Below are positions 1 to 64,000 of a DNA stretch of 64,000 nt, in pieces. The stretch comes from Tenacibaculum jejuense (GTDB taxonomy: Bacteria; Bacteroidota; Bacteroidia; Flavobacteriales; Flavobacteriaceae): positions 3,996,001 through 4,060,000 of the forward strand of contig NZ_LT899436.1 in the NCBI RefSeq assembly GCF_900198195.1. Direction: 5' to 3'. The notes below the pieces were generated by a model. The model searched no databases. It was not told where the DNA came from and was given only the letters and a program-made list of their open reading frames with translations. Made by a program: the position numbers and the translations under genes. Each line of letters begins with the position of its first letter. Positions within the stretch are counted from its first letter, which is position 1.

Positions 1-1
1 T

Positions 2-1447
2 GTTGAATACTATGGAACTATTTTCGCAGTTGCTGAAGTTCCTGGTGAAGATGGAGTTATTTATACTGGTTCAGATGATGGTTTAGTTCATATTACTAAA
101 GATGGTGGAAAAAATTGGACAAACATTACTCCTAAAAAAATGCCAGAATGGATGATGATTAATTGTATTGAAATTGATCCTTACACAAAAGGTGGTGCTT
201 ATGTTGTAGGAACAAAATATAAAACAGGAGATTATCAACCTTATATTTATAAAACGGAAGACTACGGAAAGTCTTGGAAAAAAATAACTTCTGGAATTGG
301 CAATGAGGATTTCACAAGAGCTTTACGTGCTGACCCTAAAAGAAAAGGATTATTATATGCTGGTACAGAAAGAGGAATGTATATTTCTTTTAATGATGGT
401 AAAAACTGGCAAAAATTCCAATTGAATTTACCTTTAGTTCCTATTACAGATTTAGCTATTAAGGAAAATAACTTAATTGCAGCTACTCAAGGACGTTCTT
501 TATGGATTATTGATGATTTAACTCCATTACATCAATTAAACAGCAAACTTACGAACCAAGATTTCTTTGTTTACAAACCAAAAGAAAGTTATAGAATGGG
601 TGGAGGAAACGGAGCTAAATCTAGAAGAAATGGAACAAACTACCATGGAGGTGTTCCAGTGAACTTTTACGTTAAAAATTACACCAAAAAAGATACTGTT
701 TCTCTTAAGTTTTATGATAGTTCCAAAAATTTGATTCGAGTATTTAGTACCCATCCTGACAAAAAACAAAAAGAAGGAAAATTAAAAGTAAAACAAGGTG
801 ATAATGTATTTTACTGGGATATGATGTATACTGGAGCAGACCGAGTGAAAGGCATGATTTTATGGTGGGCTTCTTTAAGTGGACCAATGGCTTTACCTGG
901 TGAATATAGAGTTGATTTAACGGTAAATGGAAAAGCTAAATCTGAAAACTTTACGATTAAAAATAAGCCAAACTCTGAATCAACTCCAGCTGACTTAAAA
1001 GCTCAATTTGATTTTATTAATAGTATCAATTCTAAAATGACTGAAATTCATAAAGCATTAAAGAATGTAAAGAAAATTAGAGCTCAAGTAAATACTTTAA
1101 AGAAATCTATTAAAGATAAAAAGAAACATAAAGACTTATTAGATTTTGCGAATCAATTGGTAAAAGATATGACTGTTGTTGAAAACAATTTATATCAAAC
1201 AAAGAGCAAGAGTAATCAAGATCCTTTAAACTTTCCAATTAAGTTGAACAACAAATTAGGACATTTAAACTCTTTATCTCGTATTGGTGATTACAAACCT
1301 ACAGATCAAGCTGTAGCATTTAAAAATGAAATCACTAAGCAAATTGACATTGAATTAAATAAATTATACGATATTTTCAACAACAAAGTGAAAGATCTGA
1401 ATCAAAAAGTTAAAACTAGTCAAATTGATTTCATTCAATTAGATTAA
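2..1447 (+). CDS. Beta-propeller (BNR/VPS10-sortilin-like) protein, C-terminal part
   Basis: The reading frame is open from the first bases of the window, so this is the 3' part of a longer gene; 481 codons are visible. The first 130 or so residues contain propeller blades with Asp-box-like motifs (TKDGGKNW, TEDYGKSW, FNDGKNW), as in BNR/sortilin-type 'glycosyl hydrolase' proteins of Bacteroidetes. The middle is an all-beta region that mentions a membrane-distal fold I cannot name, and residues from about 320 onward are Lys-rich and probably helical or coiled coil. No T9SS sorting domain is present at the C-terminus, unlike the convergent neighbour. The function is unknown; such proteins are often annotated as exo-alpha-sialidase, but nothing seen here supports sialidase activity. 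Confidence 0.75.
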   Translation, partial: VEYYGTIFAVAEVPGEDGVIYTGSDDGLVHITKDGGKNWTNITPKKMPEWMMINCIEIDPYTKGGAYVVGTKYKTGDYQPYIYKTEDYGKSWKKITSGIGNEDFTRALRADPKRKGLLYAGTERGMYISFNDGKNWQKFQLNLPLVPITDLAIKENNLIAATQGRSLWIIDDLTPLHQLNSKLTNQDFFVYKPKESYRMGGGNGAKSRRNGTNYHGGVPVNFYVKNYTKKDTVSLKFYDSSKNLIRVFSTHPDKKQKEGKLKVKQGDNVFYWDMMYTGADRVKGMILWWASLSGPMALPGEYRVDLTVNGKAKSENFTIKNKPNSESTPADLKAQFDFINSINSKMTEIHKALKNVKKIRAQVNTLKKSIKDKKKHKDLLDFANQLVKDMTVVENNLYQTKSKSNQDPLNFPIKLNNKLGHLNSLSRIGDYKPTDQAVAFKNEITKQIDIELNKLYDIFNNKVKDLNQKVKTSQIDFIQLD

Positions 1448-1465
1448 AAAGAACTTTTAACCTAT

Positions 1466-1504
1466 AAAAAAAGGCTGTTTAAAATATTTAAACAGCCTTT
1501 TTTA
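1466..1504. terminator. Bidirectional intrinsic terminator
   Basis: A perfect 11-bp stem (1473-1483 with 1487-1497) is flanked by an A-run on the left and a T-run on the right. It therefore serves both the plus-strand gene ending at 1447 and the minus-strand gene ending at 1525. Confidence 0.9.
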
Positions 1505-1524
1505 TTTAAGGATTATTTATACAA

Positions 1525-4500
1525 TTACTTAACTATAATTTGTTTTGTAATTTTCGAATAATCGTTACTTAAGTTTAATAAATAAACTCCTGTAGCTAAA
1601 TTATCCGTAGCTATTTCTGAATTCTCTAATCTTCCAGTTTTTAATGCTTGTCCGAATGTATTAAAGATTGTGTAAGAAGTGTTTGTTAATTCTTTAGAAG
1701 AAATTATTCTTAAAACATTTCCTTTCACAACAGGATTTGGTCCTATTTTAACTGAAGCTAATAAATCTTCATCTTCATCTCCTAAAAGATCGTTTCTTAC
1801 GTCAAAATCTTGAGCTGAAACCACAGCAGCAGCAGATGAACAAGATCCTTCGTAAATTCTTACATTAGTAAACGTAGATGTATTTCCAGAACCTCCATCA
1901 TTATCGTTAATAAAAACTAATCTATTCATAGTTCCTGTGTAAGAAGCTCCAACAGTAATTGCATACGTACGAGTTCCTCCAGCATAATTATCAAAATTAG
2001 TAACTCCGTAATTTTGAGTTCCATGAAGTTTGAAATAATTATTAGCCGATAAATTATTATCAGTTTCAAAACCGATACCGTGAATTTCACCTTCAGAAGT
2101 ACTACTAAATTCAAACTCAATTACTGTATTAGCAGTTACTGTATAATCTAAAGGAATAGATTTCCATGTATTGTTTGTTAATGTAATAGAAGAGCCATCT
2201 GTACTTACTGAGAAGTTACCTGCATTATCTTGGTTTGAGAAACTAGATACTGTAAAGTTGTTAAAGTCTAAAGCCTCACAAGCAGGACTTGTTGGAGTTC
2301 CTGAATTTCCTCCAGCAGTTAAAGCAAGATTATCAATTGCAATATCACTAGACCAGCTTGTTCCTGTAACTCCTACAAAACGTAAACTAACCGTTCCTCC
2401 TAAGTAAGCAGCTAAATCTACAGATACATCATTCCATTGGTTTCCTTGGTTCCCAGAATCTGTCCATAAATTCACCCAAGAAGTTCCATCTGTAGACGCT
2501 TGTAAAGTTAAAGAACCTACACTTGTTCCAAACATATGATTACTGAAAGAAAAACTTGCAGAAGATTCTCCAGAAAGATCAAAACAAGGACTTTGTAAAA
2601 TTGCTGTTGCATTACTTCCTATTTGTCCAGCACTAGAATTATTTGAAGCCTCTAAAAATAAGTAAAAACTTCCATCTGCTCCATTACTTGGACCTGTTCC
2701 ATTTGAAGGAGTTCCTCCACTATCTCTTAACCAATTTCCATCATCACCAGTAACTTGTGTCCATCCTACATTAGCTTCAAAACTTTCACTGTATGGGAAA
2801 GAAGAAACAGTTGAAGCACATGATGAACTAGCTCCTCCAGGTGTAGTTACATTCACAGCAGTACTTGCATTAGATTGATTATTAGCTGCATCTTTTGCTC
2901 TTACTGTAAATGTGTAAGCTGTATTTGCAGTTAAACCTGTAATATTTGTAGAAGTTGATGCTGTAGTTCCTATTAAAGTTGATCCTTGATACACGTCATA
3001 TCCTGTTACTCCTACATTATCTGTCGAAGCACTCCAACTTAATGTTAATGAAGTAGACGTTACATTAGAAGCTGTAACATTATTTGGCCTACTTGGCGCT
3101 TGAGTATCTGCAGCTGTGTTTGCTGTGAACTCTCCCGTAAATACTCCTCTACCGTAAGTAGAAGCTATAATTCTATTTTCTGTATTATTTCCGTTAACAT
3201 TCCAATAATCGAAAGCAGTTACACTAACATCACTCATTCCGTTGTAAGCTTGTGTCCAATTTGGAGCAGCAGCATTAAAGTTTGAAGTTGACCAAACTCC
3301 TAATTGTGTTGCTAAAATTGCTTCGTTTCTATCTAATGGATTTTGTAAGATATCTCTAACAGGAATGTTTGGTAAGTTTCCTTCTCTACTTACCCAATTT
3401 GCTCCACCATCTGTAGTTGCCCAAACACTAACAACTCCGTAGTTGTGCATTGTTACAAAGATGTCATTCTCAGTAGCTCCAAATCTTACAGAAGAAATAG
3501 AACCAACAAAAGGTGTGTTGATCTGAGTAAACGTTGCATTACTATTATTTACTCCAGAAAGTCTTAGTAATCTACCGTTAGCTAAACCAACAAACCATCT
3601 ATTATTTGTAAAAGGAGAAGCTCTAAATGCTGTAGGAGATGCATTTAACAAGTCATTTGTTAATGTTCCTCTAGAATTTGCTGCTACATTGATACTTAAA
3701 ATTGAAAAAGCAGCAGGTGTTGTACTTGTAGCTCTTGTAGAATTGTTAGACAACAAACGGTTAGCATCACTATCATAATCCATTGGATTTACGAAATCAC
3801 CAGTATTTTGACTGTTTGATAAAGTTGTAGCTCCACCTTGAATTCTACTTCTACCATTCCAAGGCAAGTTAAAACGATAAATTACATTATTCGTAAATGT
3901 AGAAATCATGAACTGACCATCTTTATCAACAAAAGTATAAAACCCGTCACCATCACTTAATTCAGTAGAACTATTAATACCAGCAGTTGCATTTCTAAAA
4001 GCCTGTGTTCCGTTATCTTGAGCACCTGCTGTAAAAATACCTCCTCGATCACCAGGACCGTCAGGACCAATTCCAGCTTTTACGAACTGAGTTACATTAT
4101 ATCCTCTATTTCTAGCAGCAATTGTACCTCCTCCATTATTCGAATAGTATACACCTCCATCATTACCAAATAACATTCTTGTAGAAGAGTTTCCTGCAAA
4201 TGTAATTGCGTGATGATCTGCATGAACAAAACTTGCATTTCTAAGTCCTAAGTTTCTCCATTGAGAAATCTGTGTCCAAGTACCACCTCCATTATTACTT
4301 CTGAATAAATCAATACCACCAACATAAACTACATCATCATTATTAGGATCAGCTTCAATAACTAAATCATAAAATGCTTGTCCTCTTGTAAAATCGTTAG
4401 CTGGGATACCTCTATCTGCATCGTTCGGTAAGCTTAATGTTCTTACGGTATTAAAAGCGTTAGTTGTTTCAAAAATACGAACAGGAGCTGCACTTGTTGT

Positions 4501-5658
4501 TCCTTGTGCTAACGCATATAATCTATTTGGATTTGTACTAGATGGCTCTAACTCTACTCTATTAGATTCTAACAAAGGTGAAGCAGCAGCTTCTGTCCAA
4601 GTAGCACCATTTGTAGAACTAAATACTCTTCCTCCTCCTTGACCTAAACCAGGAGTTGTGATTGTTCCCATCCATAATCTGTTATCAGAACCGATTTCTA
4701 AATCGTTAGGAATAAAATAATAGTTTGCTCCACTAAACTCAAAACTCATTCCAGCATTTTCTACTCTATTCCATGTGTTTCCATTATCTGTAGAACGATA
4801 TAAACCAGCAGATTGTAATCCTAACCAGTTTGTAGGAGAACTTGCATCTGAATAAACATTAGCTCCTACACCAACAAATAACTCTGTTGAACTTCCGTTA
4901 TCCCAAGCTACTATATCATTTACATAATTGATTCCTGACAAGAAAACATTTCCTGCATTAAAATCGAATGTAGCAGCTCCAGCAGCAGGAATATTAACCG
5001 CTGTCCAAGTAGTACCGCCGTTAGTACTTCTGTATACTCCATTACCTACTACATCTCCAGCAGTATATTGTTCTCCGGTACCTAAATACCAATTATTTGA
5101 ATTTCTTGGATCTACTGTAATTGAAGTTACAGATAAATTACCTGGTACATTCTGAACTCTTTGCCATTGTGAATTAGCATTTGTAATATCATTATTTACC
5201 CATAAACCTCCACTAACTCCACCAGCGTAAACTCGTCTGTTTGTAGCATCATTTGGATCAAATAATATCGCTCTTGTTCTACCTCCAACATTATTTGGCC
5301 CTCTTTCTACCCATGGTGAATTATTATCTCCAGGAACTCTACGGGCTAATCGTTGAGCTGTTAACTCTTGTCGAAGTTTTGCTACATTTTCATCTTCCAA
5401 TCTTCCTGTGGCAGGATTGATTGTTAACTCCCACATTTGTTCAAAATATTTATTTGGAGGAAGTCCGTTTAATTTTCTTGTTTTTTTATCCCATTGTAGT
5501 CTTTCTTTAAACGGGCTATTTTTTAGGAAGTTTGTGTGAGTCTGTCTTTTCTCTTCAATCTCATTTATTGATTTATAAGAAGTATATTTCTTATAACCAA
5601 TAGCAGTGACTAAAGTAACTGACAAACCACCAATTAAAAGTTTTAAATTACTTTTCAT
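1525..5658 (-). CDS. Secreted beta-propeller protein with Fn3, MAM-like and T9SS domains
   Basis: This 1,377-residue protein begins with a hydrophobic signal or anchor segment (residues 6-21). Residues about 110-845 are a sortilin/VPS10-like propeller with repeated Asp-box motifs (STNGGTTW, STDNGNTW, TTDGGANW). Next come a fibronectin type III domain (about 850-940, starting APSRPNNVTAS), a MAM/jelly-roll-like domain (about 946-1115, SESFEANVGWTQ) and another beta-sandwich (about 1127-1287). The last 75 residues, starting at IGPNPVVKGN and ending KQIIVK, are a T9SS type A sorting domain, so the protein should be exported and surface-linked or released. The convergent gene at the window start has the same kind of propeller. 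A role in adhesion or binding is possible but not shown. The ATG at 5658 is directly followed by the hydrophobic segment, which supports that start. Confidence 0.85.
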   Translation of the reverse strand: MKSNLKLLIGGLSVTLVTAIGYKKYTSYKSINEIEEKRQTHTNFLKNSPFKERLQWDKKTRKLNGLPPNKYFEQMWELTINPATGRLEDENVAKLRQELTAQRLARRVPGDNNSPWVERGPNNVGGRTRAILFDPNDATNRRVYAGGVSGGLWVNNDITNANSQWQRVQNVPGNLSVTSITVDPRNSNNWYLGTGEQYTAGDVVGNGVYRSTNGGTTWTAVNIPAAGAATFDFNAGNVFLSGINYVNDIVAWDNGSSTELFVGVGANVYSDASSPTNWLGLQSAGLYRSTDNGNTWNRVENAGMSFEFSGANYYFIPNDLEIGSDNRLWMGTITTPGLGQGGGRVFSSTNGATWTEAAASPLLESNRVELEPSSTNPNRLYALAQGTTSAAPVRIFETTNAFNTVRTLSLPNDADRGIPANDFTRGQAFYDLVIEADPNNDDVVYVGGIDLFRSNNGGGTWTQISQWRNLGLRNASFVHADHHAITFAGNSSTRMLFGNDGGVYYSNNGGGTIAARNRGYNVTQFVKAGIGPDGPGDRGGIFTAGAQDNGTQAFRNATAGINSSTELSDGDGFYTFVDKDGQFMISTFTNNVIYRFNLPWNGRSRIQGGATTLSNSQNTGDFVNPMDYDSDANRLLSNNSTRATSTTPAAFSILSINVAANSRGTLTNDLLNASPTAFRASPFTNNRWFVGLANGRLLRLSGVNNSNATFTQINTPFVGSISSVRFGATENDIFVTMHNYGVVSVWATTDGGANWVSREGNLPNIPVRDILQNPLDRNEAILATQLGVWSTSNFNAAAPNWTQAYNGMSDVSVTAFDYWNVNGNNTENRIIASTYGRGVFTGEFTANTAADTQAPSRPNNVTASNVTSTSLTLSWSASTDNVGVTGYDVYQGSTLIGTTASTSTNITGLTANTAYTFTVRAKDAANNQSNASTAVNVTTPGGASSSCASTVSSFPYSESFEANVGWTQVTGDDGNWLRDSGGTPSNGTGPSNGADGSFYLFLEASNNSSAGQIGSNATAILQSPCFDLSGESSASFSFSNHMFGTSVGSLTLQASTDGTSWVNLWTDSGNQGNQWNDVSVDLAAYLGGTVSLRFVGVTGTSWSSDIAIDNLALTAGGNSGTPTSPACEALDFNNFTVSSFSNQDNAGNFSVSTDGSSITLTNNTWKSIPLDYTVTANTVIEFEFSSTSEGEIHGIGFETDNNLSANNYFKLHGTQNYGVTNFDNYAGGTRTYAITVGASYTGTMNRLVFINDNDGGSGNTSTFTNVRIYEGSCSSAAAVVSAQDFDVRNDLLGDEDEDLLASVKIGPNPVVKGNVLRIISSKELTNTSYTIFNTFGQALKTGRLENSEIATDNLATGVYLLNLSNDYSKITKQIIVK

Positions 5659-5728
5659 GGTATGAAGGGTTTAATTGGGTTAATTGTAATATTTAGACTA
5701 TTTTCTTAATTTTTAAAAATTAAGATAC

Positions 5729-5736
5729 CAAAAATA
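5729..5736 (-). promoter_or_regulatory. -7 promoter element (TATTTTTG)
   Basis: On the minus strand this octamer matches the Bacteroidetes -7 consensus TAnnTTTG and lies about 70 nt upstream of the start at 5658. I see no convincing -33 TTTG at the usual spacing. Confidence 0.45.
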
Positions 5737-5949
5737 CAAAAACAATGCATTATTCTCACTTAAATCCTCACTTTATTAGTAAATTAATAATCCAGTAAAA
5801 TGATAGAGTAATAAAATATTATTTTACATTTTTTTAACCTATTAGATATAAATATTTTAAAATTTTAAGTTAAAATAAATATATAATTTAAAATTAAAGA
5901 ATGTAAAAAGATAACTTTTATCAAAAAAACAGTTTTTATCTCTAAAAAA

Positions 5950-6198
5950 TCACTTCATTTTTTTCATGGATGTATACATACCATAACCAAAACTTATGAT
6001 TAATCTTGGCACAAAAAAGTTAATCCATTTTCCATTTTTAAACTCTTTTTCAAATACTGTTTGAAAGTCTCCTGAAAAAATTAACTTCCCATTGTAAAAG
6101 AGTAATGAAAAAATAATTACAAAGATGAAAAAAGGAATGGCTACTTTCAGTACGTTCTTCCAAAATAATGGATTCTTTAATTTATCTACAACTCCCAT
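5950..6198 (-). CDS. Small membrane protein, unknown function
   Basis: This 82-residue protein has one clear transmembrane segment (about residues 16-35, VLKVAIPFFIFVIIF) and possibly a second weaker one near residue 66. Its start codon overlaps the stop of the upstream MazG-like gene by one base (TAATG on the minus strand), so the two are translationally coupled. I do not recognise a family. The codon usage and the overlap support a real gene rather than a chance frame. Confidence 0.7.
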   Translation of the reverse strand: MGVVDKLKNPLFWKNVLKVAIPFFIFVIIFSLLFYNGKLIFSGDFQTVFEKEFKNGKWINFFVPRLIISFGYGMYTSMKKMK

Positions 6199-6524
6199 TA
6201 CTTAAGTTTTTCATTATTATGATGACGATCGTGATCACGCTTCGTTTTTATATCTAACTTCTTATCAAAAGCTTCTTGTAAGTTTACTCCTGTTTGATTC
6301 GCTAAACATAAAACCACAAAAACTACATCTGCTAGTTCTTCACCTAAATCTTTTTCTTTATCACTTTCTTTTTCACTTTGTTCTCCATATCTACGAGCAA
6401 TAATTCGGGCAACTTCTCCTACTTCTTCAGTAAGCTGAGCCATATTTGTTAATTCATTAAAATATCGAACTCCATGATTTTTTATCCAATCATCTACTTG
6501 TTTTTGTGCATCTTGTATATTCAT
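6198..6524 (-). CDS. MazG-like nucleotide pyrophosphohydrolase
   Basis: This 108-residue protein is a single-domain all-alpha NTP pyrophosphohydrolase. It shows the metal-binding pattern of the family: EEVGEVAR near residue 32 and EELADV near residue 63 (ExxE...ExxD). Such enzymes hydrolyse non-canonical or excess (d)NTPs to the monophosphate and pyrophosphate, acting as cytoplasmic house-cleaning enzymes. The C-terminus is rich in Lys, Asp and His. It is the first gene of a two-gene unit with the small membrane protein that overlaps its stop. Confidence 0.85.
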   Translation of the reverse strand: MNIQDAQKQVDDWIKNHGVRYFNELTNMAQLTEEVGEVARIIARRYGEQSEKESDKEKDLGEELADVVFVVLCLANQTGVNLQEAFDKKLDIKTKRDHDRHHNNEKLK

Positions 6525-6659
6525 ATCTGTATTGAAATTTCACTTTCAAAAATACTACACTTATTATAAAAAACATAGCGAGAAAGAATCTAATCCTTTC
6601 TCGCTAAATATTCTTAATAGCACATATATTTACCTAAAAATTAACACAAACATTACGTT

Positions 6660-8042
6660 TTATTTTTTTATAAATTTAATCTTCACCTTACCACTGTTGA
6701 TAAAATAAATTCCTGTTGGTAAATTAGAAACATCTACTAACTCCATATTAGAATTTTTCACATCCGTAGTCATAATTTCTTTACCAAGTGTATTGTATAT
6801 CTTTACTTTTTTTCCTAGCTCAAAGTTTACTAAGCGTAACTCGTTAGTTGTTGGATTAGGGTAAATTATAACATCTTTTTGCTGTTGCACAATTTCTTCA
6901 TTACTTAATACTCCTGAAACGGGATTAAAAAAGTTTCCAGATAAAGTGAACATATAAATTACTCGTAATGTTGTTGCAAAATAAGCTGTAGAAGTTAAGT
7001 TCTTTGTCGTTGCATAAGCATTATCTACAGTAGTTTGACCTGAATTCATTAATGAAGATGCAAAAGAGCCAGTATAAGTAGGGTCTTTAAATGTATGGAT
7101 TTTACTACCGTCTTGGTTATAACCTGCAGTAATATTATCTAATCCTCCAACACTACCAACAAAGTTTTCACATTTCTTTAGATAATTTGATGCTTCAGTT
7201 TTACCATACCAAATAAAATCTGTTGCAATTCTCCAAGGTGTTCTTGCCGCATCATAATAAAAAGACTTTCCTGAGTTAAAAGCCCAAGGAACTATATCTG
7301 AATACGAACCATCTGCTTTACACCAATCTGAAACCAAGCATTCTACTGCATTATTAACAGTTAAATTAGCATTTAAAATCTCATAAGTTTTGGTTGTTAC
7401 ATTGTCCCAAAATTGAACATCATTAGTAAACTCTCCATATACTCTAAAATATCCTGGAGCGAAATAAGATGGGTTGGTATTATTTGATCCACCCCAGGCA
7501 TCTCCTGGTTTTAAAACATAAGTATTTGCTTCAATTTCATGTTGCTTCATGATAGCAATTAAATCTTTTGCATCTTGATGGTAATTAATACCTCCAGAAT
7601 TACCGAATCGGTTTCCTGCAACAATAAGTGCAATTGCAGCATCAAGTTCTGCATCAGTAGCTCCGTTTTGACCATCTACTGTATCACAACCTTTGATCTT
7701 CCAATTCATAACTCCATTAGAATTGGTATGACTCTGATAAAACTTCCATAAACCATCAAAAAGTTCTTTATCATTTGCATAAGCAGACAATAACATTCCG
7801 TAAGCGATTCCTTCAGAAACTGTAAAATTAGGGTCATCAAATTTTACTCTTGCTCTACCATTGGTACAATTGGTATCTACAAAAGCATTTTTCCATTGAA
7901 TATACGCATCTCTTAAATCTGATGTTTGCACATTAGTTGGCATATTTCCAAAAGAATACGTAGTATTTTCGAATAGTATATTAGAATTTTGTGAGAAAAT
8001 AGCTACAAAAGACAATAAACAAAGAAGTGTAATTTTTTTCAT
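6660..8042 (-). CDS. Secreted GH8 endo-beta-glucanase-like enzyme with T9SS tail
   Basis: This 460-residue protein has a signal peptide (MKKITLLCLLSFVAIFSQ) and a GH8 (alpha/alpha)6 barrel over about residues 30-375. The GH8 general-acid motif SEGIAYGMLLS lies near residue 76 and the Asp motif GATDAELDAAIAL near residue 128. The most likely substrates are beta-1,4-glucan (cellulose, beta-glucan) or chitosan. Residues about 390-460 (IIYPNPTTNELRL ... KFIKK) form a T9SS type A sorting domain. It lies 12.5 kb from the large cellulase cluster and is probably part of the same polysaccharide-degrading repertoire, although transcribed separately. A long inverted repeat covers its leader. Confidence 0.88.
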   Translation of the reverse strand: MKKITLLCLLSFVAIFSQNSNILFENTTYSFGNMPTNVQTSDLRDAYIQWKNAFVDTNCTNGRARVKFDDPNFTVSEGIAYGMLLSAYANDKELFDGLWKFYQSHTNSNGVMNWKIKGCDTVDGQNGATDAELDAAIALIVAGNRFGNSGGINYHQDAKDLIAIMKQHEIEANTYVLKPGDAWGGSNNTNPSYFAPGYFRVYGEFTNDVQFWDNVTTKTYEILNANLTVNNAVECLVSDWCKADGSYSDIVPWAFNSGKSFYYDAARTPWRIATDFIWYGKTEASNYLKKCENFVGSVGGLDNITAGYNQDGSKIHTFKDPTYTGSFASSLMNSGQTTVDNAYATTKNLTSTAYFATTLRVIYMFTLSGNFFNPVSGVLSNEEIVQQQKDVIIYPNPTTNELRLVNFELGKKVKIYNTLGKEIMTTDVKNSNMELVDVSNLPTGIYFINSGKVKIKFIKK

Positions 8043-8043
8043 T

Positions 8044-8114
8044 ATTATTTGGGGATTTGGTTAATTACATACAATAACTGCTTTTTTATGTAAAAAGTAT
8101 AATCCCCAAATAAT
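8044..8114 (-). promoter_or_regulatory. Structured leader: nested inverted repeats before the GH8 gene
   Basis: A perfect 14-bp inverted repeat (8044-8057 with 8101-8114, containing TTTGGGGA / TCCCCAAA) ends 1-2 nt from the GH8 start codon. A second pair, TTACAT/ATGTAA, is nested inside. The transcript could fold into a long stem just before the start codon. There is no T-run, so it is not a simple terminator. Confidence 0.5.
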
Positions 8115-8140
8115 TTTATTTCATAAGAATTATCAATCCT

Positions 8141-9349
8141 CTATATTTTTTCTACTTGCTTTGTTTTATAACGCAACATTAAAAGAAATAATCCACTAAG
8201 TAATGACAATCCAAACATGATATACCATGTATTATCAAAACCTATTTTATCTATTAAATGCATTCCTGAGAAATGTCCGAAAACATGTGCCAAAGAGAAT
8301 GAAATACTATACCAAGACATATATTGTCCTTGACTTCCTCTTTTTGCTCTTTCCATAGCATAAGCATTAGAAAAAGGAAACATTATCATTTCACCAATCG
8401 TCATAAAAAACATTCCTACGATTAAAATCCCAATCCAACCTGTCATATTTAAAACAATAAAACTTAGAGTGACTAACACTCCTCCTATTATCATTAATGT
8501 TATTTTGTTTTGCTTAAAATCTTCTAACCACGTTACTAAAGGCATTTCTAATAAGAAAATAATGAATCCATTTGCTCCTAACAATAATCCTATTTCAATT
8601 TCTGACAAGTGATGAACATCTCTGTAATACAATGGAATAGTAGAGAAATACTGTAAAAATACAACTCCAAACAAGGCCATGGCTACAAAGAATATCCAAA
8701 ATAGTTTATCTGAATATACAGACGCTGGATTTTCATTTTTGATTTCATCTAGAATTCTTGCTTTTTTAGGATGTAAAACATTTACCAATAAAATTGTAGC
8801 TAAAACACATGTAACACCATCTACCCAAAACAATCCTTGATACCCTAATGTTGAAATAATTAAACCACCAACAGCTGGACCTGCTGAGAAACCTAAGTTA
8901 ATTGCTAAACGTATTAATGTTACTGATCTTGTTTTATTTTCTGGCTTACTATACGAACTTAATGCTACAAACATTGCCGGGCGAAATGTATCTGCAACTG
9001 TCATTAAGACAAATATTGATGCACAAAAACCAAATAACGTTGTAACATATTGTAGTAACACGAATAAAACACCTGTTAAAAACAAGCTCACCTGCATTAC
9101 TTTATAATACCCTATTTTATCTGTTAAATATCCTCCTAACCTTGATCCTGCCACAGAACCTAGTCCGAAAAAAACCATAATAAGCCCAACATCTGAAAAT
9201 GTAAAATTGAGGCCTTCTTTTAAGTACAATGATAAAAATGGAATTACCATTGTTCCTGCTCTGTTAATAAGTGTAATTAAAGACAACCACCAAACCTCTT
9301 TAGAGAGGCCTTTAAAAGTTGCTAAGTAATTCGTAAATAACTTTTTCAT
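8141..9349 (-). CDS. MFS transporter, probable drug/metabolite exporter
   Basis: This 402-residue protein has the usual length and about twelve hydrophobic segments of a major facilitator superfamily permease. The conserved loop 2-3 motif appears as GSRLGGYLTDKIGYYKV (about residues 68-85), which is typical of drug:H+ antiporter-like members. The substrate cannot be told from the sequence. The gene is preceded by a 24-codon leader ORF and a strong GC-rich hairpin followed by Us, suggesting control by attenuation. It may be cotranscribed with the GH8 gene downstream, but 98 nt including a long inverted repeat separate them. Confidence 0.85.
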   Translation of the reverse strand: MKKLFTNYLATFKGLSKEVWWLSLITLINRAGTMVIPFLSLYLKEGLNFTFSDVGLIMVFFGLGSVAGSRLGGYLTDKIGYYKVMQVSLFLTGVLFVLLQYVTTLFGFCASIFVLMTVADTFRPAMFVALSSYSKPENKTRSVTLIRLAINLGFSAGPAVGGLIISTLGYQGLFWVDGVTCVLATILLVNVLHPKKARILDEIKNENPASVYSDKLFWIFFVAMALFGVVFLQYFSTIPLYYRDVHHLSEIEIGLLLGANGFIIFLLEMPLVTWLEDFKQNKITLMIIGGVLVTLSFIVLNMTGWIGILIVGMFFMTIGEMIMFPFSNAYAMERAKRGSQGQYMSWYSISFSLAHVFGHFSGMHLIDKIGFDNTWYIMFGLSLLSGLFLLMLRYKTKQVEKI

Positions 9350-9385
9350 AATTGTTTGTGTTAAGTTGATGTAATAAAAAATAAA

Positions 9386-9409
9386 AAGTCCGGCTAAATA
9401 GCCGGACTT
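9386..9409 (-). terminator. Attenuator-like hairpin in the MFS leader
   Basis: A perfect 10-bp GC-rich stem (9386-9395 with 9400-9409, loop AAAT) is followed on the minus strand by a T-rich run (TTTTTATTTTTT). It lies between the leader ORF and the MFS start, so it could stop transcription before the transporter gene. Confidence 0.75.
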
Positions 9410-9444
9410 AATGCAATTGATATGTTTTTATATAGATATAACTT

Positions 9445-9519
9445 TTATACATAACAAGCCCGACAAAGCGATAGTTGAACTACCGATCTCCATTGCTTAT
9501 AAGTACAAATGTTTTTCAT
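9445..9519 (-). CDS. Short leader ORF (24 codons) upstream of the MFS gene
   Basis: An ATG-initiated ORF starts at 9519 and ends in TAA at 9445. It encodes a peptide beginning MKNICTYKQW and ending LCRACYV, rich in Cys, Arg and Val. It begins about 20 nt downstream of a -7 promoter element and is followed by a terminator-like hairpin 36 nt after its stop, the usual layout of a leader peptide. The protein family is unknown to me. Parts of the DNA look a little like a tRNA, but no cloverleaf can be completed. Confidence 0.45.
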   Translation of the reverse strand: MKNICTYKQWRSVVQLSLCRACYV

Positions 9520-9539
9520 GATTACTTTTAATTACTTCA

Positions 9540-9547
9540 CAAACATA
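9540..9547 (-). promoter_or_regulatory. -7 promoter element (TATGTTTG)
   Basis: On the minus strand TATGTTTG matches TAnnTTTG exactly and sits about 20 nt before the leader ORF. No good -33 TTTG is visible; the upstream region is T-rich. Confidence 0.5.
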
Positions 9548-9661
9548 GATAAAAAATAAATAGGTTGTATGTAAAAGACATATTTTGTTTTTAAATCTAT
9601 TTCTACTAACTTCGTTATAGTCATTACTATAAAGTAAGGCAAACACCAAATTTACTACGTT

Positions 9662-10072
9662 ATGAATAATGAAAAGCTTTTACATGTTTTAAAGCAACAT
9701 GCACACAATATAGAAGGGAATGAAGGTTACTGGAGCTTTCAAATTAATGAGATTGCTTTTATGTGTTTAACGGATAAACTTCATAATAGAATGCGAATTA
9801 TAGCTCCAATTACAGAAGCCGATGATCTTACTGATGCACAATTATCTTTATGCATGGAAGCTAACTTTCACACTACTTTAGATATTCGTTATGCAATTTC
9901 AGATGGAATTTTATGGTCGGCTTTTATACATCCATTAAAAGAATTGACAGAACATCAAATTGAAGATGCACTTTCTCAAGTGTATTCTAGTGTAAAAACT
10001 TTTGGTTCTACATATAGTAGTGGTTCTTTGAGTTTTTTAACTGAAGAAGAACGTAAATTTCGATTGAACTAA
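9662..10072 (+). CDS. YbjN-like / chaperone-fold small protein, unknown function
   Basis: This 136-residue soluble protein has no signal peptide. Its pattern (short N-terminal helix, a GYWSFQINEIAFMCLTDKL beta-hairpin, a LTDAQLSLCMEANFHTTLDIRYAISDGILWSAFIHPL core and a C-terminal helix) resembles the YbjN / type III chaperone-like fold, but I base this on appearance only. It is followed 30 nt later by a lipoprotein gene on the same strand and may be cotranscribed with it. The function is unknown. Confidence 0.75.
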   Translation: MNNEKLLHVLKQHAHNIEGNEGYWSFQINEIAFMCLTDKLHNRMRIIAPITEADDLTDAQLSLCMEANFHTTLDIRYAISDGILWSAFIHPLKELTEHQIEDALSQVYSSVKTFGSTYSSGSLSFLTEEERKFRLN

Positions 10073-10102
10073 TTACTACTTATTTATTTTTAGAATTTAC
10101 TT

Positions 10103-10705
10103 ATGAAGAAAGTTATCTTATTTCTTTTCTTATCTCTATTCTTGTCGTGTAACTCTGGAAAAAGAAAACCTTTAGGTGAGTCTGATTTTCAGCGTGAAAT
10201 GAACTCCAAATTTAAAGATGCTTCAACTTCCCCGTTAACCAAAAGTGGTTTACGAAAATTTAAAGGGTTAGCTTTTTTTCCTATTAATGAAAAATTTAAA
10301 GTTTCAGCAAAATTAACTAAAACTCCAAACGGAAAAGTATTTAACTTTCCTACAACTACTTCAGAAACTGTAAAATATAAAAAATACGGTATTATTCAAT
10401 TTTCAATAGATGGAAAAGATTTTGAATTAGATATTTACAAAGATCCAAATCCAAGAATTGATTATAAAAATCACTTATTTCTTCCTTTTTTAGATGAAAC
10501 TAACGGAAAAGGTTCTTATGGTGGTGGTCGTTTTATTGATGTTTTAACTACAGATATTAAAGAAGACGGAACCATTACTATAGATTTCAATAAAGCTTAT
10601 AATCCTTATTGTGCGTATAACAAACTGTACTCTTGCCCGATTACACCAAGAAACAATTCTTTAGCTATTGCTATTGAAGCTGGTGTGATGGACTATAAAA
10701 AGTAA
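10103..10705 (+). CDS. DUF1684 family lipoprotein
   Basis: This 200-residue protein has a lipoprotein signal (MKKVILFLFLSLFLSC, lipobox Cys16). The C-terminal half has the DUF1684 hallmark NKAYNPYCAYNKLYSCPITPRNNSLAIAIEAGV. No enzymatic activity is known for the family. It is probably anchored in the periplasm or outer membrane. The next lipoprotein gene starts 3 nt after its stop, so the two are very likely cotranscribed. Confidence 0.85.
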   Translation: MKKVILFLFLSLFLSCNSGKRKPLGESDFQREMNSKFKDASTSPLTKSGLRKFKGLAFFPINEKFKVSAKLTKTPNGKVFNFPTTTSETVKYKKYGIIQFSIDGKDFELDIYKDPNPRIDYKNHLFLPFLDETNGKGSYGGGRFIDVLTTDIKEDGTITIDFNKAYNPYCAYNKLYSCPITPRNNSLAIAIEAGVMDYKK

Positions 10706-10708
10706 AGT

Positions 10709-11434
10709 ATGAAAACCTATCAACTTACACTTTTTCTTATTTGCCTGTATTTCTTAACATCTTGTAAAAAAGATGAGTATATACAACTAAAACTTCCAAA
10801 AGAGAATTTAGAAATTCATTCTTTCGGTCTTGAACAAATGGGGAGAAAAGAGAACAAAATCATACTAAAAAACTCTAAAAGTTATAAAGAGTTAGAAAAA
10901 TATATTTCAGAATTAGATAGTTTAAAAACTACTGAAAGCATTAATTTTCAACCAAAATATACGATTGTAAGCGATAGTTTTAAACTTAGTCTTAATAATG
11001 AAAAATTAGGAATTGAATATTTAACTAAGGAAAAAAAACACATAAAACTTATTAAAGACATTCATTACGAAGAAGTTTTTTCTTTAAATTTTCTTGGTAG
11101 TGAAGCTAATGAATATAAAAAGTATGGAGATTTTTATGGAATTGGACGATTTAAAAAAGATACTTATCTTTTTTGTGGACTTGCACCTGATTCTGTAAAA
11201 TACTGGTATAAAAAAGGAGATTGGAAATTCTTAAACAAAGAAAAACAATTGGTTGCTGAAGGAACTTTTGATGTTTTTACAGATACAATTAAAGGTCATG
11301 GAGGTTGTTTTTATCCTTATAAATATTCTAAAATTGACACGAAAAAGTGGAAGTTTTATAATGGCGAACAAGAGCTAACTACTCCTTCTTTATCATTAAT
11401 CTACCAACTTGAAAAACTTAAAATAACAGATTAA
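10709..11434 (+). CDS. Lipoprotein, unknown function
   Basis: This 241-residue protein starts with a lipoprotein signal peptide (MKTYQLTLFLICLYFLTSC, Cys19). The C-terminal 100 residues contain two loosely repeated blocks (KYWYKKGDWKFLNKEKQLVAEG and TKKWKFYNGEQEL) that look like MORN / toxin-antitoxin YwqK-type repeats. It follows the DUF1684 gene with a 3-nt gap. I do not recognise a specific family. Confidence 0.7.
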   Translation: MKTYQLTLFLICLYFLTSCKKDEYIQLKLPKENLEIHSFGLEQMGRKENKIILKNSKSYKELEKYISELDSLKTTESINFQPKYTIVSDSFKLSLNNEKLGIEYLTKEKKHIKLIKDIHYEEVFSLNFLGSEANEYKKYGDFYGIGRFKKDTYLFCGLAPDSVKYWYKKGDWKFLNKEKQLVAEGTFDVFTDTIKGHGGCFYPYKYSKIDTKKWKFYNGEQELTTPSLSLIYQLEKLKITD

Positions 11435-11647
11435 ATAAATCGTTATTTTTCTATAAACAATATTTCATATTATTGTTAAGCACAATTACCACAATCACCT
11501 TTAACAATTAACTGATTCACAAAAAAGTACATCTCAAAACTCCAACTACACAACTCCTTTTATCTTAATACTTATTTAATAATCAGTATGTTTTTTCATC
11601 ACATTATGAAAGTAGTTTTGATGCTATTAACCTCAAAATTTATACTC

Positions 11648-12445
11648 ATGAAAAAACATTTCAAACTTTTAGCTTTTACAATCTTATCAGCACTTTTTAT
11701 AATAAGTTGTAATGATGAAAATAATACTCCAGAAGCTGAAGCAATTGGACTAGAACAGCAAGAAGAACAAATTTTCTCTGGTGAAAAAACAATCAATGAG
11801 CATTTAGTAAACTATAAAGTAGTTGCAAAAAATGAGTTTATTTTTACAGCTACTGTATTAATCGATCATCTTACATTGGAAGCTTCTGTAAACTATCAAG
11901 ATCAATCTATAGATTTTGATGGAAAAGATGCTGTATTGACTTTAGATCAAAAAGAAACTTTATTGGATTTAGGAAAAGAAATTTCTAAATACTTATTTAA
12001 AGGAGAAACTACAGATCAGTTTTCAATGGCTGAATACACTTTATTACGTTTATTAGAATATTGGGCAAAATCTCCAACAGGATACCCACATAAAAAAACA
12101 CGTGTTACTTCTCAAATAAATGAAGATCAAACATTAAAAAATAGAGACGAAGGAATTACTTGTATTAGAAAAAACACTTTTGTAACTGCAGAATATGATG
12201 ACGACCGTGGAAATATTCGTGAATCTATTTTAGTAAATGGTGAACGTTGTATTGGTCGTTGTGGTTCTGGTTGTGGTTCATTTTTTACTGTTGCTAGTGC
12301 TTGGACAAAAGATTGTTTAGATCATGATAGATGTGGTCGCGTTAACGGAAGTAGTACCAATCCTTTTGATAGTGAATGTGGTGATGAATACAGAGAAGCT
12401 GCTGACGATTATTTATTCGGAGTAATTCGAGGATGTAGAGGATAA
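11648..12445 (+). CDS. Lipoprotein with Cys-rich phospholipase A2-like C-terminus
   Basis: I place the start at the ATG at 11648, which gives a clean lipoprotein signal (MKKHFKLLAFTILSALFIISC). An in-frame ATG at 11588 would add 20 residues ahead of the signal. The protein is then 265 residues. The last 60 residues are Cys-rich and contain GRCGSGCGSF ... TKDCLDHDRCG, whose CxxHDxC core matches the catalytic His-Asp/Ca-binding pattern of secreted phospholipase A2-like domains. The N-terminal 150 residues are unassigned. It could be a surface-exposed lipase or toxin. The His-Asp pair is visible, but activity is inferred. It ends before a strong bidirectional terminator. Confidence 0.75.
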   Translation: MKKHFKLLAFTILSALFIISCNDENNTPEAEAIGLEQQEEQIFSGEKTINEHLVNYKVVAKNEFIFTATVLIDHLTLEASVNYQDQSIDFDGKDAVLTLDQKETLLDLGKEISKYLFKGETTDQFSMAEYTLLRLLEYWAKSPTGYPHKKTRVTSQINEDQTLKNRDEGITCIRKNTFVTAEYDDDRGNIRESILVNGERCIGRCGSGCGSFFTVASAWTKDCLDHDRCGRVNGSSTNPFDSECGDEYREAADDYLFGVIRGCRG

Positions 12446-12456
12446 ACTAACAAATA

Positions 12457-12486
12457 AAAACCCCACTTTTTAAAAAGTGGGGTTTT
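12457..12486. terminator. Bidirectional intrinsic terminator
   Basis: A perfect stem (AAAACCCCACTTTT with its complement) has an A-run before and a T-run after it. It lies between the convergent genes ending at 12445 and 12493. Confidence 0.92.
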
Positions 12487-12492
12487 ATTATT

Positions 12493-13194
12493 TTAAGCAT
12501 CAAAAGATAATTCTTGAGCGATATCTTCTTCTATTGCTTTCTCTAATCTTTCTAAAGTTTCTTTACGAACTTTTAGCTTTGTATCTCTATGTGCTTTTTT
12601 ATTTAACTTGCCGAACATTTGTGCCACTTTAGTTGCTGTTGGTAATAAATGCTCTTGAGGTACAATTTTATCTAAGAATCCAGCTGTTACAGCATCTTCA
12701 GGATTATACATTTCTGCATTAGCTACACTTCTTTGGAAATATACTGGAGTTAATTTTCCTCTAGCTATTTCAACACCAGCGTTGTGCATCGTCATTCCGA
12801 TCATTACTTCATTTAACCCGATTTTGAAATCTCCCGCAACTCCTAATCTATAATCAGCAGATAATAATAAGAACGCTCCTTTCGCTACGGCATGACCTCC
12901 ACAAGCTACAATAACAGGATAAGGAAAAGACAATAAACGAAGTGAAAGTTTAGAACCTTTAGTTACCAATTCTTTTGCAGCGTCTGGAGATTTAGTCATT
13001 ACTTTTAAATCAAAACCACCAGATAAAATACCATCTTGCCCAGCAATAATGACTACTCTTTCTTCTTGTTCTACTTTATCTAAATAAGTATTTAACTCAT
13101 CGATAACTTCATGAGAAATCGCATTTACTTTTCCATTTGCAATTTTTAAAATTGCATAATTTGCTTCTGTACTATAGTGTACTACATTACTCAT
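12493..13194 (-). CDS. Enoyl-CoA hydratase/isomerase (crotonase) family protein
   Basis: This 233-residue protein has the crotonase fold signature. The oxyanion-hole segments appear as GILSGGFDLKVM (about 54-66) and CGGHAVAKGAFLLLSADYRLG (about 97-118). The usual family length is about 260 residues, so it is slightly short at the N-terminus. It could hydrate or isomerise a CoA ester in fatty-acid or amino-acid degradation; the substrate is unknown. Its ATG overlaps the stop of crcB by 4 nt (ATGA), so the two are translationally coupled. Confidence 0.85.
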   Translation of the reverse strand: MSNVVHYSTEANYAILKIANGKVNAISHEVIDELNTYLDKVEQEERVVIIAGQDGILSGGFDLKVMTKSPDAAKELVTKGSKLSLRLLSFPYPVIVACGGHAVAKGAFLLLSADYRLGVAGDFKIGLNEVMIGMTMHNAGVEIARGKLTPVYFQRSVANAEMYNPEDAVTAGFLDKIVPQEHLLPTATKVAQMFGKLNKKAHRDTKLKVRKETLERLEKAIEEDIAQELSFDA

Positions 13195-13565
13195 ATGATA
13201 TATTTTATTAAATAAATTCCTAAAAACACAGCTAAAAAGCCTAACACGAAACTAGCTATTGTATACAATGCAAAAGAAATAAAGTCTCCTGATTTTAAAA
13301 ACACATGATTTTCATAAGCGAAGGTTGAAAATGTTGTAAATCCACCACAAAAACCAGTGGCTAATAATAATGAGTGATTTTGAGTTACTATTTCATTTTT
13401 TGCAGCTAAACCTAAAATAAAGCCTATAAGTAAGCTTCCTAAAATATTAGCTAAAAAAGTACCTAAAGGAATACCAGTTTCTGAATTATTTAAAGCTTTA
13501 CCTAAAAGAAATCGTAAAACACTTCCAAAACCTCCTCCAATAAATACTAAGAATAACTGTTTCAT
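13191..13565 (-). CDS. crcB: Fluoride ion channel CrcB/Fluc
   Basis: This 124-residue protein with four transmembrane segments is a Fluc/CrcB fluoride channel. Diagnostic motifs are GGGFGSVLRFLLG at the N-terminus, GTFLANILGS (the Asn of TM2) and TGFCGGFTTFSTFAYE (the Na+-site and Phe-box region). It exports fluoride as a dual-topology dimer and protects enolase and pyrophosphatase. No fluoride riboswitch is recognisable upstream, where the terminator of the previous gene lies. It is coupled to the crotonase gene downstream. Confidence 0.93.
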   Translation of the reverse strand: MKQLFLVFIGGGFGSVLRFLLGKALNNSETGIPLGTFLANILGSLLIGFILGLAAKNEIVTQNHSLLLATGFCGGFTTFSTFAYENHVFLKSGDFISFALYTIASFVLGFLAVFLGIYLIKYII

Positions 13566-13583
13566 GATTCACGAAAATAAGAA

Positions 13584-13605
13584 AACCTCACAGTTCTGCG
13601 AGGTT
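13584..13605 (-). terminator. Intrinsic terminator
   Basis: A stem AACCTC-CAG / CTG-GAGGTT with one internal mismatch is followed on the minus strand by TTTTCTTATTTT. It ends the transcript of the SRPBCC/GyrI gene before crcB. Confidence 0.75.
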
Positions 13606-13629
13606 CTTCTTCTATTAATTTTATGTTGT

Positions 13630-14646
13630 TTATTCTACTAAATAATAAATATCCGTTTGAATGTCATGCTCTTTTACTTTTGAAGGATCGTTAACATACA
13701 GCTCATATAACGGATATTTAGGTGTTAACTTATTTTCCTTGATGTATGCTCCTAATTTTTTATGTGCTTCAACATCACCAATTCCATACGCTCCACATTT
13801 TGTTAAAGTGACATACTTTCCACCAGAAACTGTGATTTTATCCATTCCTTCAGCTGCAGGAATATCTTTGTTTAGTAATAAGCCAATATGAAAATCTGCT
13901 TCTCCTGTTTTTTCATCCCATTTATGATACAAACCACCAGGAATATAATCTCCTTCTTTTAACCCAGATTTAGCAGCATAGATTCCTGCTTTAGGCAAGG
14001 CTTCCATAAACGCCTTTTGCATAGCATTTTCGTCTATTTTCATTTTATAATGAAAACCAATAAATGATTTATCTTCATGCGATATCGTTCTTATTTCTCC
14101 TAAACGAAAAGGATCTGGCATTAATGTAACTACTTCATCTAAATTATTTAATCCATTTTCTAACATCGGACCTAACATATTGTCCCAACCTCCACTGATT
14201 GCAGAAATCATCTTGAAAAAGAAAGGAGCTTTATCATCTTTCATAGTCCAAGTTACTTTGGTTGATCCTTTTACCTCTTCAAAATTCCATAGGATTTCAC
14301 CAGGGTCATTATCGCCAAATTTGATTTCTTGTGTAATTGATTTGTTTGTTTCTAAGGCAATAGTTTTCATACTTCCTGGACCATCTTTACTTGTCCAGCT
14401 GTCACTTGCTCCAACTCCAACGGTTTTGTCACCGTAAGTAACAACTATTGTAGAATCTTTATCGTGCCACGGGCCCCATTTTTCCCAAGTTTTGAGATCG
14501 TTTACCGTGTTAAATATTTTACTAATAGGTTGATGAATGACTTTAGATCGATTTATATTATAATCAGAAGGTTGTACTGTAACATACAATAAACTGATTA
14601 ACACTAAAGCTAGTAAAAGTAATAAGATGTATTTTAAGACTTTCAT
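13630..14646 (-). CDS. Membrane-anchored SRPBCC plus GyrI-like effector-binding protein
   Basis: This 338-residue protein has an N-terminal hydrophobic anchor (residues 4-24). An SRPBCC/START-like domain follows (about 28-175, with NRSKVIHQPISKIFNTVNDLKTWEKWGPW), then a GyrI/SOUL-like small-molecule-binding domain (about 182-337, ending QTDIYYLVE). Both domains bind hydrophobic ligands in related families. No DNA-binding domain is fused, so it is not itself an AraC regulator. The function is unknown. A terminator follows it. Confidence 0.82.
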   Translation of the reverse strand: MKVLKYILLLLLALVLISLLYVTVQPSDYNINRSKVIHQPISKIFNTVNDLKTWEKWGPWHDKDSTIVVTYGDKTVGVGASDSWTSKDGPGSMKTIALETNKSITQEIKFGDNDPGEILWNFEEVKGSTKVTWTMKDDKAPFFFKMISAISGGWDNMLGPMLENGLNNLDEVVTLMPDPFRLGEIRTISHEDKSFIGFHYKMKIDENAMQKAFMEALPKAGIYAAKSGLKEGDYIPGGLYHKWDEKTGEADFHIGLLLNKDIPAAEGMDKITVSGGKYVTLTKCGAYGIGDVEAHKKLGAYIKENKLTPKYPLYELYVNDPSKVKEHDIQTDIYYLVE

Positions 14647-14696
14647 AGTATAAAGTTTTGATTAACAGCTCTTAAATATAAGAATTTAGCTGAAAA

Positions 14697-15692
14697 TTAA
14701 AATTTTATTTCATCCACGTCTCTCCATTTCTTCTTGTTTGTAATTACTCCTTTTTCTACAATAATGATACCTGGATTGGCTCTAATTGCAGTTTTGATTG
14801 CTTTCTCATCACAACTTCCAAAAGTATATGGTAAGTTATATTCTTTAATGAAAGCATCTAATTTTTCTGTATTCTCTTCATAAATAACATCTGCCATCAT
14901 AATATCAGACGTTAATACATAAATTTCGTATCCGTTCTGCTTTGCTTTTGCTGCAACTTCAGAAATAGATTTTAATCCTTCTTTGTTTACCTTTTCTAAG
15001 GTAGTCATCAAGATTAACATTGCTTTTTCTTTCGTTAACATATCCTCTAAAACATCACCATCAACAGTACTAATTTCAAAATCATGAATCTTAGGATCTT
15101 CTCCGTTCGGTCCAAAAGACATTCCTTCGGCAATATTCGTTCCAATAGCGTAAGCTCTAAAATCTATAATTGGTAAATGTTGCAACACATAATAAGCGAT
15201 AAATGACGAAATAACCAATGATCCTAATGTTGCGTAAGATGCTATTTTATTTGAAATTAAAGGCTTTATGTGTTTTACTCCAATAATTAAGATGACTATG
15301 AATACCATAAATACGATATTCTTATAAAATGTTTCTTTAGGTGTTAATTTAATTGCATCTCCAAAACAACCACAATCTGTTACTTTATTGTATGCGTAGG
15401 AATACCAAGTTAAAAACAAGAAAATTAAATTAATACCAAATAAGCTCCAAACTGTAAATTTTGATTTATAACCTACCAAAAGCATTACACCCAAAACTAA
15501 TTCTGTAATGATTAATAATATTGAAAAAGCTAAAGCAACAGGTATTAAAAACTCAAGGTTTAATACATCTGCACTAAAATATTCTTCGAATTTGTACTTA
15601 GATCCTACTGGGTCTACTAATTTTACAAATCCAGAATAAATAAATAATAATCCAACAAGAACTCTTGAAATGTGTGTCAATATTTTTAACAT
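14697..15692 (-). CDS. DoxX/MauE-like membrane protein with thioredoxin-like C-terminus
   Basis: I choose the ATG at 15692 (MLKILTHISRVLVG), just before the first membrane helix. A start 30 nt upstream would overlap the DUF1599 gene. The resulting 331-residue protein has four DoxX/MauE-type transmembrane helices with a conserved Cys pair (DCGCFGD), a fifth helix, and a soluble C-terminal domain of thioredoxin-like character (about 185-331). This architecture is common in Bacteroidetes, where it is thought to act in quinone-linked thiol redox chemistry. The gene follows DUF1599 with a 13-nt gap and is probably cotranscribed. Confidence 0.83.
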   Translation of the reverse strand: MLKILTHISRVLVGLLFIYSGFVKLVDPVGSKYKFEEYFSADVLNLEFLIPVALAFSILLIITELVLGVMLLVGYKSKFTVWSLFGINLIFLFLTWYSYAYNKVTDCGCFGDAIKLTPKETFYKNIVFMVFIVILIIGVKHIKPLISNKIASYATLGSLVISSFIAYYVLQHLPIIDFRAYAIGTNIAEGMSFGPNGEDPKIHDFEISTVDGDVLEDMLTKEKAMLILMTTLEKVNKEGLKSISEVAAKAKQNGYEIYVLTSDIMMADVIYEENTEKLDAFIKEYNLPYTFGSCDEKAIKTAIRANPGIIIVEKGVITNKKKWRDVDEIKF

Positions 15693-15705
15693 GGTTATAG
15701 GGATT

Positions 15706-16251
15706 TTATGATGTCGCTTCATTGAAGTGAATCATCGCAAATACAGCATAATTTATCATATCCTGATAATTTGCATCAATTCCTTCAGAAACTAATGTTT
15801 TACCTTTATTATCTTCTATTTGTTTTACTCGTAATAACTTTTGTAAAATTAAATCTGTTAAAGAAGAAACTCGCATATCTCGCCACGCTTCACCATAATC
15901 ATGGTTTTTCTTCTCCATTAATTCCTTCGTTATTTTAATGTATTTATCATACAAGACTGTTGCTTCTTCCGTAGATAAATCTGGCTGTTCTACAACGCCT
16001 AAATCTAGCTGAACTAAAGCCATGACAGAATAATTAATTATTCCAATAAACTCAGATCTTTCACCTTCATCTACCTTTCTAACTTCATTTTCTTGCAACT
16101 GACGAATACGTTGCGCTTTAATAAAAATTTGATCTGTTAACGATGGTAAGCGTAAAATTCTCCATGCGCTACCATAATCTTTCATCTTATTTACAAATAA
16201 GTTTCGGCATTCATTTACAACCGAATCGTACTGCTCTGAGGTATTATGCAT
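15706..16251 (-). CDS. DUF1599 protein (tandem nucleotide-modification-associated domain)
   Basis: This 181-residue cytoplasmic protein consists of two similar halves. Residues about 10-85 contain LFVNKMKDYGSAWRILRLPSLTDQI and residues about 105-175 contain LMEKKNHDYGEAWRDMRVSSLTDLI. The duplicated DYGxAWR...SLTDxI motif is the DUF1599 signature. The domain is linked by comparative work to nucleotide modification, but the biochemistry is not known to me. It is divergent from folP across a 100-nt region with a perfect 12-bp inverted repeat. Confidence 0.9.
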   Translation of the reverse strand: MHNTSEQYDSVVNECRNLFVNKMKDYGSAWRILRLPSLTDQIFIKAQRIRQLQENEVRKVDEGERSEFIGIINYSVMALVQLDLGVVEQPDLSTEEATVLYDKYIKITKELMEKKNHDYGEAWRDMRVSSLTDLILQKLLRVKQIEDNKGKTLVSEGIDANYQDMINYAVFAMIHFNEATS

Positions 16252-16271
16252 TTTATATATTCAGAAAAAAC

Positions 16272-16317
16272 TACGTAAAAATAGCAAATCAATTAGGTTT
16301 TCAGTTATTTTTACGTA
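16272..16317. promoter_or_regulatory. Inverted repeat between divergent DUF1599 and folP
   Basis: TACGTAAAAATA (16272-16283) is perfectly repeated in inverse orientation at 16306-16317. Each arm contains TATTTTTAC facing its own gene, so the arms may hold the two -7 elements of symmetrical divergent promoters, or a shared operator. Confidence 0.5.
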
Positions 16318-16351
16318 AAAATTTGTACCAGTAACCAGTAAAAAGGTATCA

Positions 16352-17173
16352 ATGACAATTAATTGCAAAGGCACACTTATCGATTTATCTTCTCCTAAAG
16401 TAATGGGGATCTTAAATATTACACCAGATTCATTCTATGATGGAGGAAAATATAAAAGTGATATAAGTATTTTAAACCAAACAAATAAAATGCTTACAGA
16501 TGGAGCTACTTTTATTGATGTTGGAGCATATTCTTCTAGACCTGGAGCTCAACATATTTCAGAAGAAGAAGAGTTAAAACGTATTGTTCCTATAATTGAA
16601 TTGTTGCTAAAAAACTTCCCTGAAATTACTATCTCCGTTGATACTTTTAGAAGCAAAGTTGCAGAAGAAACAATTGTAGCGGGAGCTAGTCTTATCAACG
16701 ATATTTCTGGAGGAAATATGGATAATAAAATGTATAGCACAGTAGCCAAATTACAAGTTCCTTACATTTTGATGCATATGCAAGGTACACCTCAGAACAT
16801 GCAAAAAAATCCTACTTACAATAATATCATAACTGATTTAATTTCTTTTTTTGCTGAAAAGATTTTTGAACTACGTAAACTAAAACTAAACGATGTAATT
16901 ATTGATGTTGGTTTTGGGTTTGGAAAAACAATTGATCATAATTATCAACTTTTAAAAGATCTCGACCTTTTTAAAAATTTAGATGTTCCTGTTTTAACTG
17001 GAGTTTCAAGAAAGTCCATGTTGTATAAACTTTTAAATATTACTCCACAAGAAGCTTTAAATGCTACTACTGCCGCTAATACTATTGCTTTATTAAATGG
17101 GTCAAATATTCTTCGTGTTCACGATGTAAAAGAAGCTGTAGAAGCTATTAAAATTGTTGAACTCGTTAAATAA
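16352..17173 (+). CDS. folP: Dihydropteroate synthase
   Basis: This 273-residue TIM-barrel enzyme condenses para-aminobenzoate with dihydropterin pyrophosphate in folate synthesis. The family motifs are present: VMGILNITPDSFYDGGKY (about 18-35), SRPGAQ in the substrate loop, ISVDTFRS (pterin-binding Asp), NDISGG, and GFGFGKT plus GVSRKS near the C-terminus. The length is normal. In related flavobacteria I would expect cdaA directly downstream; here 1.8 kb with three other genes lies between. Confidence 0.95.
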   Translation: MTINCKGTLIDLSSPKVMGILNITPDSFYDGGKYKSDISILNQTNKMLTDGATFIDVGAYSSRPGAQHISEEEELKRIVPIIELLLKNFPEITISVDTFRSKVAEETIVAGASLINDISGGNMDNKMYSTVAKLQVPYILMHMQGTPQNMQKNPTYNNIITDLISFFAEKIFELRKLKLNDVIIDVGFGFGKTIDHNYQLLKDLDLFKNLDVPVLTGVSRKSMLYKLLNITPQEALNATTAANTIALLNGSNILRVHDVKEAVEAIKIVELVK

Positions 17174-17176
17174 TCT

Positions 17177-17716
17177 ATGAAGAAAAGGTATTATTTATTA
17201 TTAATACTACTTCTTTATCTTTTTAAAGGCATAATTTACAGAAGCTTATTCTCTTACAAAAAAGTAAAAAACAGAGCGAACATTACACTAACTGATAAAA
17301 AAGTAATTGCACAAATAAATTCAATTGCCAACACAGAAAAAAATACTCTTGATAAGATTATAACTAACTGTAATAAGATTACCAGTAACTCTTTAAGTTT
17401 TACATTTGATAAAGTTTCTTCTAATCCCAATGATATAATTAATCATAAAAAAGCAAATTGTATCGGATATGCTGCCTTATATTGTTCTGTTGGAAATTAT
17501 ATGCTTAAGCAACAAAAGTTAGATCATCTTTATCAATTTAAACATTATGTTGCACATATTTATTTTCTAAACCAGAACATTCATACTTTTTTAAAAGATC
17601 CTTTCTTCAAAGATCATGATATTGTAACTGTTTTAGACTATTCTACTCACAAACAAACATATATTGATCCAAGTTTATATGATTACAGTGGAATAAAAAC
17701 AGTGAACTCTCTATAA
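17177..17716 (+). CDS. Transglutaminase-like (Cys-His-Asp) membrane-anchored protein
   Basis: This 179-residue protein has an N-terminal membrane segment (about 4-20). A predicted papain/transglutaminase-like triad is visible in order: Cys in KANCIGYAALYC (about residue 94), His in FKHYVAHIYFL (about 126) and Asp in TYIDPSLYDY (about 163). This arrangement matches the transglutaminase-core superfamily (protease, peptidase or structural). The gene starts 3 nt after folP and is probably cotranscribed with it. The enzymatic activity is inferred from the motif order only. Confidence 0.65.
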   Translation: MKKRYYLLLILLLYLFKGIIYRSLFSYKKVKNRANITLTDKKVIAQINSIANTEKNTLDKIITNCNKITSNSLSFTFDKVSSNPNDIINHKKANCIGYAALYCSVGNYMLKQQKLDHLYQFKHYVAHIYFLNQNIHTFLKDPFFKDHDIVTVLDYSTHKQTYIDPSLYDYSGIKTVNSL

Positions 17717-17835
17717 TTTTTAGACTTTAAAAACATAAATAAAAACGGCATCGTTTTTGCAAATGTCTCCTCATACCAAAAATTGCCTAGTAGCCAAACT
17801 TTTAAACTATTTATTAATTTTAAAAACTACTAATT

Positions 17836-18444
17836 ATGAAAAGAGGAGCTAATCCTGAAATTAATGCCGGATCAATGGCAGACATCGCTTTTTTATTACT
17901 TATTTTTTTTCTGGTTACCACTACTATGGATGTAGACAAAGGTATTTTTAGAAAAATGGCCGAAAAAAATGATAATCCGCCTCCTATTGAACTCCATGAA
18001 AAAAATCTCTTTGATGTTAACATTAATATTAATGACGAAATTTTGATTGGAAATAACCTAGTTAACATCAATGAAATTACAGATTTGGCTATGAAATTTA
18101 TTGACAATGGTGGCGGTAAAGATATTAATGGTCAAGTATGCGATTGGTGTAATGGTGACAAAAGACTAGATTTATCGGATCATCCTTCTAAAGCTTTAAT
18201 CACTATTAGCGCTGACAGAAACGCTACTTATGAAACTTATATCAATGTTTTAAATAGTGTAAATCGTGCGTATAATCAACTTCGTAATAAACTAGCTTTA
18301 AAACTTTACCGTACAAGTTTTACGGCTATGGAAGAAGAATTTAAACGTACTAAAAATCAGAAGATATTTGAAAAAATTAAAATTATTCGTAGTAAATATC
18401 CTTTATTAATTGGAGATGTAGAAACTACTATGGCTAGTAAATAA
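17836..18444 (+). CDS. ExbD/TolR-family protein
   Basis: This 202-residue protein has the ExbD N-terminus INAGSMADIAFLLLIFFLVTTTM, a single transmembrane helix with the proton-path Asp (MADIAF), followed by a periplasmic domain. The periplasmic part is longer than in typical ExbD and includes a C-x-x-C motif (VCDWCNG, about residues 101-107) and a charged C-terminal helix. ExbD normally works with ExbB to power TonB-dependent transport, but no exbB or tonB is adjacent. In Bacteroidetes extra ExbD copies are common. It ends before a bidirectional terminator. Confidence 0.85.
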   Translation: MKRGANPEINAGSMADIAFLLLIFFLVTTTMDVDKGIFRKMAEKNDNPPPIELHEKNLFDVNININDEILIGNNLVNINEITDLAMKFIDNGGGKDINGQVCDWCNGDKRLDLSDHPSKALITISADRNATYETYINVLNSVNRAYNQLRNKLALKLYRTSFTAMEEEFKRTKNQKIFEKIKIIRSKYPLLIGDVETTMASK

Positions 18445-18465
18445 ATTTATAAACTATACTTCAAT

Positions 18466-18499
18466 AAAAAATCAGCTGTAAAATTACAGCTGATTTTAA
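18466..18499. terminator. Bidirectional intrinsic terminator
   Basis: The stem AAAATCAGCTGTAA with its complement TTACAGCTGATTTT separates the convergent exbD and double-glycine peptide genes. Confidence 0.85.
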
Positions 18500-18507
18500 T
18501 TTTTTTA

Positions 18508-18708
18508 TTAAAATGCACAAACACCAGATATGAATAATGGTGTTCCATTATTATCAATTGTAATTCCGCATCCGCTACTACACGGAGGGCAATCTCTATG
18601 TGAATCGCACTGAAGTAATTGTGGTTGGCACCCAAAAAATCCTCCTTTGATACTTTTTTGATCGTTCTTAGAAAGTGTTTTCCCTAAGTTTAAAATTTGA
18701 TTTTTCAT
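18508..18708 (-). CDS. Double-glycine leader, Cys-rich secreted peptide (bacteriocin-like)
   Basis: This 66-residue peptide has a charged leader, MKNQILNLGKTLSKNDQ followed by KSIKGG, which ends in a Gly-Gly processing site at residues 22-23. This is the pattern cut by C39 peptidase ABC exporters. The predicted mature part of 43 residues contains six Cys (C27, C34, C40, C43, C47 and C64), consistent with disulfides or modification. Bacteroidetes carry many such GG-leader peptides, some of them antimicrobial or signalling. No C39 exporter or modification enzyme lies in the window. The function is inferred. Confidence 0.7.
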   Translation of the reverse strand: MKNQILNLGKTLSKNDQKSIKGGFFGCQPQLLQCDSHRDCPPCSSGCGITIDNNGTPLFISGVCAF

Positions 18709-18972
18709 AATAGTAAGGTTTAAATTTAAAATGGTTAATCTTTAATATTACTAACACAGTAAGTTATAAGAACTACATACTCAATTAGCATATTAAGATT
18801 TCATTAAATTACAAAATTCTTATGTAGAATATTTTTTTCGTCACTTTAAATTTTTGTTAATACTCAAAAGCTAAATAACTAACTTGAATTAAAGTAGTAT
18901 AATCTTACTTCCTAAGGTAATCATGTACATCTTTTAAATTATTAGTACATTTACGCAAATACTAACAATTAC

Positions 18973-19752
18973 ATGCTAGATTTTTTAGACTTTTCTTTTT
19001 TAGATATTTTAGATATCATTCTAGTTGCTGTATTATTATACTATACTTATAAACTATTAAAGGGAACTGTTGCAATTAATATTGTTATTGGTATTGCTGT
19101 TATTTTTTTAATATGGAAAGCTACACAAGCACTTCATATGGAGATGTTAAGTGGAATTCTTGGTTATTTACTTTCTGGTGGGGTTATTGCTTTAATTATT
19201 GTATTTCAACAAGAAATAAGAAAGTTTCTATTAATGATTGGAACAAATAATTTTACTAATAAGAGAGGCTTTTTAAACCAGTTAAAATTTTTACAATCTG
19301 AAATTAATACAGACACCGATACCGATACGATTATAACTTCTTGCGCTACACTATCTACAACCAAAACCGGAGCATTAATTGTAATAGAAAGAACTAATAA
19401 ACTTGATTTTTTAGTGAGTACTGGAGATAAAATGAATGCACAAATTAACGATGCTATTCTTCAAAGTATTTTCTATAAAAATAGTCCACTACATGATGGT
19501 GCTACTATTGTTAGAGATAATTATATTATTGCGACTCGTGTAATATTACCTGTTTCAGATAATACTAAAATCCCATCAAGATTCGGTTTACGACATAGAG
19601 CTGCCATTGGAATTACAGAAAAAACAGATGCTGTTTGTATTATTGTTTCAGAGGAAACAGGTGAAATATCTTACATAAAAGATGGAGGTTTTGTATTGTA
19701 TAAAACCCAAGAAGATTTAGCTCAAATTCTGAAACAAGATTTATCTAACTAA
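18973..19752 (+). CDS. cdaA: Diadenylate cyclase CdaA (c-di-AMP synthase)
   Basis: This 259-residue protein has three N-terminal transmembrane helices (residues about 10-95) and a DAC domain (about 110-245). The catalytic motifs are intact: PLHDGATIV (DGA) near residue 177 and RHRAAIG (RHR) near residue 211. It condenses two ATP into the second messenger cyclic di-AMP at the membrane. It stands alone here, separated from folP by three genes and a terminator, and has its own upstream region of 264 nt, which contains a weak -7-like TACATTTA about 20 nt before the start. Confidence 0.95.
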   Translation: MLDFLDFSFLDILDIILVAVLLYYTYKLLKGTVAINIVIGIAVIFLIWKATQALHMEMLSGILGYLLSGGVIALIIVFQQEIRKFLLMIGTNNFTNKRGFLNQLKFLQSEINTDTDTDTIITSCATLSTTKTGALIVIERTNKLDFLVSTGDKMNAQINDAILQSIFYKNSPLHDGATIVRDNYIIATRVILPVSDNTKIPSRFGLRHRAAIGITEKTDAVCIIVSEETGEISYIKDGGFVLYKTQEDLAQILKQDLSN

Positions 19753-19946
19753 AGTAACCTTTTATATAAATTTATAGTCTTCTGATTTCTTTTTTACTTG
19801 TATCAGCTTTAAAGTATTATATTTTTATTTTCGGTAAAGCGAACAGAATTTCCTAAAGATGTATAACAACTTAAGTTTTTTAACTCTTCATTATTAACTA
19901 TTGACTCTAGGAAACCTGTAGGACAATAAACACAAACAATTATGCA

Positions 19947-20420
19947 TTAAGAAACTGGAGCTAAACTGTAAGGAAAAGAAGAATGATGAACATCAATTTT
20001 TAATTCTCCTTCTTCTAATTTATAACCAAAAGTATACTCTACTTTTGCTTCATTTCCATCAAGATCTGTAAAGAAATAATTCCCCATAGCAATTGCTCTT
20101 TTTTCTTCTAAAATTATTCCTGAATTCTCAAATCTAACTTTAGTCCAAGGTTGTAAAGCAAAACCTTTATCTTCATCACATTTACGATCATCTCCAGCAA
20201 TAAAATAAGAAACCGCTTCTGCTTTAGTTGGCCTAAATTGTTCAATAGCACATTTAGTTGGTTTAAATACTACTGGACCATTTTGATACGAGTAACGTTC
20301 GTTTATAAAATTACTTGTAAATGTCTCACATTCTGCTCTATTATTTTTTAAACTTCCTATTTTTACTACACCATCTCCCCATTTTTTCTGCACCTCTAAT
20401 ACCTGTTCTTTTGTTATCAT
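19947..20420 (-). CDS. NTF2/SnoaL-like small protein, unknown function
   Basis: This 157-residue cytoplasmic protein shows the pattern of an NTF2-like cone fold. An N-terminal helix (EQVLEVQKKWGDGVVKIG) is followed by a curved sheet that ends FGYKLEEGELKIDVHHSSFPY. Flavobacterial relatives are often annotated as phosphoribosyl-AMP cyclohydrolase, but I see no HisI motif, so I do not use that name. It is monocistronic. Confidence 0.7.
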   Translation of the reverse strand: MITKEQVLEVQKKWGDGVVKIGSLKNNRAECETFTSNFINERYSYQNGPVVFKPTKCAIEQFRPTKAEAVSYFIAGDDRKCDEDKGFALQPWTKVRFENSGIILEEKRAIAMGNYFFTDLDGNEAKVEYTFGYKLEEGELKIDVHHSSFPYSLAPVS

Positions 20421-20548
20421 TAATTATAAGTTTTAAATTATTTTTTGATTTTGAACTATTTACATAGCTCTACTGCAATATAAATATTTTATCGCAACAT
20501 TGTTGCGATTATAAATTATTATCACATAGACTTAAGCTTATTGTATAA

Positions 20549-20585
20549 AAAAAGCCAATATCGATTACTCGACATTGGCTTTAAA
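20549..20585 (-). terminator. Intrinsic terminator of the cellulase locus
   Basis: A 13-bp stem with one mismatch (AAGCCAAT...TCGA pairing with TCGA...ATTGGCTT) is followed on the minus strand by a seven-T run. It closes the transcript after the cytochrome protein gene. Confidence 0.85.
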
Positions 20586-20602
20586 CACTATCCCAAATTT
20601 CT

Positions 20603-23600
20603 CTATTTTATAACAATCTTTTTGGTAGTTACTTTTCCTTCTTCACTATTTGTAATTTCTAATACATACAATCCTTTTGCTAAATCTTCAACAGGTAAAA
20701 TAATATGCTGTTGTTTATTAAAATTTTTCTGTTTTACAATCTTCCCATTCATATTGAATAAGCGCAATTGCCTTTTAGCATTTAAATTTTGATATATCGG
20801 AATTGCAACTGAAATAAAATTTGAAGCTGGATTTGGTCCAATTGCAAATACTTCAGTTTCTAAACTTTGTTCATTTTGAATTCTAGATGCAACAGTGCTT
20901 GCGCAGTTCGGTGTTGTATTTGTTGTACTGAAATACAAGGTATATCCTTTTGTTTTTGAAACTAGCACAAAGTTGTCAGCATCTAAGGTTACCCAATATG
21001 CTCCATCTAAACCTGTAAAACCAGATCCTGTTATTATTATTTCTGGCTGTGCTTGATTGAAATTATGCGTAATACTTGGTATTAAGTTATTCCACCAAGA
21101 TGGAGAACCATTTGTTGTATTAATTGAAAATTGCCACAAACCATTTGCATTGGCATCCCAGTTTATGGTAAACTTTTCGATATTACTTAAGTCAGGTCCA
21201 TTTCCTAAAACAAATACATGATCATAAGCTTTATTGACAGATGCTAAACTTGTGGTTATTGGCGTACCAAAACTACAACCTGAAGGATTCGGATTTGAAT
21301 CATCGATTACGTTGATTGTAATACTTTTAGAATCTTGTAAAACACCATCACTTACTGTTAATATTACATTGTAACTATTTGGCTGTAAAAATTCATAAGC
21401 GATTGTTTCTCCTGTTGCAGTATTTCCGTCACCAAAATCCCATGTATATGTTAATACATCTCCATCTGGGTCTGTTGAACTAGAAGCATCAAACTGAACT
21501 AATAAAGGTGCATTTCCTGAGATTACATCTGTAGTAAAATTAGCTATCGGAGCATTATTTATCGGTTGATCTGTTACTGTAATTACCGTAGATTTTATGT
21601 GTTGTTTTTCTCCATCACTAACCGTAAGTTCAACTGTATAGTTATCAGGTTGTGTAAACTCATGTGAAACTATTTCTCCTACTGCTGTATTTCCATCACC
21701 AAAATCCCAAGTATAAGTTAATACATCTCCATCTGGATCGTAAGAACCTGATGCATCAAACTGAACACTTAATGGACTTTGTCCTGAACTTACATTAGAG
21801 GTAAAATCTGCAATCGGAGCTCTATTTTCAGCAATCGAACCATCGGGTTCTAATCCCCAAACTAACTGTCCTTTGTAATATAACGTGACTAAAACATGTG
21901 GACTTAAAGCATTCTTAGCTGCATCATAAGAAAAATCATTCAGCTGATTGTGAGATTGAAATCCAGAATGATGCAATCTTGTTACGATCTGTCCAGATTT
22001 TGAGTTTGCACTGATATTTCCAGAAGTAGTTGTAAATCCTAATTCTAAATAATTTTCTGAACCTAATGCTTCATATTTTCCTGTAATTCCTTTTGGTTGA
22101 GAATAATCTATATTGAATACCATAGGAACATTATGATCTGGTGTAAACCAATAACGAATTGTAAAATCTTTCAATGCTAAATTCTTATTGGAACCATTTA
22201 CAATTTGAAATACCGGTTTTAATTCTGATGAATTTGCTCCTGAACTATTATCTCTATACTCGACACTAAAATCAGTATCTGGTAAATTTGCTAGTCTTTC
22301 ATCTACTGTAAATGTCACTTCTTTAAATTCTCCAGTAAGTGTACCATTGGCTTCTACCAATTCTAACTTAATAGTATGAGCGCCTTCTGTTAAATTTGAT
22401 ACAGGAATAGGAGTAACTGAATACACATCTTGCTGTTCAATTCCATCTAAAGAATATTTCACATGTCTTCCATTAGGTGAAAGATCCCACAAGATTGTAG
22501 AAAATTCAATAGAAAAACTAGGTCCGACTAAACTTCCATTTGTTGGCGATTCAATTAATACTGTTGGATCTTTTGGAATTGAATCTTTGGTTACCATAAC
22601 CGTTATCGTTTCTCCAAGTTCCGTTAACGAATTGTCACTTCTTTCCATTTGAAGTGTTAATTCATGTGGACCTTCAGACAAATTTGTTAAATCTTCATGC
22701 ACACCTTCCGAAGTTATTAAACCTCTATCTTGTCCATCTATTCTATATCTTAACTGAAATTGTTGTGACGGTAAATCCCAACCTTCAGTTTCAAATTCAA
22801 TACTAATTGGAGCATTTACTAATTGTCCGTTAGTTGGTGAAGTAAAATATACATCAGGTAATGGTCCGATTGGCGTATCTGCATCACCACCATGAAGTGT
22901 CCATAAAATCGCTGCATCAAACATTTTTAAACCTTGTGGTGTTAGTAAATGCATGAATTGATCTCGTAATGGAAACGCTGTTCTTCTCGATGGAATTGTT
23001 GCACTAGCCTCATAACCAAATAAAATAGGTTGTGTACCTGCTTTAGCAATTACAATAGCTTCTGTTGATGGACTTCCAAAAGGTAAACTTTGTGTAATAT
23101 CATATAAAGCTGTTGTTATTCCAGCATTTGCTGCCATTGGATGATTTGGAGCTGAAATTGTTACTTGATCGAAGCCTTCATTTGTAATTCCAAAACCTGT
23201 ATTTAACGATCCTGAAGTCATTCTTAAACGATTGTACATAAAAGGATTCCAGGTTAATAACGGCACTCTAGCTCCTTCTAAATCATTTCCTAGTTCTCTT
23301 GGATCTACAGTAGAAGAAATTAAAACTAAATCATACGGATTTGCAGATTGCGGACTCGTAGCTTCTTCATCTGAAAACAAAGTAATAGAAAAGCCAAATT
23401 GTTGTGCTAATCTCGATTTTATACGCTGATCTTCATTGGAAAGATTTGTCTTATCTCCTACTACAAACATTACGTTGATTGTATTCTTAAATGTAACTTT
23501 TGATTCTGGAGTTATAGAAGCTGTTTTTCCGTTGTTATAAAATACTTTAGCAACTACTGTGTATGTTTTCCATAAAATAGGTTGCCAAGAACTTTCGAAA

Positions 23601-26600
23601 GGTGCTGTAGTAACTTCTTCAACCAAATCGTTATCTACATAATATTCAACTTTAGTTACTCCTTCAATATTAGTATTTACTGCTAATTTTACTTTTTCTG
23701 ATGTATTTAATTTCGATCCATCTGAAGGCGATGCCATTTCTAAAACTTGAGTATCATCTGTATTAATCTCATCGCCATCAATTTGATTAATATATGCTAC
23801 TAACTGATCAATTTGATTTTGACTTAAAGTAGAAACTGCTCCGTGTGCATCTCCAACATTCTTTGTTGTTAAAACTTCTTTAATTGTTTTTGCTGAACCA
23901 TCATGTAAATATGGAGCTGTTGCCCAAACATCTTTTAATGTAGGAACATCTAAACCTAACAATGTTTTTTGAAGACGTTGTCCACTTTGAATTCCTAAAG
24001 TACCCACATCGTGTAATTTTCCTGAAGGACTATCTGTAAATGTTTCTCCACTATGACAAGAAGCACATTTTAAGTCTGAGAAAATAGCTTTTCCTGCAAC
24101 TCCATCTGTAGTTAACGATCCGTTAGCATTTTTATACGGACTCGGTTCAAAAGTATCTAACGATTCTATATACGCTGTTAAAGCATCTAAATCTGCTGAT
24201 TTTCCTGTTTTCGCATCTCCAAGTGTTAAGGCTGTTGTTCCATCGTTAAAATCATCTGTAATCATAAAACCTTGACCTTTAAAATGCGCACGAATATCAT
24301 TTTCAAAATCTTGAATTTCATCAAAATTCGCACTCCAATGTACTCTTCCGTGAGCAGTTCCAGCACGACCAACTAGTGAAATCGTATTTCTTAACCCTTC
24401 TCCACGATCAGTGAAATCCCAAGTTCTTCCATCTTGAGTTCCATCAACATGACAACTCGCACAGCTGATATAACCATCGGTTCCCATTTTTAAATTAGAT
24501 GCATCGTAAAAAATTTGTTTCCCTTTTAATACTTCAGCACTTAAAAACTCCATTCCGACAGTATTAATAGTCGCTAAATTTTCTAGCACCGGATTTCCGT
24601 TCGTCACCATAGTATTGGCATTTAAAACAGTAACCGAACGATCCATAAAGTTTTTTACAAAAAGTCGGTTGGTATTTTTATCAAAAGCTAAACCTTGTGG
24701 AGATTTTCCTACATCTGTTTTTAAAATTTCGATGCCCGTTTTCGGATCAATTACAATAATTCTATTGTTTCCTTGCATGGTAACAAACAAATAATTTCCT
24801 GTTGGAGAATATAAAGCTGATGAAGGCTGACCATGATTATCAAAATCTAATCTATTTCCTAAATCTTCTTTTCCTGTTGTTAAATTGATCGGAGAAATAG
24901 CTGTACGAACAGCATTATCGAAAGTTAACGTTTTTCCATCTCTCGCAAATCCTCTTAAAATATTATCTTTTTTTGCTACCGACCAAGCAGATTTATTATT
25001 GGGATGAATGCTAACACCTGAAATATAATTTGGTAATCCTCGAGCTGCATTTCCGTTATCTACAGTGAAATCATCTAATGCTAAATCAATTGTTTTTTTA
25101 GTTAACGTATTTAGGTTTACTTCCCAAACTTGACCTTCTTCATCTGGTGAAATAAAACGTGTGACTAACATTTTGTTTCCATCTCCAGTAATTGCTAAAG
25201 CTCTTGGTGTATTTCCTATTGAAATTGTATTTGCAATTACTTTTGTTGACGGATTAATTTCGATAATCTTTCCTGAACCAAAAGCAGAAATAAAAGCACG
25301 TGTTTGATCTGGAGTAAATACCAATCCGTAAGGTCGATCACCTCGATTTAATTGAATTTGATCTTGAACGATTCCTTGAGTATTTAAAATATAAACCTCA
25401 TCTGAATCTCTACAAGTAATCCAAGCATTTTGTTGTCCATCTAACGCTACACTAATAGGATCTTTTCCTACCGAAATTTCTTTTATTACAGTAAAATTAT
25501 CGGCATCGATTAATGTAACTGAATTATTATCTGGATTTACAGACCATACCATTCTATTTATTTCATCTACTATAATTGGTCCGGATTGTGTTGGAGCAGT
25601 ATTTGGTAGATTTTCTGAAACAACTATAGCTTTTGAAGCCACTACAAAACCTCCGTTGTTATCTGAAATTTGAACTTGCACATTATAATTTCCTGCTTCA
25701 GTGAAGGTATGATTTACCGTTTTGGTAGTCCATTCTGTTTTTGGTGTTCCATCACCAAAGTCCCAACGATAACTTAATTTATTACCATCAGCATCTGTCG
25801 CATTTGCTGTAAACTCAACCTGAGTATTCTCAATTACAGGAGAAGTTTTGTTAGCTGTAATACCTGTTACTTCTGGAGATTGATTTGAAGAATCACCACC
25901 TGTAGTAAAAAAGAAACTATATTCCTCCATTCCATTACCAACTGCATCTTTAATTCCACCTTCAACAAACTTTACTTCGTAAGTTGTATTCGGTAATAAT
26001 GGATTTTTAGGCGCGTAATTAATTACTTGATATGAAGTTGTGGTAACATCTCCTTGAATTGGATTTCCTCCAAGTGGACTTACTTGAATAGTTTGATCAT
26101 TTAATGTTAAATCATTCAAAGTTTCATTAATTACAAAACCAATTGTAGTTGTTACTGGCTGATTAATTGCTCCTGAAACTGGAAAATGATGCCCAACAGA
26201 AGGCCCTTTTGTGTCTAACTCATCTTGATGTGCAAAAATTGAAGTTTTATCATCTCCACTAGCCACTAAAATATGTCCGATTGGCATCCATTGATTATCG
26301 ATAAATTGAAGCGTTTCATCACTAGAAGGAGGAAAAAATTCATGATCAATTTCCATAGTTTCAAAATTAAATTTCACACCTCTGTCAAATCTTCCAGAGA
26401 AACCAAATTCGTCTTGAAAAATCATATATCTTCCTAATGTAATTTGATCGGAATGCAAACTAAATCCTCTTGTTACATTTGTTGGATCACTGATATCAAA
26501 ACCAACTAAAGCATCTGGGCCTTGATTTCCGCTCATAAAAATCAGGTAATTTCTCCACAGTTGAATTCCTGTACTATATTGTTCGTGAGGAATATCTCCT

Positions 26601-27310
26601 CCAAAAGATCCTAAAAATTTAATATTACTTGGATCTCCGAAATCGAATACATTTATCGCTCCTGTTTGTGGTGCATAAAACACATAGTTTCCTACTCTTA
26701 CGACAACATCTGGAACTGCAACACTTACCGGAATATTATCGACTTGTTGACCAGAACGCATATCGAAAACTCGATTTCCGACAATAGTATGTGGGAACGT
26801 TTCTAGATTATCGTAATTCGCTTGTCCATCTTGAACGGTATATAAAATATCTGAAGATGTTACCGGTTTTCTATCCAGCATATTAGATAAATCGAGATAT
26901 TTGTACCCTGTTCCTTCCAGTTCTGGAACAGAATATTCTCGATAAAATAAATCTCCTTCTAATTTCCACCAACGATGACCGTTATTTGCAGCGTCGCTAA
27001 ACTGAACTCGTTTTGGAGCAGTTGGATTTGACACATCCCAAACGCCTGTTCCTGCTTGTCCGTTAATCATCAAGTAATTACGATGATATGTGTTAATTCT
27101 ATCTCCTTCTGGAAAGTTTGAAAGAAAAGTTCCTTTAGGCCAAGTTTGTTTTGTCATTTCCGGACCTTTTGTACCATCGTACATCGGCAATATTGACTTT
27201 ACAGCTAGACCTAAAGAAATAAAGACAATAGTAAAATACCAGATAGGTCGTTTTATTTTCTCCTGGATATTTGAATATATCCAACGTTTAAATTTTTGTT
27301 TAAGTTTCAT
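20603..27310 (-). CDS. Giant secreted beta-propeller / dihaem cytochrome c / CBM3 protein
   Basis: I start at the ATG at 27310 (MKLKQKFKRW); the frame can be extended 39 nt only with a TTG. The 2,235 residues contain a membrane or signal segment (20-38), an LVIVD-type propeller (about 40-370), an Ig-like Big_5 domain (370-473), a PKD domain (477-567) and a YVTN-type propeller (570-915). A dihaem c-type MauG/cytochrome-peroxidase-like region (920-1185) follows, with two haem motifs (CASCH near 950 and near 1083) and PTLKDVWATAPYLHDGSA. Then come an Ig domain, a Rossmann-like domain (1273-1477), two Ig domains, a CBM3 (1675-1823), two PKD domains, an X module (2010-2135) and a T9SS tail (from 2150). 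It is the last gene of the cellulase locus. I infer a secreted electron-transfer or peroxide-handling protein held on cellulose. Confidence 0.85.
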   Translation of the reverse strand: MKLKQKFKRWIYSNIQEKIKRPIWYFTIVFISLGLAVKSILPMYDGTKGPEMTKQTWPKGTFLSNFPEGDRINTYHRNYLMINGQAGTGVWDVSNPTAPKRVQFSDAANNGHRWWKLEGDLFYREYSVPELEGTGYKYLDLSNMLDRKPVTSSDILYTVQDGQANYDNLETFPHTIVGNRVFDMRSGQQVDNIPVSVAVPDVVVRVGNYVFYAPQTGAINVFDFGDPSNIKFLGSFGGDIPHEQYSTGIQLWRNYLIFMSGNQGPDALVGFDISDPTNVTRGFSLHSDQITLGRYMIFQDEFGFSGRFDRGVKFNFETMEIDHEFFPPSSDETLQFIDNQWMPIGHILVASGDDKTSIFAHQDELDTKGPSVGHHFPVSGAINQPVTTTIGFVINETLNDLTLNDQTIQVSPLGGNPIQGDVTTTSYQVINYAPKNPLLPNTTYEVKFVEGGIKDAVGNGMEEYSFFFTTGGDSSNQSPEVTGITANKTSPVIENTQVEFTANATDADGNKLSYRWDFGDGTPKTEWTTKTVNHTFTEAGNYNVQVQISDNNGGFVVASKAIVVSENLPNTAPTQSGPIIVDEINRMVWSVNPDNNSVTLIDADNFTVIKEISVGKDPISVALDGQQNAWITCRDSDEVYILNTQGIVQDQIQLNRGDRPYGLVFTPDQTRAFISAFGSGKIIEINPSTKVIANTISIGNTPRALAITGDGNKMLVTRFISPDEEGQVWEVNLNTLTKKTIDLALDDFTVDNGNAARGLPNYISGVSIHPNNKSAWSVAKKDNILRGFARDGKTLTFDNAVRTAISPINLTTGKEDLGNRLDFDNHGQPSSALYSPTGNYLFVTMQGNNRIIVIDPKTGIEILKTDVGKSPQGLAFDKNTNRLFVKNFMDRSVTVLNANTMVTNGNPVLENLATINTVGMEFLSAEVLKGKQIFYDASNLKMGTDGYISCASCHVDGTQDGRTWDFTDRGEGLRNTISLVGRAGTAHGRVHWSANFDEIQDFENDIRAHFKGQGFMITDDFNDGTTALTLGDAKTGKSADLDALTAYIESLDTFEPSPYKNANGSLTTDGVAGKAIFSDLKCASCHSGETFTDSPSGKLHDVGTLGIQSGQRLQKTLLGLDVPTLKDVWATAPYLHDGSAKTIKEVLTTKNVGDAHGAVSTLSQNQIDQLVAYINQIDGDEINTDDTQVLEMASPSDGSKLNTSEKVKLAVNTNIEGVTKVEYYVDNDLVEEVTTAPFESSWQPILWKTYTVVAKVFYNNGKTASITPESKVTFKNTINVMFVVGDKTNLSNEDQRIKSRLAQQFGFSITLFSDEEATSPQSANPYDLVLISSTVDPRELGNDLEGARVPLLTWNPFMYNRLRMTSGSLNTGFGITNEGFDQVTISAPNHPMAANAGITTALYDITQSLPFGSPSTEAIVIAKAGTQPILFGYEASATIPSRRTAFPLRDQFMHLLTPQGLKMFDAAILWTLHGGDADTPIGPLPDVYFTSPTNGQLVNAPISIEFETEGWDLPSQQFQLRYRIDGQDRGLITSEGVHEDLTNLSEGPHELTLQMERSDNSLTELGETITVMVTKDSIPKDPTVLIESPTNGSLVGPSFSIEFSTILWDLSPNGRHVKYSLDGIEQQDVYSVTPIPVSNLTEGAHTIKLELVEANGTLTGEFKEVTFTVDERLANLPDTDFSVEYRDNSSGANSSELKPVFQIVNGSNKNLALKDFTIRYWFTPDHNVPMVFNIDYSQPKGITGKYEALGSENYLELGFTTTSGNISANSKSGQIVTRLHHSGFQSHNQLNDFSYDAAKNALSPHVLVTLYYKGQLVWGLEPDGSIAENRAPIADFTSNVSSGQSPLSVQFDASGSYDPDGDVLTYTWDFGDGNTAVGEIVSHEFTQPDNYTVELTVSDGEKQHIKSTVITVTDQPINNAPIANFTTDVISGNAPLLVQFDASSSTDPDGDVLTYTWDFGDGNTATGETIAYEFLQPNSYNVILTVSDGVLQDSKSITINVIDDSNPNPSGCSFGTPITTSLASVNKAYDHVFVLGNGPDLSNIEKFTINWDANANGLWQFSINTTNGSPSWWNNLIPSITHNFNQAQPEIIITGSGFTGLDGAYWVTLDADNFVLVSKTKGYTLYFSTTNTTPNCASTVASRIQNEQSLETEVFAIGPNPASNFISVAIPIYQNLNAKRQLRLFNMNGKIVKQKNFNKQQHIILPVEDLAKGLYVLEITNSEEGKVTTKKIVIK
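20903..21277 (-). other. X module, copy in the cytochrome protein
   Basis: This is a 125-residue unit bounded by Cys residues (CSFGTP ... PNC). It carries the shared core HVFVLGNGPDLSN, INWD, GLWQF, GSPSWW, FTGLDGAYW and LYFSTTN. It is homologous to four other copies in the locus and always sits after PKD domains. Confidence 0.85.
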
Positions 27311-27378
27311 GATTTTTATTGATTGATTTGTTAGTTTATTTCTAATCAAATGTATTTTGTCCCTACTTAAACCTTTTT

Positions 27379-27420
27379 ACGTAAGGCCAACCGAGATAGT
27401 TCTCGGTTCACCTTTACATA
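27379..27420 (-). promoter_or_regulatory. Intergenic hairpin in the cellulase locus
   Basis: The stem AACCGAG/CTCGGTT is extended by imperfectly paired flanks (TGTAAAGGTG with GGCCTTACG) and gives a stem-loop of about 40 nt. It lies in the 144-nt gap between the GH5-GH8 gene and the cytochrome gene. No T-run follows, so it is more likely an RNA-processing or stabilising element than a terminator. Confidence 0.55.
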
Positions 27421-27454
27421 AAATTCAATCCCTAATAATTGAAAATTTTGTATG

Positions 27455-30400
27455 CTACTTTTTAATGATTTTTTTTACAGTTGTAGTACCTAAATCGTTA
27501 TTCCTTATTTCCATAACATATATTCCTTTAGCTAAATCTGAAGTGCGAACTTTCATGGTTTGTTTATCATTAAACTTCTTCTTTTTAATGATTTGACCAT
27601 TTAAATTAAATAAGAACATTTCTCTATTCGATTTCACATTTTGATGTATTGGAGCTATTGAAATAATATCTTCTACAGGATTAGGCCAAACAACAAACTC
27701 TTCTGCTTTGATAGTACCATTCTGTTGAAATCTACTAGCTATAGTAATTTCACAACTTGGTTTCACATTAGTAGTACTGAAGTAAATTGTAAACTGACCT
27801 GTTTTAGAAACTAACACAAAATTTCCGTTATCTAAAGCCGCCCAATATTCACCATCTAAACCTGTAAAACCGGATCCTGTGATTGTAATTTCTGGTTTAG
27901 ACTGATTAAAATTTTGCGTGACTTTTGGTAGGAAATTCACCCACCATGACGGACTTCCATTATTTGTGCTCATTGAAAGTTGCCATAATCCGTTATTTGC
28001 AAGTCCCCAATTAATTCCGAAATTGGTTACATTACTTAAATCAGGGCCGTTTCCTAAAACAAAAATGTAGTCGTATGTTTTGCTAATCGACGGTAATGCA
28101 GTATTCATTGGTGTATTGAATGTGCAATTTATAGGAGTATTATCATCTCTTACACTAATAATTTTTGTTTTCGAGGTCTGTAAAGTCCCATCGCTCACTG
28201 TTAGAGTTACATTATAATCTCTAGCTTGTAAAAATGTATGCGACGCTGTTACACCAGTTGCTGATGTTCCGTCATCAAAACTCCAAGTATATGTTATTGC
28301 ATCTCCATCTGGGTCAGAAGAACTAGACGCATCAAAATTTACCTGTAATGGTACTGTACCTGATACAACACTACTTGTAAACATAGCTATAGGTGCGTTA
28401 TTTTCACTTGCAGTAGGTTTATAAATTTTAAACGTCCCTGCTAAATGCATATAACTCATCATATATAATAATCCGTCATAATAACGATACTTACCAGAAG
28501 GTGGTGATAATTCATACAACTCATCTACAAATGGCCAAACTTTTGCGTCTGCTAAGGCTAAACTTCCTACTGCATTACATGCAACTAAACCTGGATTATG
28601 ATCAAAAGTAATTGGTGTTGAACCGTCTAAACTCCAAGAACCTTCATAATTTGGTTTGTCTTTAAAGAAATCAATTTGATTATTGATGATTGTTTGGGTA
28701 TTGTTTTTACTTTTTTGAAACCATGCAAAATCAAATCCCATGTTCATAATTACTCGCCAAGCATCAAACCCAAAATGTCCACGATTCAAGTCATCTTTAG
28801 GACTCCCATCAAATCCAGAATAATCTGGAGTTAATCCAGTTACTGGATGCGCAGCTCTTGGCAATAAGTAATCTCTACTTCTGGTAGCCATATCTGCCCA
28901 TAATTCGTTATTATTATCTGCATACAATGCCCAGAGATCATAAAACGCCGCCAAATGATAAGAAGGATCTGTAAATTGTGCCGAATCTCCACAAGGAGTG
29001 AACACTATTTGCTTCTCATTTAAATCAATTAAATTGGTTGGACATTGACCGCTATTTGCACTTGCCTTATTAATCATATTATCTAAAATATAATTTGCTT
29101 GTGCTTTGTAATTAAATACGTCAGTTTCTGAATTAAAACTCCCCGTTCCTTGTTGACTACCCCATCTCGCATCTGCAAAAAATAAAGCAGTAACAAAATA
29201 TTCTTCGCCGTCTGGAGCAGAATTTGGATCTATCATTCCATAATCTGTAGTGTTTAATTGCCAAGAGAACAATCCTTCTCTGGCATCACCTGGCTTATGC
29301 TGACTGTATGTTTTCACAAATTTCCAAAGCTTATCAAAAGCTTCTTTTTTATCTAATTGCACACAAATCATCATTCCATAAGACATTCCTTCTGAACGAA
29401 TATCATCATTACCTGTATCTAAAATATAAGCCATATCGTTACCTACCTCATACATTAATCTTTCAGAAGTTGCATCTCCATTTACAAAATATCGATTCCA
29501 TAATTGATCTAATTTTTGCTGAACTGCTGCTTCGCTTCTTCCAGATTCAACGAACATATTACGATACACATCTGTTACAAACGATGGTTGGTTTGGAATG
29601 ACTGGTGCTGGTCTTGTATCACCACCAGCATCTGATTCACGAGTTAACTTTATTGTAGAAAAATTAAAAGAACCTTTGTCTATAAACATTCTCATAACTT
29701 GTTCTCCTGCATCTAACATTATATTTGAGATTTTTTGAGAACTATAACTCGTCCATCCACCAGTTGCAGAAACATTTTGTAATCCAGTAACATCTTTACC
29801 ATCGAATTCGATATGGTAAGCTCCATTAGAAACTGCTGAAGCCACTAAAACATCTATTGTATATATTCCCGATTCAAGTACATTAACGGTGTATTCTACC
29901 CATTCACCATCTGCCGTGTATCCAATATTTCCTTCATTTCCTCCAAACTCTGTATCTACATCTTCTTCTTGTCTTATTCCGTCACCATCATTACCAGAAG
30001 TTGTATCGTGATACGCAACAGTTTCTCCTCCTAAATCAAAAGAAGTAGCTTTTATTTTTCCTGGAATAACTTGAGGTTTCCCATCTACATACGGAAGTTG
30101 CGGAGGAAGTGGAACATCTTCATAAATCACTTTTATTGTATGATTTGCAGAAACATTTGAAAAAGTATACGTTGTAACAGCTCCTACTGAAGTTCCATCA
30201 ACTAAAATATCTCCGATTTTAAATCCGATATTAGAGGTAATATCAAAAATTTGATTGTCTCCTTCATAAACAATTACATTTCCCGAAGGAGAAATTGTTC
30301 CGCCTGCAACATTAGTTGACGCATTGATCGTAAATGTAGTTCCGCAAGAAGCAACACTTGGATCTAACATTGATGGTGGAATTATCGATGTATTTTGAAT

Positions 30401-31369
30401 TGAATTGACATCTGTTACGCACATTTCTTCAGCAAACTGAGTTGCCCAATTACCGTATTTTCCATCTGTTGTAATATCCAATTCACTATTTGGAGAACCG
30501 CAATCGTTGTTATCCACTGCTCCCCAAGACCAACTTAACCATCCGATACTTTCCTCTTGTAATCTCTTCATCATTTCCACATATGGAAAACTTTGTCCGC
30601 ATGCCACTGGAGAAGCAACTTTTTGTGGACCTTCACCTATAATATATGGTAACTTTTTTGATTTTGCTTCAGTAATCATCACATTCAAACGATCTACTTT
30701 AGCTTGATCATCACCATTCGTCCAATAAGTATGAACAGCGAAAATGATATTCTTTAACGGATCAAATTCTAATAACTCGTTTCCGCCTTCAAGAAAATAA
30801 CTTTCTCGATTTCCGTAACCTCCACAATCTATCATTAAAGGAGTATCTATACCTGCGTCACGCAATTGTGTAATTGCATCTTTATAGTAATTTACCCACT
30901 GTGCTGTTGATTCTGAACCATTACCAACTTCATTTCCAATGTTTACAATTAACCACTTTTTATACTTCTGAATTGTAGCTAATACCGCTGGCTTTTTCCA
31001 ATAATCTAATAATTGTTGTAGTTTACTAAAATCTCCAGTTGCATCGTGCAACTCTGCAACTGGAATCATTTTATTTTTAATACTATTATTAATAAGCGCA
31101 TCGAACTCATTTTCTGCACCTTCTGTAGTCCATACTAATCGAACAGCATTAGATTTTGTTTTAGCTATTTCTGGTAAAATACGTTCACCTGTTCTGTCTT
31201 GAGACCATATAAACATTTCGTTTACACCTCTCATGACAATTTCTTCATTACAAGATGTAAATATTTTTCCGTCTTGAACACGAATGGTATTTTGTGAAAA
31301 TATTTTTGTAATTGAAACAAAACAACATATAATTACAAGAAAAATAATTTGGTTTTTTATCGTTTTCAT
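27455..31369 (-). CDS. Secreted GH5 mannanase-like / CBM6 / GH8 xylanase-like bifunctional enzyme
   Basis: This 1,304-residue protein has a signal peptide (to about 26) and a GH5 domain (27-325, subfamily 8-like) with acid/base Glu in VNIGNEVGNG and nucleophile Glu in PYIIGEGP. An InlB-type repeat (341-415), a CBM6-like domain (430-576) and a GH8 domain (583-983) follow. The GH8 has RSEGMSYGMMI and the DGEEYF motif seen in GH8 xylanases and reducing-end exo-oligoxylanases. A PKD domain, an X module (1080-1206) and a T9SS tail complete it. The expected activities are beta-mannan and xylan hydrolysis in one polypeptide. The start is 9 nt after the stop of the preceding GH5 gene, so the two are cotranscribed. 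Confidence 0.88.
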   Translation of the reverse strand: MKTIKNQIIFLVIICCFVSITKIFSQNTIRVQDGKIFTSCNEEIVMRGVNEMFIWSQDRTGERILPEIAKTKSNAVRLVWTTEGAENEFDALINNSIKNKMIPVAELHDATGDFSKLQQLLDYWKKPAVLATIQKYKKWLIVNIGNEVGNGSESTAQWVNYYKDAITQLRDAGIDTPLMIDCGGYGNRESYFLEGGNELLEFDPLKNIIFAVHTYWTNGDDQAKVDRLNVMITEAKSKKLPYIIGEGPQKVASPVACGQSFPYVEMMKRLQEESIGWLSWSWGAVDNNDCGSPNSELDITTDGKYGNWATQFAEEMCVTDVNSIQNTSIIPPSMLDPSVASCGTTFTINASTNVAGGTISPSGNVIVYEGDNQIFDITSNIGFKIGDILVDGTSVGAVTTYTFSNVSANHTIKVIYEDVPLPPQLPYVDGKPQVIPGKIKATSFDLGGETVAYHDTTSGNDGDGIRQEEDVDTEFGGNEGNIGYTADGEWVEYTVNVLESGIYTIDVLVASAVSNGAYHIEFDGKDVTGLQNVSATGGWTSYSSQKISNIMLDAGEQVMRMFIDKGSFNFSTIKLTRESDAGGDTRPAPVIPNQPSFVTDVYRNMFVESGRSEAAVQQKLDQLWNRYFVNGDATSERLMYEVGNDMAYILDTGNDDIRSEGMSYGMMICVQLDKKEAFDKLWKFVKTYSQHKPGDAREGLFSWQLNTTDYGMIDPNSAPDGEEYFVTALFFADARWGSQQGTGSFNSETDVFNYKAQANYILDNMINKASANSGQCPTNLIDLNEKQIVFTPCGDSAQFTDPSYHLAAFYDLWALYADNNNELWADMATRSRDYLLPRAAHPVTGLTPDYSGFDGSPKDDLNRGHFGFDAWRVIMNMGFDFAWFQKSKNNTQTIINNQIDFFKDKPNYEGSWSLDGSTPITFDHNPGLVACNAVGSLALADAKVWPFVDELYELSPPSGKYRYYDGLLYMMSYMHLAGTFKIYKPTASENNAPIAMFTSSVVSGTVPLQVNFDASSSSDPDGDAITYTWSFDDGTSATGVTASHTFLQARDYNVTLTVSDGTLQTSKTKIISVRDDNTPINCTFNTPMNTALPSISKTYDYIFVLGNGPDLSNVTNFGINWGLANNGLWQLSMSTNNGSPSWWVNFLPKVTQNFNQSKPEITITGSGFTGLDGEYWAALDNGNFVLVSKTGQFTIYFSTTNVKPSCEITIASRFQQNGTIKAEEFVVWPNPVEDIISIAPIHQNVKSNREMFLFNLNGQIIKKKKFNDKQTMKVRTSDLAKGIYVMEIRNNDLGTTTVKKIIKK
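27752..28126 (-). other. X module, copy in the GH5-GH8 enzyme
   Basis: This 125-residue unit runs from CTFNTP to PSC and has the conserved core YIFVLGNGPDLSN, INWG, GLWQL, GSPSWW and FTGLDGEYW. It is one of five homologous copies in the locus. Confidence 0.85.
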
Positions 31370-31378
31370 AACTTAATT

Positions 31379-33466
31379 TTAAAACCCTTTAATTACTTTT
31401 TTGACTGTAATTGATTTTCCATGTTGTAATTGAAGAAAATAAACACCTTGTTTTAGTTTACTAGAGTTAAATACTTTACTGTTTGTATCTGTTTCTATTT
31501 TTTCTTCAAGCAGTACTCCTCCTGAATATCCTAATATTCTTACCGTTGTTCCATTAAGATTTTCTGTTGAAGTAATTATAAATTCATTAGAAACAGGATT
31601 AGGTGCAACTTGCACATTTATAGCTGGCACATCATCGCAATTCGGTTTGACATCTGTAGTACTACAATAAATTGTAAAACCTTTTAACTTCGAAACCAAC
31701 ACTAAGTTCCCATCATCTAAAGCTACCCAATAAGTTCCGTCTAAATCTGTAAAACCTGAATTTGTAATTGTAATTTCTGGTTGTGTCTGATTAAAATTCT
31801 GTGTGATTTTAGGTAACAAATCTAACCACCAAGAAGGAGAACCGTTATTGGTATTCATAGAAAATTGCCATAAACCATTATTAGTTAAATCCCAATTAAT
31901 TGTGATATCATTTACGTTACTTAAATCTGGTCCATTTCCAAGAACAAATACATGATTATACGTTTTGTTTACAGAGGATAAAGCGGTATTTAAAGGTGTA
32001 TTAAATTCACATCCTGATGGAGGTGTATCACTAGAAACTGAAATAATTATTGTTGCTGTGTCTTGTAAATTTCCATCACTTACAGTTAAAACTACATTAT
32101 ATTCTCCTGCTTGGGTAAATTCATGACTCGTAGTTACTCCAATTGCTGAATTTCCATCATTAAAATCCCATGAATATGTTAATGCATCTCCATCAATATC
32201 AGATGAGTTTGATCCATCAAACTGAATTGTTACTGGAGCAACTCCTGTTGTTATATTAGCTGTTACACTTGCTACAGGAGCTGTATTTCCGCCTCCATTT
32301 CCATTAATAATATTTGGAATAAATGGTGCTAAATGTGGTGTTAGTACATCTAACTTCCATTGATTTACAGAAGACCAATCATCTTGTAAAATTCCTCCCG
32401 TATCACCTGAATTTGGATTCATACTCCAAAAAGTCCAAGAGTAACGAGGCCCCATAAAATTTACAAACTCTGTAAACCAAGTGTAAGCTATTCCACCAAA
32501 AGCATCTTGCTCTTTGATACCAAACTCTCCAATAAATAATGGAGAAGTTTCATTATCATATAAATACCCATAATTTTCTTCCCAAATACCTGGCATATTT
32601 TGAGGGAAATCTGGTGTTTCAAACCAATCTTGTTGTGAAACTTCTGGTCCATATTCATGAGCAGAATACATTAATTTAGTTTGATCTGTTAATTGAATAG
32701 GATATTGTCTTGCTCCCATTAATTGTCCGCCCCACCAATATGAGTTTCCTTCGAATTCGCCAACTCCTTCCACGATTATTAATACATTTGGATTTACATT
32801 TAAAATTGCATTTCCACATCGTTCTGCAGCTTTATTCCAATCTGTTAAAGGATTGCTATTTCCCCAACTTGACCCATGAGGTTCGTTATTTAAATCCATT
32901 CCTACTACAGCAGAAAAATTCTTGTAACGTTCTGCCATAAAAATCCAGTCATTGATCCAACGTTCTTCAGAATACTCTGTTGTATACCAAAATGCTTCAT
33001 TTAAGAACCCATCTGCTGCTCTAGAATGATTATCTAATACGATTTTCATGTCATTATCTTGACACCATTGCACGAACACATCTAACAACTCTATTGGACT
33101 TGTTATGTTCGTTTCTTCTTCATTCATTGGGGATATGCCTGTGTATGCATCGGAACCGTATGAAGGAATATCGATTGTAGCTCCTGGATCTAACATTTCG
33201 TTACACCAAGGCACACGAATGGTATTAAAACCTAAATCTTTTATTTGTTGTAAAACACTTTTCATATCGCGTGTCCAGATTCCGTGAGGAAAATAGTTTT
33301 GTGTTTCAAAACCAAACCAGTTTACTCCAGTTAATCGCACTTCTTGACCTCTTGAATCAAATAATTTATTTCCTGAAACAGATAACCAATTCTGCTCTTG
33401 TCCTGTTACTATTACACCTAAACACAGGCATAACAGCACTATTAGTTTTTGTATAATTTTTTCCAT
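31379..33466 (-). CDS. Secreted GH5 endoglucanase-like enzyme with PKD, X module, T9SS tail
   Basis: This 695-residue protein has a signal peptide (1-22) and a GH5 catalytic domain (about 23-385) resembling the E1-type cellulases of subfamily 1: GVNWFGFETQNYFPHGIWTRD, acid/base Glu in DLNNEPHGS and nucleophile Glu in LFIGEFGIKE. A Gly/Asn linker, one PKD domain (395-478), one X module (485-610) and a T9SS type A domain (618-695) follow. The expected activity is endo-beta-1,4-glucanase on cellulose. It is the third gene of the locus. A terminator-like hairpin ends about 30 nt upstream of its ATG, and its stop lies 9 nt before the next gene. Confidence 0.9.
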   Translation of the reverse strand: MEKIIQKLIVLLCLCLGVIVTGQEQNWLSVSGNKLFDSRGQEVRLTGVNWFGFETQNYFPHGIWTRDMKSVLQQIKDLGFNTIRVPWCNEMLDPGATIDIPSYGSDAYTGISPMNEEETNITSPIELLDVFVQWCQDNDMKIVLDNHSRAADGFLNEAFWYTTEYSEERWINDWIFMAERYKNFSAVVGMDLNNEPHGSSWGNSNPLTDWNKAAERCGNAILNVNPNVLIIVEGVGEFEGNSYWWGGQLMGARQYPIQLTDQTKLMYSAHEYGPEVSQQDWFETPDFPQNMPGIWEENYGYLYDNETSPLFIGEFGIKEQDAFGGIAYTWFTEFVNFMGPRYSWTFWSMNPNSGDTGGILQDDWSSVNQWKLDVLTPHLAPFIPNIINGNGGGNTAPVASVTANITTGVAPVTIQFDGSNSSDIDGDALTYSWDFNDGNSAIGVTTSHEFTQAGEYNVVLTVSDGNLQDTATIIISVSSDTPPSGCEFNTPLNTALSSVNKTYNHVFVLGNGPDLSNVNDITINWDLTNNGLWQFSMNTNNGSPSWWLDLLPKITQNFNQTQPEITITNSGFTDLDGTYWVALDDGNLVLVSKLKGFTIYCSTTDVKPNCDDVPAINVQVAPNPVSNEFIITSTENLNGTTVRILGYSGGVLLEEKIETDTNSKVFNSSKLKQGVYFLQLQHGKSITVKKVIKGF
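31637..32011 (-). other. X module, copy in the GH5 endoglucanase
   Basis: This 125-residue unit runs from CEFNTP to PNC with core HVFVLGNGPDLSN, INWD, GLWQF, GSPSWW, FTDLDGTYW and IYCSTTD. It is one of five homologous copies. Confidence 0.85.
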
Positions 33467-33494
33467 TTTTGAAAGTTTTTATGATTTTATTGGT

Positions 33495-33536
33495 AATAAA
33501 AAAATCACTTTTGCCCGTTATAGAACAAAAGTGATT
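33495..33536 (-). terminator. Terminator-like hairpin between two GH5 genes
   Basis: A perfect 12-bp stem (33502-33513 with 33525-33536) is followed on the minus strand by TTTTTTT. It lies between the mannanase stop (33546) and the endoglucanase start (33466). That leaves only about 30 nt, little room for a new promoter, so it probably acts as a partial terminator. Confidence 0.8.
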
Positions 33537-33545
33537 TGAACAGCA

Positions 33546-36500
33546 TTAACGCTTAATAATCAATCTTTTTCTAACTATTCTTTGTGTTTTAGGGTTAGTA
33601 ATTTCTACAATGTATAAACCATCAGCAAGCCCATCTACTCTAAGGTTTTTCGATGAACTATTTACAACTGGTAATCCGCTTAGATTTAAAATTTTAATAG
33701 TTAAATCATTTAAATTTTCATCCATTTTGATCGTTACTTGATCCACAGCTGGATTTGGATATAATGTTGCTTTAGATAACATAATATCTTCATTCGATTG
33801 AGCTGTAATTGCAGAAGTTGGCTCTGTTCCCCAAACTAAAGTTCCATTTGAATAAAGTGTTATTTTATCATTGGCACTATAACTTGTTGCAGTAGCATCA
33901 TATGAATAATCATTAAGTTCGTTGAAAGGAGACCAATTCGTCTTAGAAAATCTTGCTTGAATTGGACCTGTATTTCCTGAAGAAGCAATACTACCCGCTG
34001 AAGTTTCAAATGATAATTCTAAATAATCCATTCCATTTGCTACTCCAAAAGTTCCATTTACAAATGAACTTCCTAATTGTGCCCAATCACACCAGAAATT
34101 TAAATTGTTATTATCTTCAGAAGTAAACCAGTAACGAACAGTAAGCATACTTAAATCTACAGCCTGATCTCCATTATTGACAATTCGTAAATGTGGATTT
34201 ACCATATTATCTGAAGCATTCGCTCTTCCTCCATCTGTATATTCTACCATTAATGAAGCATTTGTAACCTCTTCTGTAACTTTAATAGTTTTACTGATAG
34301 ACACAGGCGAAACAATACCATTATCTACTGTTAATGTTACCAAATAATCACCTGGTGTATCATAAGTTTTAGCAACTATAATTCCCGTTGCTGTTGTAGT
34401 ATCTCCAAAATCCCAAGTATATGTAAGAGAATTTCCTGTTGGATCTGATGAAGCCGAAGCGTCAAAATTCACAGTTAAAGGAGCAACTCCTTGTAATTGA
34501 TCTGCTGTGAAACTTGCTACCACTTCTGTAGAATTAACAGTAATTGTTTCTTTAGCTACACTTGTTGAAGTTCCGTCACTAACTCTTAACGTAACTTCAT
34601 ATGCTCCACTTTGAGTAAACTCGTACGTGAAAATTGCATCTGTAGCTGTGACTCCATTTCCTAAATCCCATTCATAAGTTAGTACATCTCCTTCTGGATC
34701 TGAAGAACCTGTAGCATCTAAAGTAACCGATAACGGTTCGTTCCCAGATATAGGTGTTGCTGAAATTACTGCAATTGGAGCTTGATTGATATCTCCTGAA
34801 GGCTCTATTCCGCTTATTAATTTTCCGTTTAAATATAATGTTACTCTATTCCAAACAGCAAAATCATTCTGGGTGGCATTGTAAGAGTAATCATTAGCCT
34901 GATTCATATCTGACCAAGTTTGATTTGCAAATTTCCCTTCTATTCTTCCAGAGTTTTCATCGCTTCCTAAACTTCCAGCAGCAGCATCGAATGTAATTTC
35001 TAAATACTTAGAATCTCCAGAAACAGTTACAAACTTTCCATTTACATTACTTGAACCAATTTTAGCATAATCTGTAAAGAAATTTATGTCTTGATCATCA
35101 TCTGAATTAAACCAATAACGAATGCTTAAATCTTCATAATTTACTGGAGTTGATGCATTATTTTTAATTCTGAAATGTGGTTTAATAATGTTTGTTACTG
35201 TAGCAATTGAAGCATTTTTATATTCTAATTCTACAACACCTTCTCCTCCTACTTGAATTGTTCTTCCTGATGAAGTTTTTGTGTTACCGTTTACACCTGT
35301 TGCGATAGAAGTAATTACATGATTTCCGTCTGGTAAATTCGCTTCAAATTCAAAAGGAGCAGTTGTATCTTCTCCTAACAAAACACCATCTGCATAAAAA
35401 GCTACTTTAGCTACAGAGTTAGATGCATTGATAAGATTTGTTGCTATTTTCACTGAACTTCCAGACACATAAACATCTCCTGATTTAGGTGACATTAGCG
35501 ATAAATAAATCACTTCTCCACCAGACATTTCTTCCATTTTTTGTGCGTGACGTTTGTAAATATCTAACTCGACATCGCCTTCAAAAACAGCAAATTTATC
35601 TCTTGGAGTACGATCATCTGGAAACCACCAAAATGCACTTCCTCCTATTTTCTTTTTCTCTATAAATCCATAGATTTCTTCCCACCATTCACTTCTTTCT
35701 ATTCGTTCTACATTAAACTCTCCAATGTACAACGGCTTTTTAATCATATCATGAGATTCATCTGCCCATTGACAAACTAAAGCCATGGTTTCATCTAAAG
35801 TGAAATTTGACCAACTTTCTCTAATGTATGGATGCGCTGAAGTAAAGTCGATATATGGAGATTCATGAATTTTAATAAAATCATTTCCTTCGTCTCCTCC
35901 AAAACCATATTTTAATCCGTGAGCTTCTAAACCTGTTCCTAGTAAATGATTTGAATCTATATTTTTTATAAAAGCTCCCATATCATCTACCCAAGCTCTT
36001 AAAACATCTGAAGTTAAATCATCTCCAAAACCTTGATATCTTGGTTCGTTCATTAACTCCCAAGCTAAAATCGTTGGATCATCTTTGTAAGCAACTCCGT
36101 CGTAATGATTTACTCTTGTGATAAAATATTCTACGTAGTCTTTATATCCTTGAATTGCTGAAGCATTGGTAAAGAATTGTCCTTGATCGTGAGTTCCAGC
36201 TCCTTCTACTTCTATACCTTCCCATTTCAATCGATCTTTAATTCCTCCATAGTCATTCCAATAATTTTCTAGCGCAATAATGAGTTTAATTCCGTTAGCT
36301 TCTGCAGACTTAACAATGTAATCGAATAACGAAAATTGAGCTTCGCTATACACTCCTTTTTCTGGTTCAAATCCATGCCATTCTTCATGACTAAATCCCC
36401 AAATTCGTATTACTCGAATTCCGTTTACATATAATCTTCTCATATGAGCATCGATACGCTCTTTATCCATAAATTGAGTTTCTATATCTCCACTAGAAGA

Positions 36501-36686
36501 TCCATAAGTAAAGAAATCATATACATTCGCTCCTGAAATATAAAATGGTTGCCCATTTAACATGAATTTGTCTCCTTCTGCATACACAAAACCTGAAGTA
36601 TTTTTATTGGTTTGTGCGTTACTATATAATGAACTTAAAAGTAGCACCATAGCAGATGCTAAAGCTTTTAAGAATAAGCTTTTCAT
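33546..36686 (-). CDS. Secreted GH5 beta-mannanase-like enzyme with two CBM3 and two PKD domains
   Basis: I use the ATG at 36686 (MKSLFLKALASAMVLLL), which gives a proper signal peptide; the upstream extension in this frame starts with TTG inside a terminator hairpin. The 1,046-residue protein has a GH5 domain (about 28-390, subfamily 7-like, as in mannan endo-1,4-beta-mannosidases) with acid/base Glu in WELMNEPRYQG and nucleophile Glu in LYIGEFNVE. It continues with an Ig-like domain (392-478), a CBM3 (480-628), two PKD domains (632-798), a second CBM3 (803-958) and a T9SS tail. The CBM3 domains suggest that a mannanase is anchored on cellulose. This is the only protein of the five that lacks an X module. 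Confidence 0.9.
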   Translation of the reverse strand: MKSLFLKALASAMVLLLSSLYSNAQTNKNTSGFVYAEGDKFMLNGQPFYISGANVYDFFTYGSSSGDIETQFMDKERIDAHMRRLYVNGIRVIRIWGFSHEEWHGFEPEKGVYSEAQFSLFDYIVKSAEANGIKLIIALENYWNDYGGIKDRLKWEGIEVEGAGTHDQGQFFTNASAIQGYKDYVEYFITRVNHYDGVAYKDDPTILAWELMNEPRYQGFGDDLTSDVLRAWVDDMGAFIKNIDSNHLLGTGLEAHGLKYGFGGDEGNDFIKIHESPYIDFTSAHPYIRESWSNFTLDETMALVCQWADESHDMIKKPLYIGEFNVERIERSEWWEEIYGFIEKKKIGGSAFWWFPDDRTPRDKFAVFEGDVELDIYKRHAQKMEEMSGGEVIYLSLMSPKSGDVYVSGSSVKIATNLINASNSVAKVAFYADGVLLGEDTTAPFEFEANLPDGNHVITSIATGVNGNTKTSSGRTIQVGGEGVVELEYKNASIATVTNIIKPHFRIKNNASTPVNYEDLSIRYWFNSDDDQDINFFTDYAKIGSSNVNGKFVTVSGDSKYLEITFDAAAGSLGSDENSGRIEGKFANQTWSDMNQANDYSYNATQNDFAVWNRVTLYLNGKLISGIEPSGDINQAPIAVISATPISGNEPLSVTLDATGSSDPEGDVLTYEWDLGNGVTATDAIFTYEFTQSGAYEVTLRVSDGTSTSVAKETITVNSTEVVASFTADQLQGVAPLTVNFDASASSDPTGNSLTYTWDFGDTTTATGIIVAKTYDTPGDYLVTLTVDNGIVSPVSISKTIKVTEEVTNASLMVEYTDGGRANASDNMVNPHLRIVNNGDQAVDLSMLTVRYWFTSEDNNNLNFWCDWAQLGSSFVNGTFGVANGMDYLELSFETSAGSIASSGNTGPIQARFSKTNWSPFNELNDYSYDATATSYSANDKITLYSNGTLVWGTEPTSAITAQSNEDIMLSKATLYPNPAVDQVTIKMDENLNDLTIKILNLSGLPVVNSSSKNLRVDGLADGLYIVEITNPKTQRIVRKRLIIKR

Positions 36687-36719
36687 AATTAGGGGGTATT
36701 TTTTGGTTGATTTTTTATA

Positions 36720-36750
36720 AGAAAAAGAGGAGTGCAAAATTGCACTCCTC
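36720..36750 (-). terminator. Terminator-like hairpin after the GH9-GH48 gene
   Basis: A perfect 10-bp stem GAGGAGTGCA/TGCACTCCTC (36727-36736 with 36741-36750) is followed on the minus strand by TTTTT. It ends about 35 nt before the ATG of the mannanase gene and probably acts as a partial terminator. Confidence 0.82.
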
Positions 36751-36763
36751 TAATGACCATTAA

Positions 36764-39700
36764 TTACTTCACAATAATCTTTTTTCTAGAAACGATGTTT
36801 GCAGATACATCTTTAGTTTCTAAAATATAAACTCCTGTTGGTAATCCGTTCACTGAAATTGTTGTTCTATTTTGTTGGCTTTCTAAAGTTTTACTTGTAA
36901 TAACTCTTCCTGATAAATCTATCAATCTTAGTTCTACATTATCTTTCGTATTGAAAACCGAAACATTTATTAAGTCTGAAGCTGGATTAGGGCCAACTCC
37001 AACAGACATTTGTGTTGGTTTTGTTCTAGCAGCAGTTGTTGCTCCTCCAAAGAAGAAACCGTATTCTGCATTTGCTAAAGCAACTTCGATTTGCGCCCAA
37101 CTTCTGTGGTAACGTTGCGTATATTCTTGCCCGCTATTGTAAGCTTCCTCTAATCTTGCAAAATCTGGATCATTTCTATAGTTTGATCTGATATCTAAGA
37201 AAGTTACACCTGGTTCAATTACATCTCCATTTGGCATTGTTCCTGTGAATCCGTTTGGCACATAAACTTCTTGCTCAAAAATACGTGTAAAATCACCTCT
37301 ACTTTCTGGAGCTGCTACTCCTTTATCATCTCTATATGTTCTCCACATTCTATCTAATACTTCTTTAGCTAAATCGCGAGAAGCTGTATCTAGAGTTTCA
37401 TACTTTTCTGTAGCAGCAGCATAGTAGATTAGAGCTTTAGCCATAGAAGCAGCAACACCTAAATCTTTACCATAATCTGTTACAGTAACACTTAATCCGT
37501 CGTTAGAACCAGGATTATCAGGGTTCCAAGTATCTGGTTCACCTGTCCACTCTAAAGTAGCTGGAATATCAAAATCATCTTCTCCAATTAATACTACAAC
37601 ATTTTTCACCCAATTCGCCCATTTGTCCATTAAGTTTTTCGCCATAGTATCATTAGTGATATAGTAATACTCAGCAATACGCTCCATAGACCATGCTTGC
37701 CATCCAAACCAAGTTCCACTTCCTGGATCTTCGTATACTGGATTATCATCGTAAGCCATATCATAGAATGTAGATTTTCCTGCTGGATATGTGCTATAAT
37801 CTCCATTCCAACTATTCGTTGCACCACCTGCAATTCCACCTTCTTTAGATTGTAACCAAGTATAGAATTCTAACTGACGTTGTAAACTTACTCCCCAGTC
37901 TCTTGCTCCTGTTGGAGTTCCTGGTTTCATTTCATTTACTTGCGACATTGCATAAGCTGCTACTGGATTTTGATATCCGAAGTGACAGTGACTAGAACTA
38001 ATTCTAAACGCCCAAGGTGCAGAAGTATCTACAGCTCCACCCCATGAAATATACCAAGACATTAAATAATGTGCACTATCGTAACCTGTACCGGCTCCAG
38101 ACACATCACTTTGTACTCCTAAAGGTTTAAAATACTTATCGAACATTCCTATTCTTAGGTAATCTCCCATTTTAGTCGCTTTATCTAAGTCTAAAAGATT
38201 TAAACTAACATTTTGTTCTTTAGCATAAACTTGCGCCCAATACATAGCTTGAACAGCTCTTGCATCTGCATCAGTTGCACTTGTATATCTCCACTGTCTC
38301 GAATAGTTTTGATCTATAGTGAATAATGGTAAATATCCGTCAGGTCCTCCCCAATCAAATCCTTCCCAAGATGGATGTGGAATTGTTTCATAAACAGATT
38401 CTTGTTCTCCTCTTTGGAATGTATTAATGTAAGAAGGTGTACTTACTCCATCTCCTCTATTTCCGTATCCATAGAAATTATCATTATCTAATAACCAGTG
38501 CATTTGATAAACTTCTGGTCCATAAGCCGCAGTTAATTCTGCTGATACTGGATCAACACCTACTGGAGCTGAAAATTCTAATGGAGCAGGATAACCGCTA
38601 GGTAATGCAAACTCTGGAGCATATGCAGCAGGACTCGAAGGATTATAAGCGGCATTTGTAGGTTGATCTGCCTGAGTTGGAATGATAAACTCTTCAATTC
38701 TATCCCAAACTGTTCCAATTGAACCCCAGTCTCCATTGATTCTAGCATTCATTACTTCTAACCATAACCAGTATGAATATAATTCACTTGTTGACTCATG
38801 TCCATGATCTGGAGCTTCAACAATTAATGATTCAATAGAATGATGCGGAGATCCATCTGCACTAAAATATCCATTTTCTGGTGCGTAAAATTTAGCTCTC
38901 ATTTCATTGAAACGATCTAAATATTCATTTCCAGTTGGACCCGGATCTACAATAACTACAGGATCTGAAACTCTTATTACAACTGTTTTTGTTGCAGTTC
39001 CTCCATTTCCATCATTTACAGTTAATACTACACTGTAATTTCCTTTAGCTGTAAATGTGTTTTGAATTGTAACTCCTGAACCAGAATTACTATCGTTAAA
39101 ATCCCAGCTATATCCTAATGTATCTCCATCTGCATCTGAAGAAGCAGAAGCATCGAAAGTTACCGTTAAAGGTGCTTCACCTGAAATAGGACTTGCAGTA
39201 AAATCTGCTACTGGATCTGTATTTCCTGATCCATCACCACAATTTGGCGCTGTATCTGTAGTACTGAAATAAATTGTAAAATCTCCTGCTTTTGATACTA
39301 ACACGAAGTTATCAGCATCCATAGTAGCCCAATACGAACCATCTAGACCTGAGAAACCTGAGTTTGTGATTGTAACCTCTGGTTGTGCAGAATTAAAATT
39401 CTGAGAAACTTTTGGTTTTAAATCATTCCACCAAGAAGGTATTCCATTGTTAGTTAGCATCGAAAATTGATACAATCCATTATTTGGTAAATCCCAATTG
39501 ATTGTAAAATTAGATACATTATCTAAACTTGGCCCACCGTTTCCTAAAACAAAAATATGATTATACTGTCTTTGTACTGAAGGTAAAGCATTTGCTACTG
39601 GTGTGTTAAATGCACATTCATTAACTGCTAACGCATCTGTAGTTGTAGTAGTAGTTAATGTTGCAGAGTTACAATTTGGCACTTGATCTGTCTCGCTAAA

Positions 39701-42700
39701 ATAAATTGTAAATCCTCCTGTTTTAGAAGCTAAAACAAAATTTCCATTATCTACAGTTGCCCAATACGAACCATCTAAATTTTGGAATCCTGAATTAGTA
39801 ATTGTTACTTCTGGATTTGCTTGACCAAAGTTTTGTGTAACTTTAGGTTTAAAGTCATTCCACCAAGAAGGAACTCCATTATTAGTTAGCATCGAGAATT
39901 GATACAATCCGTTATTTGGTAAATCCCAATTGATTGTAAAATTAGATACATTATCTAAATTTGGTCCACCGTTTCCTAAAACAAAAATATGATTGAATTG
40001 TTTATGAATTGTTGGTAATGCATTTGCGGTTGGTGTACCAAAACCACAAGAAGTATTTCCATCTGTTGCTACAATAGTTTGAGTTACTGAATCTGATTCT
40101 CCATCAGCATTTGTAACTGTTAAAGTAACTGTATATTGATCTGGCGTACTATAAGTTGTTGCACTAGTAACTCCTGTAGCTGATAATCCATTACCAAAAC
40201 TCCAGTTGTAAGTTAATGCACCTCCTTTAGGATTTACAGATGATGAAGCATCAAAAGTTACATCAAAAGGAACTACTCCGCTATCTACACTAGAAGTAAA
40301 AGCAGCTACTGGACTTCCATCAGTTACGTTAATTACTGTAGATTTTGTTCCTGTTTTACTTCCATCGCTTACAGTTAATTTTACAGTATAATCTCCAACA
40401 GTTGTATAATCGTGACTAACTGTAACTCCTGTTCCAGACGTTCCATCTCCAAAGTCCCAACTGTAACTTAATGTATCTCCATTTTCATCTGAAGAAGCAG
40501 AAGCATCAAAACTTACTGTTACTGGAGCTATTCCTGTTTCTGGCGTTGCAGTAAATTCAGCAACTGGAGCTATATTTCCATCTGAAACCTCTATCGTTTT
40601 AGTTACTGGCGAAGATGTATTTGTACCATCACTTACAGTTAAAGTAACCACATAATTATCTATTCCTGTAAATGTAACTTTAGGATTTACTAATGTTGAA
40701 GTTGTTCCATTTCCAAAATCCCAACTGTACGTTAATGCATCTCCATTAGGATCTGAAGAAGCTGAGGCATTGAATTGTACTTCTAGAGGCGCAACTCCAG
40801 ATTCTGGTGTTGCTGTAAATGAAGCTGTTGGTGTATCTCCACCATTTGGCTCTTGTCCTCCAGCTAACTCTCCATCAACATAAATAGGCACATTTTGTAC
40901 AATTTTAAGTGTATTATTTAATCCTGCATACGAAAAGTCATTTGTAGGATCCCAAGCTGAAGCACTTGCGCTATTCGGTAAAGAAACTCGTACTTGAATT
41001 TCACTTCTATATTCTCCTTGTCCTCCTGGAAAAGGCATACGATCTTGACTAACTTCTACTTCAGCATAATAAATGTTATTTGCAGCATCCCAAGCTTGTA
41101 AGCTAGGATTGATTATTCCTGCTCCTCTTCCATTTACAACATAATCACTAGCAGTTAATCCTTCAGCAACTCCTTCAGAAATATCAATAAAATATCGTGC
41201 TTTTAATGAGCTTGGAACTCGTGCTGGCCATGCAGAACGGTTATTTAACCATATTGCAACCTCAGTAGATTTATTTTGATCGTTATTAATTCTTACTTCA
41301 TTAATAAACTCTAAACCTGGAGTTTCTGGCTGTGGGAAATTTGCTAATTCTGTTCCTCCGAAGTCAATAACCATTTTCGCTAATACTCCTTGATAACAAG
41401 CATTGTAATCTGTTGCTACTTCATTAGCTTGAAAATCATCTCTATCTTCAACAAAAACATCATTCGCAGCCATTGGTCCGCCCATTAAAGCTCCCCATAA
41501 TGTATGTCTAGATTCTACTGGTACAGCAGAACTTCTTGTCCAACTTGCATGCTGACCTCTATGATGCGGTTTTGTAGGAGGATTTACTCCAAAACCAGTA
41601 ACTAGACTTCTATTGTTAGGATTATCACCTAAAATATAATTGATCTGATTTACTGCAAATTGATAATACTGGTTCTTTTTTGGAGTAGCAACATTGTCGC
41701 TATAAATTAATGCAGTTAAAGATGCATTCATAGCATGACGAGAAGAACCCCATTGTGTTAAATGTGCTTGTCCTCCTGGAGAATAATTAATTCCTCCTCC
41801 TTGTTGCCAGAAATCTAAATGTCTTTCTGCATCTGCTTTATAATTACTTTTTCCTGTAATCATTGATAATAAAACCATATTTCCATACGATTTATCATCC
41901 CATACTAAACTCCAAAGAAAATCTGGTAATGTGTATTCTGCTTCAGCTTTTTGTAAATAAGTTACATCTCCAGTAGCTTTATATAACCATAATGCTCCCC
42001 AAGTTAACTCATCTTGATAACCTCCAGAAGAATATGTTCCTGTAGCAGGAATTCCACCATCTTCATTGTATAAACCTCTGTAAGTATCTCCGAACTCATA
42101 TAATTCTTTTGCATGCTGTAATAAGGTTGCACTGTAAGCCGGATCACTATCTTTAAAGATTATACTCGCTGAGGCTAAAGCTGCTGCAGTTTCACAAGCA
42201 ACTTCCGTACCTGGAGCAGAAGGTGATAATTTATACGATTTACGCTGACCATATTGCGGATGAACGTCTACCATTTCTGGAGCCATCCAAAAGTTATGAT
42301 CTTGAGATTTACTATCAGCAACCTGAGCGTAAAATTCATTTGGACTTGGGTGACATTTAATAAAATAATCTGTTACCCACTTTATATTTCTTTTAAAAAT
42401 TTCAGTTTGATTTACAGCATCATATCCAGCTTTATATTCTAAAAACCCCCAATTTAATGCTGTTACTGAAAACGCCATAGGAAAACCAAATTTTACGTGA
42501 TCTCCAGCATCATGCCATCCACCAGTTAAATCTAACCCTACATCTTTTCCATCGTTGACACCTGCGTTTGATCGCCAACTGATTCTGTTCCAATCTGGTA
42601 AGACACCGGACTGTTGTGTCTCATAAAATAATAATGACTTTTGTAAAGCCTCTCCGTAATTATATTGTGCTTTTGAGCTAAAGGGTAAAAAACACAACAT

Positions 42701-42730
42701 AATTAATACATAAAACATTCGTAGTTTCAT
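36764..42730 (-). CDS. Secreted GH9-CBM3-GH48 bifunctional cellulase
   Basis: I use the ATG at 42730, which is followed by a clear signal peptide (MLCFLPFSSKAQ); the longer frame starts with TTG. The 1,988 residues contain GH9 (22-470; catalytic Asps in GWHDAGDHVKFG, Glu in NEVATDYNA), a CBM3c-like domain (477-625), three PKD domains (630-890), two X modules (894-1020 and 1038-1164), a PKD domain (1170-1258) and GH48 (1265-1897; acid Glu in HGHESTSELYSYWLWLEVM). A T9SS tail follows (from 1903). It should combine processive endoglucanase and reducing-end cellobiohydrolase activities, the pairing known from Caldicellulosiruptor CelA. As the first gene of the locus it has a 1-kb upstream region with tandem repeats. 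Confidence 0.92.
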   Translation of the reverse strand: MKLRMFYVLIMLCFLPFSSKAQYNYGEALQKSLLFYETQQSGVLPDWNRISWRSNAGVNDGKDVGLDLTGGWHDAGDHVKFGFPMAFSVTALNWGFLEYKAGYDAVNQTEIFKRNIKWVTDYFIKCHPSPNEFYAQVADSKSQDHNFWMAPEMVDVHPQYGQRKSYKLSPSAPGTEVACETAAALASASIIFKDSDPAYSATLLQHAKELYEFGDTYRGLYNEDGGIPATGTYSSGGYQDELTWGALWLYKATGDVTYLQKAEAEYTLPDFLWSLVWDDKSYGNMVLLSMITGKSNYKADAERHLDFWQQGGGINYSPGGQAHLTQWGSSRHAMNASLTALIYSDNVATPKKNQYYQFAVNQINYILGDNPNNRSLVTGFGVNPPTKPHHRGQHASWTRSSAVPVESRHTLWGALMGGPMAANDVFVEDRDDFQANEVATDYNACYQGVLAKMVIDFGGTELANFPQPETPGLEFINEVRINNDQNKSTEVAIWLNNRSAWPARVPSSLKARYFIDISEGVAEGLTASDYVVNGRGAGIINPSLQAWDAANNIYYAEVEVSQDRMPFPGGQGEYRSEIQVRVSLPNSASASAWDPTNDFSYAGLNNTLKIVQNVPIYVDGELAGGQEPNGGDTPTASFTATPESGVAPLEVQFNASASSDPNGDALTYSWDFGNGTTSTLVNPKVTFTGIDNYVVTLTVSDGTNTSSPVTKTIEVSDGNIAPVAEFTATPETGIAPVTVSFDASASSDENGDTLSYSWDFGDGTSGTGVTVSHDYTTVGDYTVKLTVSDGSKTGTKSTVINVTDGSPVAAFTSSVDSGVVPFDVTFDASSSVNPKGGALTYNWSFGNGLSATGVTSATTYSTPDQYTVTLTVTNADGESDSVTQTIVATDGNTSCGFGTPTANALPTIHKQFNHIFVLGNGGPNLDNVSNFTINWDLPNNGLYQFSMLTNNGVPSWWNDFKPKVTQNFGQANPEVTITNSGFQNLDGSYWATVDNGNFVLASKTGGFTIYFSETDQVPNCNSATLTTTTTTDALAVNECAFNTPVANALPSVQRQYNHIFVLGNGGPSLDNVSNFTINWDLPNNGLYQFSMLTNNGIPSWWNDLKPKVSQNFNSAQPEVTITNSGFSGLDGSYWATMDADNFVLVSKAGDFTIYFSTTDTAPNCGDGSGNTDPVADFTASPISGEAPLTVTFDASASSDADGDTLGYSWDFNDSNSGSGVTIQNTFTAKGNYSVVLTVNDGNGGTATKTVVIRVSDPVVIVDPGPTGNEYLDRFNEMRAKFYAPENGYFSADGSPHHSIESLIVEAPDHGHESTSELYSYWLWLEVMNARINGDWGSIGTVWDRIEEFIIPTQADQPTNAAYNPSSPAAYAPEFALPSGYPAPLEFSAPVGVDPVSAELTAAYGPEVYQMHWLLDNDNFYGYGNRGDGVSTPSYINTFQRGEQESVYETIPHPSWEGFDWGGPDGYLPLFTIDQNYSRQWRYTSATDADARAVQAMYWAQVYAKEQNVSLNLLDLDKATKMGDYLRIGMFDKYFKPLGVQSDVSGAGTGYDSAHYLMSWYISWGGAVDTSAPWAFRISSSHCHFGYQNPVAAYAMSQVNEMKPGTPTGARDWGVSLQRQLEFYTWLQSKEGGIAGGATNSWNGDYSTYPAGKSTFYDMAYDDNPVYEDPGSGTWFGWQAWSMERIAEYYYITNDTMAKNLMDKWANWVKNVVVLIGEDDFDIPATLEWTGEPDTWNPDNPGSNDGLSVTVTDYGKDLGVAASMAKALIYYAAATEKYETLDTASRDLAKEVLDRMWRTYRDDKGVAAPESRGDFTRIFEQEVYVPNGFTGTMPNGDVIEPGVTFLDIRSNYRNDPDFARLEEAYNSGQEYTQRYHRSWAQIEVALANAEYGFFFGGATTAARTKPTQMSVGVGPNPASDLINVSVFNTKDNVELRLIDLSGRVITSKTLESQQNRTTISVNGLPTGVYILETKDVSANIVSRKKIIVK
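39239..39616 (-). other. X module, second copy in the GH9-GH48 enzyme
   Basis: This 126-residue unit runs from CAFNTP to PNC with core HIFVLGNGGPSLDN, INWD, GLYQF, GIPSWW, FSGLDGSYW and IYFSTTD. Its DNA is nearly identical to the adjacent copy over long stretches, which suggests a recent internal duplication. Confidence 0.88.
39671..40048 (-). other. X module, first copy in the GH9-GH48 enzyme
   Basis: This 126-residue unit runs from CGFGTP to PNC with core HIFVLGNGGPNLDN, INWD, GLYQF, GVPSWW, FQNLDGSYW and IYFSETD. It is followed by a short Thr-rich linker and the second copy. Confidence 0.88.
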
Positions 42731-42787
42731 ATTCAATAATTTAGTTTGATCATTTACAATACTTTCCCTTTCCAATAAATGTTAAAC

Positions 42788-43120
42788 ATCTATCAGTTAA
42801 GATTTTAGTACACTTAATCTTGGAATAATTATTTTAATTACTTGAAGTTAGGACAATACAATAGTCACCTAGGCTCACCTATTTATGTGTATAGATCAGT
42901 TATTTTTTTTGACTAGTATCCTACTCCAGATAACATAAAATATTATCCAGTTAAGATTTTATATTGTCTTGACTAAAATTGTTAATTTTAGATTAGCAGT
43001 AGTTGAGATCAAACAATAGTCACCCAGCCTCATCTATTTTACATTATAGATCGGTTATTTTTTTTGACTAGTATCTCATTCTAGGTAATGCTAAAACACT
43101 ATCCAGTTAAGACTTTTAAT
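42788..43120. repeat. Tandem repeat of about 155 bp upstream of the cellulase locus
   Basis: The unit contains ATCCAGTTAAGATTTTA, then CAATAGTCACC, then GATC(A/G)GTTATTTTTTTTGACTAGTATC. It is present twice (main blocks about 42857-42960 and 43013-43116), with a further partial start at 42788 and an end at 43101-43120. Block 1 also holds a direct repeat AGGTGA-gcct-AGGTGA on the minus strand. The position in front of the GH9-GH48 gene suggests promoter or operator duplication. Confidence 0.7.
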
Positions 43121-43731
43121 AAATAAACTAGAATTACAAACGTTTGAAGAATTCATTCGGGGATTCTTAATTTGTAGTGTTAATTCTAGAAGGTTAATTT
43201 TAATAACTTTTCCTAAAGTTCATGACCTTCGAAATTTGTTATTTGGTTGTCTGAGAATATCGATATTCACATTAAAGTTAACGAGAAAAAAACACAAATT
43301 CAATAGTTTTATTGTGCATTGTAACTTTTTTTTCATAAAATGAATTAATCGTACAACCTACATAATTATAGGTGATAAAAAAATATTAAAAACAAAACAT
43401 AAAGTACTGAATACTAGACTTAAAAAAACAAGCAACAACTTAAACGCCTATTCAATTTAAGGTAAATTCAAGCTTATGTTAATTCTTCTTCTTTTTCATT
43501 AAGAATAACAACTATTTAGTTTAAGAAATTCAAGTTATTACTAAAAAAATTATGATACCTTCAAGAATGAAATTTAAGAGGAAATACACTATTAAAATTC
43601 AACTGGGGAAGTCTTTACTGTAAATATCATTATTAAGCTTTTAAATCTCGTATAAATTAAAGATGTAATAGATAATAAACTTCATGTAAGAGCAAAACAT
43701 GAAGAATGTAGCATATGAAGGTCATTTTAGA
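43121..43731. other. Non-coding upstream region
   Basis: These 611 bases hold no plausible ORF on either strand. They are very AT-rich, and I see no convincing hairpin or repeat. They probably contain distal control sequence of the cellulase locus. Confidence 0.5.
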
Positions 43732-43770
43732 CAAAAAAAAAGAGCATCAATAAAAAATTGATACTCTTTA
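43732..43770 (-). terminator. Intrinsic terminator
   Basis: A 13-bp stem with one mismatch (AAAGAGCATCAAT with ATTGATACTCTTT) is followed on the minus strand by a run of nine T. It ends the lipoprotein transcript and isolates the cellulase locus from upstream read-through. Confidence 0.87.
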
Positions 43771-43787
43771 CAATTATGTTTTGTAAT

Positions 43788-44231
43788 TTATTGCTTAGGT
43801 GCCATTTTAGACATAATACTTTGAATAGTACTAGATAATTTTTTAGCATCTTCAGCATCTAATGAACTTGTGAATGTTTGTGCTTTAGTCGCTAATTCTT
43901 GACCTTTAGCAGCTAACTTAGAGATTTTTGATACATCTCCGTTAGCATCGATGTATTCTTTAGCATACTCTGTGTATGTTTTTAAATACTCAGCTACTTT
44001 AGGATCTTTAAATTCAGGAATAGTAACTCCTTCTAAAGCAGATTCTACTTTCTTTGCAGTTTCTTCAGCTGCTGCTTTTGTTTCTTCAGTTGCTTTAGTT
44101 GCTGCTTCTTCAGTTTTTTTAACTGTAGTTTCAGTAGTTTGTTTTACTTCTTCTGACGCTTCTTTTGCTTTTTTACAAGAAGTAGCTGTTAAAGCTCCAA
44201 CTAAAAAGATAGATAAAATTACTTTTTTCAT
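43788..44231 (-). CDS. Lipoprotein with Ala/Glu/Lys-rich coiled coil
   Basis: This 147-residue protein has a lipobox (GALTATSC, Cys19). An Ala/Lys/Glu/Thr-rich segment (about 20-70, with repeats such as TEEAATKATEETKAAAEE) is predicted to be a long amphipathic helix. A helical C-terminal domain (about 75-147) follows. The first part resembles LEA/apolipoprotein-like proteins by composition. The function is unknown. It has an excellent promoter and its own terminator, so it is monocistronic and perhaps abundant. Confidence 0.8.
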   Translation of the reverse strand: MKKVILSIFLVGALTATSCKKAKEASEEVKQTTETTVKKTEEAATKATEETKAAAEETAKKVESALEGVTIPEFKDPKVAEYLKTYTEYAKEYIDANGDVSKISKLAAKGQELATKAQTFTSSLDAEDAKKLSSTIQSIMSKMAPKQ

Positions 44232-44263
44232 CGTTTTATGATTTTAAGTTTAAGATTGAATAG

Positions 44264-44294
44264 CAAATGTAATGTTTTGATCTTACTATGCAAA
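44264..44294 (-). promoter_or_regulatory. Bacteroidetes-type promoter of the lipoprotein gene
   Basis: On the minus strand a TTTG (44291-44294) and TACATTTG (44264-44271) are separated by 19 bp, an exact match to the -33/-7 consensus. The -7 element lies about 33 nt before the ATG. Confidence 0.8.
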
Positions 44295-44308
44295 TTTAAT
44301 GTAGATTA

Positions 44309-46072
44309 TTACACGACTTCTTCACCAAATTGTTTTTCATACAAGTTTCTGTAGTATCCTTCTTGCTCTAAAAGTTCTTGGTGATTGCCTAACTCTACAA
44401 TCTTACCTTTATCCATCACAATAATTTTATCCGCTTTTTTAATTGTGGCTAATCGATGAGCAATAACAATAGAAGTTCTATCTTTTGTTATTTTATCTGT
44501 AGCATACTGAATCATTTGTTCAGACTCTGTATCTACAGAAGAAGTAGCTTCATCTAAAATTAAAATACTAGGATTACTCACATATGCTCTTAAGAAAGCG
44601 ATTAACTGACGTTGTCCAGAAGATAACATAGCGCCACGCTCTTTAACATTATAATGATATCCGTTAGGTAAACTTTCAATAAAATTATGAATTCCTATTT
44701 GTTTCGCTGCTTCTTGAACATCTTCTAATGTAATAGCTTCGTTACGCAAAGTAATATTATTCAAAATTGAATCTGAGAATAAAAATACATCTTGTAATAC
44801 CACAGCTACTTGATTTCGTAAGCTTTCTAAATCATAAGTTTCAACAGCAGTATTATCTACCAAAATTTCTCCACTATCGATTTCATAAAAACGACTAATT
44901 AAATTAATAATCGTAGATTTTCCAGCTCCTGTAGATCCAACAATGGCAATTGTTTCTCCTTTTTGAGCTTCAAAAGAAATTCCTTTTAAAACTTCTTCTC
45001 CTTCAACATAACTAAAACGTACGTTATTAAATGCTATATTTCCTTGTAAATCATCTGCTAATATTGTTCCAGATTTATCTATATAACTTTCTGTATCTAT
45101 CACATTAAAAACACGTTCTCCAGATACAATTCCCATTTGCAATTGATTAAACTTATCTGCTATTTGACGCAATGGTCTAAATAACATTTGTGCCATTTGT
45201 ACAAAGCTAATAATTGCCCCTACTGTAATTGTATCTTTAGCTATTACTTGCAAACCTCCGTACCAAACAATTAATCCGATAGCTATAGAAGATAAAATTT
45301 CAGCAATTGGAAAAAATATAGAATAATACCAAACAGTTTTTACATGCGCTTTTTTGTGTTTTTCGTTTATTGCTTTAAAATTCTCGTATTCTATTTTTTC
45401 TCGATTAAATAATTGTACAATTTTCATTCCTGTTACACGCTCCTGCACAAATCCATTTAAATTTGCTACCTGATTACGAACATCTTGAAAAGTTTTTTTG
45501 ATGGCGATTTGAAATAGTTTCGTCGCATAGATTAAAATAGGCAATACAGCTAAAGCTATTAAAGCTAATTGCCAATTTATTACGAACATTACAATTACAA
45601 CCACCAACATTTTTAGTACATCACTTACAATCATAAAAACACCTTGAGAGAAAAAGTTTGCAATAGTTTCTATATCTGAAACTACTCTTGTTACTAATCT
45701 TCCTACAGATGTATTGTCGAAATACGACATTTTAAAACGTAAAATATTTTTAAAAATAATAGTACGTAAATCTTTAATGATATGTTGACCTACCCAATTT
45801 GCGTAGTAGATAAATGAAAATTGTAGTATTACTTGAATTAATAATACACCTAACATAATCATGGTAAATAATAATAATCTTGCCAGATCTTTATTTACCG
45901 TAAAATCATCTATTGCTCTATACAATATTACCGGACTCGCAGCAGCAAATATAGCTAGAGATATGGTAGATATTGTTGCTATCCAAAACTGAAAACGATA
46001 TTGTTTTGCAAAACTCATTAAGCGTGCAAAAATTTTAATATCAAATGCTTTTCCTGAACTACTCTTACTCAC
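44309..46072 (-). CDS. MsbA-like ABC exporter (fused membrane and ATPase domains)
   Basis: This 587-residue half-transporter has an ABC transmembrane domain with six helices (about 20-310) and an ATPase domain (about 340-575). Walker A is GSTGAGKST, the signature is LSSGQRQL and Walker B is ILILDEATSSVD. It works as a dimer in the inner membrane; the substrate is unknown (lipid, peptide or drug). It begins 3 nt after the truA stop, so the two are cotranscribed. No C39 peptidase domain is fused, so it is not the exporter expected for the double-glycine peptide. Confidence 0.9.
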   Translation of the reverse strand: MSKSSSGKAFDIKIFARLMSFAKQYRFQFWIATISTISLAIFAAASPVILYRAIDDFTVNKDLARLLLFTMIMLGVLLIQVILQFSFIYYANWVGQHIIKDLRTIIFKNILRFKMSYFDNTSVGRLVTRVVSDIETIANFFSQGVFMIVSDVLKMLVVVIVMFVINWQLALIALAVLPILIYATKLFQIAIKKTFQDVRNQVANLNGFVQERVTGMKIVQLFNREKIEYENFKAINEKHKKAHVKTVWYYSIFFPIAEILSSIAIGLIVWYGGLQVIAKDTITVGAIISFVQMAQMLFRPLRQIADKFNQLQMGIVSGERVFNVIDTESYIDKSGTILADDLQGNIAFNNVRFSYVEGEEVLKGISFEAQKGETIAIVGSTGAGKSTIINLISRFYEIDSGEILVDNTAVETYDLESLRNQVAVVLQDVFLFSDSILNNITLRNEAITLEDVQEAAKQIGIHNFIESLPNGYHYNVKERGAMLSSGQRQLIAFLRAYVSNPSILILDEATSSVDTESEQMIQYATDKITKDRTSIVIAHRLATIKKADKIIVMDKGKIVELGNHQELLEQEGYYRNLYEKQFGEEVV

Positions 46073-46075
46073 AAT

Positions 46076-46810
46076 TTAAATATAATCGTATGTTACTTCT
46101 GTTAAAAATAATGCTTTCGCAGGTACAGATACTCCTGCTTTGCTTCTGTTTTTACTTTCTATAATTTCTTTAAAATCGTTTACTGTTATTTTTCCTAAAC
46201 CAACATCTAACAAGGTTCCAACTATAGCACGAACCATATTCCTTAAAAAACGATCTGCAGAAATATAAAAAGTTAATTCATTTCCTTGTAAAATCCATTC
46301 TGCATTAGTTACCTCACAATTAAAGGTGCGAACATCAGTTTTTACTTTCGAAAAACACTTAAAATCTTCATATTCGTAAAGTAATTTTGCAGCGGTATTC
46401 ATAGCTTCTATATCTATATTTTTATAGTTTAATTGCCATGAAGTGTCTAATAAAAACGGATTTCTACCTAACCATATTTTGTACTCGTAGCTTCTACTTG
46501 TAGCATCAAAACGTGCATGGGCATCGTTTGCCACTAAAATCGTGTGATATACTACAATATCATTGGGTAAAATTGCATTTAATTTATAGGTGAAATTTTC
46601 ATCTAAAACAGTATCAAAATCAAAATGCGCATACATTTGCGAAGCATGAACTCCTGTGTCTGTTCTTCCTGCACCAACAATATTAATTTCTTTTCTTAGT
46701 ATTGTACTTATACTTTTAGCAAGTTTTTCTTGAACCGAAATAACATCGGGTTGTACTTGCCAACCGTAATAATTTTTACCGTGGTATGCTAGTTCTAAAA
46801 AATATCGCAA
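46076..46810 (-). CDS. truA: tRNA pseudouridine(38-40) synthase TruA
   Basis: This 244-residue protein converts uridines 38-40 of the tRNA anticodon arm to pseudouridine. The catalytic Asp lies in GAGRTDTGVHASQM (about residues 46-59), and the N-terminal YHGKNYYGWQVQP motif and the C-terminal FLRNMVRAIVGTLLDVG motif are typical. The length is normal. It is the first gene of a two-gene unit with the ABC exporter. Confidence 0.95.
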   Translation of the reverse strand: MRYFLELAYHGKNYYGWQVQPDVISVQEKLAKSISTILRKEINIVGAGRTDTGVHASQMYAHFDFDTVLDENFTYKLNAILPNDIVVYHTILVANDAHARFDATSRSYEYKIWLGRNPFLLDTSWQLNYKNIDIEAMNTAAKLLYEYEDFKCFSKVKTDVRTFNCEVTNAEWILQGNELTFYISADRFLRNMVRAIVGTLLDVGLGKITVNDFKEIIESKNRSKAGVSVPAKALFLTEVTYDYI

Positions 46811-46975
46811 AGAAATTCTTTTTTAAAGAGCTAAACTACGCATTTTATTTGGTTGTGTTATTTAGTATTTTCTTAAAATTAACTTTAAAACACTTCTTAA
46901 AAAAGTAGATAGTACACATTTATAAATTATAACTATGTTCTACTCAAAACTGAAGATTCTTTGTAATTTCGTGAT

Positions 46976-47470
46976 GTGAAAAAAATCTTATTATTATCGG
47001 ATACTCATAGTTATATTGATGATCAAATTTTAAAATTTGTAAAGCAAGCTGATGAAGTTTGGCATGCTGGCGATATTGGTAATTTAAAAGTAACAGACAC
47101 TATTAAATCTTTCAAGCCTTTACGCGCAGTTTATGGAAATATTGATGATGCTGAAGCTCGTGCAGAATTCCCTTTAGATAACACTTTTGAACTGGAAGGT
47201 GTTTCTGTTTGGATGACTCATATTGGTGGATATCCTGGAAAGTATAAACCTCGCGTTTATGGCGAACTTCAAAAGCATACACCTAAACTTTTTATTTGTG
47301 GTCATTCGCATATTTTGAAAGTTCAATTTGATAAGCATTTTAATTTACTACACATAAATCCTGGTGCAGCCGGAAAACATGGTTTTCATAAAGTACGTAC
47401 CATGATTCGTTTTGAATTACGTGCTGGTGGTATTGAAAATATGGAAGTTATTGAGCTGGCAAAAAATTAA
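46976..47470 (+). CDS. YfcE/MJ0936-type metallophosphoesterase
   Basis: This 164-residue protein has the calcineurin-like motifs in order: LLLSDTHSYID, WHAGDIGN, YGNIDDAEAR, MTHIG and CGHSHI. It should be a cytoplasmic Mn-dependent phosphodiesterase; the substrate is unknown. The start is a GTG at 46976: the overlapping ATG two bases upstream (46974) is out of frame and followed at once by a stop. A TAATTTCG, close to the -7 consensus, lies only a few bases upstream, so the mRNA may be nearly leaderless. The gene overlaps the convergent kinase gene by 4 bp. Confidence 0.88.
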   Translation: MKKILLLSDTHSYIDDQILKFVKQADEVWHAGDIGNLKVTDTIKSFKPLRAVYGNIDDAEARAEFPLDNTFELEGVSVWMTHIGGYPGKYKPRVYGELQKHTPKLFICGHSHILKVQFDKHFNLLHINPGAAGKHGFHKVRTMIRFELRAGGIENMEVIELAKN

Positions 47471-49227
47471 GCCGATACCATTTCCTTTTTTTGTATTACA
47501 GGAATACTAGCAATTACTTTAGTTCCGTTTCCTTTAGACGATTCGATGATAAAATTACCGTTCATCATATTAATTCTAGCTCTAATTTGGTTTAATCCAA
47601 TACCAGAATCTTTATCTGAACGCATTTCAAAACCAACTCCGTCGTCTTTAACAATAAGATTAATCATATCGTCTTCTTCTTCTAACATGATATAAGCGTT
47701 TTTTGCTTTACTATGTTTTAAAATATTATTGATTAATTCTTGAATGATGTTAAACACCTTTATTTCAAACTCTTGCGAATAGCGATATACATTTAAAATT
47801 GCCGTACTAATTTTTATTTCAGAGTTTGAAAACTTTTTGGCAACATCTTTAGTCGCATATTCTAAACCAAATTTAAGTAGTATCGAAGAAACTAAATTAT
47901 GAGATAAATCACGAATTTTTTCTGAAGCTTCTGTTATTATTTGCTGTGTTTTCTCTAATTCTTCTGGAATATCGTCTCCGTATTGTTTCTGCGTAGCTTG
48001 CAAATGCATGTTTGCAGAAGATAATAATGCACTTACATTATCGTGTAAAATTTCAGCGATTTGTTTACGCTCAGTTTCTTTACCATCTAGAGTTGCATTT
48101 AAAATTTTCACCTGAGCCTGTGAGTTTAAACGCTCTAATTTACGTTGTTGACGTAACTCATTTTGTGATAGTTTTAAGCTTAAATTACGTTGACGTAATT
48201 TGTATAAATTCGCTAAGTACAATAATAATATAGAAATAATTACACCTGCTGTTCCTACAGCCCAAGTTTTTTGTTCTTGTTTTTGTTGTTTTTTATCAGC
48301 TTCCTTTTGAAATTCTTTAACATTATACTTAGATTCTATTTTCTTGTAAGCTTTTCTAGTTTCTTCAATGTTTAAACTATCTCTTATCGCATACGAATCC
48401 GTAACGTATTCATAGGCTCTATAATCTTTCAAATTGTATAATGCCCATGCAATATTATCTAAAAGTAATTCTTTGTGTTGTAAAGCTCTCAAAGATTTTT
48501 CATTTTTTAAATATGTAAGAGCTTTACCATATATTTCTCTACCTTCTTTATAACTTCCTCTTTCTAAATACAAATTCCCAAGATTATTGTATGCTAAAGC
48601 TAGAGATAGATTGTTATTAAATTGTGTATTTATTTTAATTGACTCTAAAGTGTATTCCTCTGCTTTTTTGAAATCTTTGTTAAAAGCATACATTTTTCCG
48701 AGATTTGTATAAGCTTTCGCCTTTAACCCCATGATTCTTTCATCTAATCCAGGTAATTTTATTATTTTTTCGAAATAATATTCTGAGCTATCTTTTTTTC
48801 CTTTATGTAAATAAAATTTAGAAATGGCATCATAATTTTGAGCTACTAAATAGTCACTTGCCTCTCCCTTAAGCTCTGTTGAGAATTTATAATTTTCAAG
48901 AAGGTTAAGAGATTTTTTAAGATAGGCTATAGCATTTGTATTACTAGTATCTTTTGACAATATTTGACCAGCTAATAAATTAGCTTTAATTAAAATATCT
49001 ATTTCAACTTCTTTTCTATTTGTTAATGGGAGCACCATTTTTAAAGCTCTAGTATATCTATCTTCCTCATATAAGATTTTTGCTAATTCAAATCTTTGGA
49101 CCAAGGTTGTATCACTCTCTTTTTCAAACACAGCAAAAGCCGAGTGGGCAGACTCAGCTTTAACTTTCAAACATAAAAATATAAAAACAAGGGGGACTGT
49201 ATGTTTTATAACATTTATTATATTCAT
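47467..49227 (-). CDS. TPR-containing sensor histidine kinase (NarX/DegS-type, HisKA_3)
   Basis: This 586-residue protein has a signal peptide and a periplasmic TPR array (about 35-300, blocks such as AKAYTNLGKMYAFNKDFKKAEEYTLESI). A transmembrane helix (about 320-340, VGTAGVIISILLLYLANLY), a coiled coil and a HisKA_3 dimerisation domain follow, with the phospho-acceptor His in ERKQIAEILHDNVSALL (about 385). The HATPase domain carries the N-box ELINNILKHS and the G-boxes DDGVGF and GIGLNQIRAR. It is the likely partner of the NarL-type regulator at 50146-50805. It starts 6 nt after the lipoprotein gene. The signal sensed is unknown. Confidence 0.9.
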   Translation of the reverse strand: MNIINVIKHTVPLVFIFLCLKVKAESAHSAFAVFEKESDTTLVQRFELAKILYEEDRYTRALKMVLPLTNRKEVEIDILIKANLLAGQILSKDTSNTNAIAYLKKSLNLLENYKFSTELKGEASDYLVAQNYDAISKFYLHKGKKDSSEYYFEKIIKLPGLDERIMGLKAKAYTNLGKMYAFNKDFKKAEEYTLESIKINTQFNNNLSLALAYNNLGNLYLERGSYKEGREIYGKALTYLKNEKSLRALQHKELLLDNIAWALYNLKDYRAYEYVTDSYAIRDSLNIEETRKAYKKIESKYNVKEFQKEADKKQQKQEQKTWAVGTAGVIISILLLYLANLYKLRQRNLSLKLSQNELRQQRKLERLNSQAQVKILNATLDGKETERKQIAEILHDNVSALLSSANMHLQATQKQYGDDIPEELEKTQQIITEASEKIRDLSHNLVSSILLKFGLEYATKDVAKKFSNSEIKISTAILNVYRYSQEFEIKVFNIIQELINNILKHSKAKNAYIMLEEEDDMINLIVKDDGVGFEMRSDKDSGIGLNQIRARINMMNGNFIIESSKGNGTKVIASIPVIQKKEMVSA

Positions 49228-49233
49228 TATACT

Positions 49234-49953
49234 TTATAAATCAGTACCATATCTAGGCATCCTTCTTGCAACATAAGCTAATTCTGCTCTTTCTCCGTAT
49301 GAATTATCTGTTTTTACCTCAAGATCGGTTTTGATGTAATTTACAAAATCTATTTTTAATGGTAGGTGATCTGATTTATTATATATCTTCGTGTAATTAC
49401 GAACATTCGACAAACCTTCCTTCAAATGAACTTCGTAAATATTTTCATCTGCGTTGTATTCAAAATTAACATTAATTCCTTCTCTTACTTTAAAGTCTAG
49501 CACGAATTGACCATCTCCAAAACTTTCAACACTATATGTTTGTAAAAAATTTGTATTAACTTCTCCTTTAGCTAAAACAATATTTTCATCTTCAACTGTA
49601 ATCGATTTTCTTTGCTCACCATTCTGATAAACATCAATATTTATTTGATTATTATCTAAATCTAAGTCAGTAGAGTTACTAACTGATCTGTTTGAAACAG
49701 CATGTTTTGTTTCAAATGTATGTAAGTTATTTGTATTTGTTGATTCATCTTTAACTAAGTTTGCTTGTGCATTTTTAGCTAATTTATAATCAATTGTATA
49801 TTTTCCTGAAGCATCTCTGCTTAATTTATATGACTGTAAAAGAGATTCATTAACTCCTTCTATATCAGCATCTATCACATTATTATCTTCTGAGCTACAA
49901 GATGAAAATATTGCAGCAACTATCATTAAAAAAGGTAAGTATCTTTTTATCAT
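49234..49953 (-). CDS. Lipoprotein between kinase and regulator, unknown function
   Basis: This 239-residue protein has a lipoprotein signal (MIKRYLPFLMIVAAIFSSC, Cys19), then two related beta-rich stretches (LLQSYKLSRDASGKYTIDYKLAKNAQANL and FLQTYSVESFGDGQFVLDFKVREGINVNF). This suggests an internal duplication of about 100 residues. It is encoded directly upstream of the kinase with a 6-nt gap, so it may be an accessory sensor or signal protein for the kinase's periplasmic TPR domain. I do not recognise the family. Confidence 0.75.
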   Translation of the reverse strand: MIKRYLPFLMIVAAIFSSCSSEDNNVIDADIEGVNESLLQSYKLSRDASGKYTIDYKLAKNAQANLVKDESTNTNNLHTFETKHAVSNRSVSNSTDLDLDNNQINIDVYQNGEQRKSITVEDENIVLAKGEVNTNFLQTYSVESFGDGQFVLDFKVREGINVNFEYNADENIYEVHLKEGLSNVRNYTKIYNKSDHLPLKIDFVNYIKTDLEVKTDNSYGERAELAYVARRMPRYGTDL

Positions 49954-50085
49954 CGTACTAAAATTTTGAATGTTGGATTATATTAAATATTATAAAAAAG
50001 GTAGTATTTCGGGGGGACTACGTTATTTATAAAAAGAGTGAAAAAGTAGTAGGCTTGACAATACTTCGGATAATACAGCTTCTGA

Positions 50086-50095
50086 GGGGGGGGGG
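50086..50095. repeat. Homopolymeric G10 tract in the leader of the lipoprotein-kinase genes
   Basis: Ten consecutive G residues (C on the transcribed-sense minus strand) lie 133 nt upstream of the lipoprotein start. Further G-runs sit at 50011-50016 (six) and about 50112-50115 (four). Such runs are exceptional in this AT-rich window and could vary in length. Confidence 0.7.
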
Positions 50096-50145
50096 AACAT
50101 ATATAAGGACGGGGAACCTCTATATAAAAATTGAAGGGAGGTCGA

Positions 50146-50805
50146 TTAAACTATATTATTTTTAACAGCATATATTGCCAAACCTACTACATTTTTCACT
50201 TTTAACTTTTTGTATAAGTTTCTTCTATGAGTTTCTATTGTTTTGACCGTTAGGTCTAATTTTTTTGCTATTTCAGAAGTACTCAACTCTTGGGTAATTA
50301 GCTTTAATACTTCTATTTCTCGTTCTGTTAAAGGTTCAATAACAGCACTACTTTTAATGGCATCATCGGTTTTGGTATCGTTGATATATAAATCAAGTAA
50401 ACTTTCTTTAATATTATCACTATAATACTTTTCACCACGATGCACAGCTTTAATAGCTTTAATTATGTGGTCGCTTGCCGAACTTTTTTCAATGAAACCT
50501 CTAGCACCAAGGCTAATCATTTCTTGAACAATTTTCGGGTCGCTTAAACCAGATAGTATAATTGTTTTTTGATCTACATTTCTATTTTTAAATGCTTTCA
50601 AAACTCCAATACCATCTAATTTTGGCATATTAATATCAAGTACAAGAACGTCGGCTTTTTTTGTTCGGGACCATTCAACAACATCTTTTCCCGTAAGTGA
50701 GTAGCCTTCTAACTCAATTTGATCTTCCGTTTTAATTAAAGCAGAAATTCCATCTATAATTATTTGGTGGTCATCTGCGATATGAACTTTGATTTTGTTT
50801 ATCAT
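50146..50805 (-). CDS. NarL/LuxR-family response regulator
   Basis: This 219-residue protein has a receiver domain (1-125) with acidic pocket ADDH, phospho-acceptor Asp in VLVLDINMPKLDG (about residue 57), and the conserved Ser/Lys region ILSGLSD ... GFIEKSS. A LuxR-type helix-turn-helix (about 152-215, LTEREIEVLKLITQELSTSEIAKKLDLTVKTIETHRRNLYKKL) follows. It should dimerise on phosphorylation by the HisKA_3 kinase encoded downstream (47467-49227). Two palindromes lie directly upstream of its promoter, so it may control its own transcription. Confidence 0.92.
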   Translation of the reverse strand: MINKIKVHIADDHQIIIDGISALIKTEDQIELEGYSLTGKDVVEWSRTKKADVLVLDINMPKLDGIGVLKAFKNRNVDQKTIILSGLSDPKIVQEMISLGARGFIEKSSASDHIIKAIKAVHRGEKYYSDNIKESLLDLYINDTKTDDAIKSSAVIEPLTEREIEVLKLITQELSTSEIAKKLDLTVKTIETHRRNLYKKLKVKNVVGLAIYAVKNNIV

Positions 50806-50816
50806 TGTTACATGTA

Positions 50817-50848
50817 CAAATTTATAAGGTTAATGCGTTGTAGCCAAA
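50817..50848 (-). promoter_or_regulatory. Promoter of the response regulator gene
   Basis: On the minus strand a TTTG (50845-50848) and TAAATTTG (50817-50824) are separated by 20 bp, matching the Bacteroidetes -33/-7 consensus. The -7 element is 11 nt before the ATG, so the leader is very short. Confidence 0.75.
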
Positions 50849-50856
50849 TCACAAAC

Positions 50857-50911
50857 ACCCTGAAAACCTTCTCAGGGTTTACCCTGAAGCGTCTAAGGGT
50901 TTTCCCTTAGA
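50857..50911. promoter_or_regulatory. Palindromic candidate operators upstream of the regulator promoter
   Basis: Two inverted repeats lie side by side: ACCCTGA-n8-TCAGGGT (50857-50878) and TCTAAGGG-TTTT-CCCTTAGA (50892-50911), with an extra half-site ACCCTGA at 50881-50887. They begin 8 nt upstream of the -33 element, the classical place for activator binding. They could also form RNA hairpins, but no T-run follows them. Confidence 0.55.
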
Positions 50912-51160
50912 TGATATCACGGAGGCCTTTATTTATCTGACATTAGCTTTTCAAAAGTAGGGATTAAAATTTTACTTCCTACCAAAAAAGAAATACAAAA
51001 AAAGCAGATTTGTCTTTAACTTTAACATAAAACATGCTTTCTAATTAAAAACTACAACATGACTTTTAAAGCGATCTTTTTGATACATTATTATAGACTA
51101 CTTTTTTATATGTTGCTTAACTTAAAAAATACCTGTTTTGTATTTAGAGTAAAATTCTGT

Positions 51161-51274
51161 CAATTCGAGTGATTTTTCGAAATCAAATGAAGAAAAATTG
51201 TATCGAGAATAAGAATTTTAACTTAGAAAGAGTACTCGATACACTTTTTCGTACCTCAAAAGCACTCGAACTAA
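51161..51274. repeat. Long imperfect inverted repeat (REP/MITE-like)
   Basis: The outer ends TTCGAGTG (51164-51171) and CACTCGAA (51263-51270) are complementary, as are the inner blocks GAAAAATTGTATCGAG (about 51192-51207) and CTCGATACACTTTTTC (about 51235-51250). The element spans about 110 bp and contains no ORF. It could be a dispersed repeat of the genome. The rest of the region 50912-51390 shows nothing else I can name. Confidence 0.55.
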
Positions 51275-51390
51275 CAATTTATGATTATTTATATTTCTAA
51301 ATGCACAACTGTTTTAAAAAATGTATTGTTTTTTGGTTTGAATTTAATTCCCTTTTAATATAAGAACAGTTTTATGTCATTCTTATAACA

Positions 51391-51422
51391 TAAAAAAACC
51401 GAGAATAGTATTATTCTCGGTT
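51391..51422 (-). terminator. Intrinsic terminator
   Basis: A perfect 11-bp stem (51397-51407 with 51412-51422) is followed on the minus strand by TTTTT. It ends the DUF4293 transcript. Confidence 0.88.
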
Positions 51423-51452
51423 ATTCGCACTAAATATATTAAGATGTTAGGT

Positions 51453-51884
51453 TTATCGTAATCTATCTACTGATTTTACAAGATCTTCATCCTTCTTAAT
51501 GGCTTTGTTAGCTAACACTAACAATAAAATTGAAATTACAGGAATGAACATCCCAATACCTTTCTCAGAAACCGTAGCTTCTCCAGATAAAGTTAGAGAT
51601 AAATATACCAACACCCCTAATAAAAAAAGGTTTGTCAAAATATTAAGGCGGCCTAAAACAAATTGTAATTGTCTGTTTTTAAATAAAAAGATAGTTACTA
51701 TTGATAATAAAGCCGATAAAATAAATAATACAGGAATACTTTTTTGTAAAAATGAAGCAGCACCGAGCAAGTCTAAAGAAAATATTGCTTGTTTAGCTGT
51801 ACTCCATAAATTGAACACGAAAGTCAATCCTCCGGAAATAATTCCGACTGCAAGTAAGTATAAGGATTGTATTCTTTGTATCAT
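51453..51884 (-). CDS. DUF4293 family membrane protein
   Basis: This 143-residue protein has four transmembrane segments and begins MIQRIQSLYLLAVGIISGG, the hallmark of DUF4293. In flavobacteria this gene commonly stands divergent to rho, as it does here. The function is unknown. It has its own promoter with a short leader and its own terminator. Confidence 0.88.
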   Translation of the reverse strand: MIQRIQSLYLLAVGIISGGLTFVFNLWSTAKQAIFSLDLLGAASFLQKSIPVLFILSALLSIVTIFLFKNRQLQFVLGRLNILTNLFLLGVLVYLSLTLSGEATVSEKGIGMFIPVISILLLVLANKAIKKDEDLVKSVDRLR

Positions 51885-51901
51885 ATTTTAAAATTGGATT
51901 G

Positions 51902-51909
51902 CAAATTTA
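51902..51909 (-). promoter_or_regulatory. -7 element of the DUF4293 gene (TAAATTTG)
   Basis: On the minus strand this is an exact match to TAnnTTTG, 17 nt before the ATG at 51884. The -33 region is T-rich without a clear TTTG. Confidence 0.6.
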
Positions 51910-51933
51910 CGGTTTCTTTTTTTAAAAAGAAAC

Positions 51934-51963
51934 TTTGCAAATCAAAATATTTATATATATTTG
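51934..51963 (+). promoter_or_regulatory. rho promoter
   Basis: TTTG (51934-51937), 18 bp and TATATTTG (51956-51963) match the Bacteroidetes sigma-ABfr consensus. The predicted transcript would have a leader of about 110 nt. Confidence 0.82.
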
Positions 51964-51986
51964 TCCGGTAAGGAAACCTCACACTA

Positions 51987-52005
51987 CTTACTTGTTGCAA
52001 GTAAG
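51987..52005 (+). promoter_or_regulatory. Hairpin in the rho leader
   Basis: CTTACTTG-TTG-CAAGTAAG is a perfect 8-bp stem with a 3-nt loop, located 20 nt after the predicted transcription start. It may belong to an autoregulatory leader, since rho genes are often autoregulated. Confidence 0.5.
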
Positions 52006-52079
52006 CTATTCAAAACAACAAAGATCTAAATTATCATCCCCTTATTTTCAAAAGATACCTATAATTTAAAAATATTCTA

Positions 52080-53786
52080 ATGTTCGAAATCTCGGATTTA
52101 AAAGCTAAAAAATTAGTTGAATTACAAGAAATTGCAAAGAAAATTGGTTTAAAAAAAACAAGCCAGTTAAAAAAGCTTGATCTTATTTACAGAATTTTAG
52201 ATGCTCAGGCTGAAGCCTCTAAAGAGCAGAAAAAGGAAAAACCAGAACCAGCAGCAAAAAAACCTGCTGCAACCGTTGAGAAAAAAGAAGAAACTAAGCC
52301 AGCAGCTACAGAGCAAAAAACTGAAAGACCAAAAAGAAGACGTATTTCTAAATCTGCTGAACAAGCGGCTAGCACTTTAAAATCAAATACAGGTACTACT
52401 AGCAATACTGCTACTGCAAAACCTGAGCATAAAAAACCTCAACATTCTACAAGTTCAAACTCTAACAATCAGAGTAATAACAACAATAACAACAGAGGTC
52501 AAAAAAATTCATCTGCTGATAATAATCATAAATCAAATAATAATAATCAGCAAAAGAATAACAACCAAAATAGAAATAACAACCAAAACAGGAATAATAA
52601 CAAACATCAAAATAAAAATCAAGGTTCTAAACATAAAAGCGGTAATCGCTACCGTGATCCAGACTTTGAATTTGATGGAATTATTGAAAGTGAAGGTGTA
52701 TTAGAGATGATGCCAGATGGTTATGGTTTCTTACGTTCTTCTGATTATAATTACCTATCATCTCCAGATGATATTTATGTATCTCAATCTCAAATTAAAT
52801 TATTTGGATTAAAAACAGGAGATACTGTAAAAGGAAATGTTCGTCCACCAAAAGAAGGAGAAAAGTATTTCCCTTTAATTCGTGTATCTAAAATTAATGG
52901 TTTAAATCCGAATATCGTTAGAGATCGTGTTTCTTTCGAACATTTAACTCCGCTTTTTGCTAATGAAAAATTCAATTTAGCAGAAAAAGGTAGTTCTTTA
53001 TCTACGAGAATTATGGATTTATTCTCTCCGATTGGTAAAGGACAACGTGGTATGTTAGTAGCACAACCAAAAACTGGTAAAACCATGTTATTAAAGGATG
53101 TTGCAAATGCAATTGCAGCAAATCATCCTGAGGTTTACCAAATCGTTTTACTGATAGATGAGCGTCCTGAAGAAGTTACAGACATGAAGCGTAGTGTTCG
53201 TGGAGAAGTTGTTGCTTCTACTTTTGATGAGCCAGCAGATAAGCACGTACGTGTTGCTAATATTGTTTTAGAAAAGGCAAAGCGTTTAGTTGAATGTGGA
53301 CATGATGTAGTAATCTTATTAGATTCTATTACTCGTTTAGCTCGTGCATATAACACTGTTGCACCTGCCTCTGGTAAAATTTTATCGGGTGGTATTGATG
53401 CAAATGCATTACACAAACCAAAACGTTTCTTTGGAGCTGCTCGTAATATTGAAAATGGTGGTTCGTTAACCATTATTGCTACTGCATTAACTGAAACTGG
53501 TTCTAAAATGGATGAAGTAATCTTCGAAGAATTTAAAGGAACTGGTAACATGGAACTTCAATTAGAACGTAATATTGCTAACAGAAGAATTTATCCAGCT
53601 ATCGACTTAATTAAGTCTAGTACGCGTAGAGATGATCTTTTATTAGATCCAAAAACTGTTCAACGTATGTGGGTATTACGTAAGTATTTAGCAGACATGA
53701 ATCCTATCGAAGCTATGGAATTTATTCAACAAAGAATTAAAACTTCAATAAACAATGAAGAGTTCTTAATTTCTATGAACGGATAA
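52080..53786 (+). CDS. rho: Transcription termination factor Rho with Asn-rich disordered insert
   Basis: This 568-residue hexameric RNA helicase has an N-terminal Rho_N/SAP-like helical domain (1-45). A long low-complexity insert (about 46-195) follows, first Lys/Glu/Ala/Pro-rich, then Asn/Gln/Lys/Arg-rich with runs such as SNNNNNN. The RNA-binding cold-shock domain (about 197-275, [32 protein letters not shown]) and the RecA-like ATPase domain come next. Walker A is PKTGKT and Walker B is [16 protein letters not shown]. The core is about 420 residues in other bacteria, so the insert explains the extra length. A disordered Rho insert is known to drive condensate formation in Bacteroides thetaiotaomicron; whether it does so here is inference. 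Confidence 0.96.
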
Positions 53787-53814
53787 TATTAGGTTTTGAT
53801 AATATAATATCAAT

Positions 53815-53844
53815 AAAAATCACTCAAATTTGAGTGATTTTTTT
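53815..53844 (+). terminator. rho terminator
   Basis: A perfect stem AAATCACTCAAA/TTTGAGTGATTT without a spacer, followed by TTTTTT, ends the rho transcript before the small-RNA array. Confidence 0.88.
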
Positions 53845-53860
53845 GTTCCATTAACACTTT

Positions 53861-53903
53861 ATTAACATATGTTAATTTTAACTCGTCTTTACATATGTTA
53901 ATT
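53861..53903. promoter_or_regulatory. Palindrome TTAACATATGTTAA (copy 1, plus half copy)
   Basis: The perfect palindrome lies at 53861-53876 and a partial second one (ACATATGTTAAT) at 53891-53902, just upstream of the first small-RNA candidate. The same palindrome precedes candidates 3 and 4. Confidence 0.6.
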
Positions 53904-53909
53904 TCGTCG

Positions 53910-54130
53910 ATACTTATACTACAACTCATCTAAGGTTTTAGTACTAAAGGAGTTATTTGATCTATCTTTAATATCAGAAGCAAGGGACATATATTTAGTC
54001 ATAAGCATTTTAATAATTTGGGAGCGATTATAACATTTTAACATTAAATAGACAGGCTAAAATATAATGTCACTATTCCCCCGATTGACATATGGATTTG
54101 GACAATGAAAAATTGTCCAAATCTTTATTT
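53910..54130 (+). ncRNA. Candidate small RNA, copy 1 of a tandem family
   Basis: No ORF is present. The unit starts after a conserved CGATACTTATACT and contains the block AATTTGGGAGCGAT (54015-54028), which recurs in all copies, and TTCCCCCGATTGACA (54076-54090), which recurs in copy 3. It ends in a strong intrinsic terminator (stem 54095-54106 with 54112-54123, T-rich tail). The length is about 220 nt. The 5' end is an estimate. Confidence 0.7.
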
Positions 54131-54206
54131 TTACACCTATCCTAACCCGTTTATTCCATTTACTTTTTTAATTCAAAGTATATATAAAAAAACTTTAATT
54201 TCACCG

Positions 54207-54412
54207 ATACTTATACTATCATTCGTCTAAGTTTAGACATTGTTAGCGTAATATATTTCTAAATTTATAATTGTAAACAAGGGATTTATATTTGTTCGTG
54301 AGCATTTGAATAGTTTGGGAGCGATTTTTAGCATTATACCGATCAGATATAAATCATACAACCCCAATGAACATAAAGATTTGGATAATGAAAATTATCC
54401 AAATTTTTATTT
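54207..54412 (+). ncRNA. Candidate small RNA, copy 2 of a tandem family
   Basis: This copy shares CGATACTTATACT at its start and AGTTTGGGAGCGAT at 54312-54325. The C-run motif is degraded to ACCCCAATGAACAT. It ends in a terminator with the same arm sequence, GATTTGGATAAT (54378-54412). It lacks the palindrome found before copies 1, 3 and 4. The 5' end is an estimate. Confidence 0.65.
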
Positions 54413-54430
54413 TTAGATCATTACTATTAA

Positions 54431-54448
54431 AATTAACATATGTTAATT
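54431..54448. promoter_or_regulatory. Palindrome TTAACATATGTTAA (copy before small RNA 3)
   Basis: An 18-bp perfect palindrome (AATTAACATATGTTAATT) lies about 25 nt upstream of the start of the third unit. Confidence 0.6.
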
Positions 54449-54454
54449 TTATCT

Positions 54455-54674
54455 ACACTTTAATACAGTTCATCTAAAAAAATATAATACAATAATTATT
54501 CTCCTAAATTTGAATTCATAAACAAGAAACACGTATTTAGCCATAAGTATTTTAATAATTTGGGAGCTATCTAAAATTTTAGCATTAAATAAACGTCAGG
54601 CTGAATTATAATGTCTCTTTTCCCCCGATTGACATAAGGATTTGGATAATAAAAGTTATCCAAATCTTTTTTTT
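54455..54674 (+). ncRNA. Candidate small RNA, copy 3 of a tandem family
   Basis: This copy has AATTTGGGAGCTAT (54557-54570) and TTCCCCCGATTGACA (54620-54634, identical to copy 1). Its terminator stem GATTTGGATAA/TTATCCAAATC is followed by eight T (54639-54674). It is the copy most like copy 1. The 5' end is an estimate. Confidence 0.72.
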
Positions 54675-54710
54675 GTACTTATTCTAACCATTTTGGTATG
54701 AAAACTCATC

Positions 54711-54730
54711 AAATTAACATATGTTAATTT
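54711..54730. promoter_or_regulatory. Palindrome TTAACATATGTTAA (copy before small RNA 4)
   Basis: A 20-bp perfect palindrome extends the TTAACATATGTTAA core by AAA/TTT on the two sides, immediately upstream of the fourth unit. Confidence 0.6.
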
Positions 54731-54735
54731 CATCG

Positions 54736-54943
54736 ATACTTTAGTGCTGTTCATCTAAAATCTAAAAAGAAAAGAATAACTGTAGCCTATTTTTGAAACT
54801 ATAATAAGGGATTGTTTAAGTCTAGCACATTTTAATTATTTATTTGGGAGCTATTTTAGCATTTTTAAAAGTTAGACTTAAAGAATTGACATAACCTGAA
54901 CTTACTTAAAAAAATGGATAACAAATGGTTATCCATTTTTTTT
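54736..54943 (+). ncRNA. Candidate small RNA, copy 4 of a tandem family
   Basis: This is the most diverged copy. It keeps TATTTGGGAGCTAT (54841-54854) and ATTGACATA near 54887, and ends in a different stem, AAAATGGATAAC/GTTATCCATTTT (54911-54940). That stem has both an A-run and a T-run, so it also terminates the minus-strand gene ending at 54953. Confidence 0.65.
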
Positions 54944-54952
54944 GTTCTTAAT

Positions 54953-55504
54953 TTAAAACTTAGGATAGATTACTTTTTGTAGCGGAATATCAAACTCATT
55001 TAAATCTACAATTAAGTCTACTGGCTTAAAAAAGTTTAATCCAATTGTTTGCACATCATCTTTACAAGCACTTAAAAAGCGATCATAAAAACCTTTACCA
55101 TAACCAACTCTATATTTTTTTTCATCAGAAATTAACAACGGCACAAAAACTAAATCAATAGTTTTTACATTTATTTCTTTTGCTTTTTCTGGTTCTGGAA
55201 TTCCGTGTTCATTCACGTGTAAAACAGTATCTTTTTCAAAAAGATAGTGCGTTAATGTAGCATCAGTAAAATTACTTTTACTGATGATTATATTTTTTCC
55301 TTTACTCCTCAGGAAATCAATAATTGGATACGTGTTAATTTCTTTCTGTTTTTCTATTGGAAGAAATATGTGAATGTTTTGAACTGTAGAAAAATCGTAT
55401 TCAAATAGTTGTTTGTAAATATCTCTTTCAAGAATATCTATTGTTTCTTTAGATAATTCTTTTCTTTTCTCTTTATAGATTTTTCTTAATTCATTTTTGT
55501 TCAT
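54953..55504 (-). CDS. 5-formyltetrahydrofolate cyclo-ligase
   Basis: This 183-residue enzyme converts 5-formyl-THF to 5,10-methenyl-THF using ATP. It shows the N-terminal LRKIYKEKRKELS pattern and the C-terminal phosphate/ATP-binding motif YRVGYGKGFYDRFL (about residues 133-146). It lies 12 nt downstream of the hydroxyproline oxidoreductase gene on the same strand and may be read through from that operon. It uses the bidirectional hairpin of small RNA 4 as terminator. Confidence 0.93.
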   Translation of the reverse strand: MNKNELRKIYKEKRKELSKETIDILERDIYKQLFEYDFSTVQNIHIFLPIEKQKEINTYPIIDFLRSKGKNIIISKSNFTDATLTHYLFEKDTVLHVNEHGIPEPEKAKEINVKTIDLVFVPLLISDEKKYRVGYGKGFYDRFLSACKDDVQTIGLNFFKPVDLIVDLNEFDIPLQKVIYPKF

Positions 55505-55516
55505 ATTACAAAAATA

Positions 55517-56764
55517 CTAAGAAAATCGCTCGACATGAAAAGGGTTAATATTCATACTAGTTTTCTTATTATAGATAACTTCTGAAATTAATTTTCCTGT
55601 CGCCGGACCTAAACTCCACCCCATCATTGCATGACCTGTCCCTACTGTAACGTTACTAAAATTAGAGAGTTTTCCTATATATGGAAGACCATCGGGGGAA
55701 CATGGCCTTAAACCGCATTTAGCTGAAGTTTTATCATCTTCATTTATCTGAATCTCATTATAATAACTTTCAGCTGCGTTAGCAATAGCATTAACTCTTT
55801 TAGGATTAATCGTATGATTTATTCCTCCTAACTCCATAGTACCAGCAAAACGAGTAGCATTTTCCATTGGAGTAACAGCTACTTTTGCCTCTAATAATAT
55901 AGAAGGAATATTAATCTTAGTTGGTTTTGTTACATCTATTCTATATCCTTTTCCTGCTTGAACCGGAACATTAATCTGTAATTTTTTCAGTATCTGTTGA
56001 GACCAAGAACCACTAGCGATAACGACCTCATCAAATTTTATAAATTCATTTTTAGTTTTTAAACCTGAAACTACATTTGATTGAATTTCAAAATCTTCTA
56101 CTTCAGTATTCTCTTTAAAAACTACACCTTTATCTATTAGAAAATGCTTCATTTGCTGCATAAATTGATGCGGTGTCATATGAGCGTCAGACAAATAGTG
56201 TATTGCACCTTTAATTGTGCTATTCACCGTTGGCTCTATTTCTTGTAATAGTTTTCGAGAAAGATGCTCTACTTTTAAACCACAATCAATTGCTTTTTTC
56301 CCTACATTCCATTCTTGTTCACCAGCTTTATCAGTTTTATACAACATCAATAAGCCTTGATGTTTATAAAAGAAATTAAAATTTTCATCCAATTTCATTT
56401 CCTCGTAAAGCCTTATACTAAGCAAGTTAATATCTCTAATTACGGGTATTGAAGAGGCTACTTTTTGCGAAGTCGCTGATTTTTTGAATAACCAAGACCA
56501 TTGTAAAAAATCATAATTCAATCTTGGTTTTACATAAAATGGACTAGAAGAATTAAACATCCATTGAATTCCTTTGGTAATTATTCCTGGACTCGCTAAA
56601 GAAATAATATGACTCGGTGTAATTAACCCAGCATTTACATAAGAAGCCCCTGAAGTAAAATCTGATTTATCAATCACGATAATCTCAGCAGCTTCTTTTT
56701 GTAAATAATAGGCTGTACAAAGCCCAATTATTCCCCCTCCAATAATAACCACTCTTTTTTTCAT
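55517..56764 (-). CDS. FAD-dependent D-amino-acid (D-hydroxyproline) dehydrogenase
   Basis: This 415-residue DAO/DadA-type flavoenzyme has the N-terminal dinucleotide motif VVIIGGGIIGLCTAYYLQK and the C-terminal substrate/FAD region GLRPCSPDGLPYIGKLSNFSNVTVGTGHAMMGWSLGPATGKL. In its operon with hydroxyproline epimerase, a DapA-like deaminase and a semialdehyde dehydrogenase, the likely reaction is oxidation of cis-4-hydroxy-D-proline to 1-pyrroline-4-hydroxy-2-carboxylate. The gap to the epimerase gene is 1 nt. Confidence 0.88.
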   Translation of the reverse strand: MKKRVVIIGGGIIGLCTAYYLQKEAAEIIVIDKSDFTSGASYVNAGLITPSHIISLASPGIITKGIQWMFNSSSPFYVKPRLNYDFLQWSWLFKKSATSQKVASSIPVIRDINLLSIRLYEEMKLDENFNFFYKHQGLLMLYKTDKAGEQEWNVGKKAIDCGLKVEHLSRKLLQEIEPTVNSTIKGAIHYLSDAHMTPHQFMQQMKHFLIDKGVVFKENTEVEDFEIQSNVVSGLKTKNEFIKFDEVVIASGSWSQQILKKLQINVPVQAGKGYRIDVTKPTKINIPSILLEAKVAVTPMENATRFAGTMELGGINHTINPKRVNAIANAAESYYNEIQINEDDKTSAKCGLRPCSPDGLPYIGKLSNFSNVTVGTGHAMMGWSLGPATGKLISEVIYNKKTSMNINPFHVERFS

Positions 56765-56765
56765 C

Positions 56766-57773
56766 TTATATTACTTGAAATCCGTGTGCATAAGGATCAT
56801 CTTCATCATCAATTATGATCGTATTGTAACCATATATTTTTGCCCATCCTTGTACACTTGGTATAATTGCTTTTTTATTATTTATTATAGTTTCTTGCTC
56901 TACTCTACCGACAAATTTGCTACCTATAAAACTCTCATGAATAAAATCTTCTCTAATCTTTAATTTTCCTTTAGCATATAATTGTGCCATTCTTGCTGAT
57001 GTTCCTGTGCCACAAGGACTTCTATCAATAGCTTTATCACCATAAAAAACAGCATTTCTACCAGAAGAACTTTTATCTAAAGGATCACCAGTCCACAACA
57101 TATGAGATACATCTCTGATAGTATCATCTTTTGGATGCACAAAATAATTCGGGTATTTTTTATTGATACGGTCACGTAATATTTGAGAATACTGTATGAT
57201 TTTAGATGCGGTAAAATCTTGTATTCCTGAAAAGTTCTTTTGCGGATCAATAATTGCATAAAAATTTCCTCCATAAGCTACATCAAAAGTTAACTCTCCC
57301 AACTCTGGACAATCAATTGTTAAATCTTCTGCTGCTAGGTAACTTTTTACGTTTTTTAGTTTTACCCACTCTACTTTTCCGTTATTTTCTTTGTATGCGA
57401 TTTCTACTAAACCAGCAGGAGCTTCCATTTTAATAACTCCTTTTGTTTTAGGCTGAATTAAACCTTCTTCAATCGCTATTGTAATTGTTCCAATAGTTCC
57501 ATGACCACACATTGGTAAACAACCAGAGGTTTCTATAAATAAAATTCCAAAGTCATTTTCTGGATTTTGAGGCGGATATAAAATTGAACCACTCATCATA
57601 TCGTGCCCACGAGGTTCAAACATTAATCCTTTACGAATCCAATCGTATTCACGGAGAAAATGTTGTCGTTTTTCACTCATTGAGTTACCAATAAGTGTTG
57701 GACCGCCTTCTTTTACAACACGAACAGGATTTCCGCATGTATGTCCATCAATACATGTAAAAACGCTTCTCAT
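56766..57773 (-). CDS. 4-hydroxyproline 2-epimerase (proline racemase family)
   Basis: This 335-residue enzyme has both catalytic cysteines of the proline racemase fold, in ETSGCLPMCGHGTIG (the Cys before GHG, about residue 90) and in DRSPCGTGTSARMAQ (about residue 255). Having both Cys argues for an epimerase or racemase rather than the 3-hydroxyproline dehydratase, in which one is replaced. The N-terminal IDGHTCGNPVRVV is typical of hydroxyproline epimerases. It converts trans-4-hydroxy-L-proline to cis-4-hydroxy-D-proline, the first step of the pathway. Confidence 0.92.
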   Translation of the reverse strand: MRSVFTCIDGHTCGNPVRVVKEGGPTLIGNSMSEKRQHFLREYDWIRKGLMFEPRGHDMMSGSILYPPQNPENDFGILFIETSGCLPMCGHGTIGTITIAIEEGLIQPKTKGVIKMEAPAGLVEIAYKENNGKVEWVKLKNVKSYLAAEDLTIDCPELGELTFDVAYGGNFYAIIDPQKNFSGIQDFTASKIIQYSQILRDRINKKYPNYFVHPKDDTIRDVSHMLWTGDPLDKSSSGRNAVFYGDKAIDRSPCGTGTSARMAQLYAKGKLKIREDFIHESFIGSKFVGRVEQETIINNKKAIIPSVQGWAKIYGYNTIIIDDEDDPYAHGFQVI

Positions 57774-57777
57774 TTGA

Positions 57778-59355
57778 TTAAACTTGGTTTGTTTGTCCGT
57801 TTACTATTCGTGAAATTCCTAATGGATTTTCATCTTTTAATTCGTCTGGTAATAACTCATTTGGCCAATTTTGATAACTAAATGGACGAACCCAACGTTT
57901 TATAGAATTCACACCAACTGCGGTAAAACGACTATCTGTAGAAGCAGGATACGGCCCGCCATGTACCATCGAAGGACATACTTCAACTCCAGTTGGAACT
58001 CCATTAAAAATTAATCGTCCTACTCTGTTTTGCATTTTCGCAACTAACTCAGAATAGTTCGAAATTTCATTGTCATCTGAAATGATAGTTCCTGTTAGCT
58101 GTCCTTCTAAACTTGAAATAATCTCCTCTAACTGTTCCAAATTTTCACATTGAACTACAATTGAAAATGGACCAAAAACTTCGTGATGTAACGTTGAATT
58201 TTCTAGAAACGTTTTTCCGGAAACGGTTGCAACTAGTTGAGAAGCATAATTCGTTTGAATCTCTTCATCTAAATTAGCCACAATCGTTACATCGTTTTGA
58301 TTCATCGCTTGTTGCTTTCCTTTCTCGTAAGCTCCATGAATGTTTGGATGTAACATACAAGAAGGATTTATTTCTTTAATTTTTGATCCTAATTCTTCAA
58401 TAAAACCAGACAATTCCTCTCCCGCAATTCCTAAAATCAAACCAGGATTTGTACAAAATTGTCCTGTTCCTAATGTTATAGATCCTGCATATGTATTTGC
58501 TATTTCATTCCTTCTATTTTCTAATGCTTTTGGTAATAAAACCACTGGATTTATACTTCCCATTTCTGCAAAAACAGGAATTGGTTCTTCTCGTTTAGCT
58601 GCAATATCTAGTAAAGCTCTTCCTCCTTTAATACTTCCAGTAAATCCAACTGCTTTTATTTTTGGATGACTCACTAATTGTTGTCCCGCTGAATAATCTT
58701 TCGCATTAATATTTGAAAAAACTCCATTTGGCATTCCTGTTTTTTCAGCAGCTTTCACAATTGCAGTTGCAATTAACTCTCCTGTTCCTGCATGCATTGG
58801 ATGTGATTTTACAATTACTGGGCAACCGGAAGCTAAAGCTGCTGCTGTATCTCCACCGGCTGTAGAATACGCTAATGGAAAATTACTTGCTCCGAAAACC
58901 ACAACAGGACCAAGTGGAATACTCATTTTTCTTAAATCTGGTTTCGGTGCTGGAGTTCTATCTGGAATTCCAGTATCTATAGAAGCTTCTACCCAAGAAC
59001 CTTCTTCTACTAAATCTGCAAAAGAGCGTAATTGAAAAACTGTTCTTCCTCTTTCACCAATAGCTCTTCCTGTAGGTAAACCTGTCTCAGAACAATATGT
59101 GTTTATTAAATCGCCTCCTAAGCTTTCTATCTCGTCAGCAATTGTTCTTAAAAACTCAGCTTTTTGTTTTCCAGAATAATTTTTATAACTATGAAAAGCT
59201 TCTTCTGCTTTATCTACAGCTTGATTTATCTCTTCCTCAGTCGCCTGAAAATATTCAAACTCGTTTTCTTTATTTAATTCTGGATTTATGGTTTTAAATC
59301 TAACAGTTCCTAAAGAAGACAATTGATTTCCTATATGATTTTTTCCAGTAATCAT
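57778..59355 (-). CDS. 2,5-dioxovalerate (alpha-ketoglutarate semialdehyde) dehydrogenase
   Basis: I choose the ATG at 59355 (MITGKNHIGNQ), 4 nt after the stop of the preceding gene; the longer frame would overlap that gene by 86 nt. The 525-residue aldehyde dehydrogenase has its catalytic Cys in LGTGQFCTNPGL and its Glu in PVFAEMGSINPV, with the cofactor loop VGFTGSIKGGRAL. It oxidises alpha-ketoglutarate semialdehyde to 2-oxoglutarate with NAD(P)+, the last step of hydroxyproline breakdown. Confidence 0.92.
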   Translation of the reverse strand: MITGKNHIGNQLSSLGTVRFKTINPELNKENEFEYFQATEEEINQAVDKAEEAFHSYKNYSGKQKAEFLRTIADEIESLGGDLINTYCSETGLPTGRAIGERGRTVFQLRSFADLVEEGSWVEASIDTGIPDRTPAPKPDLRKMSIPLGPVVVFGASNFPLAYSTAGGDTAAALASGCPVIVKSHPMHAGTGELIATAIVKAAEKTGMPNGVFSNINAKDYSAGQQLVSHPKIKAVGFTGSIKGGRALLDIAAKREEPIPVFAEMGSINPVVLLPKALENRRNEIANTYAGSITLGTGQFCTNPGLILGIAGEELSGFIEELGSKIKEINPSCMLHPNIHGAYEKGKQQAMNQNDVTIVANLDEEIQTNYASQLVATVSGKTFLENSTLHHEVFGPFSIVVQCENLEQLEEIISSLEGQLTGTIISDDNEISNYSELVAKMQNRVGRLIFNGVPTGVEVCPSMVHGGPYPASTDSRFTAVGVNSIKRWVRPFSYQNWPNELLPDELKDENPLGISRIVNGQTNQV

Positions 59356-59359
59356 GGTT

Positions 59360-60274
59360 TTATAAACTTTTATAATTTGGTAGTGATGGCCTGTTTTTAA
59401 GTCCTTCTTCAATAATTTGAAGTACTTTACTTCGCTCCTCTCCAATTAACGGTAATCGAGGTGCTCTTACATTTTCAGTTCCTATTCCTGTAGCAACTTC
59501 TGCCAATTTAATATTCTGAACTAATTTAGAATTTATATCTAATTCTAACAATGGTAAAAACCATCTATAAATCTCGATAGCTTCTTGTATTTTCCCTGCT
59601 TTTTGTAACTCATATATAGCTACAGTTTCCTTAGGAAAAGCACAAACCAAACCAGCAATCCAACCGTCAGCTCCCATTAACAAACTTTCTAAAGCTAGTG
59701 TATCTACACCTGTCATTATTTTTAATCGATCACCAAAAGCATTTTTAATTCTAGTAACATTTGATATATCTCGAGTAGATTCTTTAACCGCTTCAATATT
59801 ATCACAAGACAACAATTCTTCAAACATATTTAAAGTAACTTCTATACCATAATCAACTGGATTATTATACACCATAATTGGCAATGAAGTATTATCGGCT
59901 ACTGCTTTAAAATATGCAACAGTTTCCTTTCCGTCTGCTTTATAACGCATTGGTGGCAACATCATTAATCCTTTGGCTCCGTCTTGTTCTGCTTTTTTTG
60001 CTGCTGCAATAGCAGATTTTGTAGTTTGCGCTGCTATATTAATTAAAACAGGAACATTGTCGTTTACTATGTTTACTGTTGTTTGTGTAAGTTCACTTTT
60101 TTCTTCATTAGATAAAGTACTGGCTTCTCCTAAAGTTCCACCTAAAACAATTCCATGTACTCCAGCATCTAGCTGAGCATTTATATTTAATTCGAACGTT
60201 TTAAGATCTAATTGATCATCTGATGTGAATTTAGTCGTTACGGCAGGCATAACTCCTCTCCATTCTATTGCCAT
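59360..60274 (-). CDS. DapA-family 1-pyrroline-4-hydroxy-2-carboxylate deaminase
   Basis: This 304-residue class I aldolase-fold protein has the Schiff-base Lys in NIEAVKESTRDIS (about residue 165) and the Tyr of the relay in IMVYNNPVDYG (about 138). The substrate GxxGE motif is present as GGTLGEAST. In this operon the expected reaction is deamination and ring opening of 1-pyrroline-4-hydroxy-2-carboxylate to alpha-ketoglutarate semialdehyde. Lysine-pathway DapA is unlikely given the neighbours. It is the first gene of the operon and is preceded by promoter-like elements. Confidence 0.9.
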   Translation of the reverse strand: MAIEWRGVMPAVTTKFTSDDQLDLKTFELNINAQLDAGVHGIVLGGTLGEASTLSNEEKSELTQTTVNIVNDNVPVLINIAAQTTKSAIAAAKKAEQDGAKGLMMLPPMRYKADGKETVAYFKAVADNTSLPIMVYNNPVDYGIEVTLNMFEELLSCDNIEAVKESTRDISNVTRIKNAFGDRLKIMTGVDTLALESLLMGADGWIAGLVCAFPKETVAIYELQKAGKIQEAIEIYRWFLPLLELDINSKLVQNIKLAEVATGIGTENVRAPRLPLIGEERSKVLQIIEEGLKNRPSLPNYKSL

Positions 60275-60295
60275 GATAATTTATATTTTTTATGA

Positions 60296-60337
60296 CAAAA
60301 TTATTGGAGACGTATACATTTAAAAACATCAAAATTA
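60296..60337 (-). promoter_or_regulatory. Promoter elements of the hydroxyproline operon
   Basis: Two copies of TAATTTTG on the minus strand (60296-60303 and 60330-60337) match the TAnnTTTG -7 consensus. The proximal one lies 22 nt before the start at 60274. The region is shared with the divergent AraC gene. Confidence 0.55.
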
Positions 60338-60424
60338 CTCAAAACTAATACTATATTAATCATTTATAAATGATACTGATTAAAATACATTAATTTTATA
60401 TTTAATTGTACATAGCAAACTATC

Positions 60425-61264
60425 ATGAAAGCATTACCATTTAAGATTCCGAAACCCAAAAATCTGGGGTTAATTTACCAAGAAGACAAAGGAATCTTTT
60501 ATGATAAATTTCATCAACATGAAGAGATTCAAATCTCTTATATTGTAAGTGGAAAGGGAACTTTAGTTGTTGGAGACACTATTCATCAATATTACACCAA
60601 CGATCTATTTATTATAGGAAGTAATTTACCTCATCTTTTCAAAAGTGATTTAGAGACTTCTGAGAATTCTTTTATGATATCTTTATTTTTTACAGAACAA
60701 TCTTTTGGGCAAGATTTTTTTGCTTTAGATGATTTTAAATCTTTAGAAAACGTATTAAAAAAAACTGTAAATGGTTTTAAAATTGGCACTCCAAATACAG
60801 TTATATCTCAACATTTTCATGCTTTGAAAAATAGTTCTGACTTAGAGCGTTTTATTATTTTTCTTAAGCTATTACAAGAGTTTAACAATATAAATACTGA
60901 ATCACTTTCAAAGTTTATTTACCCTAAGAAATATACTGAAAATCATGGTAGAAGAATGCAAATTATTATGAACTACACTATGAATAATTTTAATTCTGAA
61001 ATTGATTTAAATAGTATTGCTGAAAAAGCAAACATGACTAAAAACGCTTTCTGCAACTACTTTAAAAAACGAACTAATAAAACCTATTTTACTTTTTTAA
61101 ATGAGCTTCGTGTAGAAAATGCTTGTAAATTACTTTTAGAAAATAAAGAAACTGCAATTAATGAAATTGCATATCAATCAGGATATAGCAGTTTATCTAA
61201 TTTTAATCGAAAATTTTTAGCAGTAAAAAAAATGACTCCTTCTCAATATCGAAAAAATCATTAA
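60425..61264 (+). CDS. AraC-family regulator of the hydroxyproline operon
   Basis: This 279-residue regulator has an N-terminal cupin sensor domain (about 15-110, with FHQHEEIQISYIVSGKGTLVVGD) and a C-terminal AraC double helix-turn-helix (about 180-278, IAEKANMTKNAFCNYFKKRTNKTYFTFLNELRVENA ... SGYSSLSNFNRKFLAVKKMTPSQYRK). It is divergent from the hydroxyproline genes across 150 nt, so it very likely senses a pathway compound and controls that operon. The ligand is inferred from context. It overlaps the convergent YjbR gene by 4 bp. Confidence 0.92.
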   Translation: MKALPFKIPKPKNLGLIYQEDKGIFYDKFHQHEEIQISYIVSGKGTLVVGDTIHQYYTNDLFIIGSNLPHLFKSDLETSENSFMISLFFTEQSFGQDFFALDDFKSLENVLKKTVNGFKIGTPNTVISQHFHALKNSSDLERFIIFLKLLQEFNNINTESLSKFIYPKKYTENHGRRMQIIMNYTMNNFNSEIDLNSIAEKANMTKNAFCNYFKKRTNKTYFTFLNELRVENACKLLLENKETAINEIAYQSGYSSLSNFNRKFLAVKKMTPSQYRKNH

Positions 61265-61626
61265 AGATTTTTTAATTCTTCTTTTAACTTTTTTGTTAAT
61301 CCTTTCACTACCAAATCATAAGAATGATCTATTAACTCAAAGACTAACTCATCTGGAACATCTTGATTGATAGTTATTGTATTCCAATGTTTTTTGTTCA
61401 TATGAAATCCTGGATTAATTCCTTCATATTCGCCTCTAAGTTCTTCAGATTTTTCAGGATCACATTTTAAATTTATTTTCTCTTCCCCTTTTTCCCAGTG
61501 ATTTAAACCAACCAAAGCAAACATCTTTCCCATTACTTTAAATACTAAAGTAACATCATCGAAAGGAAAATTTTCTGTAATTCCTTTCTTACGAATACAA
61601 TATTCTCTAAGTTGTTCTATATGCAT
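61261..61626 (-). CDS. MmcQ/YjbR family protein
   Basis: This 121-residue protein has the MmcQ/YjbR fold, which resembles a CyaY-like double-wing DNA-binding module: FPFDDVTLVFKVMGKMFAL, NLKCDPEKSEELR and the conserved HMNKKHWNTI motif. The function is unknown. Its ATG overlaps the stop of the upstream DUF4230 gene by one base (TAATG). Confidence 0.9.
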   Translation of the reverse strand: MHIEQLREYCIRKKGITENFPFDDVTLVFKVMGKMFALVGLNHWEKGEEKINLKCDPEKSEELRGEYEGINPGFHMNKKHWNTITINQDVPDELVFELIDHSYDLVVKGLTKKLKEELKNL

Positions 61627-62237
61627 TATTCTAATAATTTCATGTTTCCACTTGGTAGTTCAAGTGCCGAATAATCTAACTTCCATCCAATGGCTTCAAT
61701 CAAATTTTTCATCAAAGCAATAGCTTCTATAGCCTCATGATTTGCAGCTTGCATCAAATTACTATTTGGTATTTTTTGAAGTACGTGTTCTTTTGCTGCT
61801 TGATTAACTTTTGTTAAATCTTCTGAATTAAATTTATTTAAAAAACCATCTTGTATATCGTAAAAACGAATATTAGGTTCTACAGATAACACTTCTGGTT
61901 GAGGAAAATCAGATAATTTAATTGTTTTATTCTTTGTGTCAGCTTCCATTTTAATCTTTCTAAAATCGAAACCAATATGTGTTTTTGCATTAATTAGGAT
62001 AATTGCTTTTTTCTTACTAGAAATTAATCCTAAAAATTTACCCTGTGTATCTTCATGATGATAAATCTCTGCAAAATCGCCTTCAACAGTAATTAATTTC
62101 GTAACCTTTTTTATCTTATCTAATAAAATTACAGACTGACTTTCTGTTAAGTTTCTCTTTTTCACGTGAGAAAACTTTTGAAAAATAAAATAAGAAACAA
62201 TAGCTCCTAAAGCCAATCCAAAAAATAATAATTCCAT
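61626..62237 (-). CDS. DUF4230 family membrane-anchored protein
   Basis: This 203-residue protein has one N-terminal transmembrane helix (3-20) and a beta-rich region (about 45-125, including GDFAEIYHHEDTQGKFLGLISSKKKAIILINAKTHIGFDFRKI), typical of DUF4230. The C-terminus is helical. The function is unknown. It is translationally coupled to the YjbR gene. Confidence 0.82.
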   Translation of the reverse strand: MELLFFGLALGAIVSYFIFQKFSHVKKRNLTESQSVILLDKIKKVTKLITVEGDFAEIYHHEDTQGKFLGLISSKKKAIILINAKTHIGFDFRKIKMEADTKNKTIKLSDFPQPEVLSVEPNIRFYDIQDGFLNKFNSEDLTKVNQAAKEHVLQKIPNSNLMQAANHEAIEAIALMKNLIEAIGWKLDYSALELPSGNMKLLE

Positions 62238-62406
62238 AAATACGAAATTACACTTTTAAATAAATAGTCACTGAATTAAAATCGAATTTACTCTAAAATA
62301 CTACAAATAAAAACTCAATATAGACAAACTATTGACTTGCAAACTAGATTTAAAATCAACTTCTTATCTTTAAATCGAACTATATAAGAACTAAAATTTT
62401 ATTACT

Positions 62407-63141
62407 ATGTTTCAATCTTTTATAATTGTAGCAGTGCTTTGTGTTGGATCTTTTTTCTATTACAAGTATATGATGCAAAAAACAAAAGCTGTTGCAGCTG
62501 ATTTTGATGAAAATGAAGTTAAAAACAACCTTCAAAAATACATGGATATTTTAACTGAAAACCAACTAGATTATTTAAAAGTTTGGTTAAAAGACAAACC
62601 AATTCATTCTTTTACAGATGCTAGCATTGCAATTTCTACTAAAGACAAGGCTAAAAATGCAGCAGTAGACGCAGCTAAAAGTGTAGCTTGGGCTGTTGTT
62701 GGTGTAAAGGCAAAATACAGAAGAGTTGAGACTGCAGCACACCTAGTATTTAGTGATAACGAATTACATTTTTTAGCAGCTAATGTTGATGGCGATTTAG
62801 AAACTCATATCACTTTCACAGAAACACAACTGGCAAATGCTAAAATAGAATACAAAGGACCTAAAAAAGGAGTGGATTTGGCTAGTGGTGTTACTGATTT
62901 TATAAGCGCGAAATTGAACAAGGAAGAAAACATGATTAATGTTTTTGCTATTACTTTTAAAGATAGAAAAGACAATTTGATAATTCAAGCACATGATAAA
63001 GTTATGTTACCTTATGAAATGGGTGATAGTAGCTACACAAAAAATACAATGATTGCTAATGTGATTTCAAAAAGTTTCTTTCAAACGTTAGGCGAAAAAT
63101 ATCCAAACTTAACTGCATCTAAAGTTAAAATGGTGTCTTAA
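62407..63141 (+). CDS. Membrane-anchored protein, unknown function
   Basis: This 244-residue protein has an N-terminal transmembrane segment (3-20) and a cytoplasmic or periplasmic domain with an alternating beta pattern (about 95-210, ETAAHLVFSDNELHFLAANVDGDLETHITFTETQLANAKIEYKG). This pattern suggests a PH-like or bPH fold. I do not recognise a named family. The gene stands alone between short intergenic regions and ends before a hairpin. Confidence 0.75.
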   Translation: MFQSFIIVAVLCVGSFFYYKYMMQKTKAVAADFDENEVKNNLQKYMDILTENQLDYLKVWLKDKPIHSFTDASIAISTKDKAKNAAVDAAKSVAWAVVGVKAKYRRVETAAHLVFSDNELHFLAANVDGDLETHITFTETQLANAKIEYKGPKKGVDLASGVTDFISAKLNKEENMINVFAITFKDRKDNLIIQAHDKVMLPYEMGDSSYTKNTMIANVISKSFFQTLGEKYPNLTASKVKMVS

Positions 63142-63151
63142 ATAATCTAAA

Positions 63152-63182
63152 AAGGCTAGTTACTTTTCTTTAACTAGCCTTT
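63152..63182 (+). terminator. Terminator-like hairpin
   Basis: A perfect 11-bp stem AAGGCTAGTTA/TAACTAGCCTT (63152-63162 with 63171-63181) follows the gene ending at 63141. The T-run is short, so termination may be partial. Confidence 0.65.
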
Positions 63183-63196
63183 ACAATTACTATTAC

Positions 63197-63679
63197 ATGA
63201 AAAAGATATTATTACTTATTCTAATTACGCTATACTTCAACCAAAATCTTACTGCTCAAATAGCAAAAGATTATTGGAGTGGTATTTATAAATTAGAAGC
63301 TTATGGAAAAAAGACAGACAGTATTCATCCTAAACAGTTTTATACTATTGAAAAAGTAAAATTGCCTTACAATAAAGAAGATGATTTGGTAGGTAAATCC
63401 AACACATTTCGTTGGGTTATGAAGAATATTCATAATAAAGAAGATAAAAAGATCTTACGCCCTTTTATAGTTACAGAAGATAAAAACGAATACAAACAGT
63501 TTGAATGGGAAATCTTACACAAAAAAAACAAAATAAAGTGTTTAGATGGAGGAAATTTATTTATCTGTAAAACTACTCCCAAAAAACTAATTACTGTGGG
63601 TAATGACACTATTCAAACTAACTCAGGCACATTTGGAGTTCTTCTACATTATGGCGTATTTGAACTATATAAACAATAA
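63197..63679 (+). CDS. Small secreted protein, unknown function
   Basis: This 160-residue protein has a signal peptide (MKKILLLILITLYFNQNLTAQ). It is Lys-rich with two Cys (ILHKKNKIKCLDGGNLFIC) and has no recognisable domain. Its ATG follows the hairpin of the preceding gene by 15 nt. Confidence 0.7.
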   Translation: MKKILLLILITLYFNQNLTAQIAKDYWSGIYKLEAYGKKTDSIHPKQFYTIEKVKLPYNKEDDLVGKSNTFRWVMKNIHNKEDKKILRPFIVTEDKNEYKQFEWEILHKKNKIKCLDGGNLFICKTTPKKLITVGNDTIQTNSGTFGVLLHYGVFELYKQ

Positions 63680-63827
63680 ACCTCTTTGTGATAACTAGCG
63701 GAGATATTGATATCTTTATTTCAATCATAGTAAATTATAAAAAACACCTTACCTCTTAATTTCTACAAAATATTTAAGTAGTTTTAAAATCAAATTCGCC
63801 AAATATTTTAAAAAACTACAATTAAGT

Positions 63828-64000
63828 ATGCATGCTAAACTAACTGAACTTCGAAGAAAGCTTCATCAATTCCCTGAAGTTTCAGGGCAAGAATTTAAAA
63901 CTGCGAAGAGAGTTCAAGATTTTATTCATAAAAATTATCCTGGTGAACTTATATCTCAAATTGGAGGTCCAAGTTTTGCCGTTCTGTATAATTTTGGAAC
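63828..64000 (+). CDS. M20-family amidohydrolase, N-terminal part
   Basis: The ATG at 63828 opens a frame that runs off the window after 57 codons. The visible start, LTELRRKLHQFPEVSGQEFKTAKRVQDFI, is the classical N-terminus of M20 carboxypeptidase/amidohydrolases such as hippurate hydrolase and N-acyl-L-amino acid amidohydrolase (pattern RRxLHxxPExxxxE). The metal ligands lie beyond the window. Confidence 0.85.
   Translation, partial: MHAKLTELRRKLHQFPEVSGQEFKTAKRVQDFIHKNYPGELISQIGGPSFAVLYNFG

Follow-up and report, generated by a model that had tools for sequence, protein, structure and literature searches.

The closest described relatives of the repeated module analysed here belong to the carbohydrate-binding family CBM113, which was described in 2026 from its founder, the UKD domain of CelAly from Aquimarina sp. 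2-A2 (PDB 9KVN; PMC13235733). The family name is taken from this single paper, the only one found by a full-text search for it. According to this paper, which counts 553 homologs, UKD is a dual binder of cellulose and alginate: Tyr50, Tyr63 and Tyr64 were linked by mutagenesis to cellulose binding, insoluble cellulose being bound but not soluble cellohexaose, and basic residues at positions 36, 100 and 110, which may serve as the alginate site, are called conserved across homologs (PMC13235733). CBM96 and CBM80 lie near UKD on the tree of that paper, a likeness taken here from its text, and lipocalin/FABP-type (calycin) barrels are also among the closest known systems.

Described counterparts also exist for one of the proteins that carry the module (host protein 1, Table 1). 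These are Cbp2D/Cbp2E of Cellvibrio japonicus and TERTU_2913/3803 of Teredinibacter, for which the publications give X158, X183, X132 and X122 domains, and CBM2 in Cbp2D (PMC10916295, PMC12542752). Judged from these descriptions, they resemble host protein 1 in being redox or c-type cytochrome proteins of cellulose users, most of them with cellulose-binding modules, but the latter is set apart by its YVTN propeller and MauG/CcP-like di-haem part, joined to CBM3 and CBM113.

The window, i.e. the whole stretch of 64,000 nt that was analysed, holds five repeated modules that are real and are members of CBM113; no further copies occur within it. All five translate exactly and free of stops at the coordinates given in a preliminary description, to which we add that they lie on the minus strand. 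The modules are 125, 125, 125, 126 and 126 residues long, show 58–70% identity to module 1 and have a mean column identity of 80% across the five copies. When compared with the 9KVN crystal structure, the five-copy profile gives an E-value of 1.1e-46 (profile 1–124 to chain 1–126), a sequence similarity far beyond chance, and whole-domain sequence homology to UKD of CelAly, the defining feature of CBM113, is present. The predicted fold of module 3 matches 9KVN (structure prediction, then fold comparison) and is the same beta-barrel as that of the CBM113 founder.

The preliminary description had recognised a carbohydrate-binding module, which is correct in kind, but had proposed an unrecognised, new family, and this is ruled out because 9KVN and PMC13235733 already describe CBM113. 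A Pfam and NCBIfam scan of P0006, P0007, P0008 and P0010 (E <= 0.1) returned no model covering the module as a domain. Membership of an already known CBM family, which the preliminary description had itself named as refuting its proposal, is given by CBM113. A weak REJ match (E 0.0085, below cut-off) spans a PKD domain into module 3. Cysteines at both ends and the blocks FVLGNG, PSWW, LDGxYW and (I/L)Y are present in every copy, as had been reported; INWD and (W/Y)QF apply to four of the five, module 2 having INWG and WQL instead. The conserved aromatics that had been singled out, the W/Y of (W/Y)QF and both Trp of PSWW, fall exactly on Tyr50, Tyr63 and Tyr64 in the alignment, and all 15 residues at these positions in the five copies are aromatic.

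Table 1. Genes and modules of the cellulase locus, with the residues of each module at six UKD positions
Feature	Coordinates in window	Strand	Description	UKD 36/50/63/64/100/110
Host protein 1 (P0006)	20603..27349	(-)	Big_5, PKD, YVTN-type beta-propeller, di-haem MauG/CcP-like cytochrome (2 CxxCH), Big_7, CBM3, 2 PKD, CBM113, T9SS tail	
Redox core of host protein 1	23732..25639	(-)	residues 571-1206	
Host protein 2 (P0007)	27455..31369	(-)	GH5, CBM6, GH8, PKD, CBM113, T9SS tail	
Host protein 3 (P0008)	31379..33466	(-)	GH5 cellulase, PKD, CBM113, T9SS tail	
P0009, without CBM113 copy	33546..36737	(-)	glycoside-hydrolase-like N-terminus (weak Glyco_hydro_42 match), Big_7, two CBM3, two PKD, T9SS tail	
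Host protein 4 (P0010)	36764..42775	(-)	GH9, CBM3, PKDs, CBM113 x2, PKD, GH48, T9SS tail	
CBM113 module 1	20903..21277	(-)	near C-terminus of propeller/di-haem protein	E W W W L K
CBM113 module 2	27752..28126	(-)	within GH5 + CBM6 + GH8 protein	T W W W L K
CBM113 module 3	31637..32011	(-)	within GH5 cellulase	N W W W L K
CBM113 module 4	39239..39616	(-)	2nd of tandem pair, GH9-GH48 interval	S Y W W M K
CBM113 module 5	39671..40048	(-)	1st of tandem pair, GH9-GH48 interval	S Y W W V K

The window copies share with UKD the whole-length match, the fold, the Cys ends, aromatic residues at the three cellulose-face positions and Lys110. They differ from it in having Trp for both Tyr63 and Tyr64 in all five copies, in lacking Arg36 and Lys100 (neither position is basic in any copy), and in falling on a different branch of the tree. 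The dual-type combination of basic residues at 36, 100 and 110 is not found in the window copies; it marks the dual type and not the family in general. We favour the reading, with a probability of roughly 0.78, that the units are cellulase-branch CBM113 modules acting as Trp-faced cellulose anchors, with little or no alginate binding to be expected; in short, they are probably cellulose-only anchors. As basic residues are missing at 36 and 100, weak or no alginate binding is expected, in contrast to the CelAly-type copy elsewhere in this genome, and since the surface of this branch differs from that of the sole studied member, the dual grip on cellulose and alginate may not be family-wide.

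In mechanistic terms, each module is a small beta-barrel, with a putative Cys1–Cys125 disulfide closing it, and Trp/Tyr48, Trp61 and Trp62 (UKD 50, 63 and 64) would form a flat face of aromatic residues stacking against insoluble cellulose. The PKD repeats may serve as spacers and the T9SS tail would export the entire protein, either onto the cell surface or beyond it. In this way one di-haem redox protein could be anchored on the same cellulose surface as the GH5, GH8 and GH9/GH48 domains.

A point against a cellulose-only reading is that all five window copies retain one residue of the alginate trio, Lys110. It could be that every CBM113 is a dual binder and that the window copies grip both cellulose and alginate, with Lys110 and further charges on the surface standing in for Arg36 and Lys100, as UKD, the tested member, is dual (PMC13235733), and as two PL7-type alginate lyase matches in the genome mean that alginate may be in the diet. 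We consider this unlikely, given the loss of both other basic residues, a net charge that is negative in each of the five copies, and four host proteins none of which has a lyase family match.

A useful comparison to the modules of the cellulase locus comes from the same genome (4.61 Mb, one contig), which has a sixth CBM113 copy at G000:C1:1526245-1526625. The statement that the module occurs only in cellulase-locus proteins therefore holds for the window but not for the genome, and even in the window it needs qualification, as host protein 1 has no cellulase domain and is a beta-propeller/di-haem cytochrome protein. The host of the sixth copy (1086 residues; L041:4970-8230, about 1.526 Mb) consists of GH5, beta-helix, two Big_7 domains and CBM113, which is the architecture of CelAly as given in PMC13235733, and its gene adjoins a PL28 ulvan lyase gene. 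At UKD positions 36/50/63/64/100/110 this copy reads R R Y Y K R and UKD itself R Y Y Y K K, the sixth copy having Arg at position 50 where UKD has Tyr. By its sequence the sixth copy is of the lyase type, and comparison with the window residues thus reveals two unlike kinds of module within one genome.

The same two kinds are seen across the family. We gathered 265 full-length modules (236 distinct) from window-profile loci, from one cellulase-type and one CelAly-type query, and from genome-survey loci; the search patterns for the window-profile loci contain PSWW or FVLG, so the Trp type is favoured in this sample. Partner labels were assigned by similarity to catalytic domains, giving 49 lyase-linked and 170 cellulase/AA10/cytochrome-linked modules, with 17 of the 236 having other or no partners and left out of both counts. 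The label “PL31” denotes similarity to the CelAly beta-helix or to five other beta-helix reference proteins, not all of them proven alginate lyases. Among the distinct modules, a basic residue at 36 was found in 44/49 lyase-linked versus 15/170 cellulase/AA10/cytochrome-linked copies, and Trp63 in 10/49 versus 163/170. Basic residues at both 36 and 100 occur in 26/49 versus 1/170, all three aromatics in 33/49 versus 169/170, and a basic residue at 110 in 49/49 versus 126/170; the median net charge is -1 versus -6. Within the cellulase branch, too, position 36 can be basic, as it is in 9 of 45 GH9+GH48 modules. The AA10 LPMO proteins P0069, P0070, P0071, P0012, L104 and L114 carry two CBM113 copies each, and position 110 lacks a basic residue in 13 of 15 AA10-linked modules.

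Because most sources were seeded, the count was repeated on survey loci and the own genome only (62 distinct modules: 9 lyase-linked, 51 cellulase-type, 2 unlabelled). Position 36 was basic in 9/9 lyase-linked versus 1/51 cellulase-type copies and Trp63 was present in 0/9 versus 50/51, the three aromatics being kept in two of the nine lyase-linked copies. Position 100 is a poor marker in this set (basic in 2/9 versus 3/51). The signal is therefore carried by position 36 and the Trp face, and by position 100 only in the seeded set.

Trees were built without the six key columns (36/50/63/64/100/110). The larger retained 175 of 237 rows, those dropped being at least 85% identical or having more than 12 gaps, and contains a branch with an SH-aLRT of 96: one side of it unites UKD with every one of the 40 lyase rows, four rows of the cellulase type and seven whose partner is of another kind or lacking, and the 123 rows opposite include no lyase. 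A subset of 83 rows (<70% identity, a limit not applied to window and UKD rows; P0066 excluded) gave a split with support of 96/96, from a bootstrap that had not fully converged, which placed the full set of 23 lyase rows, UKD among them, together with 2 of 53 cellulase-type rows, and the other 51 on the other side. As these splits appear without the key columns, the two types are separate branches. At the sequence level, CBM113 consists of two partner-tied branches, a division that is new here: one with cellulase, AA10 and redox proteins, the other with alginate-lyase-type enzymes. Repeated co-evolution of residues and partner could not be established statistically, with only 2–4 independent pairs on the tree and a sign test that was not significant; a repeated origin cannot be shown because the tree needs no more than four partner changes. 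For the most part, the association of residues with partner goes back to a single old split.

These counts also bear on the ligand. Replacement of Tyr by Trp can alter ligand range, and the operon contains GH8, CBM6 and one protein with a weak catalytic match, so that the main ligand might be another polysaccharide (mannan, xylan or beta-glucan), with cellulose a minor one. We regard this as improbable, as labelled partners outside the lyase branch are mostly GH5, GH9, GH48 or AA10, as Trp63 is nearly constant among cellulase-type modules, and as UKD is reported to bind insoluble cellulose and not the soluble oligomer (PMC13235733). That the module is a structural spacer or T9SS-related stalk without any ligand is very improbable, for although three of the five window copies directly precede the T9SS tail, beside PKD spacers, the remaining two stand in tandem in mid-protein between GH9 and GH48, the aromatic triad is almost invariant in cellulase-type modules, and the homolog UKD is reported to bind polysaccharide (PMC13235733).

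Five large genes (20603–42775) follow each other head to tail with intergenic gaps of 9 to 105 bases, so P0006–P0010 are probably one operon, and domain scans place a T9SS tail at the end of all five proteins. The database copy of P0006 has 2235 aa, its start probably being an ATG that lies 13 codons after the TTG. About 12–15 kb downstream of the operon are a further GH8 with a T9SS tail (6660–8042) and a 1377-residue MAM/fn3 T9SS protein (1525–5658). Upstream, a TPR-histidine kinase and a LuxR-type response regulator (47467–50805) are a possible candidate for its regulation; genes for an ABC transporter, a tRNA pseudouridine synthase and a metallophosphoesterase lie in between.

The redox core of host protein 1 is 59–98% identical to the cores of ten other loci. 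Among 7994 candidates scored, 2833 relatives were found at E <= 1e-20; of the 120 listed, the window's own included, all have two CxxCH motifs, 34 carry CBM113, and others are fused to CBM2, CBM6, CBM64 or galactose-oxidase-like domains. NCBIfam family models all scored below cut-off against the core (best 88 bits vs 1250), except for a general propeller-repeat model, and the haem part gave a poor structure model (mean pLDDT 64). Among the papers listed by literature searches, none dealt with a cytochrome or MauG/propeller protein linked to cellulose in flavobacteria or other Bacteroidetes. A role as electron donor to an LPMO, in the manner of Cbp2D, is weakened by the absence of an AA10 partner: the own genome, one contig, has 0 LPMO_10 matches; another redox role is possible. 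Of the eleven searched genomes whose gathered loci show the cytochrome protein with CBM113 (G000, G320, G692, G775, G945-G951), five have an AA10 match and six have none.

CBM113 is patchily distributed, in keeping with an accessory trait. Module matches were obtained in 10/397 genomes of the family draw, 4/395 of the phylum draw, 11/166 of the own genus and 4/12 of a second genus, in overlapping draws of which the first three include the own genome; in the two draws of 400 genomes scoring was confined to 10–11 first-look candidates per genome, so copies may be missed there.

A wider reading is that the CBM113 ligand surface has diverged with the partner enzyme, into a Trp-faced cellulose type without basic patch and a basic-patch alginate type in which the aromatic face is often broken, UKD being intermediate and not typical, and that a propeller/di-haem redox enzyme, widespread but unnamed, is also brought onto cellulose by the cellulose type, in some genomes without AA10 LPMOs. 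We see about even chances for this picture as a whole. A separate question posed by the redox protein is which role a di-haem enzyme has on cellulose where the genome has no AA10. Should the split prove functional, recognition of two unlike polysaccharides by a single domain would apply to only part of CBM113, and annotation could follow a simple rule, where Trp63 without a basic residue at 36 points to cellulose, and a basic position 36 combined with a broken aromatic face points to alginate. The six copies of this one genome, five of the cellulose type and one of the CelAly type, would then be a natural series for the residues that govern ligand choice.
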